Origin: Porphyra umbilicalis
Lineage: Eukaryota; Rhodophyta; Bangiophyceae; Bangiales; Bangiaceae
Reading direction: 5' to 3'
NCBI GenBank assembly: GCA_002049455.2
Contig: KV919001.1
Span: 59,097 to 123,096 of the forward strand
Length of the DNA: 64,000 bases
Shown: positions 1 through 64,000 of the stretch, piece by piece
How positions within the stretch are numbered: position 1 is the stretch's first letter
Layout: each line of letters opens with the position of its first letter
The notes under the pieces: model-generated
Told to the model about the DNA's origin: nothing
Seen by the model: only the letters and a program-made list of their open reading frames with translations
The model's database searches: none
Position numbers and translations under genes: made by a program

Positions 1-219
1 CACGTGCTCCACGCGCGAAAACGCAACTGGCACGTGCTCCAAGGTCGCTCCACGGTCGCTCCACGGTCGCTCCACAGTAGGTTCAGTTGCTCGACGTCGC
101 ATCCAGTGTCAGTGCTCGACGCTCGCTCCACGCTCGCGTGACGGGCGGCGACAATAATAGAGTGGGCGCGAGAAGCATGGCACGGAGGGATGGGAGTTGA
201 GGCAAAAGTTTGGGAAAAA

Positions 220-339
220 ACGTACAGCACGGGGGATTCGCCTGTGATCCCTCACCAGACTACTAACCCCGCTCGCGGTCGCTTAGCTTCGGAATTCGGA
301 ATGGGTTCCGGCGCGTGTGACTCGGATATGGCCGTACGT
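220..339 (-). rRNA. 5S rRNA, array copy 1
   Basis: Consensus 120-nt body. The ends pair perfectly: 5' ACGUACGGC with 3' GCUGUACGU forms a 9-bp helix I including one G-U. CCGAAUUCCGAAGCUAAGC and GGGUUAGUAGUCUGG are the diagnostic 5S core. The neighbouring spacer on its left (1-219) is rearranged relative to the type A spacer. Confidence 0.96.
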
Positions 340-771
340 GGGATGAAAAGGTCGTCTGTGCGCCTAGTCCCGCGGACCCTGGGCCACCGACGTGTACTCG
401 TCGGCCTCCTACACCCTGTGACTGTCCCTCGTGTCGACGGCGGCCCCTGGGAGCAGCAGGACGTCGCACCGCGACGTCGCGCCAGCGGTAGAGCTCCTCG
501 CTCCCACGCAGCGCTCCCGCGCAGCGCTCAACGCTCGGTGCACGTCGGCTCCGCGGGCTCTGCCCAGTCGCTCAACTCGGGCACCAACAGGAGGTGACAG
601 AATCGTGGATTCGGGACTGCCTGACATGCTCCTCTCGTCAAAGCTCACCTGCCACGTGCTCCACGCGCGAAAACGCAACTGGCACGTGCTCCAAGGTCGC
701 TCCACGGTCGCTCACGTGCTCCACAGTAGGTTCAGTGCTCACGCTCGCTCACGTCGCTCACAGTAGGTTCA

Positions 772-1020
772 NNNNNNNNNNNNNNNNNNNNNNNNNNNNN
801 NNNNNNNNNNNNNNNNNNNNNNNNNNNNNNNNNNNNNNNNNNNNNNNNNNNNNNNNNNNNNNNNNNNNNNNNNNNNNNNNNNNNNNNNNNNNNNNNNNNN
901 NNNNNNNNNNNNNNNNNNNNNNNNNNNNNNNNNNNNNNNNNNNNNNNNNNNNNNNNNNNNNNNNNNNNNNNNNNNNNNNNNNNNNNNNNNNNNNNNNNNN
1001 NNNNNNNNNNNNNNNNNNNN
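772..1020. other. Assembly gap (249 N) containing one 5S gene
   Basis: A run of Ns sits in the array. The landmark ccaccgacgtg lies at 384 before the gap and at 1021 after it, 637 bp apart, so the gap length agrees with one repeat period. One 5S gene (array copy 2) is expected near 855-975 but cannot be read. Confidence 0.95.
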
Positions 1021-1486
1021 CCACCGACGTGTACTCGTCGGGCCCTCCTTCACCCTGTGACTGTCCCTCGGTCGACGGTGGCCCTGGGAGCAGCAGGACG
1101 TCGCACCGCGACGTCGCGCCAGTGGATAGAGCTCCTCGCTCCCCGCAGCGCTCCCGCGCAGCGCTCAACTCTCGGTGCACGTCGGCTCCGCGGGCTCTGC
1201 CCAGTCGCTCAACTCGGGCACCAACGGAGGTGACAGAATCGTGGATTCGGGACTGCCTGACATGCTCCTCTCGTCAAAGCTCACCTGCCACGTGCTCCAC
1301 GCGCGAAAACGCAACTGGCACGTGCTCCAAGGTCGCTCCACGGTCGCTCCACGGTCGCTCCACAGTAGGTTCATGTTTGCTCGACGCTCGCTCCACGCTC
1401 GCGTGACGGGACGGCGACAAGTAATAGAGTTGGGCGCGAGAAGCATGGCACGGAGGGATGGGAGTTGAGGCAAAAGTTTGGGAAAA

Positions 1487-1606
1487 ACGTACAGCACGGG
1501 GGATTCGCCTGTGATCCCTCACCAGACTACTAACCCCGCTCGCGGTCGCTTAGCTTCGGAATTCGGAATGGGTTCCGGCGCGTGTGACTCGGATATGGCC
1601 GTACGT
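1487..1606 (-). rRNA. 5S rRNA, array copy 3
   Basis: Consensus body with a T5 terminator. m1 G, m2 GC. First readable copy after the gap. Confidence 0.96.
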
Positions 1607-2117
1607 GGGATGAAAAGGTCGTCTGTGCGCCTAGTGCCCGCGGACGCTCGGGCCACCGACGTGTACTCGTCGGCCTCCTACACCCTGTGACTGTCCCTCG
1701 TGTCGACGGCGGCCCCTGGGAGCAGCAGGACGTCGCACCGCGACCTCGCGCCAGCGGATAGAGCTCCTCGCTCCCGCGCAGCGCTCCCGCGCAGCGCTCA
1801 ACTCTCGGTGCACGTCGGCTCCGCGGGCTCTGCCCAGTCGCTCAACTCGGGCACCAACAGGAGGTGACAGAATCGTGGATTCGGGACTGCCTGACATGCT
1901 CCTCTCGTCAAAGCTCACCTGCCACGTGCTCCACGCGCGAAAACGCAACTGGCACGTGCTCCAAGGTCGCTCCACGGTCGCTCCACGGTCGCTCCACAGT
2001 AGGTTCATGTTTGCTCGACGCTCGCTCCACGCTCGCGTGACGGGACCGGCGACAAGTAATAGAGTTGGGCGCGAGAAGCATGGCACGGAGGGATGGGAGT
2101 TGAGGCAAAAGTTTGGG

Positions 2118-2123
2118 AAAAAA
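2118..2123 (-). terminator. Pol III terminator of 5S gene (representative)
   Basis: A run of six A on the plus strand is a T6 run on the gene strand, directly after the last paired base of 5S helix I, in the position expected of an RNA polymerase III terminator. It is present in every unit as T5 or T6. Several units carry one extra flanking G (copies 7, 8, 18, 27, 52, 61, 65). Copies 3, 21 and 37 have T5. Confidence 0.9.
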
Positions 2124-2145
2124 CGTACAGCACGGGGGATTCGCC

Positions 2146-2163
2146 TGTGATCCCTCACCAGAC
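2146..2163 (-). promoter_or_regulatory. 5S internal promoter, box C region (representative)
   Basis: RNA positions 80-97, with GTCTGGTGAGGGATCAC, occupy the place of box C of the 5S internal control region. The boundary is by analogy with animal and plant 5S genes. Confidence 0.6.
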
Positions 2164-2182
2164 TACTAACCCCGCTCGCGGT

Positions 2183-2192
2183 CGCTTAGCTT
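2183..2192 (-). promoter_or_regulatory. 5S internal promoter, box A (representative)
   Basis: RNA positions 51-60 read AAGCTAAGCG, matching the box A of the internal control region of eukaryotic 5S genes, where TFIIIA binds. Box A is the part of the internal control region most similar to other eukaryotes. Confidence 0.8.
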
Positions 2193-2242
2193 CGGAATTC
2201 GGAATGGGTTCCGGCGCGTGTGACTCGGATATGGCCGTACGT

Positions 2243-2757
2243 GGGATGAAAAGGTCGTCTGTGCGCCTAGTGCCCGCGGACCCTCGGGCCACCGACGTGT
2301 ACTCGTCGCCCTCCTACACCCTGTGACTGTCCCTCGTGTCGACGGCGGCCCCTGGGAGCAGCAGGACGTCGCACCGCGACCTCGCGCCAGCGGATAGAGC
2401 TCCTCGCTCCCGCGCAGCGCTCCCGCGCAGCGCTCAACGCTCGGTGCACGTCGGCTCCGCGGGCTCTGCCCAGTCGCTCAACTCGGGCACCAACAGGAGG
2501 TGACAGAATCGTGGATTCGGGACTGCCTGACATGCTCCTCTCGTCAAAGCTCACCTGCCACGTGCTCCACGCGCGAAAACGCAACTGGCACGTGCTCCAA
2601 GGTCGCTCCACGGTCGCTCCACGGTCGCTCCACAGTAGGTTCATGTTTGCTCGACGCTCGCTCCACGCTCGCGTGACGGGACGGCGACAAGTAATAGAGT
2701 TGGGCGCGAGAAGCATGGCACGGAGGGATGGGAGTTGAGGCAAAAGTTTGGGAAAAA
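2243..2757. repeat. Representative 5S intergenic spacer (type A)
   Basis: Non-coding spacer, described once for all units. Reading the plus strand it holds: the region just upstream of the 5S start; a Ser/Arg-codon-like stretch with two copies of cgctcccgcgcag; two cacgtgctcca motifs; three tandem ggtcgctccac 11-mers; then gctcgacgctcgctccacgctcg; then an A-rich tract leading into the next terminator. I found no second RNA gene (tRNA, U6 or spliced leader) on either strand. The short internal repeats are plausible seeds for unequal exchange. Confidence 0.85.
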
Positions 2758-2877
2758 ACGTACAGCACGGGGGATTCGCCTGTGATCCCTCACCAGACTA
2801 CTAACCCCGCTCGCGGTCGCTTAGCTTCGGAATTCGGAATGGGTTCCGGCGCGTGTGACTCGGATATGGCCGTACGT
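2758..2877 (-). rRNA. 5S rRNA, array copy 5
   Basis: Consensus body. m1 G, m2 GC. Confidence 0.96.
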
Positions 2878-3392
2878 GGGATGAAAAGGTCGTCTGTGCG
2901 CCTAGTGCCCGCGGACGCTCGGGCCACCGACGTGTACTCGTCGGCCTCCTACACCCTGTGACTGTCCCTCGTGTCGACGGCGGCCCCTGGGAGCAGCAGG
3001 ACGTCGCACCGCGACCTCGCGCCAGCGGATAGAGCTCCTCGCTCCCGCGCAGCGCTCCCGCGCAGCGCTCAACGCTCGGTGCACGTCGGCTCCGCGGGCT
3101 CTGCCCAGTCGCTCAACTCGGGCACCAACAGGAGGTGACAGAATCGTGGATTCGGGACTGCCTGACATGCTCCTCTCGTCAAAGCTCACCTGCCACGTGC
3201 TCCACGCGCGAAAACGCAACTGGCACGTGCTCCAAGGTCGCTCCACGGTCGCTCCACGGTCGCTCCACAGTAGGTTCATGTTTGCTCGACGCTCGCTCCA
3301 CGCTCGCGTGACGGGACGGCGACAAGTAATAGAGTTGGGCGCGAGAAGCATGGCACGGAGGGATGGGAGTTGAGGCAAAAGTTTGGGAAAAA

Positions 3393-3512
3393 ACGTACAG
3401 CACGGGGGATTCGCCTGTGATCCCTCACCAGACTACTAACCCCGCTCGCGGTCGCTTAGCTTCGGAATTCGGAATGGGTTCCGGCGCGTGTGACTCGGAT
3501 ATGGCCGTACGT
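3393..3512 (-). rRNA. 5S rRNA, array copy 6
   Basis: Consensus body. m1 G, m2 GC. Confidence 0.96.
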
Positions 3513-4028
3513 GGGATGAAAAGGTCGTCTGTGCGCCTAGTGCCCGCGGACGCTCGGGCCACCGACGTGTACTCGTCGGCCTCCTACACCCTGTGACTGT
3601 CCCTCGTGTCGACGGCGGCCCCTGGGAGCAGCAGGACGTCGCACCGCGACCTCGCGCCAGCGGATAGAGCTCCTCGCTCCCGCGCAGCGCTCCCGCGCAG
3701 CGCTCAACGCTCGGTGCACGTCGGCTCCGCGGGCTCTGCCCAGTCGCTCAACTCGGGCACCAACAGGAGGTGACAGAATCGTGGATTCGGGACTGCCTGA
3801 CATGCTCCTCTCGTCAAAGCTCACCTGCCACGTGCTCCACGCGCGAAAACGCAACTGGCACGTGCTCCAAGGTCGCTCCACGGTCGCTCCACGGTCGCTC
3901 CACAGTAGGTTCATGTTTGCTCGACGCTCGCTCCACGCTCGCGTGACGGGACGGCGACAAGTAATAGAGTTGGGCGCGAGAAGCATGGCACGGAGGGATG
4001 GGAGTTGAGGCAAAAGTTTGGGGAAAAA

Positions 4029-4148
4029 ACGTACAGCACGGGGGATTCGCCTGTGATCCCTCACCAGACTACTAACCCCGCTCGCGGTCGCTTAGCTTCG
4101 GAATTCGGAATGGGTTCCGGCGCGTGTGACTCGGATATGGCCGTACGT
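4029..4148 (-). rRNA. 5S rRNA, array copy 7
   Basis: Consensus body. Extra G beside the T6 run. m1 G, m2 GC. Confidence 0.96.
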
Positions 4149-4664
4149 GGGATGAAAAGGTCGTCTGTGCGCCTAGTGCCCGCGGACGCTCGGGCCACCG
4201 ACGTGTACTCGTCGGCCTCCTACACCCTGTGACTGTCCCTCGTGTCGACGGCGGCCCCTGGGAGCAGCAGGACGTCGCACCGCGACCTCGCGCCAGCGGA
4301 TAGAGCTCCTCGCTCCCGCGCAGCGCTCCCGCGCAGCGCTCAACGCTCGGTGCACGTCGGCTCCGCGGGCTCTGCCCAGTCGCTCAACTCGGGCACCAAC
4401 AGGAGGTGACAGAATCGTGGATTCGGGACTGCCTGACATGCTCCTCTCGTCAAAGCTCACCTGCCACGTGCTCCACGCGCGAAAACGCAACTGGCACGTG
4501 CTCCAAGGTCGCTCCACGGTCGCTCCACGGTCGCTCCACAGTAGGTTCATGTTTGCTCGACGCTCGCTCCACGCTCGCGTGACGGGACGGCGACAAGTAA
4601 TAGAGTTGGGCGCGAGAAGCATGGCACGGAGGGATGGGAGTTGAGGCAAAAGTTTGGGGAAAAA

Positions 4665-4784
4665 ACGTACAGCACGGGGGATTCGCCTGTGATCCCTCAC
4701 CAGACTACTAACCCCGCTCGCGGTCGCTTAGCTTCGGAATTCGGAATGGGTTCCGGCGCGTGTGACTCGGATATGGCCGTACGT
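4665..4784 (-). rRNA. 5S rRNA, array copy 8
   Basis: Consensus body. Extra G beside the T6 run, as in copy 7. m1 G, m2 CC. Confidence 0.96.
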
Positions 4785-5299
4785 GGGATGAAAAGGTCGT
4801 CTGTGCGCCTAGTGCCCGCGGACGCTCGGGCCACCGACGTGTACTCGTCGCCCTCCTACACCCTGTGACTGTCCCTCGTGTCGACGGCGGCCCCTGGGAG
4901 CAGCAGGACGTCGCACCGCGACCTCGCGCCAGCGGATAGAGCTCCTCGCTCCCGCGCAGCGCTCCCGCGCAGCGCTCAACGCTCGGTGCACGTCGGCTCC
5001 GCGGGCTCTGCCCAGTCGCTCAACTCGGGCACCAACAGGAGGTGACAGAATCGTGGATTCGGGACTGCCTGACATGCTCCTCTCGTCAAAGCTCACCTGC
5101 CACGTGCTCCACGCGCGAAAACGCAACTGGCACGTGCTCCAAGGTCGCTCCACGGTCGCTCCACGGTCGCTCCACAGTAGGTTCATGTTTGCTCGACGCT
5201 CGCTCCACGCTCGCGTGACGGGACGGCGACAAGTAATAGAGTTGGGCGCGAGAAGCATGGCACGGAGGGATGGGAGTTGAGGCAAAAGTTTGGGAAAAA

Positions 5300-5419
5300 A
5301 CGTACAGCACGGGGGATTCGCCTGTGATCCCTCACCAGACTACTAACCCCGCTCGCGGTCGCTTAGCTTCGGAATTCGGAATGGGTTCCGGCGCGTGTGA
5401 CTCGGATATGGCCGTACGT
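5300..5419 (-). rRNA. 5S rRNA, array copy 9
   Basis: Consensus body. m1 G, m2 GC. Confidence 0.96.
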
Positions 5420-5934
5420 GGGATGAAAAGGTCGTCTGTGCGCCTAGTGCCCGCGGACGCTCGGGCCACCGACGTGTACTCGTCGGCCTCCTACACCCTG
5501 TGACTGTCCCTCGTGTCGACGGCGGCCCCTGGGAGCAGCAGGACGTCGCACCGCGACCTCGCGCCAGCGGATAGAGCTCCTCGCTCCCGCGCAGCGCTCC
5601 CGCGCAGCGCTCAACGCTCGGTGCACGTCGGCTCCGCGGGCTCTGCCCAGTCGCTCAACTCGGGCACCAACAGGAGGTGACAGAATCGTGGATTCGGGAC
5701 TGCCTGACATGCTCCTCTCGTCAAAGCTCACCTGCCACGTGCTCCACGCGCGAAAACGCAACTGGCACGTGCTCCAAGGTCGCTCCACGGTCGCTCCACG
5801 GTCGCTCCACAGTAGGTTCATGTTTGCTCGACGCTCGCTCCACGCTCGCGTGACGGGACGGCGACAAGTAATAGAGTTGGGCGCGAGAAGCATGGCACGG
5901 AGGGATGGGAGTTGAGGCAAAAGTTTGGGAAAAA

Positions 5935-6054
5935 ACGTACAGCACGGGGGATTCGCCTGTGATCCCTCACCAGACTACTAACCCCGCTCGCGGTCGCTTA
6001 GCTTCGGAATTCGGAATGGGTTCCGGCGCGTGTGACTCGGATATGGCCGTACGT
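5935..6054 (-). rRNA. 5S rRNA, array copy 10
   Basis: Consensus body. m1 G, m2 CC. Confidence 0.96.
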
Positions 6055-6569
6055 GGGATGAAAAGGTCGTCTGTGCGCCTAGTGCCCGCGGACGCTCGGG
6101 CCACCGACGTGTACTCGTCGCCCTCCTACACCCTGTGACTGTCCCTCGTGTCGACGGCGGCCCCTGGGAGCAGCAGGACGTCGCACCGCGACCTCGCGCC
6201 AGCGGATAGAGCTCCTCGCTCCCGCGCAGCGCTCCCGCGCAGCGCTCAACGCTCGGTGCACGTCGGCTCCGCGGGCTCTGCCCAGTCGCTCAACTCGGGC
6301 ACCAACAGGAGGTGACAGAATCGTGGATTCGGGACTGCCTGACATGCTCCTCTCGTCAAAGCTCACCTGCCACGTGCTCCACGCGCGAAAACGCAACTGG
6401 CACGTGCTCCAAGGTCGCTCCACGGTCGCTCCACGGTCGCTCCACAGTAGGTTCATGTTTGCTCGACGCTCGCTCCACGCTCGCGTGACGGGACGGCGAC
6501 AAGTAATAGAGTTGGGCGCGAGAAGCATGGCACGGAGGGATGGGAGTTGAGGCAAAAGTTTGGGAAAAA

Positions 6570-6689
6570 ACGTACAGCACGGGGGATTCGCCTGTGATCC
6601 CTCACCAGACTACTAACCCCGCTCGCGGTCGCTTAGCTTCGGAATTCGGAATGGGTTCCGGCGCGTGTGACTCGGATATGGCCGTACGT
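6570..6689 (-). rRNA. 5S rRNA, array copy 11
   Basis: Consensus body. m1 G, m2 del. Confidence 0.96.
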
Positions 6690-7203
6690 GGGATGAAAAG
6701 GTCGTCTGTGCGCCTAGTGCCCGCGGACGCTCGGGCCACCGACGTGTACTCGTCGCCTCCTACACCCTGTGACTGTCCCTCGTGTCGACGGCGGCCCCTG
6801 GGAGCAGCAGGACGTCGCACCGCGACCTCGCGCCAGCGGATAGAGCTCCTCGCTCCCGCGCAGCGCTCCCGCGCAGCGCTCAACGCTCGGTGCACGTCGG
6901 CTCCGCGGGCTCTGCCCAGTCGCTCAACTCGGGCACCAACAGGAGGTGACAGAATCGTGGATTCGGGACTGCCTGACATGCTCCTCTCGTCAAAGCTCAC
7001 CTGCCACGTGCTCCACGCGCGAAAACGCAACTGGCACGTGCTCCAAGGTCGCTCCACGGTCGCTCCACGGTCGCTCCACAGTAGGTTCATGTTTGCTCGA
7101 CGCTCGCTCCACGCTCGCGTGACGGGACGGCGACAAGTAATAGAGTTGGGCGCGAGAAGCATGGCACGGAGGGATGGGAGTTGAGGCAAAAGTTTGGGAA
7201 AAA

Positions 7204-7323
7204 ACGTACAGCACGGGGGATTCGCCTGTGATCCCTCACCAGACTACTAACCCCGCTCGCGGTCGCTTAGCTTCGGAATTCGGAATGGGTTCCGGCGCGT
7301 GTGACTCGGATATGGCCGTACGT
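7204..7323 (-). rRNA. 5S rRNA, array copy 12
   Basis: Consensus body. m1 G, m2 del, like its left neighbour. Confidence 0.96.
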
Positions 7324-7837
7324 GGGATGAAAAGGTCGTCTGTGCGCCTAGTGCCCGCGGACGCTCGGGCCACCGACGTGTACTCGTCGCCTCCTACACC
7401 CTGTGACTGTCCCTCGTGTCGACGGCGGCCCCTGGGAGCAGCAGGACGTCGCACCGCGACCTCGCGCCAGCGGATAGAGCTCCTCGCTCCCGCGCAGCGC
7501 TCCCGCGCAGCGCTCAACGCTCGGTGCACGTCGGCTCCGCGGGCTCTGCCCAGTCGCTCAACTCGGGCACCAACAGGAGGTGACAGAATCGTGGATTCGG
7601 GACTGCCTGACATGCTCCTCTCGTCAAAGCTCACCTGCCACGTGCTCCACGCGCGAAAACGCAACTGGCACGTGCTCCAAGGTCGCTCCACGGTCGCTCC
7701 ACGGTCGCTCCACAGTAGGTTCATGTTTGCTCGACGCTCGCTCCACGCTCGCGTGACGGGACGGCGACAAGTAATAGAGTTGGGCGCGAGAAGCATGGCA
7801 CGGAGGGATGGGAGTTGAGGCAAAAGTTTGGGAAAAA

Positions 7838-7957
7838 ACGTACAGCACGGGGGATTCGCCTGTGATCCCTCACCAGACTACTAACCCCGCTCGCGGTCGC
7901 TTAGCTTCGGAATTCGGAATGGGTTCCGGCGCGTGTGACTCGGATATGGCCGTACGT
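7838..7957 (-). rRNA. 5S rRNA, array copy 13
   Basis: Consensus body. m1 G, m2 GC. Confidence 0.96.
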
Positions 7958-8472
7958 GGGATGAAAAGGTCGTCTGTGCGCCTAGTGCCCGCGGACGCTC
8001 GGGCCACCGACGTGTACTCGTCGGCCTCCTACACCCTGTGACTGTCCCTCGTGTCGACGGCGGCCCCTGGGAGCAGCAGGACGTCGCACCGCGACCTCGC
8101 GCCAGCGGATAGAGCTCCTCGCTCCCGCGCAGCGCTCCCGCGCAGCGCTCAACGCTCGGTGCACGTCGGCTCCGCGGGCTCTGCCCAGTCGCTCAACTCG
8201 GGCACCAACAGGAGGTGACAGAATCGTGGATTCGGGACTGCCTGACATGCTCCTCTCGTCAAAGCTCACCTGCCACGTGCTCCACGCGCGAAAACGCAAC
8301 TGGCACGTGCTCCAAGGTCGCTCCACGGTCGCTCCACGGTCGCTCCACAGTAGGTTCATGTTTGCTCGACGCTCGCTCCACGCTCGCGTGACGGGACGGC
8401 GACAAGTAATAGAGTTGGGCGCGAGAAGCATGGCACGGAGGGATGGGAGTTGAGGCAAAAGTTTGGGAAAAA

Positions 8473-8592
8473 ACGTACAGCACGGGGGATTCGCCTGTGA
8501 TCCCTCACCAGACTACTAACCCCGCTCGCGGTCGCTTAGCTTCGGAATTCGGAATGGGTTCCGGCGCGTGTGACTCGGATATGGCCGTACGT
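8473..8592 (-). rRNA. 5S rRNA, array copy 14
   Basis: Consensus body. m1 G, m2 GC. Confidence 0.96.
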
Positions 8593-9107
8593 GGGATGAA
8601 AAGGTCGTCTGTGCGCCTAGTGCCCGCGGACGCTCGGGCCACCGACGTGTACTCGTCGGCCTCCTACACCCTGTGACTGTCCCTCGTGTCGACGGCGGCC
8701 CCTGGGAGCAGCAGGACGTCGCACCGCGACCTCGCGCCAGCGGATAGAGCTCCTCGCTCCCGCGCAGCGCTCCCGCGCAGCGCTCAACGCTCGGTGCACG
8801 TCGGCTCCGCGGGCTCTGCCCAGTCGCTCAACTCGGGCACCAACAGGAGGTGACAGAATCGTGGATTCGGGACTGCCTGACATGCTCCTCTCGTCAAAGC
8901 TCACCTGCCACGTGCTCCACGCGCGAAAACGCAACTGGCACGTGCTCCAAGGTCGCTCCACGGTCGCTCCACGGTCGCTCCACAGTAGGTTCATGTTTGC
9001 TCGACGCTCGCTCCACGCTCGCGTGACGGGACGGCGACAAGTAATAGAGTTGGGCGCGAGAAGCATGGCACGGAGGGATGGGAGTTGAGGCAAAAGTTTG
9101 GGAAAAA

Positions 9108-9227
9108 ACGTACAGCACGGGGGATTCGCCTGTGATCCCTCACCAGACTACTAACCCCGCTCGCGGTCGCTTAGCTTCGGAATTCGGAATGGGTTCCGGC
9201 GCGTGTGACTCGGATATGGCCGTACGT
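9108..9227 (-). rRNA. 5S rRNA, array copy 15
   Basis: Consensus body. m1 G, m2 GC. Confidence 0.96.
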
Positions 9228-9742
9228 GGGATGAAAAGGTCGTCTGTGCGCCTAGTGCCCGCGGACGCTCGGGCCACCGACGTGTACTCGTCGGCCTCCT
9301 ACACCCTGTGACTGTCCCTCGTGTCGACGGCGGCCCCTGGGAGCAGCAGGACGTCGCACCGCGACCTCGCGCCAGCGGATAGAGCTCCTCGCTCCCGCGC
9401 AGCGCTCCCGCGCAGCGCTCAACGCTCGGTGCACGTCGGCTCCGCGGGCTCTGCCCAGTCGCTCAACTCGGGCACCAACAGGAGGTGACAGAATCGTGGA
9501 TTCGGGACTGCCTGACATGCTCCTCTCGTCAAAGCTCACCTGCCACGTGCTCCACGCGCGAAAACGCAACTGGCACGTGCTCCAAGGTCGCTCCACGGTC
9601 GCTCCACGGTCGCTCCACAGTAGGTTCATGTTTGCTCGACGCTCGCTCCACGCTCGCGTGACGGGACGGCGACAAGTAATAGAGTTGGGCGCGAGAAGCA
9701 TGGCACGGAGGGATGGGAGTTGAGGCAAAAGTTTGGGAAAAA

Positions 9743-9862
9743 ACGTACAGCACGGGGGATTCGCCTGTGATCCCTCACCAGACTACTAACCCCGCTCGCG
9801 GTCGCTTAGCTTCGGAATTCGGAATGGGTTCCGGCGCGTGTGACTCGGATATGGCCGTACGT
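9743..9862 (-). rRNA. 5S rRNA, array copy 16
   Basis: Consensus body. m1 G, m2 CC. Confidence 0.96.
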
Positions 9863-10377
9863 GGGATGAAAAGGTCGTCTGTGCGCCTAGTGCCCGCGGA
9901 CGCTCGGGCCACCGACGTGTACTCGTCGCCCTCCTACACCCTGTGACTGTCCCTCGTGTCGACGGCGGCCCCTGGGAGCAGCAGGACGTCGCACCGCGAC
10001 CTCGCGCCAGCGGATAGAGCTCCTCGCTCCCGCGCAGCGCTCCCGCGCAGCGCTCAACGCTCGGTGCACGTCGGCTCCGCGGGCTCTGCCCAGTCGCTCA
10101 ACTCGGGCACCAACAGGAGGTGACAGAATCGTGGATTCGGGACTGCCTGACATGCTCCTCTCGTCAAAGCTCACCTGCCACGTGCTCCACGCGCGAAAAC
10201 GCAACTGGCACGTGCTCCAAGGTCGCTCCACGGTCGCTCCACGGTCGCTCCACAGTAGGTTCATGTTTGCTCGACGCTCGCTCCACGCTCGCGTGACGGG
10301 ACGGCGACAAGTAATAGAGTTGGGCGCGAGAAGCATGGCACGGAGGGATGGGAGTTGAGGCAAAAGTTTGGGAAAAA

Positions 10378-10497
10378 ACGTACAGCACGGGGGATTCGCC
10401 TGTGATCCCTCACCAGACTACTAACCCCGCTCGCGGTCGCTTAGCTTCGGAATTCGGAATGGGTTCCGGCGCGTGTGACTCGGATATGGCCGTACGT
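10378..10497 (-). rRNA. 5S rRNA, array copy 17
   Basis: Consensus body. m1 G, m2 GC. The adjacent spacer has caactctcgg and a one-base deletion (caacggagg). Confidence 0.96.
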
Positions 10498-11012
10498 GGG
10501 ATGAAAAGGTCGTCTGTGCGCCTAGTGCCCGCGGACGCTCGGGCCACCGACGTGTACTCGTCGGCCTCCTACACCCTGTGACTGTCCCTCGTGTCGACGG
10601 CGGCCCCTGGGAGCAGCAGGACGTCGCACCGCGACCTCGCGCCAGCGGATAGAGCTCCTCGCTCCCGCGCAGCGCTCCCGCGCAGCGCTCAACTCTCGGT
10701 GCACGTCGGCTCCGCGGGCTCTGCCCAGTCGCTCAACTCGGGCACCAACGGAGGTGACAGAATCGTGGATTCGGGACTGCCTGACATGCTCCTCTCGTCA
10801 AAGCTCACCTGCCACGTGCTCCACGCGCGAAAACGCAACTGGCACGTGCTCCAAGGTCGCTCCACGGTCGCTCCACGGTCGCTCCACAGTAGGTTCATGT
10901 TTGCTCGACGCTCGCTCCACGCTCGCGTGACGGGACGGCGACAAGTAATAGAGTTGGGCGCGAGAAGCATGGCACGGAGGGATGGGAGTTGAGGCAAAAG
11001 TTTGGGGAAAAA

Positions 11013-11132
11013 ACGTACAGCACGGGGGATTCGCCTGTGATCCCTCACCAGACTACTAACCCCGCTCGCGGTCGCTTAGCTTCGGAATTCGGAATGGGTT
11101 CCGGCGCGTGTGACTCGGATATGGCCGTACGT
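11013..11132 (-). rRNA. 5S rRNA, array copy 18
   Basis: Consensus body. Extra G beside the T6 run. m1 G, m2 GC. Confidence 0.96.
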
Positions 11133-11647
11133 GGGATGAAAAGGTCGTCTGTGCGCCTAGTGCCCGCGGACGCTCGGGCCACCGACGTGTACTCGTCGGC
11201 CTCCTACACCCTGTGACTGTCCCTCGTGTCGACGGCGGCCCCTGGGAGCAGCAGGACGTCGCACCGCGACCTCGCGCCAGCGGATAGAGCTCCTCGCTCC
11301 CGCGCAGCGCTCCCGCGCAGCGCTCAACGCTCGGTGCACGTCGGCTCCGCGGGCTCTGCCCAGTCGCTCAACTCGGGCACCAACAGGAGGTGACAGAATC
11401 GTGGATTCGGGACTGCCTGACATGCTCCTCTCGTCAAAGCTCACCTGCCACGTGCTCCACGCGCGAAAACGCAACTGGCACGTGCTCCAAGGTCGCTCCA
11501 CGGTCGCTCCACGGTCGCTCCACAGTAGGTTCATGTTTGCTCGACGCTCGCTCCACGCTCGCGTGACGGGACGGCGACAAGTAATAGAGTTGGGCGCGAG
11601 AAGCATGGCACGGAGGGATGGGAGTTGAGGCAAAAGTTTGGGAAAAA

Positions 11648-11767
11648 ACGTACAGCACGGGGGATTCGCCTGTGATCCCTCACCAGACTACTAACCCCGC
11701 TCGCGGTCGCTTAGCTTCGGAATTCGGAATGGGTTCCGGCGCGTGTGACTCGGATATGGCCGTACGT
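11648..11767 (-). rRNA. 5S rRNA, array copy 19
   Basis: Consensus body. m1 G, m2 GC. Confidence 0.96.
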
Positions 11768-12282
11768 GGGATGAAAAGGTCGTCTGTGCGCCTAGTGCCC
11801 GCGGACGCTCGGGCCACCGACGTGTACTCGTCGGCCTCCTACACCCTGTGACTGTCCCTCGTGTCGACGGCGGCCCCTGGGAGCAGCAGGACGTCGCACC
11901 GCGACCTCGCGCCAGCGGATAGAGCTCCTCGCTCCCGCGCAGCGCTCCCGCGCAGCGCTCAACGCTCGGTGCACGTCGGCTCCGCGGGCTCTGCCCAGTC
12001 GCTCAACTCGGGCACCAACAGGAGGTGACAGAATCGTGGATTCGGGACTGCCTGACATGCTCCTCTCGTCAAAGCTCACCTGCCACGTGCTCCACGCGCG
12101 AAAACGCAACTGGCACGTGCTCCAAGGTCGCTCCACGGTCGCTCCACGGTCGCTCCACAGTAGGTTCATGTTTGCTCGACGCTCGCTCCACGCTCGCGTG
12201 ACGGGACGGCGACAAGTAATAGAGTTGGGCGCGAGAAGCATGGCACGGAGGGATGGGAGTTGAGGCAAAAGTTTGGGAAAAA

Positions 12283-12402
12283 ACGTACAGCACGGGGGAT
12301 TCGCCTGTGATCCCTCACCAGACTACTAACCCCGCTCGCGGTCGCTTAGCTTCGGAATTCGGAATGGGTTCCGGCGCGTGTGACTCGGATATGGCCGTAC
12401 GT
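12283..12402 (-). rRNA. 5S rRNA, array copy 20
   Basis: Consensus body. m1 G, m2 GC. Confidence 0.96.
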
Positions 12403-12917
12403 GGGATGAAAAGGTCGTCTGTGCGCCTAGTGCCCGCGGACGCTCGGGCCACCGACGTGTACTCGTCGGCCTCCTACACCCTGTGACTGTCCCTCGTGTC
12501 GACGGCGGCCCCTGGGAGCAGCAGGACGTCGCACCGCGACCTCGCGCCAGCGGATAGAGCTCCTCGCTCCCGCGCAGCGCTCCCGCGCAGCGCTCAACGC
12601 TCGGTGCACGTCGGCTCCGCGGGCTCTGCCCAGTCGCTCAACTCGGGCACCAACAGGAGGTGACAGAATCGTGGATTCGGGACTGCCTGACATGCTCCTC
12701 TCGTCAAAGCTCACCTGCCACGTGCTCCACGCGCGAAAACGCAACTGGCACGTGCTCCAAGGTCGCTCCACGGTCGCTCCACGGTCGCTCCACAGTAGGT
12801 TCATGTTTGCTCGACGCTCGCTCCACGCTCGCGTGACGGGACGGCGACAAGTAATAGAGTTGGGCGCGAGAAGCATGGCACGGAGGGATGGGAGTTGAGG
12901 CAAAAGTTTGGGGAAAA

Positions 12918-13037
12918 ACGTACAGCACGGGGGATTCGCCTGTGATCCCTCACCAGACTACTAACCCCGCTCGCGGTCGCTTAGCTTCGGAATTCGGAAT
13001 GGGTTCCGGCGCGTGTGACTCGGATATGGCCGTACGT
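12918..13037 (-). rRNA. 5S rRNA, array copy 21
   Basis: Consensus body. The terminator is T5 with a compensating extra G. m1 G, m2 GC. Confidence 0.96.
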
Positions 13038-13552
13038 GGGATGAAAAGGTCGTCTGTGCGCCTAGTGCCCGCGGACGCTCGGGCCACCGACGTGTACTCG
13101 TCGGCCTCCTACACCCTGTGACTGTCCCTCGTGTCGACGGCGGCCCCTGGGAGCAGCAGGACGTCGCACCGCGACCTCGCGCCAGCGGATAGAGCTCCTC
13201 GCTCCCGCGCAGCGCTCCCGCGCAGCGCTCAACGCTCGGTGCACGTCGGCTCCGCGGGCTCTGCCCAGTCGCTCAACTCGGGCACCAACAGGAGGTGACA
13301 GAATCGTGGATTCGGGACTGCCTGACATGCTCCTCTCGTCAAAGCTCACCTGCCACGTGCTCCACGCGCGAAAACGCAACTGGCACGTGCTCCAAGGTCG
13401 CTCCACGGTCGCTCCACGGTCGCTCCACAGTAGGTTCATGTTTGCTCGACGCTCGCTCCACGCTCGCGTGACGGGACGGCGACAAGTAATAGAGTTGGGC
13501 GCGAGAAGCATGGCACGGAGGGATGGGAGTTGAGGCAAAAGTTTGGGAAAAA

Positions 13553-13672
13553 ACGTACAGCACGGGGGATTCGCCTGTGATCCCTCACCAGACTACTAAC
13601 CCCGCTCGCGGTCGCTTAGCTTCGGAATTCGGAATGGGTTCCGGCGCGTGTGACTCGGATATGGCCGTACGT
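13553..13672 (-). rRNA. 5S rRNA, array copy 22
   Basis: Consensus body. m1 G, m2 GC. Confidence 0.96.
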
Positions 13673-14187
13673 GGGATGAAAAGGTCGTCTGTGCGCCTAG
13701 TGCCCGCGGACGCTCGGGCCACCGACGTGTACTCGTCGGCCTCCTACACCCTGTGACTGTCCCTCGTGTCGACGGCGGCCCCTGGGAGCAGCAGGACGTC
13801 GCACCGCGACCTCGCGCCAGCGGATAGAGCTCCTCGCTCCCGCGCAGCGCTCCCGCGCAGCGCTCAACGCTCGGTGCACGTCGGCTCCGCGGGCTCTGCC
13901 CAGTCGCTCAACTCGGGCACCAACAGGAGGTGACAGAATCGTGGATTCGGGACTGCCTGACATGCTCCTCTCGTCAAAGCTCACCTGCCACGTGCTCCAC
14001 GCGCGAAAACGCAACTGGCACGTGCTCCAAGGTCGCTCCACGGTCGCTCCACGGTCGCTCCACAGTAGGTTCATGTTTGCTCGACGCTCGCTCCACGCTC
14101 GCGTGACGGGACGGCGACAAGTAATAGAGTTGGGCGCGAGAAGCATGGCACGGAGGGATGGGAGTTGAGGCAAAAGTTTGGGAAAAA

Positions 14188-14307
14188 ACGTACAGCACGG
14201 GGGATTCGCCTGTGATCCCTCACCAGACTACTAACCCCGCTCGCGGTCGCTTAGCTTCGGAATTCGGAATGGGTTCCGGCGCGTGTGACTCGGATATGGC
14301 CGTACGT
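14188..14307 (-). rRNA. 5S rRNA, array copy 23
   Basis: Consensus body. m1 G, m2 GC. Confidence 0.96.
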
Positions 14308-14822
14308 GGGATGAAAAGGTCGTCTGTGCGCCTAGTGCCCGCGGACGCTCGGGCCACCGACGTGTACTCGTCGGCCTCCTACACCCTGTGACTGTCCCTC
14401 GTGTCGACGGCGGCCCCTGGGAGCAGCAGGACGTCGCACCGCGACCTCGCGCCAGCGGATAGAGCTCCTCGCTCCCGCGCAGCGCTCCCGCGCAGCGCTC
14501 AACGCTCGGTGCACGTCGGCTCCGCGGGCTCTGCCCAGTCGCTCAACTCGGGCACCAACAGGAGGTGACAGAATCGTGGATTCGGGACTGCCTGACATGC
14601 TCCTCTCGTCAAAGCTCACCTGCCACGTGCTCCACGCGCGAAAACGCAACTGGCACGTGCTCCAAGGTCGCTCCACGGTCGCTCCACGGTCGCTCCACAG
14701 TAGGTTCATGTTTGCTCGACGCTCGCTCCACGCTCGCGTGACGGGACGGCGACAAGTAATAGAGTTGGGCGCGAGAAGCATGGCACGGAGGGATGGGAGT
14801 TGAGGCAAAAGTTTGGGAAAAA

Positions 14823-14942
14823 ACGTACAGCACGGGGGATTCGCCTGTGATCCCTCACCAGACTACTAACCCCGCTCGCGGTCGCTTAGCTTCGGAATTC
14901 GGAATGGGTTCCGGCGCGTGTGACTCGGATATGGCCGTACGT
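14823..14942 (-). rRNA. 5S rRNA, array copy 24
   Basis: Consensus body. m1 G, m2 CC. Confidence 0.96.
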
Positions 14943-15457
14943 GGGATGAAAAGGTCGTCTGTGCGCCTAGTGCCCGCGGACGCTCGGGCCACCGACGTGT
15001 ACTCGTCGCCCTCCTACACCCTGTGACTGTCCCTCGTGTCGACGGCGGCCCCTGGGAGCAGCAGGACGTCGCACCGCGACCTCGCGCCAGCGGATAGAGC
15101 TCCTCGCTCCCGCGCAGCGCTCCCGCGCAGCGCTCAACGCTCGGTGCACGTCGGCTCCGCGGGCTCTGCCCAGTCGCTCAACTCGGGCACCAACAGGAGG
15201 TGACAGAATCGTGGATTCGGGACTGCCTGACATGCTCCTCTCGTCAAAGCTCACCTGCCACGTGCTCCACGCGCGAAAACGCAACTGGCACGTGCTCCAA
15301 GGTCGCTCCACGGTCGCTCCACGGTCGCTCCACAGTAGGTTCATGTTTGCTCGACGCTCGCTCCACGCTCGCGTGACGGGACGGCGACAAGTAATAGAGT
15401 TGGGCGCGAGAAGCATGGCACGGAGGGATGGGAGTTGAGGCAAAAGTTTGGGAAAAA

Positions 15458-15577
15458 ACGTACAGCACGGGGGATTCGCCTGTGATCCCTCACCAGACTA
15501 CTAACCCCGCTCGCGGTCGCTTAGCTTCGGAATTCGGAATGGGTTCCGGCGCGTGTGACTCGGATATGGCCGTACGT
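15458..15577 (-). rRNA. 5S rRNA, array copy 25
   Basis: Consensus body. m1 G, m2 CC. Confidence 0.96.
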
Positions 15578-16092
15578 GGGATGAAAAGGTCGTCTGTGCG
15601 CCTAGTGCCCGCGGACGCTCGGGCCACCGACGTGTACTCGTCGCCCTCCTACACCCTGTGACTGTCCCTCGTGTCGACGGCGGCCCCTGGGAGCAGCAGG
15701 ACGTCGCACCGCGACCTCGCGCCAGCGGATAGAGCTCCTCGCTCCCGCGCAGCGCTCCCGCGCAGCGCTCAACGCTCGGTGCACGTCGGCTCCGCGGGCT
15801 CTGCCCAGTCGCTCAACTCGGGCACCAACAGGAGGTGACAGAATCGTGGATTCGGGACTGCCTGACATGCTCCTCTCGTCAAAGCTCACCTGCCACGTGC
15901 TCCACGCGCGAAAACGCAACTGGCACGTGCTCCAAGGTCGCTCCACGGTCGCTCCACGGTCGCTCCACAGTAGGTTCATGTTTGCTCGACGCTCGCTCCA
16001 CGCTCGCGTGACGGGACGGCGACAAGTAATAGAGTTGGGCGCGAGAAGCATGGCACGGAGGGATGGGAGTTGAGGCAAAAGTTTGGGAAAAA

Positions 16093-16212
16093 ACGTACAG
16101 CACGGGGGATTCGCCTGTGATCCCTCACCAGACTACTAACCCCGCTCGCGGTCGCTTAGCTTCGGAATTCGGAATGGGTTCCGGCGCGTGTGACTCGGAT
16201 ATGGCCGTACGT
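16093..16212 (-). rRNA. 5S rRNA, array copy 26
   Basis: Consensus body. m1 G, m2 del. Confidence 0.96.
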
Positions 16213-16727
16213 GGGATGAAAAGGTCGTCTGTGCGCCTAGTGCCCGCGGACGCTCGGGCCACCGACGTGTACTCGTCGCCTCCTACACCCTGTGACTGTC
16301 CCTCGTGTCGACGGCGGCCCCTGGGAGCAGCAGGACGTCGCACCGCGACCTCGCGCCAGCGGATAGAGCTCCTCGCTCCCGCGCAGCGCTCCCGCGCAGC
16401 GCTCAACGCTCGGTGCACGTCGGCTCCGCGGGCTCTGCCCAGTCGCTCAACTCGGGCACCAACAGGAGGTGACAGAATCGTGGATTCGGGACTGCCTGAC
16501 ATGCTCCTCTCGTCAAAGCTCACCTGCCACGTGCTCCACGCGCGAAAACGCAACTGGCACGTGCTCCAAGGTCGCTCCACGGTCGCTCCACGGTCGCTCC
16601 ACAGTAGGTTCATGTTTGCTCGACGCTCGCTCCACGCTCGCGTGACGGGACGGCGACAAGTAATAGAGTTGGGCGCGAGAAGCATGGCACGGAGGGATGG
16701 GAGTTGAGGCAAAAGTTTGGGGAAAAA

Positions 16728-16847
16728 ACGTACAGCACGGGGGATTCGCCTGTGATCCCTCACCAGACTACTAACCCCGCTCGCGGTCGCTTAGCTTCGG
16801 AATTCGGAATGGGTTCCGGCGCGTGTGACTCGGATATGGCCGTACGT
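16728..16847 (-). rRNA. 5S rRNA, array copy 27
   Basis: Consensus body. Extra G beside the T6 run. m1 G, m2 CC. Confidence 0.96.
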
Positions 16848-17362
16848 GGGATGAAAAGGTCGTCTGTGCGCCTAGTGCCCGCGGACGCTCGGGCCACCGA
16901 CGTGTACTCGTCGCCCTCCTACACCCTGTGACTGTCCCTCGTGTCGACGGCGGCCCCTGGGAGCAGCAGGACGTCGCACCGCGACCTCGCGCCAGCGGAT
17001 AGAGCTCCTCGCTCCCGCGCAGCGCTCCCGCGCAGCGCTCAACGCTCGGTGCACGTCGGCTCCGCGGGCTCTGCCCAGTCGCTCAACTCGGGCACCAACA
17101 GGAGGTGACAGAATCGTGGATTCGGGACTGCCTGACATGCTCCTCTCGTCAAAGCTCACCTGCCACGTGCTCCACGCGCGAAAACGCAACTGGCACGTGC
17201 TCCAAGGTCGCTCCACGGTCGCTCCACGGTCGCTCCACAGTAGGTTCATGTTTGCTCGACGCTCGCTCCACGCTCGCGTGACGGGACGGCGACAAGTAAT
17301 AGAGTTGGGCGCGAGAAGCATGGCACGGAGGGATGGGAGTTGAGGCAAAAGTTTGGGAAAAA

Positions 17363-17482
17363 ACGTACAGCACGGGGGATTCGCCTGTGATCCCTCACCA
17401 GACTACTAACCCCGCTCGCGGTCGCTTAGCTTCGGAATTCGGAATGGGTTCCGGCGCGTGTGACTCGGATATGGCCGTACGT
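17363..17482 (-). rRNA. 5S rRNA, array copy 28
   Basis: Consensus body. m1 C, m2 GC. Confidence 0.96.
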
Positions 17483-17997
17483 GGGATGAAAAGGTCGTCT
17501 GTGCGCCTAGTGCCCGCGGACCCTCGGGCCACCGACGTGTACTCGTCGGCCTCCTACACCCTGTGACTGTCCCTCGTGTCGACGGCGGCCCCTGGGAGCA
17601 GCAGGACGTCGCACCGCGACCTCGCGCCAGCGGATAGAGCTCCTCGCTCCCGCGCAGCGCTCCCGCGCAGCGCTCAACGCTCGGTGCACGTCGGCTCCGC
17701 GGGCTCTGCCCAGTCGCTCAACTCGGGCACCAACAGGAGGTGACAGAATCGTGGATTCGGGACTGCCTGACATGCTCCTCTCGTCAAAGCTCACCTGCCA
17801 CGTGCTCCACGCGCGAAAACGCAACTGGCACGTGCTCCAAGGTCGCTCCACGGTCGCTCCACGGTCGCTCCACAGTAGGTTCATGTTTGCTCGACGCTCG
17901 CTCCACGCTCGCGTGACGGGACGGCGACAAGTAATAGAGTTGGGCGCGAGAAGCATGGCACGGAGGGATGGGAGTTGAGGCAAAAGTTTGGGAAAAA

Positions 17998-18117
17998 ACG
18001 TACAGCACGGGGGATTCGCCTGTGATCCCTCACCAGACTACTAACCCCGCTCGCGGTCGCTTAGCTTCGGAATTCGGAATGGGTTCCGGCGCGTGTGACT
18101 CGGATATGGCCGTACGT
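17998..18117 (-). rRNA. 5S rRNA, array copy 29
   Basis: Consensus body. m1 G, m2 del. Confidence 0.96.
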
Positions 18118-18631
18118 GGGATGAAAAGGTCGTCTGTGCGCCTAGTGCCCGCGGACGCTCGGGCCACCGACGTGTACTCGTCGCCTCCTACACCCTGTGA
18201 CTGTCCCTCGTGTCGACGGCGGCCCCTGGGAGCAGCAGGACGTCGCACCGCGACCTCGCGCCAGCGGATAGAGCTCCTCGCTCCCGCGCAGCGCTCCCGC
18301 GCAGCGCTCAACGCTCGGTGCACGTCGGCTCCGCGGGCTCTGCCCAGTCGCTCAACTCGGGCACCAACAGGAGGTGACAGAATCGTGGATTCGGGACTGC
18401 CTGACATGCTCCTCTCGTCAAAGCTCACCTGCCACGTGCTCCACGCGCGAAAACGCAACTGGCACGTGCTCCAAGGTCGCTCCACGGTCGCTCCACGGTC
18501 GCTCCACAGTAGGTTCATGTTTGCTCGACGCTCGCTCCACGCTCGCGTGACGGGACGGCGACAAGTAATAGAGTTGGGCGCGAGAAGCATGGCACGGAGG
18601 GATGGGAGTTGAGGCAAAAGTTTGGGAAAAA

Positions 18632-18751
18632 ACGTACAGCACGGGGGATTCGCCTGTGATCCCTCACCAGACTACTAACCCCGCTCGCGGTCGCTTAGCT
18701 TCGGAATTCGGAATGGGTTCCGGCGCGTGTGACTCGGATATGGCCGTACGT
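18632..18751 (-). rRNA. 5S rRNA, array copy 30
   Basis: Consensus body. m1 G, m2 GC. Confidence 0.96.
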
Positions 18752-19266
18752 GGGATGAAAAGGTCGTCTGTGCGCCTAGTGCCCGCGGACGCTCGGGCCA
18801 CCGACGTGTACTCGTCGGCCTCCTACACCCTGTGACTGTCCCTCGTGTCGACGGCGGCCCCTGGGAGCAGCAGGACGTCGCACCGCGACCTCGCGCCAGC
18901 GGATAGAGCTCCTCGCTCCCGCGCAGCGCTCCCGCGCAGCGCTCAACGCTCGGTGCACGTCGGCTCCGCGGGCTCTGCCCAGTCGCTCAACTCGGGCACC
19001 AACAGGAGGTGACAGAATCGTGGATTCGGGACTGCCTGACATGCTCCTCTCGTCAAAGCTCACCTGCCACGTGCTCCACGCGCGAAAACGCAACTGGCAC
19101 GTGCTCCAAGGTCGCTCCACGGTCGCTCCACGGTCGCTCCACAGTAGGTTCATGTTTGCTCGACGCTCGCTCCACGCTCGCGTGACGGGACGGCGACAAG
19201 TAATAGAGTTGGGCGCGAGAAGCATGGCACGGAGGGATGGGAGTTGAGGCAAAAGTTTGGGAAAAA

Positions 19267-19386
19267 ACGTACAGCACGGGGGATTCGCCTGTGATCCCTC
19301 ACCAGACTACTAACCCCGCTCGCGGTCGCTTAGCTTCGGAATTCGGAATGGGTTCCGGCGCGTGTGACTCGGATATGGCCGTACGT
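19267..19386 (-). rRNA. 5S rRNA, array copy 31
   Basis: Consensus body. m1 C, m2 GC. Confidence 0.96.
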
Positions 19387-19901
19387 GGGATGAAAAGGTC
19401 GTCTGTGCGCCTAGTGCCCGCGGACCCTCGGGCCACCGACGTGTACTCGTCGGCCTCCTACACCCTGTGACTGTCCCTCGTGTCGACGGCGGCCCCTGGG
19501 AGCAGCAGGACGTCGCACCGCGACCTCGCGCCAGCGGATAGAGCTCCTCGCTCCCGCGCAGCGCTCCCGCGCAGCGCTCAACGCTCGGTGCACGTCGGCT
19601 CCGCGGGCTCTGCCCAGTCGCTCAACTCGGGCACCAACAGGAGGTGACAGAATCGTGGATTCGGGACTGCCTGACATGCTCCTCTCGTCAAAGCTCACCT
19701 GCCACGTGCTCCACGCGCGAAAACGCAACTGGCACGTGCTCCAAGGTCGCTCCACGGTCGCTCCACGGTCGCTCCACAGTAGGTTCATGTTTGCTCGACG
19801 CTCGCTCCACGCTCGCGTGACGGGACGGCGACAAGTAATAGAGTTGGGCGCGAGAAGCATGGCACGGAGGGATGGGAGTTGAGGCAAAAGTTTGGGAAAA
19901 A

Positions 19902-20021
19902 ACGTACAGCACGGGGGATTCGCCTGTGATCCCTCACCAGACTACTAACCCCGCTCGCGGTCGCTTAGCTTCGGAATTCGGAATGGGTTCCGGCGCGTGT
20001 GACTCGGATATGGCCGTACGT
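19902..20021 (-). rRNA. 5S rRNA, array copy 32
   Basis: Consensus body. m1 G, m2 CC. Confidence 0.96.
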
Positions 20022-20536
20022 GGGATGAAAAGGTCGTCTGTGCGCCTAGTGCCCGCGGACGCTCGGGCCACCGACGTGTACTCGTCGCCCTCCTACACCC
20101 TGTGACTGTCCCTCGTGTCGACGGCGGCCCCTGGGAGCAGCAGGACGTCGCACCGCGACCTCGCGCCAGCGGATAGAGCTCCTCGCTCCCGCGCAGCGCT
20201 CCCGCGCAGCGCTCAACGCTCGGTGCACGTCGGCTCCGCGGGCTCTGCCCAGTCGCTCAACTCGGGCACCAACAGGAGGTGACAGAATCGTGGATTCGGG
20301 ACTGCCTGACATGCTCCTCTCGTCAAAGCTCACCTGCCACGTGCTCCACGCGCGAAAACGCAACTGGCACGTGCTCCAAGGTCGCTCCACGGTCGCTCCA
20401 CGGTCGCTCCACAGTAGGTTCATGTTTGCTCGACGCTCGCTCCACGCTCGCGTGACGGGACGGCGACAAGTAATAGAGTTGGGCGCGAGAAGCATGGCAC
20501 GGAGGGATGGGAGTTGAGGCAAAAGTTTGGGAAAAA

Positions 20537-20656
20537 ACGTACAGCACGGGGGATTCGCCTGTGATCCCTCACCAGACTACTAACCCCGCTCGCGGTCGCT
20601 TAGCTTCGGAATTCGGAATGGGTTCCGGCGCGTGTGACTCGGATATGGCCGTACGT
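20537..20656 (-). rRNA. 5S rRNA, array copy 33
   Basis: Consensus body. m1 C, m2 CC. Confidence 0.96.
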
Positions 20657-21171
20657 GGGATGAAAAGGTCGTCTGTGCGCCTAGTGCCCGCGGACCCTCG
20701 GGCCACCGACGTGTACTCGTCGCCCTCCTACACCCTGTGACTGTCCCTCGTGTCGACGGCGGCCCCTGGGAGCAGCAGGACGTCGCACCGCGACCTCGCG
20801 CCAGCGGATAGAGCTCCTCGCTCCCGCGCAGCGCTCCCGCGCAGCGCTCAACGCTCGGTGCACGTCGGCTCCGCGGGCTCTGCCCAGTCGCTCAACTCGG
20901 GCACCAACAGGAGGTGACAGAATCGTGGATTCGGGACTGCCTGACATGCTCCTCTCGTCAAAGCTCACCTGCCACGTGCTCCACGCGCGAAAACGCAACT
21001 GGCACGTGCTCCAAGGTCGCTCCACGGTCGCTCCACGGTCGCTCCACAGTAGGTTCATGTTTGCTCGACGCTCGCTCCACGCTCGCGTGACGGGACGGCG
21101 ACAAGTAATAGAGTTGGGCGCGAGAAGCATGGCACGGAGGGATGGGAGTTGAGGCAAAAGTTTGGGAAAAA

Positions 21172-21291
21172 ACGTACAGCACGGGGGATTCGCCTGTGAT
21201 CCCTCACCAGACTACTAACCCCGCTCGCGGTCGCTTAGCTTCGGAATTCGGAATGGGTTCCGGCGCGTGTGACTCGGATATGGCCGTACGT
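21172..21291 (-). rRNA. 5S rRNA, array copy 34
   Basis: Consensus body. m1 G, m2 del. Confidence 0.96.
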
Positions 21292-21805
21292 GGGATGAAA
21301 AGGTCGTCTGTGCGCCTAGTGCCCGCGGACGCTCGGGCCACCGACGTGTACTCGTCGCCTCCTACACCCTGTGACTGTCCCTCGTGTCGACGGCGGCCCC
21401 TGGGAGCAGCAGGACGTCGCACCGCGACCTCGCGCCAGCGGATAGAGCTCCTCGCTCCCGCGCAGCGCTCCCGCGCAGCGCTCAACGCTCGGTGCACGTC
21501 GGCTCCGCGGGCTCTGCCCAGTCGCTCAACTCGGGCACCAACAGGAGGTGACAGAATCGTGGATTCGGGACTGCCTGACATGCTCCTCTCGTCAAAGCTC
21601 ACCTGCCACGTGCTCCACGCGCGAAAACGCAACTGGCACGTGCTCCAAGGTCGCTCCACGGTCGCTCCACGGTCGCTCCACAGTAGGTTCATGTTTGCTC
21701 GACGCTCGCTCCACGCTCGCGTGACGGGACGGCGACAAGTAATAGAGTTGGGCGCGAGAAGCATGGCACGGAGGGATGGGAGTTGAGGCAAAAGTTTGGG
21801 AAAAA

Positions 21806-21925
21806 ACGTACAGCACGGGGGATTCGCCTGTGATCCCTCACCAGACTACTAACCCCGCTCGCGGTCGCTTAGCTTCGGAATTCGGAATGGGTTCCGGCGC
21901 GTGTGACTCGGATATGGCCGTACGT
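21806..21925 (-). rRNA. 5S rRNA, array copy 35
   Basis: Consensus body. m1 G, m2 CC. Start of a stretch (copies 35-48) in which m2 CC dominates. Confidence 0.96.
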
Positions 21926-22440
21926 GGGATGAAAAGGTCGTCTGTGCGCCTAGTGCCCGCGGACGCTCGGGCCACCGACGTGTACTCGTCGCCCTCCTAC
22001 ACCCTGTGACTGTCCCTCGTGTCGACGGCGGCCCCTGGGAGCAGCAGGACGTCGCACCGCGACCTCGCGCCAGCGGATAGAGCTCCTCGCTCCCGCGCAG
22101 CGCTCCCGCGCAGCGCTCAACGCTCGGTGCACGTCGGCTCCGCGGGCTCTGCCCAGTCGCTCAACTCGGGCACCAACAGGAGGTGACAGAATCGTGGATT
22201 CGGGACTGCCTGACATGCTCCTCTCGTCAAAGCTCACCTGCCACGTGCTCCACGCGCGAAAACGCAACTGGCACGTGCTCCAAGGTCGCTCCACGGTCGC
22301 TCCACGGTCGCTCCACAGTAGGTTCATGTTTGCTCGACGCTCGCTCCACGCTCGCGTGACGGGACGGCGACAAGTAATAGAGTTGGGCGCGAGAAGCATG
22401 GCACGGAGGGATGGGAGTTGAGGCAAAAGTTTGGGAAAAA

Positions 22441-22560
22441 ACGTACAGCACGGGGGATTCGCCTGTGATCCCTCACCAGACTACTAACCCCGCTCGCGGT
22501 CGCTTAGCTTCGGAATTCGGAATGGGTTCCGGCGCGTGTGACTCGGATATGGCCGTACGT
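22441..22560 (-). rRNA. 5S rRNA, array copy 36
   Basis: Consensus body. m1 G, m2 CC. Confidence 0.96.
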
Positions 22561-23075
22561 GGGATGAAAAGGTCGTCTGTGCGCCTAGTGCCCGCGGACG
22601 CTCGGGCCACCGACGTGTACTCGTCGCCCTCCTACACCCTGTGACTGTCCCTCGTGTCGACGGCGGCCCCTGGGAGCAGCAGGACGTCGCACCGCGACCT
22701 CGCGCCAGCGGATAGAGCTCCTCGCTCCCGCGCAGCGCTCCCGCGCAGCGCTCAACGCTCGGTGCACGTCGGCTCCGCGGGCTCTGCCCAGTCGCTCAAC
22801 TCGGGCACCAACAGGAGGTGACAGAATCGTGGATTCGGGACTGCCTGACATGCTCCTCTCGTCAAAGCTCACCTGCCACGTGCTCCACGCGCGAAAACGC
22901 AACTGGCACGTGCTCCAAGGTCGCTCCACGGTCGCTCCACGGTCGCTCCACAGTAGGTTCATGTTTGCTCGACGCTCGCTCCACGCTCGCGTGACGGGAC
23001 GGCGACAAGTAATAGAGTTGGGCGCGAGAAGCATGGCACGGAGGGATGGGAGTTGAGGCAAAAGTTTGGGGAAAA

Positions 23076-23195
23076 ACGTACAGCACGGGGGATTCGCCTG
23101 TGATCCCTCACCAGACTACTAACCCCGCTCGCGGTCGCTTAGCTTCGGAATTCGGAATGGGTTCCGGCGCGTGTGACTCGGATATGGCCGTACGT
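23076..23195 (-). rRNA. 5S rRNA, array copy 37
   Basis: Consensus body. T5 terminator with an extra G. m1 G, m2 CC. Confidence 0.96.
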
Positions 23196-23710
23196 GGGAT
23201 GAAAAGGTCGTCTGTGCGCCTAGTGCCCGCGGACGCTCGGGCCACCGACGTGTACTCGTCGCCCTCCTACACCCTGTGACTGTCCCTCGTGTCGACGGCG
23301 GCCCCTGGGAGCAGCAGGACGTCGCACCGCGACCTCGCGCCAGCGGATAGAGCTCCTCGCTCCCGCGCAGCGCTCCCGCGCAGCGCTCAACGCTCGGTGC
23401 ACGTCGGCTCCGCGGGCTCTGCCCAGTCGCTCAACTCGGGCACCAACAGGAGGTGACAGAATCGTGGATTCGGGACTGCCTGACATGCTCCTCTCGTCAA
23501 AGCTCACCTGCCACGTGCTCCACGCGCGAAAACGCAACTGGCACGTGCTCCAAGGTCGCTCCACGGTCGCTCCACGGTCGCTCCACAGTAGGTTCATGTT
23601 TGCTCGACGCTCGCTCCACGCTCGCGTGACGGGACGGCGACAAGTAATAGAGTTGGGCGCGAGAAGCATGGCACGGAGGGATGGGAGTTGAGGCAAAAGT
23701 TTGGGAAAAA

Positions 23711-23830
23711 ACGTACAGCACGGGGGATTCGCCTGTGATCCCTCACCAGACTACTAACCCCGCTCGCGGTCGCTTAGCTTCGGAATTCGGAATGGGTTCC
23801 GGCGCGTGTGACTCGGATATGGCCGTACGT
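23711..23830 (-). rRNA. 5S rRNA, array copy 38
   Basis: Consensus body. m1 C, m2 del. Confidence 0.96.
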
Positions 23831-24344
23831 GGGATGAAAAGGTCGTCTGTGCGCCTAGTGCCCGCGGACCCTCGGGCCACCGACGTGTACTCGTCGCCTC
23901 CTACACCCTGTGACTGTCCCTCGTGTCGACGGCGGCCCCTGGGAGCAGCAGGACGTCGCACCGCGACCTCGCGCCAGCGGATAGAGCTCCTCGCTCCCGC
24001 GCAGCGCTCCCGCGCAGCGCTCAACGCTCGGTGCACGTCGGCTCCGCGGGCTCTGCCCAGTCGCTCAACTCGGGCACCAACAGGAGGTGACAGAATCGTG
24101 GATTCGGGACTGCCTGACATGCTCCTCTCGTCAAAGCTCACCTGCCACGTGCTCCACGCGCGAAAACGCAACTGGCACGTGCTCCAAGGTCGCTCCACGG
24201 TCGCTCCACGGTCGCTCCACAGTAGGTTCATGTTTGCTCGACGCTCGCTCCACGCTCGCGTGACGGGACGGCGACAAGTAATAGAGTTGGGCGCGAGAAG
24301 CATGGCACGGAGGGATGGGAGTTGAGGCAAAAGTTTGGGAAAAA

Positions 24345-24464
24345 ACGTACAGCACGGGGGATTCGCCTGTGATCCCTCACCAGACTACTAACCCCGCTCG
24401 CGGTCGCTTAGCTTCGGAATTCGGAATGGGTTCCGGCGCGTGTGACTCGGATATGGCCGTACGT
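24345..24464 (-). rRNA. 5S rRNA, array copy 39
   Basis: Consensus body. m1 G, m2 CC. Confidence 0.96.
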
Positions 24465-24979
24465 GGGATGAAAAGGTCGTCTGTGCGCCTAGTGCCCGCG
24501 GACGCTCGGGCCACCGACGTGTACTCGTCGCCCTCCTACACCCTGTGACTGTCCCTCGTGTCGACGGCGGCCCCTGGGAGCAGCAGGACGTCGCACCGCG
24601 ACCTCGCGCCAGCGGATAGAGCTCCTCGCTCCCGCGCAGCGCTCCCGCGCAGCGCTCAACGCTCGGTGCACGTCGGCTCCGCGGGCTCTGCCCAGTCGCT
24701 CAACTCGGGCACCAACAGGAGGTGACAGAATCGTGGATTCGGGACTGCCTGACATGCTCCTCTCGTCAAAGCTCACCTGCCACGTGCTCCACGCGCGAAA
24801 ACGCAACTGGCACGTGCTCCAAGGTCGCTCCACGGTCGCTCCACGGTCGCTCCACAGTAGGTTCATGTTTGCTCGACGCTCGCTCCACGCTCGCGTGACG
24901 GGACGGCGACAAGTAATAGAGTTGGGCGCGAGAAGCATGGCACGGAGGGATGGGAGTTGAGGCAAAAGTTTGGGAAAAA

Positions 24980-25099
24980 ACGTACAGCACGGGGGATTCG
25001 CCTGTGATCCCTCACCAGACTACTAACCCCGCTCGCGGTCGCTTAGCTTCGGAATTCGGAATGGGTTCCGGCGCGTGTGACTCGGATATGGCCGTACGT
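24980..25099 (-). rRNA. 5S rRNA, array copy 40
   Basis: Consensus body. m1 G, m2 CC. Confidence 0.96.
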
Positions 25100-25614
25100 G
25101 GGATGAAAAGGTCGTCTGTGCGCCTAGTGCCCGCGGACGCTCGGGCCACCGACGTGTACTCGTCGCCCTCCTACACCCTGTGACTGTCCCTCGTGTCGAC
25201 GGCGGCCCCTGGGAGCAGCAGGACGTCGCACCGCGACCTCGCGCCAGCGGATAGAGCTCCTCGCTCCCGCGCAGCGCTCCCGCGCAGCGCTCAACGCTCG
25301 GTGCACGTCGGCTCCGCGGGCTCTGCCCAGTCGCTCAACTCGGGCACCAACAGGAGGTGACAGAATCGTGGATTCGGGACTGCCTGACATGCTCCTCTCG
25401 TCAAAGCTCACCTGCCACGTGCTCCACGCGCGAAAACGCAACTGGCACGTGCTCCAAGGTCGCTCCACGGTCGCTCCACGGTCGCTCCACAGTAGGTTCA
25501 TGTTTGCTCGACGCTCGCTCCACGCTCGCGTGACGGGACGGCGACAAGTAATAGAGTTGGGCGCGAGAAGCATGGCACGGAGGGATGGGAGTTGAGGCAA
25601 AAGTTTGGGAAAAA

Positions 25615-25734
25615 ACGTACAGCACGGGGGATTCGCCTGTGATCCCTCACCAGACTACTAACCCCGCTCGCGGTCGCTTAGCTTCGGAATTCGGAATGGG
25701 TTCCGGCGCGTGTGACTCGGATATGGCCGTACGT
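25615..25734 (-). rRNA. 5S rRNA, array copy 41
   Basis: Consensus body. The m1 site is deleted (ggacctcgg) and m2 is del, giving a 633-bp unit. Confidence 0.96.
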
Positions 25735-26247
25735 GGGATGAAAAGGTCGTCTGTGCGCCTAGTGCCCGCGGACCTCGGGCCACCGACGTGTACTCGTCGC
25801 CTCCTACACCCTGTGACTGTCCCTCGTGTCGACGGCGGCCCCTGGGAGCAGCAGGACGTCGCACCGCGACCTCGCGCCAGCGGATAGAGCTCCTCGCTCC
25901 CGCGCAGCGCTCCCGCGCAGCGCTCAACGCTCGGTGCACGTCGGCTCCGCGGGCTCTGCCCAGTCGCTCAACTCGGGCACCAACAGGAGGTGACAGAATC
26001 GTGGATTCGGGACTGCCTGACATGCTCCTCTCGTCAAAGCTCACCTGCCACGTGCTCCACGCGCGAAAACGCAACTGGCACGTGCTCCAAGGTCGCTCCA
26101 CGGTCGCTCCACGGTCGCTCCACAGTAGGTTCATGTTTGCTCGACGCTCGCTCCACGCTCGCGTGACGGGACGGCGACAAGTAATAGAGTTGGGCGCGAG
26201 AAGCATGGCACGGAGGGATGGGAGTTGAGGCAAAAGTTTGGGAAAAA

Positions 26248-26367
26248 ACGTACAGCACGGGGGATTCGCCTGTGATCCCTCACCAGACTACTAACCCCGC
26301 TCGCGGTCGCTTAGCTTCGGAATTCGGAATGGGTTCCGGCGCGTGTGACTCGGATATGGCCGTACGT
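26248..26367 (-). rRNA. 5S rRNA, array copy 42
   Basis: Consensus body. m1 G, m2 CC. Confidence 0.96.
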
Positions 26368-26882
26368 GGGATGAAAAGGTCGTCTGTGCGCCTAGTGCCC
26401 GCGGACGCTCGGGCCACCGACGTGTACTCGTCGCCCTCCTACACCCTGTGACTGTCCCTCGTGTCGACGGCGGCCCCTGGGAGCAGCAGGACGTCGCACC
26501 GCGACCTCGCGCCAGCGGATAGAGCTCCTCGCTCCCGCGCAGCGCTCCCGCGCAGCGCTCAACGCTCGGTGCACGTCGGCTCCGCGGGCTCTGCCCAGTC
26601 GCTCAACTCGGGCACCAACAGGAGGTGACAGAATCGTGGATTCGGGACTGCCTGACATGCTCCTCTCGTCAAAGCTCACCTGCCACGTGCTCCACGCGCG
26701 AAAACGCAACTGGCACGTGCTCCAAGGTCGCTCCACGGTCGCTCCACGGTCGCTCCACAGTAGGTTCATGTTTGCTCGACGCTCGCTCCACGCTCGCGTG
26801 ACGGGACGGCGACAAGTAATAGAGTTGGGCGCGAGAAGCATGGCACGGAGGGATGGGAGTTGAGGCAAAAGTTTGGGAAAAA

Positions 26883-27002
26883 ACGTACAGCACGGGGGAT
26901 TCGCCTGTGATCCCTCACCAGACTACTAACCCCGCTCGCGGTCGCTTAGCTTCGGAATTCGGAATGGGTTCCGGCGCGTGTGACTCGGATATGGCCGTAC
27001 GT
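26883..27002 (-). rRNA. 5S rRNA, array copy 43
   Basis: Consensus body. m1 G, m2 CC. Confidence 0.96.
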
Positions 27003-27517
27003 GGGATGAAAAGGTCGTCTGTGCGCCTAGTGCCCGCGGACGCTCGGGCCACCGACGTGTACTCGTCGCCCTCCTACACCCTGTGACTGTCCCTCGTGTC
27101 GACGGCGGCCCCTGGGAGCAGCAGGACGTCGCACCGCGACCTCGCGCCAGCGGATAGAGCTCCTCGCTCCCGCGCAGCGCTCCCGCGCAGCGCTCAACGC
27201 TCGGTGCACGTCGGCTCCGCGGGCTCTGCCCAGTCGCTCAACTCGGGCACCAACAGGAGGTGACAGAATCGTGGATTCGGGACTGCCTGACATGCTCCTC
27301 TCGTCAAAGCTCACCTGCCACGTGCTCCACGCGCGAAAACGCAACTGGCACGTGCTCCAAGGTCGCTCCACGGTCGCTCCACGGTCGCTCCACAGTAGGT
27401 TCATGTTTGCTCGACGCTCGCTCCACGCTCGCGTGACGGGACGGCGACAAGTAATAGAGTTGGGCGCGAGAAGCATGGCACGGAGGGATGGGAGTTGAGG
27501 CAAAAGTTTGGGAAAAA

Positions 27518-27637
27518 ACGTACAGCACGGGGGATTCGCCTGTGATCCCTCACCAGACTACTAACCCCGCTCGCGGTCGCTTAGCTTCGGAATTCGGAAT
27601 GGGTTCCGGCGCGTGTGACTCGGATATGGCCGTACGT
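27518..27637 (-). rRNA. 5S rRNA, array copy 44
   Basis: Consensus body. m1 G, m2 CC. Confidence 0.96.
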
Positions 27638-28152
27638 GGGATGAAAAGGTCGTCTGTGCGCCTAGTGCCCGCGGACGCTCGGGCCACCGACGTGTACTCG
27701 TCGCCCTCCTACACCCTGTGACTGTCCCTCGTGTCGACGGCGGCCCCTGGGAGCAGCAGGACGTCGCACCGCGACCTCGCGCCAGCGGATAGAGCTCCTC
27801 GCTCCCGCGCAGCGCTCCCGCGCAGCGCTCAACGCTCGGTGCACGTCGGCTCCGCGGGCTCTGCCCAGTCGCTCAACTCGGGCACCAACAGGAGGTGACA
27901 GAATCGTGGATTCGGGACTGCCTGACATGCTCCTCTCGTCAAAGCTCACCTGCCACGTGCTCCACGCGCGAAAACGCAACTGGCACGTGCTCCAAGGTCG
28001 CTCCACGGTCGCTCCACGGTCGCTCCACAGTAGGTTCATGTTTGCTCGACGCTCGCTCCACGCTCGCGTGACGGGACGGCGACAAGTAATAGAGTTGGGC
28101 GCGAGAAGCATGGCACGGAGGGATGGGAGTTGAGGCAAAAGTTTGGGAAAAA

Positions 28153-28272
28153 ACGTACAGCACGGGGGATTCGCCTGTGATCCCTCACCAGACTACTAAC
28201 CCCGCTCGCGGTCGCTTAGCTTCGGAATTCGGAATGGGTTCCGGCGCGTGTGACTCGGATATGGCCGTACGT
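28153..28272 (-). rRNA. 5S rRNA, array copy 45
   Basis: Consensus body. m1 G, m2 CC. Confidence 0.96.
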
Positions 28273-28787
28273 GGGATGAAAAGGTCGTCTGTGCGCCTAG
28301 TGCCCGCGGACGCTCGGGCCACCGACGTGTACTCGTCGCCCTCCTACACCCTGTGACTGTCCCTCGTGTCGACGGCGGCCCCTGGGAGCAGCAGGACGTC
28401 GCACCGCGACCTCGCGCCAGCGGATAGAGCTCCTCGCTCCCGCGCAGCGCTCCCGCGCAGCGCTCAACGCTCGGTGCACGTCGGCTCCGCGGGCTCTGCC
28501 CAGTCGCTCAACTCGGGCACCAACAGGAGGTGACAGAATCGTGGATTCGGGACTGCCTGACATGCTCCTCTCGTCAAAGCTCACCTGCCACGTGCTCCAC
28601 GCGCGAAAACGCAACTGGCACGTGCTCCAAGGTCGCTCCACGGTCGCTCCACGGTCGCTCCACAGTAGGTTCATGTTTGCTCGACGCTCGCTCCACGCTC
28701 GCGTGACGGGACGGCGACAAGTAATAGAGTTGGGCGCGAGAAGCATGGCACGGAGGGATGGGAGTTGAGGCAAAAGTTTGGGAAAAA

Positions 28788-28907
28788 ACGTACAGCACGG
28801 GGGATTCGCCTGTGATCCCTCACCAGACTACTAACCCCGCTCGCGGTCGCTTAGCTTCGGAATTCGGAATGGGTTCCGGCGCGTGTGACTCGGATATGGC
28901 CGTACGT
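28788..28907 (-). rRNA. 5S rRNA, array copy 46
   Basis: Consensus body. m1 G, m2 CC. Confidence 0.96.
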
Positions 28908-29422
28908 GGGATGAAAAGGTCGTCTGTGCGCCTAGTGCCCGCGGACGCTCGGGCCACCGACGTGTACTCGTCGCCCTCCTACACCCTGTGACTGTCCCTC
29001 GTGTCGACGGCGGCCCCTGGGAGCAGCAGGACGTCGCACCGCGACCTCGCGCCAGCGGATAGAGCTCCTCGCTCCCGCGCAGCGCTCCCGCGCAGCGCTC
29101 AACGCTCGGTGCACGTCGGCTCCGCGGGCTCTGCCCAGTCGCTCAACTCGGGCACCAACAGGAGGTGACAGAATCGTGGATTCGGGACTGCCTGACATGC
29201 TCCTCTCGTCAAAGCTCACCTGCCACGTGCTCCACGCGCGAAAACGCAACTGGCACGTGCTCCAAGGTCGCTCCACGGTCGCTCCACGGTCGCTCCACAG
29301 TAGGTTCATGTTTGCTCGACGCTCGCTCCACGCTCGCGTGACGGGACGGCGACAAGTAATAGAGTTGGGCGCGAGAAGCATGGCACGGAGGGATGGGAGT
29401 TGAGGCAAAAGTTTGGGAAAAA

Positions 29423-29542
29423 ACGTACAGCACGGGGGATTCGCCTGTGATCCCTCACCAGACTACTAACCCCGCTCGCGGTCGCTTAGCTTCGGAATTC
29501 GGAATGGGTTCCGGCGCGTGTGACTCGGATATGGCCGTACGT
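29423..29542 (-). rRNA. 5S rRNA, array copy 47
   Basis: Consensus body. m1 G, m2 CC. The spacer has cgacgtcgcg instead of cgacctcgcg, a change later fixed in the type B block. Confidence 0.96.
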
Positions 29543-30057
29543 GGGATGAAAAGGTCGTCTGTGCGCCTAGTGCCCGCGGACGCTCGGGCCACCGACGTGT
29601 ACTCGTCGCCCTCCTACACCCTGTGACTGTCCCTCGTGTCGACGGCGGCCCCTGGGAGCAGCAGGACGTCGCACCGCGACGTCGCGCCAGCGGATAGAGC
29701 TCCTCGCTCCCGCGCAGCGCTCCCGCGCAGCGCTCAACGCTCGGTGCACGTCGGCTCCGCGGGCTCTGCCCAGTCGCTCAACTCGGGCACCAACAGGAGG
29801 TGACAGAATCGTGGATTCGGGACTGCCTGACATGCTCCTCTCGTCAAAGCTCACCTGCCACGTGCTCCACGCGCGAAAACGCAACTGGCACGTGCTCCAA
29901 GGTCGCTCCACGGTCGCTCCACGGTCGCTCCACAGTAGGTTCATGTTTGCTCGACGCTCGCTCCACGCTCGCGTGACGGGACGGCGACAAGTAATAGAGT
30001 TGGGCGCGAGAAGCATGGCACGGAGGGATGGGAGTTGAGGCAAAAGTTTGGGAAAAA

Positions 30058-30177
30058 ACGTACAGCACGGGGGATTCGCCTGTGATCCCTCACCAGACTA
30101 CTAACCCCGCTCGCGGTCGCTTAGCTTCGGAATTCGGAATGGGTTCCGGCGCGTGTGACTCGGATATGGCCGTACGT
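30058..30177 (-). rRNA. 5S rRNA, array copy 48
   Basis: Consensus body. m1 C, m2 CC. Confidence 0.96.
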
Positions 30178-30692
30178 GGGATGAAAAGGTCGTCTGTGCG
30201 CCTAGTGCCCGCGGACCCTCGGGCCACCGACGTGTACTCGTCGCCCTCCTACACCCTGTGACTGTCCCTCGTGTCGACGGCGGCCCCTGGGAGCAGCAGG
30301 ACGTCGCACCGCGACCTCGCGCCAGCGGATAGAGCTCCTCGCTCCCGCGCAGCGCTCCCGCGCAGCGCTCAACGCTCGGTGCACGTCGGCTCCGCGGGCT
30401 CTGCCCAGTCGCTCAACTCGGGCACCAACAGGAGGTGACAGAATCGTGGATTCGGGACTGCCTGACATGCTCCTCTCGTCAAAGCTCACCTGCCACGTGC
30501 TCCACGCGCGAAAACGCAACTGGCACGTGCTCCAAGGTCGCTCCACGGTCGCTCCACGGTCGCTCCACAGTAGGTTCATGTTTGCTCGACGCTCGCTCCA
30601 CGCTCGCGTGACGGGACGGCGACAAGTAATAGAGTTGGGCGCGAGAAGCATGGCACGGAGGGATGGGAGTTGAGGCAAAAGTTTGGGAAAAA

Positions 30693-30812
30693 ACGTACAG
30701 CACGGGGGATTCGCCTGTGATCCCTCACCAGACTACTAACCCCGCTCGCGGTCGCTTAGCTTCGGAATTCGGAATGGGTTCCGGCGCGTGTGACTCGGAT
30801 ATGGCCGTACGT
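30693..30812 (-). rRNA. 5S rRNA, array copy 49
   Basis: Consensus body. m1 G, m2 GC. Confidence 0.96.
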
Positions 30813-31327
30813 GGGATGAAAAGGTCGTCTGTGCGCCTAGTGCCCGCGGACGCTCGGGCCACCGACGTGTACTCGTCGGCCTCCTACACCCTGTGACTGT
30901 CCCTCGTGTCGACGGCGGCCCCTGGGAGCAGCAGGACGTCGCACCGCGACCTCGCGCCAGCGGATAGAGCTCCTCGCTCCCGCGCAGCGCTCCCGCGCAG
31001 CGCTCAACGCTCGGTGCACGTCGGCTCCGCGGGCTCTGCCCAGTCGCTCAACTCGGGCACCAACAGGAGGTGACAGAATCGTGGATTCGGGACTGCCTGA
31101 CATGCTCCTCTCGTCAAAGCTCACCTGCCACGTGCTCCACGCGCGAAAACGCAACTGGCACGTGCTCCAAGGTCGCTCCACGGTCGCTCCACGGTCGCTC
31201 CACAGTAGGTTCATGTTTGCTCGACGCTCGCTCCACGCTCGCGTGACGGGACGGCGACAAGTAATAGAGTTGGGCGCGAGAAGCATGGCACGGAGGGATG
31301 GGAGTTGAGGCAAAAGTTTGGGAAAAA

Positions 31328-31447
31328 ACGTACAGCACGGGGGATTCGCCTGTGATCCCTCACCAGACTACTAACCCCGCTCGCGGTCGCTTAGCTTCGG
31401 AATTCGGAATGGGTTCCGGCGCGTGTGACTCGGATATGGCCGTACGT
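31328..31447 (-). rRNA. 5S rRNA, array copy 50
   Basis: Consensus body. m1 G, m2 GC, with the cgacgtcgcg spacer variant. Confidence 0.96.
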
Positions 31448-31962
31448 GGGATGAAAAGGTCGTCTGTGCGCCTAGTGCCCGCGGACGCTCGGGCCACCGA
31501 CGTGTACTCGTCGGCCTCCTACACCCTGTGACTGTCCCTCGTGTCGACGGCGGCCCCTGGGAGCAGCAGGACGTCGCACCGCGACGTCGCGCCAGCGGAT
31601 AGAGCTCCTCGCTCCCGCGCAGCGCTCCCGCGCAGCGCTCAACGCTCGGTGCACGTCGGCTCCGCGGGCTCTGCCCAGTCGCTCAACTCGGGCACCAACA
31701 GGAGGTGACAGAATCGTGGATTCGGGACTGCCTGACATGCTCCTCTCGTCAAAGCTCACCTGCCACGTGCTCCACGCGCGAAAACGCAACTGGCACGTGC
31801 TCCAAGGTCGCTCCACGGTCGCTCCACGGTCGCTCCACAGTAGGTTCATGTTTGCTCGACGCTCGCTCCACGCTCGCGTGACGGGACGGCGACAAGTAAT
31901 AGAGTTGGGCGCGAGAAGCATGGCACGGAGGGATGGGAGTTGAGGCAAAAGTTTGGGAAAAA

Positions 31963-32082
31963 ACGTACAGCACGGGGGATTCGCCTGTGATCCCTCACCA
32001 GACTACTAACCCCGCTCGCGGTCGCTTAGCTTCGGAATTCGGAATGGGTTCCGGCGCGTGTGACTCGGATATGGCCGTACGT
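31963..32082 (-). rRNA. 5S rRNA, array copy 51
   Basis: Consensus body. Transitional spacer: one base short in tagtcccgcgg and already carrying cgaaacgc, but otherwise type A. Confidence 0.96.
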
Positions 32083-32596
32083 GGGATGAAAAGGTCGTCT
32101 GTGCGCCTAGTCCCGCGGACGCTCGGGCCACCGACGTGTACTCGTCGGCCTCCTACACCCTGTGACTGTCCCTCGTGTCGACGGCGGCCCCTGGGAGCAG
32201 CAGGACGTCGCACCGCGACCTCGCGCCAGCGGATAGAGCTCCTCGCTCCCACGCAGCGCTCCCGCGCAGCGCTCAACGCTCGGTGCACGTCGGCTCCGCG
32301 GGCTCTGCCCAGTCGCTCAACTCGGGCACCAACAGGAGGTGACAGAATCGTGGATTCGGGACTGCCTGACATGCTCCTCTCGTCAAAGCTCACCTGCCAC
32401 GTGCTCCACGCGCGAAACGCAACTGGCACGTGCTCCAAGGTCGCTCCACGGTCGCTCCACGGTCGCTCCACAGTAGGTTCATGTTTGCTCGACGCTCGCT
32501 CCACGCTCGCGTGACGGGACGGCGACAAGTAATAGAGTTGGGCGCGAGAAGCATGGCACGGAGGGATGGGAGTTGAGGCAAAAGTTTGGGGAAAAA

Positions 32597-32716
32597 ACGT
32601 ACAGCACGGGGGATTCGCCTGTGATCCCTCACCAGACTACTAACCCCGCTCGCGGTCGCTTAGCTTCGGAATTCGGAATGGGTTCCGGCGCGTGTGACTC
32701 GGATATGGCCGTACGT
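32597..32716 (-). rRNA. 5S rRNA, array copy 52
   Basis: Consensus body. First type B spacer. Extra G beside the T6 run. m1 C, m2 GC. Confidence 0.96.
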
Positions 32717-33230
32717 GGGATGAAAAGGTCGTCTGTGCGCCTAGTCCCCGCGGACCCTCGGGCCACCGACGTGTACTCGTCGGCCTCCTACACCCTGTGA
32801 CTGTCCCTCGTGTCGACGGCGGCCCCTGGGAGCAGCAGGACGTCGCACCGCGACGTCGCGCCAGCGGCTAGAGCTCCTCGCTCCCACGCAGCGCTCCCGC
32901 GCAGCGCTCAACGCTCGGTGCACGTCGGCTCCGCGGGCTCTGCCCAGTCGCTCAACTCGGGCACCAACAGGAGGTGACAGAATCGTGGATTCGGGACTGC
33001 CTGACATGCTCCTCTCGTCAAAGCTCACCTGCCACGTGCTCCACGCGCGAAACGCAACTGGCACGTGCTCCAAGGTCGCTCCACGGTCGCTCCACGGTCG
33101 CTCCACAGTAGGTTCACGTTTGCTCGACGCTCGCTCCACGCTCGCGTGACGGGCCGGCGACAACTAATAGAGGTGGGCGCGAGAAGCATGGCACGGAGGG
33201 ATGGGAGTTGAGGCAAAAGTTTGGGAAAAA

Positions 33231-33350
33231 ACGTACAGCACGGGGGATTCGCCTGTGATCCCTCACCAGACTACTAACCCCGCTCGCGGTCGCTTAGCTT
33301 CGGAATTCGGAATGGGTTCCGGCGCGTGTGACTCGGATATGGCCGTACGT
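33231..33350 (-). rRNA. 5S rRNA, array copy 53
   Basis: Consensus body. Type B spacer, m1 C, m2 del. Confidence 0.96.
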
Positions 33351-33863
33351 GGGATGAAAAGGTCGTCTGTGCGCCTAGTCCCCGCGGACCCTCGGGCCAC
33401 CGACGTGTACTCGTCGCCTCCTACACCCTGTGACTGTCCCTCGTGTCGACGGCGGCCCCTGGGAGCAGCAGGACGTCGCACCGCGACGTCGCGCCAGCGG
33501 CTAGAGCTCCTCGCTCCCACGCAGCGCTCCCGCGCAGCGCTCAACGCTCGGTGCACGTCGGCTCCGCGGGCTCTGCCCAGTCGCTCAACTCGGGCACCAA
33601 CAGGAGGTGACAGAATCGTGGATTCGGGACTGCCTGACATGCTCCTCTCGTCAAAGCTCACCTGCCACGTGCTCCACGCGCGAAACGCAACTGGCACGTG
33701 CTCCAAGGTCGCTCCACGGTCGCTCCACGGTCGCTCCACAGTAGGTTCACGTTTGCTCGACGCTCGCTCCACGCTCGCGTGACGGGCCGGCGACAACTAA
33801 TAGAGGTGGGCGCGAGAAGCATGGCACGGAGGGATGGGAGTTGAGGCAAAAGTTTGGGAAAAA

Positions 33864-33983
33864 ACGTACAGCACGGGGGATTCGCCTGTGATCCCTCACC
33901 AGACTACTAACCCCGCTCGCGGTCGCTTAGCTTCGGAATTCGGAATGGGTTCCGGCGCGTGTGACTCGGATATGGCCGTACGT
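33864..33983 (-). rRNA. 5S rRNA, array copy 54
   Basis: Consensus body. Type B spacer, m1 C, m2 CC. Confidence 0.96.
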
Positions 33984-34497
33984 GGGATGAAAAGGTCGTC
34001 TGTGCGCCTAGTCCCCGCGGACCCTCGGGCCACCGACGTGTACTCGTCGCCCTCCTACACCCTGTGACTGTCCCTCGTGTCGACGGCGGCCCCTGGGAGC
34101 AGCAGGACGTCGCACCGCGACGTCGCGCCAGCGGCTAGAGCTCCTCGCTCCCACGCAGCGCTCCCGCGCAGCGCTCAACGCTCGGTGCACGTCGGCTCCG
34201 CGGGCTCTGCCCAGTCGCTCAACTCGGGCACCAACAGGAGGTGACAGAATCGTGGATTCGGGACTGCCTGACATGCTCCTCTCGTCAAAGCTCACCTGCC
34301 ACGTGCTCCACGCGCGAAACGCAACTGGCACGTGCTCCAAGGTCGCTCCACGGTCGCTCCACGGTCGCTCCACAGTAGGTTCACGTTTGCTCGACGCTCG
34401 CTCCACGCTCGCGTGACGGGCCGGCGACAACTAATAGAGGTGGGCGCGAGAAGCATGGCACGGAGGGATGGGAGTTGAGGCAAAAGTTTGGGAAAAA

Positions 34498-34617
34498 ACG
34501 TACAGCACGGGGGATTCGCCTGTGATCCCTCACCAGACTACTAACCCCGCTCGCGGTCGCTTAGCTTCGGAATTCGGAATGGGTTCCGGCGCGTGTGACT
34601 CGGATATGGCCGTACGT
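34498..34617 (-). rRNA. 5S rRNA, array copy 55
   Basis: Consensus body. Type B spacer, m1 C, m2 GC. Confidence 0.96.
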
Positions 34618-35131
34618 GGGATGAAAAGGTCGTCTGTGCGCCTAGTCCCCGCGGACCCTCGGGCCACCGACGTGTACTCGTCGGCCTCCTACACCCTGTG
34701 ACTGTCCCTCGTGTCGACGGCGGCCCCTGGGAGCAGCAGGACGTCGCACCGCGACGTCGCGCCAGCGGCTAGAGCTCCTCGCTCCCACGCAGCGCTCCCG
34801 CGCAGCGCTCAACGCTCGGTGCACGTCGGCTCCGCGGGCTCTGCCCAGTCGCTCAACTCGGGCACCAACAGGAGGTGACAGAATCGTGGATTCGGGACTG
34901 CCTGACATGCTCCTCTCGTCAAAGCTCACCTGCCACGTGCTCCACGCGCGAAACGCAACTGGCACGTGCTCCAAGGTCGCTCCACGGTCGCTCCACGGTC
35001 GCTCCACAGTAGGTTCACGTTTGCTCGACGCTCGCTCCACGCTCGCGTGACGGGCCGGCGACAACTAATAGAGGTGGGCGCGAGAAGCATGGCACGGAGG
35101 GATGGGAGTTGAGGCAAAAGTTTGGGAAAAA

Positions 35132-35251
35132 ACGTACAGCACGGGGGATTCGCCTGTGATCCCTCACCAGACTACTAACCCCGCTCGCGGTCGCTTAGCT
35201 TCGGAATTCGGAATGGGTTCCGGCGCGTGTGACTCGGATATGGCCGTACGT
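35132..35251 (-). rRNA. 5S rRNA, array copy 56
   Basis: Consensus body. Type B spacer, one base short in tagtcccgcgg, m2 GC. Confidence 0.96.
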
Positions 35252-35764
35252 GGGATGAAAAGGTCGTCTGTGCGCCTAGTCCCGCGGACCCTCGGGCCAC
35301 CGACGTGTACTCGTCGGCCTCCTACACCCTGTGACTGTCCCTCGTGTCGACGGCGGCCCCTGGGAGCAGCAGGACGTCGCACCGCGACGTCGCGCCAGCG
35401 GCTAGAGCTCCTCGCTCCCACGCAGCGCTCCCGCGCAGCGCTCAACGCTCGGTGCACGTCGGCTCCGCGGGCTCTGCCCAGTCGCTCAACTCGGGCACCA
35501 ACAGGAGGTGACAGAATCGTGGATTCGGGACTGCCTGACATGCTCCTCTCGTCAAAGCTCACCTGCCACGTGCTCCACGCGCGAAACGCAACTGGCACGT
35601 GCTCCAAGGTCGCTCCACGGTCGCTCCACGGTCGCTCCACAGTAGGTTCACGTTTGCTCGACGCTCGCTCCACGCTCGCGTGACGGGCCGGCGACAACTA
35701 ATAGAGGTGGGCGCGAGAAGCATGGCACGGAGGGATGGGAGTTGAGGCAAAAGTTTGGGAAAAA

Positions 35765-35884
35765 ACGTACAGCACGGGGGATTCGCCTGTGATCCCTCAC
35801 CAGACTACTAACCCCGCTCGCGGTCGCTTAGCTTCGGAATTCGGAATGGGTTCCGGCGCGTGTGACTCGGATATGGCCGTACGT
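35765..35884 (-). rRNA. 5S rRNA, array copy 57
   Basis: Consensus body. Type B spacer, m1 C, m2 GC. Confidence 0.96.
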
Positions 35885-36398
35885 GGGATGAAAAGGTCGT
35901 CTGTGCGCCTAGTCCCCGCGGACCCTCGGGCCACCGACGTGTACTCGTCGGCCTCCTACACCCTGTGACTGTCCCTCGTGTCGACGGCGGCCCCTGGGAG
36001 CAGCAGGACGTCGCACCGCGACGTCGCGCCAGCGGCTAGAGCTCCTCGCTCCCACGCAGCGCTCCCGCGCAGCGCTCAACGCTCGGTGCACGTCGGCTCC
36101 GCGGGCTCTGCCCAGTCGCTCAACTCGGGCACCAACAGGAGGTGACAGAATCGTGGATTCGGGACTGCCTGACATGCTCCTCTCGTCAAAGCTCACCTGC
36201 CACGTGCTCCACGCGCGAAACGCAACTGGCACGTGCTCCAAGGTCGCTCCACGGTCGCTCCACGGTCGCTCCACAGTAGGTTCACGTTTGCTCGACGCTC
36301 GCTCCACGCTCGCGTGACGGGCCGGCGACAACTAATAGAGGTGGGCGCGAGAAGCATGGCACGGAGGGATGGGAGTTGAGGCAAAAGTTTGGGAAAAA

Positions 36399-36518
36399 AC
36401 GTACAGCACGGGGGATTCGCCTGTGATCCCTCACCAGACTACTAACCCCGCTCGCGGTCGCTTAGCTTCGGAATTCGGAATGGGTTCCGGCGCGTGTGAC
36501 TCGGATATGGCCGTACGT
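36399..36518 (-). rRNA. 5S rRNA, array copy 58
   Basis: Consensus body. Type B spacer, m1 C, m2 GC. Confidence 0.96.
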
Positions 36519-37032
36519 GGGATGAAAAGGTCGTCTGTGCGCCTAGTCCCCGCGGACCCTCGGGCCACCGACGTGTACTCGTCGGCCTCCTACACCCTGT
36601 GACTGTCCCTCGTGTCGACGGCGGCCCCTGGGAGCAGCAGGACGTCGCACCGCGACGTCGCGCCAGCGGCTAGAGCTCCTCGCTCCCACGCAGCGCTCCC
36701 GCGCAGCGCTCAACGCTCGGTGCACGTCGGCTCCGCGGGCTCTGCCCAGTCGCTCAACTCGGGCACCAACAGGAGGTGACAGAATCGTGGATTCGGGACT
36801 GCCTGACATGCTCCTCTCGTCAAAGCTCACCTGCCACGTGCTCCACGCGCGAAACGCAACTGGCACGTGCTCCAAGGTCGCTCCACGGTCGCTCCACGGT
36901 CGCTCCACAGTAGGTTCACGTTTGCTCGACGCTCGCTCCACGCTCGCGTGACGGGCCGGCGACAACTAATAGAGGTGGGCGCGAGAAGCATGGCACGGAG
37001 GGATGGGAGTTGAGGCAAAAGTTTGGGAAAAA

Positions 37033-37152
37033 ACGTACAGCACGGGGGATTCGCCTGTGATCCCTCACCAGACTACTAACCCCGCTCGCGGTCGCTTAGC
37101 TTCGGAATTCGGAATGGGTTCCGGCGCGTGTGACTCGGATATGGCCGTACGT
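37033..37152 (-). rRNA. 5S rRNA, array copy 59
   Basis: Consensus body. Type B spacer enlarged by about 41 bp through an internal duplication (675-bp unit). Confidence 0.96.
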
Positions 37153-37707
37153 GGGATGAAAAGGTCGTCTGTGCGCCTAGTCCCCGCGGACCCTCGGGCC
37201 ACCGACGTGTACTCGTCGGCCTCCTACACCCTGTGACTGTCCCTCGTGTCGACGGCGGCCCCTGGGAGCAGCAGGACGTCGCACCGCGACGTCGCGCCAG
37301 CGGCTAGAGCTCCTCGCTCCCACGCAGCGCTCCCGCGCAGCGCTCAACGCTCGGTGCACGTCGGCTCCGCGGGCTCTGCCCAGTCGCTCAACTCGGGCAC
37401 CAACAGGAGGTGACAGAATCGTGGATTCGGGACTGCCTGACATGCTCCTCTCGTCAAAGCTCACCTGCCACGTGCTCCACGCGCGAAAACGCAACTGGCA
37501 CGTGCTCCAAGGTCGCTCCACGGTCGCTCCACGGTCGCTCCACAGTAGGTTCACGTTTGCTCGACGCTCGCTCCACGCTCGCTCCACAGTAGGTTCCGTG
37601 CTCGACGCTCGCTCCACGCTCGCGTGACGGGCCGGCGACAACTAATAGAGGTGGGCGCGAGAAGCATGGCACGGAGGGATGGGAGTTGAGGCAAAGTTTG
37701 GGAAAAA

Positions 37708-37827
37708 ACGTACAGCACGGGGGATTCGCCTGTGATCCCTCACCAGACTACTAACCCCGCTCGCGGTCGCTTAGCTTCGGAATTCGGAATGGGTTCCGGC
37801 GCGTGTGACTCGGATATGGCCGTACGT
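37708..37827 (-). rRNA. 5S rRNA, array copy 60
   Basis: Consensus body. One A is lost just upstream of the gene (gatgaaagg), and the spacer has several single-base losses. Confidence 0.95.
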
Positions 37828-38334
37828 GGGATGAAAGGTCGTCTGTGCGCCTAGTCCCCGCGGACCCTCGGGCCACCGACGTGTACTCGTCGGCCTCCTA
37901 CACCCTGTGACTGTCCCTCGTGTCGACGCGGCCCCTGGGAGCAGCAGGACGTCGCACCGCGACTCGGCCAGCGGATAGAGCTCCTCGCTCCCACGCAGCG
38001 CTCCCGCGCAGCGCTCAACGCTCGGTGCACGTCGGCTCCGCGGGCTCTGCCCAGTCGCTCAACTCGGGCACCAACAGGAGGTGACAGAATCGTGGATTCG
38101 GGACTGCCTGACATGCTCCTCTCGTCAAAGCTCACCTGCCACGTGCTCCACGCGCGAAACGCAACTGGCACGTGCTCCAAGGTCGCTCCACGGTCGCTCG
38201 GTCGCTCCACAGTAGGTTCATGTTTGCTCGACGCTCGCTCCACGCTCGCGTGACGGGACGGCGACAAGTAATAGAGTGGGCGCGAGAAGCATGGCACGGA
38301 GGGATGGGAGTTGAGGCAAAAGTTTGGGGAAAAA

Positions 38335-38454
38335 ACGTACAGCACGGGGGATTCGCCTGTGATCCCTCACCAGACTACTAACCCCGCTCGCGGTCGCTTA
38401 GCTTCGGAATTCGGAATGGGTTCCGGCGCGTGTGACTCGGATATGGCCGTACGT
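38335..38454 (-). rRNA. 5S rRNA, array copy 61
   Basis: Consensus body. The unit on its left is shortened: one ctccac of the ggtcgctccac repeats is missing near 38195. Confidence 0.95.
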
Positions 38455-38965
38455 GGGATGAAAAGGTCGTCTGTGCGCCTAGTCCCGCGGACCTCGGGCC
38501 ACCGACGTGTACTCGTCGGCCTCCTACACCCTGTGACTGTCCCTCGTGTCGACGGCGGCCCCTGGGAGCAGCAGGACGTCGCACCGCGACTCGCGCCAGC
38601 GGATAGAGCTCCTCGCTCCCACGCAGCGCTCCCGCGCAGCGCTCAACGCTCGGTGCACGTCGGCTCCGCGGGCTCTGCCCAGTCGCTCAACTCGGGCACC
38701 AACAGGAGGTGACAGAATCGTGGATTCGGGACTGCCTGACATGCTCCTCTCGTCAAAGCTCACCTGCCACGTGCTCCACGCGCGAAACGCAACTGGCACG
38801 TGCTCCAAGGTCGCTCCACGGTCGCTCCACGGTCGCTCCACAGTAGGTTCATGTTTGCTCGACGCTCGCTCCACGCTCGCGTGACGGGACGGCGACAAGT
38901 AATAGAGTTGGGCGCGAGAAGCATGGCACGGAGGGATGGGAGTTGAGGCAAAAGTTTGGGAAAAA

Positions 38966-39085
38966 ACGTACAGCACGGGGGATTCGCCTGTGATCCCTCA
39001 CCAGACTACTAACCCCGCTCGCGGTCGCTTAGCTTCGGAATTCGGAATGGGTTCCGGCGCGTGTGACTCGGATATGGCCGTACGT
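38966..39085 (-). rRNA. 5S rRNA, array copy 62
   Basis: Consensus body. m1 C, m2 del. Small indels in the spacer. Confidence 0.95.
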
Positions 39086-39597
39086 GGGATGAAAAGGTCG
39101 TCTGTGCGCCTAGTCCCGCGGACCCTCGGGCCACCGACGTGTACTCGTCGCCTCCTACACCCTGTGACTGTCCCTCGTGTCGACGGCGGCCCCTGGGAGC
39201 AGCAGGACGTCGCACCGCGACGTCGCGCCAGCGGTAGAGCTCCTCGCTCCCACGCAGCGCTCCCGCGCAGCGCTCAACGCTCGGTGCACGTCGGCTCCGC
39301 GGGCTCTGCCCAGTCGCTCAACTCGGGCACCAACAGGAGGTGACAGAATCGTGGATTCGGGACTGCCTGACATGCTCCTCTCGTCAAAGCTCACCTGCCA
39401 CGTGCTCCACGCGCGAAAACGCAACTGGCACGTGCTCCAAGGTCGCTCCACGGTCGCTCCACGGTCGCTCCACAGTAGGTTCAGTTTGCTCGACGCTCGC
39501 TCCACGCTCGCGTGACGGGACCGGCGACAACTAATAGAGTTGGGCGCGAGAAGCATGGCACGGAGGGATGGGAGTTGAGGCAAAAGTTTGGGAAAAA

Positions 39598-39718
39598 ACG
39601 TACAGCACGGGGGATTCGCCTGTGATCCCTCACCAGACTACTAACCCCGCTCGCGGTCGCTTAGCTTCGGAATTCGGAATGGGTTCCGGCGCGTGTGGAC
39701 TCGGATATGGCCGTACGT
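39598..39718 (-). rRNA. 5S rRNA, array copy 63 (1-nt insertion)
   Basis: 121 nt. One extra G on the plus strand (gtgtggactcgg) falls in the 5' third of the RNA, next to the conserved GAGUCACAC. It may be a non-functional copy or an assembly error. Confidence 0.88.
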
Positions 39719-40229
39719 GGGATGAAAAGGTCGTCTGTGCGCCTAGTCCCGCGGACCCTCGGGCCACCGACGTGTACTCGTCGCCTCCTACACCCTGTGA
39801 CTGTCCCTCGTGTCGACGGCGGCCCCTGGGAGCAGCAGGACGTCGCACCGCGACCTCGCGCCAGCGGATAGAGCTCCTCGCTCCCCGCAGCGCTCCCGCG
39901 CAGCGCTCAACGCTCGGTGCACGTCGGCTCCGCGGGCTCTGCCCAGTCGCTCAACTCGGGCACCAACAGGAGGTGACAGAATCGTGGATTCGGGACTGCC
40001 TGACATGCTCCTCTCGTCAAAGCTCACCTGCCACGTGCTCCACGCGCGAAAACGCAACTGGCACGTGCTCCAAGGTCGCTCCACGGTCGCTCCACGGTCG
40101 CTCCACAGTAGGTTCAGTTTGCTCGACGCTCGCTCCACGCTCGCGTGACGGGACGGCGACAAGTAATAGAGGTGGGCGCGAGAAGCATGGCACGGAGGGA
40201 TGGGAGTTGAGGCAAAAGTTTGGGAAAAA

Positions 40230-40349
40230 ACGTACAGCACGGGGGATTCGCCTGTGATCCCTCACCAGACTACTAACCCCGCTCGCGGTCGCTTAGCTTC
40301 GGAATTCGGAATGGGTTCCGGCGCGTGTGACTCGGATATGGCCGTACGT
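40230..40349 (-). rRNA. 5S rRNA, array copy 64
   Basis: Consensus body. The upstream flank differs (gatgaaaggtcgtttg), and the m2 region reads tcgacctcc. Confidence 0.94.
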
Positions 40350-40860
40350 GGGATGAAAGGTCGTTTGTGCGCCTAGTCCCCGCGGACCTCGGGCCACCGA
40401 CGTGTACTCGTCGACCTCCTTCACCCTGTGACTGTCCCTCGCGTCGACGGTGGCCCCTGGGAGCAGCAGGACGTCGCACCGCGACCTCGCGCCAGTGGAT
40501 AGAGCTCCTCGCTCCCACGCAGCGCTCCCGCGCAGCGCTCAACTCTCGGTGCACGTCGGCTCCGCGGGCTCTGCCCAGTCGCTCAACTCGGGCACCAACG
40601 GAGGTGACAGAATCGTGGATTCGGGACTGCCTGACATGCTCCTCTCGTCAAAGCTCACCTGCCACGTGCTCCACGCGCGAAACGCAACTGGCACGTGCTC
40701 CAAGGTCGCTCCACGGTCGCTCCACGGTGGCTCCACAGTAGGTTCATGTTTGCTCGACGCTCGCTCCACGCTCGCTGGACGGGACGGCGACAAGTAATAG
40801 AGTTGGGCGCGAAAGCATGGCACGGAGGGATGGGAGTTGAGGCAAAAGTTTGGGGAAAAA

Positions 40861-40980
40861 ACGTACAGCACGGGGGATTCGCCTGTGATCCCTCACCAGA
40901 CTACTAACCCCGCTCGCGGTCGCTTAGCTTCGGAATTCGGAATGGGTTCCGGCGCGTGTGACTCGGATATGGCCGTACGT
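40861..40980 (-). rRNA. 5S rRNA, array copy 65
   Basis: Consensus body. The upstream flank has cgtcggatg and gcgcacgctc variants, shared with copy 66. Confidence 0.94.
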
Positions 40981-41492
40981 CGGATGAAAAGGTCGTCTGT
41001 GCGCCTAGTGCCCGCGCACGCTCGGCCACCGACGTGTACTCGTCGGCCTCCTACACCCTGTGACTGTCCCTCGTGTCGACGGCGGCCCCTGGGAGCAGCA
41101 GGACGTCGCACCGCGACGTCGCGCCAGCGGATAGAGCTCCTCGCTCCCGCGCAGCGCTCCCGCGCAGCGCTCAACGCTCGGTGCACGTCGGCTCCGCGGC
41201 TCTGCCCAGTCGCTCAACTCGGGCACCAACAGGAGGTGACAGAATCGTGGATTCGGGACTGCCTGACATGCTCCTCTCGTCAAAGCTCACCTGCCACGTG
41301 CTCCACGCGCGAAAACGCAACTGGCACGTGCTCCAAGGTCGCTCCACGGTCGCTCCACGGTCGCTCCACAGTAGGTTCATGTTTGCTCGACGCTCGCTCA
41401 CGCTCGCGTGACGGGACGGCGACAAGTAATAGAGTTGGGCGCGAGAAGCATGGCACGGAGGGATGGGAGTTGAGGCAAAAGTTTGGGAAAAA

Positions 41493-41610
41493 ACGTACAG
41501 CACGGGGGATTCGCCTGTGATCCCTCACCAGACTACTAACCCCGCTCGCGGGTCGCTTAGCTTCGGAATTCGGAATGGGTTCCGGCGCGTGTGAGGATAT
41601 GGCCGTACGT
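41493..41610 (-). rRNA. 5S rRNA, array copy 66 (118 nt, damaged)
   Basis: One extra G in ctcgcgggtcgc and loss of three bases (ctc) in gtgtgactcgg. The deletion removes part of the conserved GAGUCAC segment, so this is probably a pseudogene. The helix I ends are intact. Confidence 0.8.
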
Positions 41611-42125
41611 CGGATGAAAAGGTCGTCTGTGCGCCTAGTGCCCGCGCACGCTCGGGCCACCGACGTGTACTCGTCGGCCTCCTACACCCTGTGACTGTCC
41701 CTCGTGTCGACGGCGGCCCCTGGGAGCAGCAGGACGTCGCACCGCGACGTCGCGCCAGCGGATAGAGCTCCTCGCTCCCGCGCAGCGCTCCCGCGCAGCG
41801 CTCAACGCTCGGTGCACGTCGGCTCCGCGGGCTCTGCCCAGTCGCTCAACTCGGGCACCAACAGGAGGTGACAGAATCGTGGATTCGGGACTGCCTGACA
41901 TGCTCCTCTCGTCAAAGCTCACCTGCCACGTGCTCCACGCGCGAAAACGCAACTGGCACGTGCTCCAAGGTCGCTCCACGGTCGCTCCACGGTCGCTCCA
42001 CAGTAGGTTCATGTTTGCTCGACGCTCGCTCCACGCTCGCGTGACGGGACGGCGACAAGTAATAGAGTTGGGCGCGAGAAGCATGGCACGGAGGGATGGG
42101 AGTTGAGGCAAAAGTTTGGGAAAAA

Positions 42126-42245
42126 ACGTACAGCACGGGGGATTCGCCTGTGATCCCTCACCAGACTACTAACCCCGCTCGCGGTCGCTTAGCTTCGGAA
42201 TTCGGAATGGGTTCCGGCGCGTGTGACTCGGATATGGCCGTACGT
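42126..42245 (-). rRNA. 5S rRNA, array copy 67
   Basis: Consensus body. The upstream flank is diverged (gatggaaaggtcgtttg, ctactcccgcgg). Confidence 0.94.
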
Positions 42246-42758
42246 GGGATGGAAAGGTCGTTTGTGCGCCTACTCCCGCGGACGCTCGGGCCACCGACGT
42301 GTACTCGTCGGCCTCCTTCACCCTGTGACTGTCCCTCGCGTCGACGGTGGCCCCTGGGAGCAGCAGGACGTCGCACCGCGACCTCGCGCCAGTGGATAGA
42401 GCTCCTCGCTCCCACGCAGCGCTCCCGCGCAGCGCTCAACTCTCGGTGCACGTCGGCTCCGCGGGCTCTGCCCAGTCGCTCAACTCGGGCACCAACGGGA
42501 GGTGACAGAATCGTGGATTCGGGACTGCCTGACATGCTCCTCTCGTCAAAGCTCACCTGCCACGTGCTCCACGCGCGAAACGCAACTGGCACGTGCTCCA
42601 AGGTCGCTCCACGGTCGCTCCACGGTCGCTCCACAGTAGGTTCATGTTTGCTCGACGCTCGCTCCACGCTCGCCTGACGGGACGGCGACAAGTAATAGAG
42701 TTGGGCGCGAGAAGCATGGCACGGAGGGATGGGAGTTGAGGCAAAAGTTTGGGGAAAA

Positions 42759-42878
42759 ACGTACAGCACGGGGGATTCGCCTGTGATCACTCACCAGACT
42801 ACTAACCCCGCTCGCGGTCGCTTAGCTTCGGAATTCGGAATGGGTTCCGGCGCGTGTGACTCGGATATGGCCGTACGT
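42759..42878 (-). rRNA. 5S rRNA, array copy 68
   Basis: One substitution, plus-strand c to a at 42789 (RNA position 90, in the box C region). T5 terminator. Confidence 0.92.
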
Positions 42879-43393
42879 GGGATGAAAAGGTCGTCTGTGC
42901 GCCTAGTGCCCGCGCACGCTCGGGCCACCGACGTGTACTCGTCGGCCTCCTACACCCTGTGACTGTCCCTCGTGTCGACGGCGGCCCCTGGGAGCAGCAG
43001 GACGTCGCACCGCGACCTCGCGCCAGCGGATAGAGCTCCTCGCTCCCGCGCAGCGCTCCCGCGCAGCGCTCAACGCTCGGTGCACGTCGGCTCCGCGGGC
43101 TCTGCCCAGTCGCTCAACTCGGGCACCAACAGGAGGTGACAGAATCGTGGATTCGGGACTGCCTGACATGCTCCTCTCGTCAAAGCTCACCTGCCACGTG
43201 CTCCACGCGCGAAAACGCAACTGGCACGTGCTCCAAGGTCGCTCCACGGTCGCTCCACGGTCGCTCCACAGTAGGTTCATGTTTGCTCGACGCTCGCTCC
43301 ACGCTCGCGTGACGGGACGGCGACAAGTAATAGAGTTGGGCGCGAGAAGCATGGCACGGAGGGATGGGAGTTGAGGCAAAAGTTTGGGAAAAA

Positions 43394-43513
43394 ACGTACA
43401 GCACGGGGGATTCGCCTGTGATCCCTCACCAGACTACTAACCCCGCTCGCGGTCGCTTAGCTTCGGAATTCGGAATGGGTTCCGGCGCGTGTGACTCGGA
43501 TATGGCCGTACGT
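43394..43513 (-). rRNA. 5S rRNA, array copy 69
   Basis: Consensus body. Type A spacer, m1 G, m2 GC. Confidence 0.96.
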
Positions 43514-44028
43514 GGGATGAAAAGGTCGTCTGTGCGCCTAGTGCCCGCGGACGCTCGGGCCACCGACGTGTACTCGTCGGCCTCCTACACCCTGTGACTG
43601 TCCCTCGTGTCGACGGCGGCCCCTGGGAGCAGCAGGACGTCGCACCGCGACGTCGCGCCAGCGGATAGAGCTCCTCGCTCCCGCGCAGCGCTCCCGCGCA
43701 GCGCTCAACGCTCGGTGCACGTCGGCTCCGCGGGCTCTGCCCAGTCGCTCAACTCGGGCACCAACAGGAGGTGACAGAATCGTGGATTCGGGACTGCCTG
43801 ACATGCTCCTCTCGTCAAAGCTCACCTGCCACGTGCTCCACGCGCGAAAACGCAACTGGCACGTGCTCCAAGGTCGCTCCACGGTCGCTCCACGGTCGCT
43901 CCACAGTAGGTTCATGTTTGCTCGACGCTCGCTCCACGCTCGCGTGACGGGACGGCGACAAGTAATAGAGTTGGGCGCGAGAAGCATGGCACGGAGGGAT
44001 GGGAGTTGAGGCAAAAGTTTGGGAAAAA

Positions 44029-44148
44029 ACGTACAGCACGGGGGATTCGCCTGTGATCCCTCACCAGACTACTAACCCCGCTCGCGGTCGCTTAGCTTCG
44101 GAATTCGGAAAGGGTTCCGGCGCGTGTGACTCGGATATGGCCGTACGT
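44029..44148 (-). rRNA. 5S rRNA, array copy 70
   Basis: One substitution, plus-strand t to a at 44111 (RNA position 38). A second change lies just upstream of the gene (ggtgaaaagg). Confidence 0.92.
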
Positions 44149-44662
44149 GGGGTGAAAAGGTCGTCTGTGCGCCTAGTGCCCGCGGACGCTCGGGCCACCG
44201 ACGTGTACTCGTCGGCCTCCTACACCCTGTGACTGTCCCTCGTGTCGACGGCGGCCCCTGGGAGCAGCAGGACGTCGCACCGCGACCTCGCGCCAGCGGA
44301 TAGAGCTCCTCGCTCCCGCGCAGCGCTCCCGCGCAGCGCTCAACGCTCGGTGCACGTCGGCTCCGCGGGCTCTGCCCAGTCGCTCAACTCGGGCACCAAC
44401 AGGAGGTGACAGAATCGTGGATTCGGGACTGCCTGACATGCTCCTCTCGTCAAAGCTCACCTGCCACGTGCTCCACGCGCGAAAACGCAACTGGCACGTG
44501 CTCCAAGGTCGCTCCACGGTCGCTCCACGGTCGCTCCACAGTAGGTTCATGTTTGCTCGACGCTCGCTCCACGCTCGCGTGACGGGACGGCGACAATAAT
44601 AGAGTTGGGCGCGAGAAGCATGGCACGGAGGGATGGGAGTTGAGGCAAAAGTTTGGGAAAAA

Positions 44663-44780
44663 ACGTACAGCACGGGGGATTCGCCTGTGATCCCTCACCA
44701 GACTACTAACCCCGCTCGCGGTCGCTTAGCTTCGGAATTCGGAATGGGTTCCGGCGCGTGTGACTCGATATGCCGTACGT
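44663..44780 (-). pseudogene. 5S rRNA, array copy 71 (last copy, 118 nt, decayed)
   Basis: Two single-base deletions near the RNA 5' end (gactcgatatgccgtacg on the plus strand). The upstream flank up to 44871 has many changes, where the other copies are nearly identical. It is the copy next to the 3' end of element 1. Probably a 5S pseudogene. Confidence 0.75.
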
Positions 44781-44913
44781 GGGATGAAAGGTCGTCCGTC
44801 GCCTAGTCACCGGACGCTCGGCATCGACATTATCGTCAACCTCCTTCACCCTGACTGTCCCTCGCGTCGACACTGAATTGAAGCCCCCCCGGCACAACGG
44901 CGAAGAGCATCAC

Positions 44914-45490
44914 TTAAGAAGGAAGGCAGGGGGACACCGTCGTCACAGCCGACCCCATCGTCGGCAGCCGACGCCTCGGCGGGCGGCACGCCATGCCCGT
45001 CGGTGGCGCCGGCCGCCGCGAAGCAGGAGGCGTACCCCGCGGCCGTAGCCAAAGCGAGGGAGCGCCACAGAGCAACGGAAACGTCGCGAAGCAAAGCGCC
45101 GCGCACCGCCGCGAGCAAGGGTCCAGCAAGGGCCGTCTTCAGCCACTGGTCGCTAGCGGGCCCGACCCGGCCGAGCGCCTCCCACACGACGGGGGCGAAG
45201 GCATGAGGCGGGGCGGAGGCCGGCAGCGCCGGGGCGTAGTGCGCCACCTTGGCACGCTCGCGGGCCGCCGCGGCGGCGGGCCGCAGGGGCGCCGTGCGCA
45301 TCGCGCGGGCGGCGGCGTCGCCCCACGGGCCCGCGACGGACACGTCCAGCCAGGTGACGGCGCCCGTGGCAGCCTCGGTGGCCCGCACGTCCGGCCGGAG
45401 GGCGCCGCCCGACCCGTCCAGGGCCGCCTCCACGGCGACAGCCCCCCAGCGGGGCGCCCGCCGCAGGGCCGCCACCACGCGCCGCACCAA
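44914..45490 (-). CDS. Restriction-like endonuclease domain of element 1 ORF2
   Basis: The frame entered after the CCHC frameshift. Counting from the codon at 45490: RPDV with Pro33-Asp34, then 14 residues to Asp49 in TWLDVSV, then Lys81 in RERAKVAHY. This is the PD-(D/E)xK arrangement of the R2-type nuclease that nicks the target. Downstream, FAPVVWEALGRVGPASDQWLKTAL also resembles the conserved helices after the nuclease core. In this frame there is no stop before the element boundary: translation would run through the 3' junction to a TGA at 44846-44848 in 5S spacer. A shifted frame ends at TAA 44914-44916. Confidence 0.72.
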
Positions 45491-45529
45491 GAAGTGGTTT
45501 AGCGCGGTGCGGCGGGCACCCTGGGCCGG

Positions 45530-45583
45530 GCAGCCCCAAGGAAGTGCCGGCCGGCCGCGTCCACACGAGCGCCGCAGGGGCAG
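45530..45583 (-). other. CCHC zinc knuckle preceding the RLE (element 1)
   Basis: Reads C-P-C-G...D-A-A-G-R-H-F-L-G, and the final Cys is reached only in the next frame (GCPAQGARRTALNHFLVRR). C-x1-C-x9-H-x3-C is close to the CCHC motif found just before the endonuclease in restriction-like-endonuclease retrotransposons. A frameshift at about 45533-45538 falls inside the motif. Confidence 0.6.
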
Positions 45584-46152
45584 CGGGCCGCGGCGGGTAC
45601 AACCGCGCGGTGGCGCCGAGCCACAGCCGCGCCATGTCGCGCATGGCGCGGCCCGGGACGGACAGCAGCCCGTCCCCCGGGACCGGCACTGCCGTCAGCC
45701 GGAGGGCGGCACGGCCGCCCTGCACTGCTGCGAGCGCGGTGCGCTCCCACCCCGACAGCCCGGCAAAAAGCCGCGCCCGACGCGCCGCGTGGGCGGGGCG
45801 GGACAGCTCGCGCTGCGACGCCCCGACCGCCCCCGACAGTAGCTGGTGCCAGGTGAGCTAGGACGGCGCCCCCCAAGAGTGGCCAACGGCCGGGTTGTGG
45901 GAGGGGGCGCCGGCAGCACACCGGGCGAGCGGGTCGGGGGCGGACGAGGCGCCGGCACGACGCGCGACCCACAACAGCCCCGTGTCGGGGGCGGCGGCGT
46001 TGGCGGCGTGGGCGTCAACCAACGACAGGAGGTCGGCCGTCAGCGCCGCGGCGCGAGGCGCAAGCGGCGGGGAGGGCGGGGAGAATAGGGGGGGGGGGGG
46101 CGGGGGTGGCGGACCCGCGCCCCAGACCGACGCATCCCCCGGCGGCGCCATT

Positions 46153-48648
46153 TCAGGGCCGTCGGGCCCCTCCTAAATGACGGGGGGGGCGGCGGCGAGA
46201 CGGGACGCGGCCCGGAGGGCGGCGGCGCAGGCGCCGACGGCGGCAGCCGGGCGCGCGGGGGATCCACCAGCGGTGCCGGCCCGCCGACGGGCCGCAGGGA
46301 CGCGAGGGCGGCACGCCGCCGGCAGGGGCGGCGCGAAACGCGCCGACACGGCGGCGGCGGCGGCGCGCCGCTGGGCGGCGCGGCGGCCCCGGCAGCCGGC
46401 AGCCCCTCCGCCCACGGCACCGCGGCCCCGTCCGCGGGGCCCGGCAGCACGCGCGTGGCGGCGAGAATGGGGCCGCGGCGGGTGCCCGGGGGCCCGGCGG
46501 GCGGGCCAGGACCGCCCGCCCGGCGGGGCGCACGGCCGGGGGCGGAAGGACCGATGGGGCGACGACAGGGCGGCGGAGCGCAGCCGCCGCGGCGGGGCGC
46601 CCAGCCGCGGCCGCGGCGGCGACGACGGGGGAAGAACGGCGGCGGCGGGGGGGAGCACGCGGGTGGAGGGGGGGGCGGGGCGATGGGGGGGGGGAAGGGG
46701 GGGGGGGGCCGGCCGGACTCGTCCGAGGCAGGGGGGGGGGGGTGGGGGGGGGGGGGAGGGGGGGAGGGCGGAGGCCGTCGGGCGGCATGCCGTCGACGCC
46801 GGAGTCAAAGGCGATGAGGGCGTCGGCCTGCGCCGCCAAAGCCGGCAAGTACCGACGCCCCGCCCGCAAGGACGCTACCCACGAGGCGAGCGCCGCCGCC
46901 GGGGCGTCGGCCGTCTGCCCCCCCAACCCCAGCCCGCCGTGCGGCAGCGGCAGCGCCGCCCGCCGGACGAGCGCGGCGACCGCGGCCGGGTCGTCGCGCG
47001 CGTCAGTCAGCAATCGCCGCACGGCCCCCTGCGCCGTGCAGTCGACAGCGCCCGCGAGCAGCGCCCCCCACTCGAGGGGGAGCGCCCGCAGCCAGTAGTT
47101 GGGCCGCGGGCCGGCGCACAGCCGCAGAAGCAAAAGCTGCGACTGCAGCTCGGCCGGGGGGAGGGCGACGATTGCGTCGACCAGGCGGCCTTGCTCCGCC
47201 GCCAGCCCGGCAACGGCCGACGACATGAAGTCGTCGGTCGCGACGGGCACGGAGAACTGCAGCACCCCGTCGGTGCTCCACCGCGCTGGCCAGCCGGCGG
47301 GCGCGGAGGCCCCGGCGGGGGAACACCCGACGCACTTGGCCGGGGCCAGCTCAGCGTCCACCGCCGCCCCCGCCGCCGCGGCCGTCCGCAGCACCGCGGA
47401 CATCTCCGGCGGCTCGGCGATGACGACGACGTCGTCATGGAAGCCGCGCACGACGGCGGAGGGGTGGTCGGCGGCGAGGCGCTGGAGGGCCAGCTGCATT
47501 GCCGCGGCATGGATGAGGGGGCCTAGCGGGTCGCCCTGCTGGACGCCTCGCTCGGCCCGCAGCCACAGGCGCTCCAGCGGCGCGGCCGTCCCCCCCCCCC
47601 CCGCGTCGCCGTCCGTCGCCCACCCGTACACGCGCAGGGCGGCCGGCCCCTCGTACACCGATGCCAGGTAGAACCGCAACAGAGGAAACGCGCGCGACAG
47701 GTACGCCACCGCCGCCGGCAGGGACACGAAATTGAATGCGTTCCGGCAGTCCAGCTGCAGGAGGGCGGCGGTTGGGCGGCAGGCGAGCACGGCGGTGACC
47801 TCGTGCAGCACCCGCTCACAGGCGTTGCCGACGCCCACCCCCTGCTGGAGGGGGCTGAGCAACGCCGCCGCGTCGTCCCGCACCGCCACCGCCAGCGCCA
47901 CCGCCGCCAGCTTGCGCAGCACCTCGGGCATTCCGATCGGGCGCAGCCGGGGGAGGCCGTCCGCGTCCACCCCCCCCGGCTTGCACAACAGCAACAGGTT
48001 GGCGCCCGCCAGCGCGTGCGCCGCCAGCGGCGGAACGCGGCGCACCGCCCCCTCGCCAGCGAGCAGCCGCACCACCGCCGCCACATCCGCCTGCCCCTCC
48101 CCCCCAAGCACGCGCATGTGCTCCATCCGCAGGCCGGTGGGGCCGGGTGCGAGCCCCGCGGGGCGCGGCGGATGGCCTCGTCGACCGCCTCCCGCGGCAG
48201 CTGGACGGCAGCGACGACTGTCGGCCGAACTCGTCGGCCGAGGCGCAGCCGGCGGGAAACGCCGCCACCACCGACGCCGTCGACGCCAACCCCGGTGAGG
48301 CGGGGGGAACAGGCGGAGGGCCTTGGCCCACACTGCCGGTGTGCGGGCGGCCACGGGAAGGGCGAGGAGGGCGCGGGCGGCAGCGCTGAGCTGGTTGGCC
48401 CGCACCACCCGCAGTGCACACCGCTGCCCCGCCGTCGAGCGGGGCGGCAGCGCCCCCCCCCCCCCCCCGCCCGCGGGCCAGTGGCCGCGACGGACCGGCC
48501 CCGTCCCCCCCCCCCCCGCCGGTGGGCGCCGGCCGCGCCACACGCCGCCGTCTCGGTCCGCCAACGCGGCAGAAAGTCGCCGCCGAGCAGGGCATCGACA
48601 CGCGCCGCGAGGGACAGGGGCGGCGCCGCCGCCTTGGAGGCGGGGCAT
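46153..48648 (-). CDS. Reverse transcriptase fragment of element 1 ORF2 (831-codon open frame)
   Basis: RNA-dependent DNA polymerase for target-primed reverse transcription. The longest intact piece of ORF2, reading from an ATG at 48648. RT signatures by codon: GPTGLRMEHM at 169-178; KPGG...LPRLRPIGMPEVLRKLAA at about 223-249; motif A LQLDCRNAFN with catalytic Asp 300; motif B GVQQGDPLGP at 368-377; motif C FHDDVVVIA with Asp 405 and 406; thumb-like LRLCAGPRPNYWLRALPL at 509-525; and HGGLGLGG at 570-577. Motif C has His where most RTs have Ala, Leu or Met before the two Asp. Codons 1-68 and everything after about 620 are low-complexity and probably out of frame. Confidence 0.85.
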   Translation of the reverse strand: MPRLQGGGAAPVPRGACRCPARRRLSAALADRDGGVWRGRRPPAGGGGTGPVRRGHWPAGGGGGGALPPRSTAGQRCALRVVRANQLSAAARALLALPVAARTPAVWAKALRLFPPPHRGWRRRRRWWRRFPPAAPRPTSSADSRRCRPAAAGGGRRGHPPRPAGLAPGPTGLRMEHMRVLGGEGQADVAAVVRLLAGEGAVRRVPPLAAHALAGANLLLLCKPGGVDADGLPRLRPIGMPEVLRKLAAVALAVAVRDDAAALLSPLQQGVGVGNACERVLHEVTAVLACRPTAALLQLDCRNAFNFVSLPAAVAYLSRAFPLLRFYLASVYEGPAALRVYGWATDGDAGGGGTAAPLERLWLRAERGVQQGDPLGPLIHAAAMQLALQRLAADHPSAVVRGFHDDVVVIAEPPEMSAVLRTAAAAGAAVDAELAPAKCVGCSPAGASAPAGWPARWSTDGVLQFSVPVATDDFMSSAVAGLAAEQGRLVDAIVALPPAELQSQLLLLRLCAGPRPNYWLRALPLEWGALLAGAVDCTAQGAVRRLLTDARDDPAAVAALVRRAALPLPHGGLGLGGQTADAPAAALASWVASLRAGRRYLPALAAQADALIAFDSGVDGMPPDGLRPPPLPPPPTPPPLPRTSPAGPPPPSPPPSPRPPLHPRAPPRRRRSSPVVAAAAAAGRPAAAAALRRPVVAPSVLPPPAVRPAGRAVLARPPGPRAPAAAPFSPPRACCRAPRTGPRCRGRRGCRLPGPPRRPAARRRRRRVGAFRAAPAGGVPPSRPCGPSAGRHRWWIPRAPGCRRRRLRRRPPGRVPSRRRPPRHLGGARRP
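46660..46771. repeat. Poly-G/poly-purine low-complexity tract in element 1
   Basis: Four G runs of 10, 12, 12 and 13 bases (46685-46694, 46697-46708, 46731-46742, 46744-46756) lie between the RT and CCHC regions. On the coding strand this is Pro-rich CCC/CCA sequence. It could form G-quadruplexes on the plus strand and is a likely place for sequencing error. Confidence 0.8.
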
Positions 48649-49087
48649 GGAGGTGCAACACCAGGGACGGGAGCGTCAGCGCCCAGAGCCAGGCGAGTGG
48701 CTGCTCCGGCTCCCGCCGGAGCCACGCAAACGCCTCCCCCCCCAGCTGGCGCCATGCGCCACGCAGAGGCGGAGGCACGGACTCGGTGTCCGTGCCAGCG
48801 ACGCCACCAGCGGCGCCCAGCCGTCGGCAGTCGGCGACATCGCCCCGAGGAAGGCGCGCCGGGCGCGCGCGCACGCCGCGCGGTCCAACGCAAACATGGT
48901 CGGGGTGGGGGCCGGCGGCGTGGACGGCGCCGCGGCGGCGATGCCAGGCGCTGAAGACGCGGGCGGTGCGGGGTGGGCAGCCGTCGGGGGGGGGGGGGGG
49001 GTGGAGTGGAGGAGGCTCCGGGGTTGACTTTGCACTGCCGCTGGTGCGCCGCCAGCGGCGACGAGCCATGGCGGGCCTCGCCGCCGG

Positions 49088-49243
49088 GTACGGGCTGTCG
49101 CACCAGCGGCAGCCAGCCAACCCCAGCGCCGCCACCACCGCGGCCGGCACGTCGTCGATGACGTGCGCCTTGCGGAGGTGGAGGAGCATGGGCGCCTCAT
49201 GCGGCGCCCCCGCAAGCACCGCCCCACACAGAGGCACACGACA
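49088..49243 (-). other. C2H2 zinc finger plus CxxC pair (element 1 ORF2 N-terminus)
   Basis: Cys-x4-Cys-x15-His-x4-His (CRVPLC ... HLRKAH), followed 18 residues later by the CRWCDSPY motif. Spacing and sequence match element 2 almost exactly. In R2-like elements such N-terminal fingers bind the target DNA, so this is the likely determinant of 5S-spacer recognition (inference). Confidence 0.75.
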
Positions 49244-51829
49244 CACCGCCCCGCGGCCGCCGAAATCCGCCGCGTCGGCGGCGGCCGCCGCCGACACCAG
49301 GTCAGCCCCCCCCCCTCCGGGGCCGACGCGACTGGCGCCCCCACCCGCCCGCAGCGGACAACGGGGGCACGCACCCCCGCCACCGGCGCCCGGGGCGGAG
49401 CGGAGCCGCCTCCCGCCGTTGGAGGTCGGCGATGGGCGTCACTCATGGCGACGCCCGTCGCTAGCAGGGTGGTGGGGCCACCGGGTGGTCGGCGCCGTCG
49501 CCGCCATGTCCACCGGAGGCGGCGACGCGACGGCCGTGGCCAATGTCGGCGCCACCGGTGGCGGCGGGGGCGGCGGCGCGGCGGGGGCGTCGTCGGGGCG
49601 AGGCGCCGACGAAGAAGACGCGGACGACGGGGGGCGGTTGACGCCGCCGCCACCGCCGCCGCCGCCGCGGCCGACCGGGTGCGCGGGCGGGGGCGAGAGG
49701 CGGAGACGGGGTCTACCGCCGGCGCGGGCGCGGGGGGTGGTCGGCAGGGCGGCGGGGGCGCAGCAGGTACCCCCCTCCCGGGCGAAGGCTGCCGCGGCCG
49801 GCACCCGGCTGCCGCCGGGGGCGTGGCGGGAGGCGGTTGTGCAGCGGCCGCGGCCTGCAGCGCCGCGCCCCCCCCCCCCCCCCGAACAGCGGGCCCGCAA
49901 ATGGGCCGCCTCGAGGCGCCCCCGCCGGCGGGGGCGGGGAACCGCGGCGGGGGGGTGCACGGGGGGCGGCGGGCGCCACGGGCGCCGACGGCCGCCGCAC
50001 AGGCAGCGGGCAGCGGGGGACAGGGGCCCGCCCGGCAGCGGGAATCGCGCCGCCCTGGCGGTCGGACCCGCCAGGGCGGCGAGCACAGACAGCGTGGGCG
50101 GGGCCGGGGCGGCCTGGCGCCGCCCCCGGCGGCGGGGGAGGCCGGGGCGCGGCCGCCGCCCCCGAAAATGGGGCGGGCAGCGAGGACGGCCGCGAATGCC
50201 GGCGGCAGCGGCGCGCCGCGCCCCGTCGAGCGCGGCGGACGGCGGCACCGCCGCCGAAACGGTCGCGCCGGACCCCGTCGGCGGCGCCGCGCCCCCGGCG
50301 CCGGTGGCAGGCGGCGGCGACGCCGCCGCCGAAACGGGCGCACCGGGCGCGTTCACCGGCGCCCCGCCACGCGAGTCAGCCGTCACCGGCGGGTGACGGC
50401 CGTTCAGAACGCGCGGCGGCGAGAATGGGCCGGCGCGAGGCGCCGCGCGGTTCGGGTGCGCCGCCGCGGCGGGTGGGCGCCGCGCGGCCGCCTCTGGGGC
50501 GCGCCGCGCGTCCTCAGTGGACGCGGGCGACCCCGGCCGCGCCCGCCACCCGGCGGTTTCGGGTGCGGAGGGCGTGTCGGCCGGGGCGCGGGCCGCGCGC
50601 CGCGTGGCAGCCGGCGCGGGCGGAGCCGGAGGACGGGGGCCCGTCGAGGGCACCCCCTCCCCCCCCGTTGCCCGCGGCGCGGCGGCCGCCCGGTCGCCCC
50701 CGCACCTGTCCCAATCCAGGGGCGCCCACACCCCCCCGGCGGGGGCCGCCGAGGACGACTCGGTGGCCCCGGGGGAAGGCCTGGGCGCCCGCGGGGTAGG
50801 GGCGGGCGCGGTCGCAGGCGGCGGGGTCGCGGCGCGCGGCGGCGCGGCGCCCCTCGCCCCGGCAGGGAAGGCGGCGACTGCCCCCGGCCGCACGGCGCCG
50901 GCGGGGGGGCCCGCAGCGTGCGGGCACGGCCCGTCCCCCCCGCCCCCGCACCCCGCCGCCTCTTCCGTGCCCCCCCCGTTGGCGGCCGCCGACGGCGCCG
51001 GCGGCCCGGCGGGGCGCGCGACGCCCCGGTGCCCCGCCGCTCCAGCCGCCCCGGCGACGGGCCGCCCGTTGGCGGCGGCGGGCGCGGGCGGCGCGCTCAT
51101 CGTTGGCCCGCCGGCGGCGGCGGGCGCCGGCGACGCGACGGCGGGGCGCGGCGGCGGCGACACGTTTGCGGCAAGCGGCGACGGCGCGGCGACGACGGGC
51201 GGCGGCGTCAGCGCGGCGACGGCGGCCGACAGCGGTTGCACGGGCGTGGCAAGCTGCCGCGCCGCAGCGTCAATCGGTGGCTGCGGCGGGGCCCCACGCG
51301 CCGCCCCGCCGTCGCGGGCGCTTTGGTGGTCGGCGGCGGCGCCGGGCACCACCGTTGTCGGCCGCGGCACGAAAGCCACCCAGACGCCCCCGCACCCATC
51401 CCGGTCGAGGCTCGGGATGCGGGCGGCGCCCGCCCGCCCGTCGGCGATGGCGGGAGCGCCCGCGGCGCGTGGGCGCAGCCCTGCTCCGGCGTTCGCGCAA
51501 GCCACCCCCCCCCCCCCCCCCAGTAGCACGCCCGGCGGCCGCCGGCGTCGGTGCCGCCAACCCGTCGGGCGGCGCGGCTGCGGCGCCGCTCATTTGCCGC
51601 CTGCCGCCGGCCGCGCCGGCGGCGAGGTGCCCGGCGGCGGCGGAGGCGGCGGCCGGCGGCGCCGTCGGCGGCGACGCGGCGGCGGCCGGCGACGGCGGCG
51701 CGACGACGACGCGATGCGGCGGCGACGAGGCGGCGGCGGGCGCCGGCTGCGCGGTGGCGGCAAGCGCCGGCGGCGGCGCTGCTGCAGACGCCGGCGGCGG
51801 CGCAGCCGGCGAGGCGGGAGGAAGCCCCC

Positions 51830-52630
51830 TCCCCGCATCGTCCCGGGGCTCCGCCGCCGCCGCCGCATTATTGGCGGTGGCGGCGGCGGCGGCACCGCGC
51901 GACGGCGCCTCGGCGACCGCCGCGGACGCCGGCGCAGCGGCGGCGGGCGACGCCCGCGCGACGGCAGGGACGACCGATGCCGGCGTCCGCGCCGCGGCGG
52001 CGGCCGCTGTCCTCGGATTGGCCGGCACCGCCGCCGGGGCGCCGCCGGCGTCACCCCGTGACGCCACCAACGTCCCCCCCGCACCGACACGGGGCGCCGT
52101 TGCTGGCGTCGCGTTGACAGCGGCAGCGGCGGCGGCGTCGCCGGGCGGCGGCGCCACAGCGAGCGCGGCGGATGACGGCGCAGCCACGGCGTGCGCCGCC
52201 CGCGCAACGGCGGGGACGACCTTGACCGGCAGCCGCGCCGCGGCAGCGGCCGCGGACGGTCAGGCGGCCGGCCTTCGCGCGAGTGCGCCACCGGCGACAA
52301 CTCCCGACACGGTCAAACCCCCCCCCGCACCGACCTGGGGCTCCGCCGCCTTCGCCGCGTAGTTAGCGGCGGAGGCGGCGGAAGCAGCAGGCGGCGGTGC
52401 CCCGGCGGCCGCGGCCGCGGCGGACGGCGGCGCGACGGCGGCGGGCGGCGCCCGCGCCACGGCAGGGACGGCTGTGGCCGGCGGCTGCTCCGCGGCGGCG
52501 GCCGCGGACGGCGGGTTGGCAGGCACCGCCGCGGGGCCACCGCCGGCGTCACCCCCCGACGCCGCACAGCTCCCCCCCGCACCGTCCCGCGGCGCCGCTG
52601 CCTGTGACGGCGCCGCCTCGCCGTCTATTG
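51830..52630 (-). repeat. Three degenerate repeats of about 90 residues within ORF1
   Basis: In one minus-strand frame the pattern GAGG..xASxGDAGGxPAAVPANP, then Ala run, then VPAVARAxPAA, then Ala-rich, is seen about three times between 52630 and 51830. The middle copy carries the TGA at 52260 where its neighbours read on through PANP. The period is about 270 bp. It is a low-complexity tandem expansion, probably variable between copies. Confidence 0.5.
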
Positions 52631-55269
52631 GCGACGGCGGCGGCGCGTCGGCGCAGGTTGGCCGGGGCAAGGGCGAAAAGCTGGCACCTTGCACCCCCGC
52701 CCAGGCCGCCGCCCCGCTCGCGTGCGGCCCCGCGGCGGCCGCCGCCGCCGCACGCGTCACGTCAAAGGCGGCAGCGCCAACAGCGGCGCCGTGCGTCACC
52801 GCCAACAGTGCGCCGACGGCGGAGCGGCCGGCACGCGTGGTGGCGGCGGGCGGGAGGGACGGCGGCGGCGGCGCAGCGGTGGCGGCGAAAGGCGGCGGCG
52901 TGGCGGCGGAGCGCGACGCCAGCGGCGCTGCCGCGGCGGGAGGCACCAAGCGGGGCTGCATGCCCTTTTGCCGTGCCGGCCCAGGCAGCGGGCCCGCACC
53001 GACCCGCCCGGGTGCCTGGCCGGGCGCGTCCGTGCCGTCGCCCGCGCATGGCGCCTGGCGTGGCGTCGTCGGCGCGACTGCCCCCGCCGCGGCGGTTGGG
53101 GGCGCGGCAGCCGCTCCCGCCCCGGCCGCACGGCGCACAACGCCCTGCCCAGGCGTCGTGCAGCTGGCGCCGGCCGGCGGGGTGTCGACGCCGGGGGTCA
53201 CGGCGCACGTCGCGCGCGGCGACTGCCCCGCGGCGGCGCGCTGCGGCAAGGGCGCGGCGGCGGCGCGCGGCGGCGTGAGCGCGGCGGCGATGGGCGGCGA
53301 CGGCGCGGCGGCGGCTGGCGGCGGCGGAAACGCGGCGGCGGCGGGCGGCTGCTGTGCGCCGGCGGTCGCCGACGACGGCGCGGCGCCGCTGGTCGGCGGC
53401 GGTGCCAAGGCGGCGACGGTCGACGGCGGCCTGGCGGCCCCTGTTGGCGGTGGCGTCGCCGGTCGGCGGCCGTCTCGCCCCCCTCCGACTGGTGCGCGGC
53501 CGCGGCCATGGCCGCGGCCAAGGCTGACGGTAAGGGCGGCACCCGCCGCCAACGCGGCGGCGTCCCTCCCCGCCTCGTCCCGGGTCGGCGGGGGGGGACG
53601 CGGCGCGCCCGGCCGCGTCGGCGGCGGCCGGCTTGGCGGCCGCCGCCGCCTGCCCGATGGAAAAGGCCGGCGGGAGCGGGCGCAGCGGTGACGGGGGCCG
53701 GGGTGCGGCGGCCATCGCCGCCACCCACGACGGCGACATGGCCGACCTGGTCGCCCACTCGTCGAAGCTGCGAGTGGGCGACCCGGCCGTCCAGCCCGGG
53801 GAGGTGGCGGTCGGCGCCGGCGGCGTCCGGGCCGCGGCCGCTCGCCGCGGCGGCGGCGCGCCGCGCCTGTGCTCCCCCCCGCGCCGCGCCGAGCCGGCGG
53901 CGGCGGAGACCGCAACGGCGGCGGCGGGCGACGAGATCGGCGGCGGCACGGAGGCGGACGGCGACCCTCCCTCCGACGAAGGCGACCCCCCCCCCACACG
54001 CGCAGGGGGCAGCGGCGGCGACGCCCTGGCGGGCGTGCGCGCGGCGGCGCCTGGCGGGGCGGCTGGCGCGGGGTCGGGCGCTGCGTTGCGTCGGGCGGCG
54101 GGGCGGAGCAGCCGGGGCCCTGGTGGTGGGGAGGGGGGGGGGGGTCGGTCAGCGTCCCCCCCCCCTGTCCAAGCCCGGGCGGCGCCACCCCCGGCGGGAC
54201 CGCGACCGTCCGGCGCCGGCGGCGCGCTTGCCCAACGCGGGTGCCGGGCCGCCGCCGGGGACGACCGGGTGCGGTCCGACGGGACGACGGACGGGGCGCG
54301 CCGGGACGGTCCGCCCCCCGCGGCGAGCACCGCCGCCGGCGCGACAGCCGTTAAGGTGGCGCGGCGGCGGCGGCGGCGCGACGGCGAGGGGGACGGGCGC
54401 CCGGGCGACGGGCGCGCCGGGCGGCGGCCATCCGCCGAGCGCGGGGGCGCCGAGGGTCGGGCACTCCGCGCCCGGCGGGACAACGGGCGGCGCCCGCGCG
54501 CGCCCGCCGGCGAGCAGGGGCCCGGCCCCCGCCCCCGCTCAGCCGGCCGACCGGCAGGAGTCGCCGAAGCGGGGGTCGGCGGCCGCGGGAGGGGCGACGG
54601 AGTGAGGAGGCGGCGGCGGGGCGGCGACGCCGAGCGCCCGCACGGCACCCCGGGCGCCGGCGCCGGCGCTGGCGGGCGGCCGCGGCGGCCGCGGCGGCGA
54701 CGATAACGACCGGCAGCGGCGGGCGGCGGACCGGCGCCGCCGGCGTCGGGCGGGGCGGCAGCAGGGCCGACGCCGGCGGGCCCGGCGCCGGCGCCCGTCA
54801 CGGCCGGAGCTGCGGCCGGAGGCGGCGGCGCTCCTGCTCGCGAGGCGCGCGGCGAGGGGGCCGCGCGCCGCGCGCCCGCCGCTACAGGCGGCCACGCGTC
54901 GCGCGCGGGGCCGCCGCCTGCGCCCGCCGACGCCGCGCGGGGCAGCCCCCATGCGTGGGGCGGCCGCGCACCGACCCCCGCCGATGGGGATCGGGGGGGG
55001 TGGCGGGGTCGGCCACGGTGGGCGCGGTGCCGCCGCGCGGCGGCGCCCAGTCGGCGGGCGTCGGCGGCGCTGAGGGGACGGCCCGCAGGGTGGCCAGCGC
55101 GCGGGCGCACGCCGCCCGCTGCGCCGCCACATGGTCGGCCAAGGCGGCGCGCAGCGGCGGCGGCATGCCCACCCGCGCCGCGACCTGCACCTGTTTGGCG
55201 TCGAGGCGGCCGAGGCACCGCTCGGCCGCCTCGATCGCCGCGGCGCCAGGGGCAGCGAGCTGGGCGCGC

Positions 55270-55536
55270 CGCCGCCCGCCCAAAAATGCCGGCGACCACG
55301 GGGCGGCGGCGGCCACCACGCGCAGCGTAGACGCCGCACGGGGGTCAGCGAGGCCCGCGCGGAACGCTTCGGCCGCTGCCGCCACTAACGTCACCGCCGC
55401 CGTCGACCCGAAGCGGTCGACGTCGACGATGGCGGCGGGGCGTACGGCGGCGGCGGCGGCGACGAGGCCGCGCAGGCTGCGCGTCCGCTCCGCGCGTGAC
55501 ACCCCCGACACGTGCAGTGTCAGCAGTGTCGGGGGT
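55270..55536 (-). other. RRM-like segment of ORF1 (element 1)
   Basis: The pattern is a hydrophobic strand LLTLHVSGV, a helix with ERTRSLRGLVAAAA, a strand AIVDVDRFG, a strand AAVTLVAAA, a helix EAFRAGLAD, then TLRVVAAAAPWSP. This strand-helix-strand-strand-helix-strand order resembles the RRM-like domains of ORF1 proteins in many non-LTR elements. No sequence search was possible, so the fold is a guess from the pattern. Confidence 0.4.
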
Positions 55537-56402
55537 GCCGGACGGCGACGCGCCGCCCGCGTCGGCATCGTCAGCGCCGCCACGGCGGCGGCCGAGCGGG
55601 CAACGACAACGGCCGCCGACGCGCCCATGGGCGGATGCGGCGGCGGCACGGGCGGGACGGCGGCACGGGCGAGCGGCGGGTCGGCCGCCGACGGAACGAC
55701 GGCCATGGCCGCCGACACCGGCGGGCCCGGCGGCGACGGCGGGCGTGCTGCCGCCGGCAAGGCGGCGAGCGGCGGCGCGTTTTCCGCCGGCGGGGCGACG
55801 GCGGGTGGCGACGCGGCGGGGGACGGGCGCGCACCGCGGCGGCGGCCGCGGCGGGGGACGACCGTCCACGGGCGGTCGTCCCCCCCGCCGCTCCGCCGTG
55901 GCAGCGTCACGGCCTGCGCCACGCCCGACGCCGCCGAGGACAGGGAGATGGCCGCCGGGGCGGGGGTGGGCTGTGGGATGCCACCGACACCCGCCGCCAA
56001 GACGGCCGAGGGGCAGGCAGCGCCGGCCGCGGCCGCGCGCTGGGCGGGCAGGTCATGGTGACCGCCGCCAGCGGCACCGCCGCCGGCCGCGCGTCGCGGC
56101 CGGGCCTCCCAAGAGGCCAGCGAGGGAAGCGAAGAGGTGGGAGCGGGCGGGGAAACAAGCGATCCGCCCGCCGAAAGCAGTGCAGCACCCCCCACAGCAC
56201 CGGGCACACGAGCCTTGCCTCGCAAAGCAGCCCCCCCAGACCCTCCTTCGGAGCCCCCGACGGCACAGACGGCAAAGGGACCGGCCGCGGACGACACAGC
56301 ACCCCCAAAAGCCGCGTCCTCACCCCAAAGGGGCCCCCGCGGCGGCACCAAAACGCCGGCGGGGGCGGAAGAAGAAGACGAAGCGCACGAAGCAGACCCT
56401 AA

Positions 56403-56728
56403 CTCCCCGCTTAGCGGGGAGCGCCACTCGAGCAAGTACGTATCCCCCCCCAAATCACCCCCACCGACTGTAAGCGAAACTCGATTGGTCCGGATCAAAT
56501 CGATCGCCGATCGAACCAAACAAGCGCGCTGTAAGTGCCCTAAATCACGATTAGACGGCGACACGGAGTCTTACAGCGAGACCAACCCCCGCGCTACAAA
56601 CGCGGCGGCGTCGCGATCGGCCCCCATCGCACTCCCCCCCGCGAAACAAAAGCGATGGGGGGGTGCCCCAGCACCCCCCCGACCCTCCTGCAGCGTCAGA
56701 GAGAAAGAAAGCAATGCGAAAGATGGAT
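56403..56728 (-). other. Structured 5' leader of element 1
   Basis: On the minus strand this follows the 5S T-run and precedes ORF1. It contains several perfect inverted repeats: 56657-56666 with 56671-56680 (10 bp, 4-nt loop); 56621-56630 with 56652-56661 (10 bp), which shares 56657-56661 with the previous stem; 56527-56535 with 56570-56578 (9 bp); and 56403-56410 with 56414-56421 (8 bp, 3-nt loop). Base composition here is less extreme than in the ORFs. The role is unknown: a ribozyme or an internal entry site are possibilities. Confidence 0.6.
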
Positions 56729-56732
56729 AAAA

Positions 56733-56852
56733 ACGTACAGCACGGGGGATTCGCCTGTGACCTCTCACCAGACTACTAACCCCGCTCGCGGTTGCTTAGC
56801 TTTGGAATTTGGAATGGGTTCCGGCGCGTGTGACTCGGATATGGCCGTACGT
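56733..56852 (-). rRNA. Isolated, diverged 5S rRNA gene between the two elements
   Basis: 120 nt with both helix I strands intact. There are five differences from the array consensus: plus-strand t to c at 56761, c to t at 56763, and c to t at 56793, 56803 and 56810. The last three are CpG to TpG and lie in or beside box A (RNA positions 60, 50 and 43); one destroys the EcoRI site. The terminator is T5 and continues straight into element 1. It may be a silenced copy or pseudogene. Confidence 0.85.
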
Positions 56853-57160
56853 GGGATGAAATGGTCGTCTGTGCGCCTAGTCCCCGCGGACTCTCGGCCC
56901 ACCGACGTGTACTCGTCGGCCTCCTTCACCCTGTGACTGTCCCTCGCGTCGACGGCGGCCCCTGGGAGCAGCAGGACGTCGCACCGCGACGTCGCGCCAG
57001 CGGATAGAGCTCCTCGCTCCCACGCAGCGCTCCCGCGCAGCGCTCAACTCTCGGTGCACGTCGGCTCCGCGGGCTCTGCCCAGTCGCTCAACTCGGGCAC
57101 CAACGGGAGGTGACAGAATCGTGGATTCGGGACTGCCTGACATGCTCCTCTCGTCAAAGC
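56853..57160. repeat. Truncated 5S spacer fragment
   Basis: The upstream part of a unit's spacer, about 308 bp, similar to the units at 40.4 and 42.3 kb (ctccttcaccc, ccctcgcgtcgac, aactctcgg). It stops after gtcaaagc at 57160, where array units continue tcacctgcc. The break marks the left boundary of element 2. Confidence 0.85.
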
Positions 57161-59634
57161 GGGGGCGCTGCGGTCGCCAAGCGCGGCGACGGTGGCCGCG
57201 GCGACCGCAGCGGCAGAGAGTCGCCGCCGCGCGGCGGCGACGACCGGCGCCGGGCGCGGCGCCGGGGGCGGCACCGGCGGCGCTGGCGGCGCCGCGGCAG
57301 TCGGGCGACTCGTCGGCAGCAGGTTGCGCGGCGGCGCACCGGTGTCGGCGCCGGCGTCCAGCTCGGCGACGTCCGCCCGACGCAGAGAGTGGGGGAGCGG
57401 GGGGGGGGGGGGGGGGGGGGGGGGGCCTCACCGACCGCGGGCAGGGCGCCAGGTTGGAGGCGGGCGGACGGCGCCGCGCCGGTGCCGCCGCGCCGCCCGG
57501 ACCGAAGCGCATCGCCGCCGCCGCCGACGGGTTCGCCCGCGCAAAAAGGCAGCGACCGACGACGTACCGCCGCGCCCGCCAGCATCCCCGCCACGACGGG
57601 AGCGGCACCGGCCTTGGGGTCAGGGGGGGGGGGGGGGGGGGCAAGCGCACGACCGCCAACCGACGCCACCGCCGTGTCGTCGGTGCCGACGTCAGAGTCG
57701 GCGCGGACGGGCGGTACCGTCCTCTCGCCACGCATGTCCCGGCCACATTTGGCGCGCGCGGGAATCACCGTTTCGCCGACACGTGCGAATTCCGCCACGT
57801 GGCCCGCGAAAGGCGCCACCAAACACGTCGGCGCGGTGCGTCCGAAAACAGTGTCCCGCGCTTGGCCCGGCATCAACGAGGCGGCCGTCTGCGCCTGCGG
57901 CGCTGACCTCGGCGGCGGCAGGGCGCCCGCCGCCGCGGGCTGCCCCGCCCGCCGGCGCCGAGACGCGGGCGGGACGCGCGGCCGGACGCACGCCTCGGCG
58001 GGCAACGCGAACCGCGCCGCGCCACCGCCGTCGGTGGCCACACAGAGCGGGGGGACATCCGCCCCTGGCGGCGGCGCGTCGACGGCCCACGGCACGTCGG
58101 CGCCGATGCCGGCGCCGGGCGGGAATACGCGCGGCACCGCCGCCGCAGCCGCCCTCGCAGTCTCACGCGCCCCACGCGTGGGGCCACCGGGAACGGCGAC
58201 CCGTAGGTCGCCGACCACGCCCGGGGCGGCTGTCGTGGGCGCAGATGGGGGGCGCCCGGCCACACGCACCGTAGCGCCGGCATTGTGCCGCGACGCGTAG
58301 GTAACCCCGGAAGCCGCGGCAGTCGCCGCGGCCGAGGTGGCGAGCGCGTCGCCCTTGCCAGCGTGCGCCTCGCGGGAAGCGCCCGCCCGGACGTCGCCGC
58401 CAGTCGGCGGTGCCGCGTCGCAGCCGTCGCAAGGAAAAACGTGTCGGGGCGCCGCCGGCGCGGCCGCGCCGTGCATGGGGGTGGCGGCCGATGCCTCCAA
58501 AGCAGCCGTCGCCGCCTCCCCGTCATGAACCGGTGCCACTCCAGCGGCTCCGTCCATGTCCTCCTAGGGCACATCCGCCGCCACCAGCACCGCCTCCGCC
58601 GGCTGCGGGGGGGGGGGGGGGGGGGGAGGGGGGCAGCGTCCAGTACAGGGGAGCGCACCACGGCCCCCGTCCGTCCACCTACACCAGGGTACGCGCGTCC
58701 GGCTGCACACGCAGGCGGGCCCGGCCGAGCCGCGCCCTTTGGAACCCGACCGGTCGACGCGGCAGCACGACGACCGATGGTGGCGCCCGGTGGCGACACC
58801 GCTGACACGGCGGCCGCCACCGCCGACGCTGCCGCGTCGGAATGCCGACGCGCCGCCGGCAATGCCTCGCCGAGCACGCGGGCGGGGAGCGCACCGCCGC
58901 CGCCGCTAAAGGACGCCGACGGCCGCCGCGGGGAGGCGCCTGCAACGACGGGGGCCGCGGCAGCCGACCGAGGGGTGGTCGGCACCCCGACCAATCCCAT
59001 CGCCGCGGCAGTACGCAGGCGCGCCGCCAGCAGGGCAGCACCCGGCGTCGGCGCCGAAGCGGCCGGCGCGGGGTGGGGCGGCAAGAGGGAGGCTGCCTCA
59101 CCCGCGCCACCAGCAAACGAGTAGAGCGCCGCTGTCCCAGCGAGCGTGGGGGCGGCATCGGTGGCGCCCCCGCTCGGCGGCGCCACAGGCACCTCGGCAC
59201 ACGCAGGGGAGCCGCGACGGCACCACAGCAGGCACGCCCGCAGTCGGTTGGGGCACAGGGCAGACGATGCAAGGTTGGGAAGGGGGGGGGGGGGGTGTAG
59301 GGGGGAAGGCGGTCCGAGGCGCTGGCATGATTTGAATCGATCCGCAGCAGCGGCCGGGCCGAAAACGAGGCACCACCGGCGGCGCGCGCGCGCACCGTAG
59401 TTTCGGGCGCGGTCGTGGCCGAAATTGTGCGGCATGGTGGCGCGCCGACCGCCCCAGCCAACCAGCGGGGAGACCGCGGGGGGTGGGAAAGACGGCGGTC
59501 ATGACGGCCGGGGTGACGCCCCGCGTTCCCACCCCGACGGCAACGGGGGATGCGGATCACAGAGGGTGGCCGCGGCCCCTACCGCGGCGCTGCGCTCAAC
59601 AGCGTGCATAGCAGTGGGGCAGGTCCGCAACGGG
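57161..59634 (-). other. Unassigned Ala/Pro/Gly-rich 3' part of element 2
   Basis: About 2.5 kb with a 467-codon open frame on the minus strand (57154-58557, ending in TGA seven bases into the 5S spacer) and other low-complexity frames up to 59435. The 467-codon frame has a CDGC pair near its start and a less biased stretch around MPGQARDTVFGRTAPTCLVAPFAGH; I do not recognise it. G runs of 27 (57399-57425), 19 (57623-57641), 20 (58607-58626) and 14 (59282-59295) interrupt it. No RLE or CCHC match to element 1 was found in any minus frame. Confidence 0.35.
57399..57425. repeat. G27 homopolymer
   Basis: Longest single-base run in the window. Two similar runs (G19 at 57623, G20 at 58607) lie nearby. 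Frames across it cannot be trusted. Confidence 0.95.
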
Positions 59635-60169
59635 CTACGGCGGGGATTGGGCGTGGTCAGTGCCGTGGCGAGCCCCGCCGCGAGCGCGGGCGCCGCGCCG
59701 CGCGCCGTCGGCTCGCGGGTGCGCGGCCCAGCGGCCGGGGCTGCGCCTGGGCGGCTGCTGCCACCTGGGGCCCACCCTGGCTCGGCCTTGGGCGTGCGCC
59801 GGAGCGCCCGGGTCGTCAAGAGAACCGCCAGACGGTGCAGGCGGCCACGCCAGAGGCTCGCCCGCTGCCGTACCGGTGACTGCGACCAGGCCGTCCGCTA
59901 CCGCTGCCAGCGTTCGAGAGTAGTGTCGCCCCGCACGCAGGGTGTCCAGCTGCGACGCGAGGGAAGCCGCGGGCACCACAGCCGTGCGGCCGCCAATACC
60001 CAATCCACCATGGGCCACTGGCAGCGACGCGCGGTCAAGCAGGTCGGCGACGACCGCCTCGTCGTCACGGGCGTCGGTCAACAGCTGACGCAGGGCGCCC
60101 TGTGCGGTCCGGTCGACCGCCGCAGCCAAACGGGTGCCCCTTGCCAGTGGCAGCGCCCGCAGCCAGTAG

Positions 60170-61589
60170 TTAGGCCGCGGGCCAGCGCACAGCCGCAATA
60201 GCAACAGCTGCGACTGGAGCTCGGCCGGGGTGAGGGCGTTGATGGCGGCCACAAGGCGGGACTGATCGCGGCCAGGCGGTCGACCGACGCCGCCAAAAAG
60301 GCGTCGGTACCAAGGGGGACGGAGAACTGATGCACCCCTTCGGCGCACCACCGCGCCGGCCAACCAACCGGGGCGTCCGCCCCGCCGGCGACCAGCCAGC
60401 GCACTTGCTTGGCGCCAGCTCGGCGTCCACGGCGGCGCCCGCCTCGGCCGCCGTCCGCAGCACCGCACGCAGCTCCGAGTGTGGCGCCACGACCACGACG
60501 TCGTCATGCACCGCGCGCACGACCGCGCCGGGGTGGGCCGTTGCCAGCCGCAGCACCGCCAGGTGCATGGCGGCGGCGTGCATCAGGGGGCCCAGCGGGT
60601 CACCCTGCTGGACCCCGCGCTCTACCGGCAGCCACAGCCGCGTCAGCGCCGCGGCTCCGCCACTTACCACGTCGTCGGCCACCGCCCACCCGTACACGCG
60701 CGGCGCGGCTGCCCCCAAGTACACCCGGTCCAGGTACGGGCGCAGCAGGGGGAGGGCGCGCGCGAGGTAGGCGACCGCCGCCGCCCGAGACACCAGGTTA
60801 AACGCATTTCGAAAGTCCAGTTGCAGCAACGCGGCGGTCGGGTCGTGTGCGAGTTCAGCAGTAACATCGTGCACGACCCTCTCACACGGGTTGGGCACCC
60901 AACCCCCTTTGCAGGGGTGCCAACAACCGAGCCGCCGCGTCGCGGACTGTGCCCGCCAGCGCGGCCGCAGCCAGTTTGCACAAAACTTCAGGCATGCCGA
61001 TAGGGCGCAGCCGGGGGAGGCCATCGTCGTCGTCCCCCCCCGGCTTGCACAGAAGCAATAGATCCGCGCCCGCCAATGCGTGAGCGGCCAGCGGCGGCAC
61101 GCGTCGCGCCGACACCGGCCCCGCCAACAGGCGCACGACCGCGGCCAGCGCGACCTGCCCCGAGTCCCCCAGGGCGCGCAGGTGCTCCATTCGGAGCCCT
61201 GAAGGACCAGGGGCAGTGCCGCGCGGGGCGCGGCGCAGGGCGTCGTCGGTGGCCGCGCGCGGCAACGCGGCCGGCACACCCGAGATGCGTCCGAAAGCGT
61301 CGGCCTCCGCCAGAGCGGCGGGAAACTCGCGTTCTACGGACGCGACCGTAGCGAGGCCGTCCAAGGAGGGGGGGAAAAGCAAAGTCGCCTGGCTCCACAC
61401 TGCTGGCGTGCGAGGCGCGAACGGGGCGCCCATCAGAGCCCGCGCGGCGGCGCTCAGCCGCCCCGCTCGGACGAGCCGCAGTGCTCGGCGTTGGCCTGCG
61501 GTGACTTTCGACGGGGGGGGGGGGGGGCACCGCCCCGCGCCGGACTCCGGCGCGTACGCCGGCCGGGCGGCGCCGGTGGAGCCCGCCAC
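60170..61589 (-). other. Reverse transcriptase domain of element 2
   Basis: Built from two overlapping frames (60882-61589 and 60170-61279). It shows GPSGLRMEHLRALG, KPGG with GLPRLRPIGMPEVLCKLAA, motif A Asp in LQLDFRNAFN, motif B QQGDPLGP, and motif C VHDDVVVVA. The catalytic Asp residues are all present. The frame changes near 60900 and again near 60400. Confidence 0.8.
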
Positions 61590-62096
61590 ACCCCCGCGTC
61601 GCGGTCGCCGAGTGCCGCCGAGAAGTCACCGCCGAGCAGCGCGGACGCGCGTGCCGCGTGGGGCATCGGCGGCCGCGCCGCGGCAGCACGCGGAGCCGGG
61701 TGGTGGAAAAATCATGGATGGCAGGGTCAGCAGCCACAGCCAAGCCAAGGGGTCATCTGGGGCGCGGTGCGCCCAGGCCAGCGCGTCGTCCCCCAGCAGC
61801 GCCCATGCTCGACGCAGCGCGGGGGGGACAGTTGAGAGGGTCCGCGCCGGTGAAGCCACAAGCGGCGCCCAGCCGTTGGCGTCGGCCGGCACGGCGGCAA
61901 GAAAAGCGCGCCGCGCGCGCTCCCACTGGGAGCAGTCCGTTGAAAACAGGTCGATCACAGCGTCTGGCGCCGGCGGCGTCATGTGCTGCGCGCCTGTCGC
62001 CAGCGCAGTGCCGCGTAGTCGCCGCCGCGGGTTTGCCCTACACTGCGTCTCGCTTGCCAGCAGCGGCGACATGCCAAAGCGCTTGCGGGCCGAGGG

Positions 62097-62252
62097 GTAG
62101 GGGCTGTCGCACCAGCGACAGCCCGCCAACCCCAAATCGGCGACGTCCGCCGCGGGCACGTCATAAAAAACGTGCGCGCGGCGGAGATGAAGCAACCCCG
62201 GCGCGTCACCGAGGGCGCACGGCAGGACGACGAAGCAGCCGTCCACGGGGCA
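62097..62252 (-). other. C2H2 zinc finger plus CxxC pair (element 2 ORF2 N-terminus)
   Basis: CPVDGC ... HLRRAH with spacing C-x4-C-x15-H-x4-H, then GLAGCRWCDSPY, the same spacing as in element 1. Strong conservation in an otherwise frame-broken protein marks this as the likely DNA-binding module of the family. Confidence 0.75.
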
Positions 62253-62423
62253 GATTGACGCCGCCCCTGCGGCGGCAGGCGCCGGGAGCCGTGTCCCCCC
62301 ACCCACACCTTCGGTCGCAGCGGCCAAGGGGGCCGTGCCGGTACCGCCGCGGGCTGGCGTGCCGCCCGTGCCGTCACAAGGCACGGCCGCCCGAGGGCGG
62401 GGGCTGGGGGGGGGGGGCAAGAG

Positions 62424-63986
62424 TCATTCATTGCGCCGCTCGTCGCTGACGGTGACAGCAGCCCTGGCCGAGGGCTCCGAATGAGCCAGCCTGGCAGCCG
62501 TCGACGAAGCGCACGGCACGCGTAGAGATTCCCGACGGGCCTCAGCGGCCGCGGCGGCCGCGGCGGCCACGGCGGCGCCGGTGCGCGGCCGGGCGGGGCC
62601 GACGACCGGGACCTCAGCAAGCGACGGCGGCGGTGGTGTACGCGCCCGTGCCAGGCGCGGACGGAAAAGCAGCCCACCACCAGGAAGCGGGACGGCCGCC
62701 GCCAACACAGTGTCGGCTAGAAGCAAGTCGGGGGGGGGAAGCGGGGGGGGTGGGAGGGGCGTCCGCCGCGAGGGTTGGGCCTTGCGGCCGCCGCCGCGCC
62801 GAAACCGCGCGACAGCCGCCCCAACAACCGGCAGACCGCACGCCGCACCAGCGCCCGTCAAGGCGACCGCCGGGGTGCTGGGTGGGGCTCCCATGGAGCG
62901 TCCCAACGTTGCGCGGCGCGGTGGCGTGCACGGCGCTGCTCCAGCACCCGCCCGAGGCGACGACGCAGCGGCAACCGCCGACGCAAGGGTTTTTCGGGCG
63001 CCGTCCGCGACGACGCCCGCGGAGCGCGGCGTGAACCGCGCAGGTGGCAAAGTGGGGGTCGCCTCGCGATTGCGCCGCCTGCCCCACAGTGGTGTGGCCG
63101 CCAGAAGGTCGTCCACGGCCGGGGGGAGGGCGCCAATCACGCGCGCGGCCGCGCGACGGGACGGACGCGCGCGTTGGGGCGCTAACCCGCGCGGCGGCGC
63201 ACTGGCAGCGCGGCGACGAGCGTCGCCCGCGCCGGCGAGCCGGGGCGAGGCCCCAGTCGCCGCCACCGCCGTGCACAGGGTGGTGTCGGCGCCCCTGAAA
63301 CCGGACGGTGGCGCGTGCGCGCGCGCCACGCCAAGCGATGGCGCATCGGCCGCGCGGCTGCGAGAGGAATTTCCGTCGGCGCCCTGCCGCGTGCGCCCGA
63401 CTGCCTCCGCCGCCGCGTCCGGAGTGGCGTTGCTGCGCCGCCGCCGCCGCCGGCGACGGTTGCGCTGAGGGCGGCCCGCAGCTGGGGCGGGGCGTGCCCC
63501 CTCGACCGTTCCCGCGTCCGCGCCGCGCACAGAAGAAGCAGCGGCCGCGCCCGGGGCAGGTGCGTTTGTGCGGCGCAGAATCTTCGCCTCCGGGCCAGGC
63601 GCGTTCGCGGTGTAGGCAGCGGCGTGGCGGCCGCGTGCCGCCGCGTCGTCCGCCGACGCAGCGCGCGTGGGCACCCACGCCTTGCCCAAAACTGCAGCAC
63701 CGCCGCCGGCGAGGCGCGGCGCCGGGCCGGCACTCAGCACCGCACGGCACAATGCCAACCGCCGCGCCACGTGGCCCCGCAGAGCGGCGCGGACGGGGGG
63801 CGCCAGGACAGCGCGCAGGACGGGGGGGGCGGCCACACGGTCGCGCCGAAGGATGTCCGCCCACGAGGCAAGGGGGGCAGCCGGGCAACCGGCGGCGGTG
63901 GGGGGGGGACCACCGTGGCACCGCCAGACGAAGCACCGGCGGGCCGCCCAGCGTCAGCGGGCGGCCGCCCCACGCCCGTCGTCCCC
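62424..63986 (-). CDS. ORF1 of element 2, C-terminal part, 5' partial
   Basis: The frame is open from just inside the right edge (a TGA at 63987-63989 in this frame probably reflects a frame break in G-rich sequence) to TGA at 62424-62426. It includes SWADILRRD, then PPVRAALRGHVARRLALCRAVL (about 63760-63835), which matches the conserved helix of element 1, a basic run RNRRRRRRRR, Ala/Pro-rich linker, and the C-terminus SDERRNE. From the conserved helix to the stop is about 1.4 kb, against about 5.7 kb in element 1. The RRM-like part would lie outside the window. Confidence 0.55.
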
Positions 63987-64000
63987 TCAGGCGCGCGCCC

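Follow-up and report, generated by a model that had tools for sequence, protein, structure and literature searches.

RLE-type retroelements beside 5S and tRNA genes in the red alga Porphyra umbilicalis, a family that may remake its targets

The zebrafish element Mutsu is a non-LTR retrotransposon with an AP endonuclease and belongs to the Tx1 clade. According to the accessible parts of its descriptions, it resides in 5S genes (PMC3706591), is ~5.5 kb long and has two ORFs (PMC11202950). At tRNA genes, the non-LTR elements TRE5 and TRE3 of Dictyostelium are known; they are placed in the L1 clade, TRE5-A carries an APE domain, and insertion occurs at a distance from the tRNA gene (PMC5911963, PMC3706591, in part). 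Utopia, from the NeSL clade, targets U2 snRNA genes, for example in Phytophthora, and tRNA-specific relatives of NeSL include NeSL-1_TV (tRNA-Pro), LIN15_SM (tRNA-Arg) and LIN25_SM (tRNA-Glu) (available sections of PMC4640811). Among DNA transposons, Dada comprises families directed at 5S or at different tRNAs, including Asp and Gly, and many of these insert at tRNA nt 8–13, in the A box (PMC8869645, PMC3706591, in part).

Relatives of NeSL with tRNA targets are known, and Utopia at U2 resembles the family described here. Utopia has the same order of N-terminal zinc fingers, reverse transcriptase (RT), zinc finger and restriction-like endonuclease (RLE), a strict small-RNA-gene target in some hosts, an intact U2 gene on the upstream side and one lacking its 5' part (beginning at nt 39) on the downstream side, arrays of different families, and few copies; it differs in its U2 target, and its authors inferred a deletion and left duplication possible, whereas local tRNA-Asp inserts point to duplication here (available sections of PMC4640811). 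Compared by description only, NeSL-1_TV, LIN15_SM and LIN25_SM also have tRNA targets, in other hosts and with other tRNAs (same sections of PMC4640811). TRE5 and TRE3 keep away from the gene that the present family enters (PMC5911963, PMC3706591, in part), and Dada, despite similar A-box sites, consists of DNA transposons with 6–7 bp duplications; the likeness is convergent only (PMC8869645, PMC3706591, in part). Mutsu shares the 5S location with one element of the family, E1, but judged by the described size and two ORFs, the analogy drawn in a first-pass annotation of the locus is weak (PMC3706591, PMC11202950, in part). In the open-licence literature, no printed report of an RLE retrotransposon in Rhodophyta was found.

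Two elements bordering a 5S array

The window is the whole stretch of 64,000 nucleotides that was analysed (contig KV919001.1, positions 59,097 to 123,096). A 5S rDNA array with a unit of ~635 bp fills positions 1..44871 on the minus strand (Rfam RF00001 matches and unit alignment; N gap at 772–1020). Every RF00001 match in this array is on the minus strand, and the array also occupies the upstream contig stretches read, at 27.0–47.0 and 49.1–59.1 kb. Next to it lie E1 (44872..56728, minus strand, 11,857 bp) and E2 (57161..64000, minus strand), whose 5' end is past the contig end. E1 is enclosed by two 5S-unit pieces, the second being a partial, diverged unit (56729..57160, minus strand; unit positions 7–438; 96.3% to an array unit). 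The 5S gene of this piece (56732–56852) scores 67.1 bits against RF00001; the array copies score 73.3–84.4 bits. The elements are related and point the same way, head to tail, where the first annotation had them back to back. The first-pass annotation was right that they are joined directly to 5S-unit sequence at the array end: E1 at 44871/44872 and 56728/56729, and E2 at 57160/57161.

There is a 5S gene at each end of E1, inside a 225-bp direct repeat. The arms, 44659..44871 on the 3' side (minus strand; 5S gene 44662–44780) and 56729–56953 on the 5' side (minus strand, part of the partial unit), are 89.3% identical over 225 aligned columns. The 5' junction of E1 is at unit position 438 and starts at the 5S T-run. 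By our reading of the alignments, its 3' junction is 101 bp upstream of the 5S gene, and E1 is without the ~90-nt 3' UTR found in the tRNA lineages. In unit positions, the 3' junctions are 214 for E1, 7 for E2 and ~620 for a relic on C77; a single fixed 5S insertion site was not seen across the three. The stretch of spacer that immediately precedes the 5S gene (unit 214–314) was also considered as a relic of the element 3' UTR and was rejected for want of convincing similarity: in 28 comparisons under two scorings, the lowest result was 6 of 200 shuffles scoring as high.

E1 contains a C2H2-like zinc finger (49163..49243, minus strand, from a motif scan) followed by a CXXC at 49097–49111, an 840-codon open frame encoding the RT domain (46156..48675, minus strand; FHDD at 47431–47442) and an RLE region (44981..45532, minus strand; 48% identity and E=3e-49 by tblastn with a C57 RLE; RPD-X14-D at 45344–45397). 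Its RT matches Pfam RVT_1 above the cut-off (E=7e-9). The C2H2, RT and RLE are in different frames and the CCHC is split between frames, so E1 reads as broken in this assembly. E2 has a C2H2 at 62172–62252 and RT pieces in several frames within ~59919–61953, with an RVT_1 match (E=6e-6, 26.5 bits) under the cut-off of 29.6. In this element, incomplete at the contig end, tblastn with RLE queries and a motif scan found no RLE. The annotated pair of diverged C2H2-RT elements, with an RLE in E1, stands as to domains; the E1 frames, the split CCHC and the E2 RT score qualify it.

The N-terminal C2H2 finger of the RLE group is found in both elements, and the family has the non-LTR-type RT and the C-terminal CCHC plus PD...D endonuclease. 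CCHC and RPD-X14-D are present in the C57, C394, C36, C596 and C481 copies, and the C77 relic carries a partial RLE. A reading in which some copies are missing the RLE was rejected: E1-like RLE DNA lies 4.1–4.4 kb downstream on C226, C260, C9 and C119, past the flank stretch read. In profile searches among solved structures, the RT best matches PDB 8gh6, which we take to be R2Bm, weakly (E=0.01) and then other R2 proteins, with heme oxygenase at E=0.074 marking the noise level. The RLE profile also best matches 8gh6 (residues 933–1011), again weakly (E=0.003), with other R2 proteins behind. In a single-sequence search, the E1 RT frame as a lone query retrieved no RT, and the predicted structures are of low confidence (mean pLDDT 45.6 for RT and 48.4 for RLE). 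The annotation, which had non-LTR retroelements of the RLE type placed in a multicopy RNA gene, agrees with these matches, whose E-values are too weak for clade assignment; R2 itself targets 28S rDNA, as opposed to tRNA and 5S genes here. The RT tree covers copies of this genome only.

tRNA genes as neighbours across the genome

The genome holds 83 RT matches, many in head-to-tail arrays with a period of ~8 kb, whose units are separated by 5'-truncated genes for tRNA-Asp(GTC), tRNA-Gly(CCC) and tRNA-Ile(AAT). An exact tRNA-Asp/Ile/Gly match lies 1.0–2.5 kb downstream, in sense, at 19 of the 83 (0.027 expected); the same count gave 0 for antisense only and 0 for upstream. Most copies with readable 3' ends are in these tRNA genes, and the family had been annotated too narrowly as 5S-resident: E1 and E2 are part of a larger family with many copies in tRNA genes. 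Of 16 element 3' ends of the Asp/Gly type, 14 are followed by the matching tRNA within 16–45 nt (reversed-pattern control 0); the other two, both on C271, are without an exact tRNA behind them. This succession of intact 3' end and target gene is a finding on the tRNA-linked copies, outside E1's own lineage. Among the copies read, the Asp and Gly types and one of the two Ile types have a fixed 3' junction, which in most tRNA lineages lies at ~tRNA nt 5–13, near the A box. In the second Ile type (C415, C15, and C57 near 54.2 and 61.7 kb), what is left of the tRNA begins at about the anticodon. No Pol III gene was seen in 9 of the 20 downstream flanks examined.

By exact pattern, 36 tRNA places were found, 17 intact and 19 5'-truncated. 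An element 5' block follows 11 of the intact genes, none of these loci being a row of the block model, and does not follow the remaining 6. All 19 truncated tRNAs lie directly 3' of an element 3' end. In 18 cases the 5' block of a further element comes next, and 9 of these 18 loci had served as rows of the model; the last truncated tRNA, C24:261298, sits at its locus end. ARAGORN, which misses intron-bearing and truncated genes, reported no tRNA-Asp, -Ile or -Gly gene, either in the window or among the 38 loci supplied. A tRNA family search, which is no census, scored 63 of 1261 candidates and yielded at least 53 matches; C665, a contig that looks like a plastid, accounts for 25 of the 53 listed.

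The 5' block is common to 5S-, Ile-, Asp- and Gly-linked copies. In E1, its conserved hairpin lies at 56607..56695 (minus strand), shared with the tRNA-linked lineages, and the model, to which E1 contributes one of its 14 rows, matches 56558–56721. Among these rows, which are related to one another, the stem covaries: both sides are changed in 19 cells, a number that 0 of 500 shuffles equalled. The number of pairs with a double change (5), however, was equalled in 55 and that of further pair types (13) in 363 of 500 shuffles. A known ribozyme was considered and rejected, as no Rfam ribozyme family matched up to E=10 in 56350–57250.

Targets follow RT clades, with support of 100/100 for tI, 100/100 for tG and 99/98 for tD; the last includes C24:267840, whose own target is unread and which lies in a tRNA-Asp array. 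E1, E2 and the C77 copy form no supported clade, with which a single origin of the three is still compatible. The tRNA genes carry inserts in D- and T-loops like those described for Cyanidioschyzon (PMC3978253, in part). Against the intact gene of their own cluster, D-loop inserts of truncated tRNA-Asp genes show 1 and 1 (C36), 0, 0 and 1 (C394) and 0 and 3 (C24) differences. Between loci, 158 pairs have a median of 13 differences, with the lowest at 0, 3, 3, 3 and 4, so that some are as close as within-cluster pairs. Two C271 inserts are 17 steps apart.

A possible route of insertion and its alternatives

We consider it probable that E1 and E2 belong to an RLE-type (R2/NeSL-like) family that inserts at Pol III genes and duplicates most of the target, with sublineages using tRNA-Asp(GTC), tRNA-Gly(CCC), tRNA-Ile(AAT) and, for E1, 5S. 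The RLE would nick the target, near the A box (~tRNA nt 5–13) in most tRNA lineages and further in for the second Ile type, and target-primed reverse transcription would begin at this nick. A second cut may fall at, or just past, the gene 3' end. Filling of the stagger would duplicate most of the gene, leaving an intact gene upstream of the new element and a 5'-truncated copy downstream, and the element seems to supply its own T-run after the intact gene. Because the intact copy would be open to a new insertion, insertions could stack head to tail, the youngest next to the intact gene. E1 may have taken the same route at 5S. This account draws on the sense tRNAs downstream of 19 of the 83 RT matches, the 14 of 16 Asp/Gly-type 3' ends before a matching tRNA, the intact genes ahead of elements and truncated ones after them, the local match of tRNA-Asp inserts, the agreement of targets with RT clades, the shared subclade order on C24, C394 and C271, and the 5' block common to all four kinds of copy. 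The order of the cuts and the source of the duplication are inferred. For the stronger statement, that insertion remakes the target, with the tRNA gene duplicated from ~A box to 3' end, a terminator-like T-run from the element, an intact tRNA kept at the head, ordered and dated stacks, and a family spread by lineage among tRNA-Ile, Gly, Asp and 5S, we lean only slightly to the affirmative.

Several observations speak against this account. The intact tRNA-Ile at C57:70592 has a D-loop but no T-loop insert, and the truncated copy past its element, at 78735, is without the D-loop insert; on C455, a tRNA-Ile 3' part and an element 5' block follow DNA that does not resemble an element end. The absence of native DNA behind any of the 19 truncated tRNAs, the distant C271 inserts and the two C271 ends without an exact tRNA, the flanks without a Pol III gene and the shorter tRNA of the second Ile type point the same way, as do, for the window, the E1 3' end and the lack of a clade of E1, E2 and C77. 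Some of this would suit an element that carries the tRNA piece itself, with RNA that is co-transcribed from a start inside the tRNA (which is sometimes spliced) and cDNA that re-joins the upstream part of the target gene, so that the duplication is RNA-derived and not a filled stagger. The C57 and C455 cases fit this, as do the 18 truncated tRNAs running into another 5' block and the truncated Ile copies, which are without the D- and T-loop inserts of the native genes C122 and C169. Truncated tRNA-Asp copies that keep the inserts of the local intact gene (C36, C394, C24) argue against it, although a local source transcript could give the same, and we regard it as somewhat unlikely. If each locus received one insertion and its array then grew chiefly as the unit of tRNA and element was multiplied, through unequal crossing over or in tandem duplications, this would explain why most C57 units read are 93.7–96.1% alike over 8–24 kb and why inserts are shared within three clusters. 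However, the C57 unit from ~50.2 kb is only ~75% like the others, 11 separate intact tRNA loci carry the 5' block, and wherever the tree has both diverged tRNA-Asp subclades in a single cluster (C24, C394, C271), the same subclade is on the 5' side, an order that whole-locus duplication could mimic. This growth as the main process seems improbable.

A dedicated 5S-resident lineage for the window elements is suggested by the contact of E1, E2 and the C77 relic with 5S units, the 5S direct repeat around E1 and the start of its 5' end at the 5S T-run. It is unlikely in view of the three different 3' junction points, the RLE not found in E2 and partial in C77, and the unsupported grouping. Moreover, the E1 relatives on C226, C9, C119, C425 and C50, all on the plus strand, have no same-strand 5S beside them (≤3 mismatches); a 38-nt 5S pattern at this tolerance, which more decayed 5S would escape, had 0 forward matches in the genome. 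A location due to chance, or to old elements surviving passively where the 5S array ends, accords with the broken frames of E1 and E2 and the RLE not found in E2, but three separate RT copies adjoin 5S units and E1 has its 5' junction at a Pol III terminator, as is seen in the tRNA-linked copies; we give this explanation little probability.

If target duplication at Pol III genes is right, one genome contains related RLE elements at four Pol III targets, target choice can be read against phylogeny, and it becomes testable how RLE elements change target. Inserts in tRNA genes would serve as local barcodes for what an insertion duplicated. It could also be tested how a parasite persists in essential genes of low copy number without destroying them; the exact pattern counted 17 intact genes for the three tRNA types. 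Target duplication would account, too, for GC-rich tandem arrays that might otherwise pass for satellites or assembly trouble. Should insertion indeed remake the target, the family would parallel, in a eukaryote, those bacterial islands that enter a tRNA gene and restore it. Telomere- and centromere-type arrays were also considered for the 8-kb head-to-tail clusters; the telomere reading was dropped, since clusters on C57 and C24 lie inside contigs and tRNA pieces stand between the units.

Elements E1 and E2 beside the 5S rDNA array

The window is the terminal part of contig C241 (59097–123096 of 123,096) in a genome assembly of 83.8 Mb in 665 contigs. 5S units of about 635 bp occupy window positions 1–44871 and the upstream stretches of C241 that were examined. 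Screening the genome for a 38-nt 5S pattern, with up to 3 mismatches allowed, gave 199 reverse matches, all on C241 among the matches listed, and none on the forward strand.

E1 (44872–56728, minus strand) contains a C2H2 finger, a reverse transcriptase (RT) in an 840-codon frame, and a restriction-like endonuclease (RLE) with an RPD-X14-D motif, each in a different frame. E2 (57161 to the contig end) holds C2H2 and RT in pieces, and no RLE was found in it. The RT and RLE profiles had a weak best solved match, 8gh6, which we take to be R2Bm, and the family is almost certainly RLE-type. The first-pass annotation described E1 and E2 as back to back; their orientation is head to tail. Because a diverged partial 5S unit separates them, a direct repeat flanks E1 (89.3% over 225 columns), and both of its arms include a complete 5S gene.

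The usual RT catalytic motif is FADD or YADD; here, it is FHDD at 47431–47442 and in other copies, and YHDD in one copy on contig C57. GC content reaches about 85% in the 5' half of E1 (49400–56500), where AT skew is marked and both strands carry long open frames; E1 exceeds each of two C57 units in length by about 3.6 kb. Near the 5' end of the element lies a conserved stem (56607–56695 and homologues) in which the lineages differ by compensatory changes; Rfam gave no ribozyme match for this region.

Intact and truncated tRNA genes around related copies

Searching with the RT of E2 (tblastn) gave 83 matches in the genome, many about 8 kb apart in a single orientation (C57, C271, C394, C24, C36, C210, C596). 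Two of them, C38:276384 and C504:29435, share the query range and frame length (675 aa) and are possibly a recent or assembly duplicate of another RT family. In the 40 kb of C57 compared, most units were 93.7–96.1% alike; similarity drops to about 75% for a unit starting at about 50.2 kb. The 98-bp block resembling the E1 5' end (56588–56685) occurs there five times, immediately preceded by a tRNA-Ile(AAT)-like piece, which Rfam scores at four of the five places; at the fifth, the tRNA is reduced to its 3' part. In E1, a 5S gene occupies this position.

Exact tRNA patterns, picked after some of the loci had been seen, gave 19 Asp, 8 Ile, and 9 Gly places, which on reading comprised 17 intact and 19 5'-truncated genes. 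The element 5' block follows 11 of the 17 intact genes, none of these being a row of the block's model: six tRNA-Asp (C36, C394, C24, C179, C438, C491), two tRNA-Ile (C507, C57:70592), and three tRNA-Gly (C17, C210, C481). The remaining six are free of it (C137, C188, C334, C122, C169, C147). An element 3' end lies directly before all 19 truncated copies; 18 continue into another 5' block (nine of these loci were model rows), and one is at its locus end. Read from the sequences, the truncation points lie at about nt 8 of tRNA-Asp, 13 of tRNA-Gly, and 5 of tRNA-Ile; the A box spans nt 8–19 (PMC3978253). The element seems to supply the T-run after the tRNAs linked to it, since on reading these runs are similar from locus to locus and differ from the ones behind the six genes free of elements. 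At C507:1–3300 (locus L051), an insert-free intact tRNA-Ile is followed by the first part of the block only (model positions 6–108) and then other DNA, and at C596:3850–4350 (L092; the same place in L069), the block is partly tandem-duplicated just downstream of tRNA-Gly.

The family very probably targets Pol III genes. One of the 36 tRNA places lies 1.0–2.5 kb downstream in sense for 19 of the 83 RT matches (0.027 expected), and none of the 83 has one in antisense only or upstream. An Asp/Gly-type 3'-end pattern, likewise derived from loci already read, matched 16 times across the genome (reversed control, 0). Within 16–45 nt, 14 of these were followed by the matching tRNA (Gly 5/5, Asp 9/11); the two other Asp-type ends, both on C271, had no exact tRNA match behind them. 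Among 20 downstream flanks examined, 11 contained part of a Pol III gene in the element's orientation: tRNA-Asp (two each in C394, C271, and C36, one each in C24 and C628), tRNA-Gly(CCC) (C481, C596), and 5S (C77). No Pol III gene was found in the other nine (C226, C425, C83, C260, C9, C162, C110, C119, C24:267840). The flanks of C226, C260, C9, and C119 stop short of the 3' ends, since RLE lies 4.1–4.4 kb downstream of RT, and the C425 copy is interrupted within RLE and then continues as other DNA.

Gene duplication or a tRNA piece carried by the element

The best explanation as a whole, and a likely one, is an RLE-type family that inserts at Pol III genes with duplication of most of the gene. 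That insertion duplicates, and thereby preserves, its target is the best account, though a somewhat less assured one. Utopia of Phytophthora similarly has an intact gene upstream and a 5'-truncated one (from nt 39) downstream, but its target is U2; its authors favoured a deletion and left duplication possible (PMC4640811).

The main rival, in which the tRNA piece is borne by the element RNA and not duplicated at insertion, appears unlikely. The odds shift slightly towards it because of two cases missed by the exact patterns: a second Ile type (C415, C15, C57 near 54.2 and 61.7 kb), where the tRNA is kept only from about the anticodon onward, and C455 (L049), where a tRNA-Ile 3' part and 5' block are preceded by DNA unlike an element end. 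C455 could be a rearrangement or an element that arrived at a new site with its own tRNA piece.

Short inserts within the tRNAs served as barcodes. In C36, C394, and C24, the insert of a truncated tRNA-Asp is 0–3 steps away from the one in the cluster's intact gene. Within contigs, 12 of 13 pairs are at 0–3 steps, with the C271 pair at 17; the 158 between-locus pairs have a median of 13 and lowest values of 0 (C271:12017 and C438), 3, 3, 3, and 4. Counting against local matching, the tRNA-Ile at C57:70592 has an insert, and the next truncated copy is without it. Element-free tRNA-Asp genes have inserts in the D-loop (C188, C334) or T-loop (C137). Nuclear tRNA genes with short D-loop and some T-loop inserts were seen at L072, L074, L075, and L077 (Asp), L082 and L083 (Ile), and L085 (Gly), with both kinds in two tRNA-Ile genes; they resemble atypical introns reported in tRNAs of Cyanidioschyzon.

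RT lineages and their targets

Families specific to tRNA-Pro, tRNA-Arg, and tRNA-Glu are named in PMC4640811. The available part of a review on Pol III targeting (PMC5911963) names non-LTR elements of the L1 clade and mentions neither NeSL nor restriction-like endonucleases. A search of open-licence papers found none on elements of the present kind in red algae.

The tree was built from 24 RT pieces of this genome only, with stops as X and three rows less than half filled. RTs group by target: tRNA-Ile (100/100), tRNA-Gly (100/100), and tRNA-Asp (99/98, including C24:267840), all nested in a single supported group of 13 rows (100/100). Outside it, with weakly supported branching order, are E1, E2, C77, and eight copies with an unread 3' flank. 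The claim of a 5S-resident family is not supported as worded. The 5' junction of E1 and the 5S direct repeat around it fit the duplication account. Its 5S specificity is unproven because its 3' end stops 101 bp short of the 5S gene and has no counterpart of the 3' UTR found in the tRNA lineages; moreover, relatives sit beside tRNA genes, and the 5S-linked E1, E2, and C77 do not make one clade, though they may share one origin.

The chances are just about balanced, leaning slightly in favour, that insertion remakes the target tRNA gene, building ordered stacks, and that the family spread between Pol III genes by lineage. The two Asp subclades occur in one order in C24, C394, and C271, with the same one always at the 5' side and its counterpart distal; in C271, this order is given without the intact tRNA itself having been seen.
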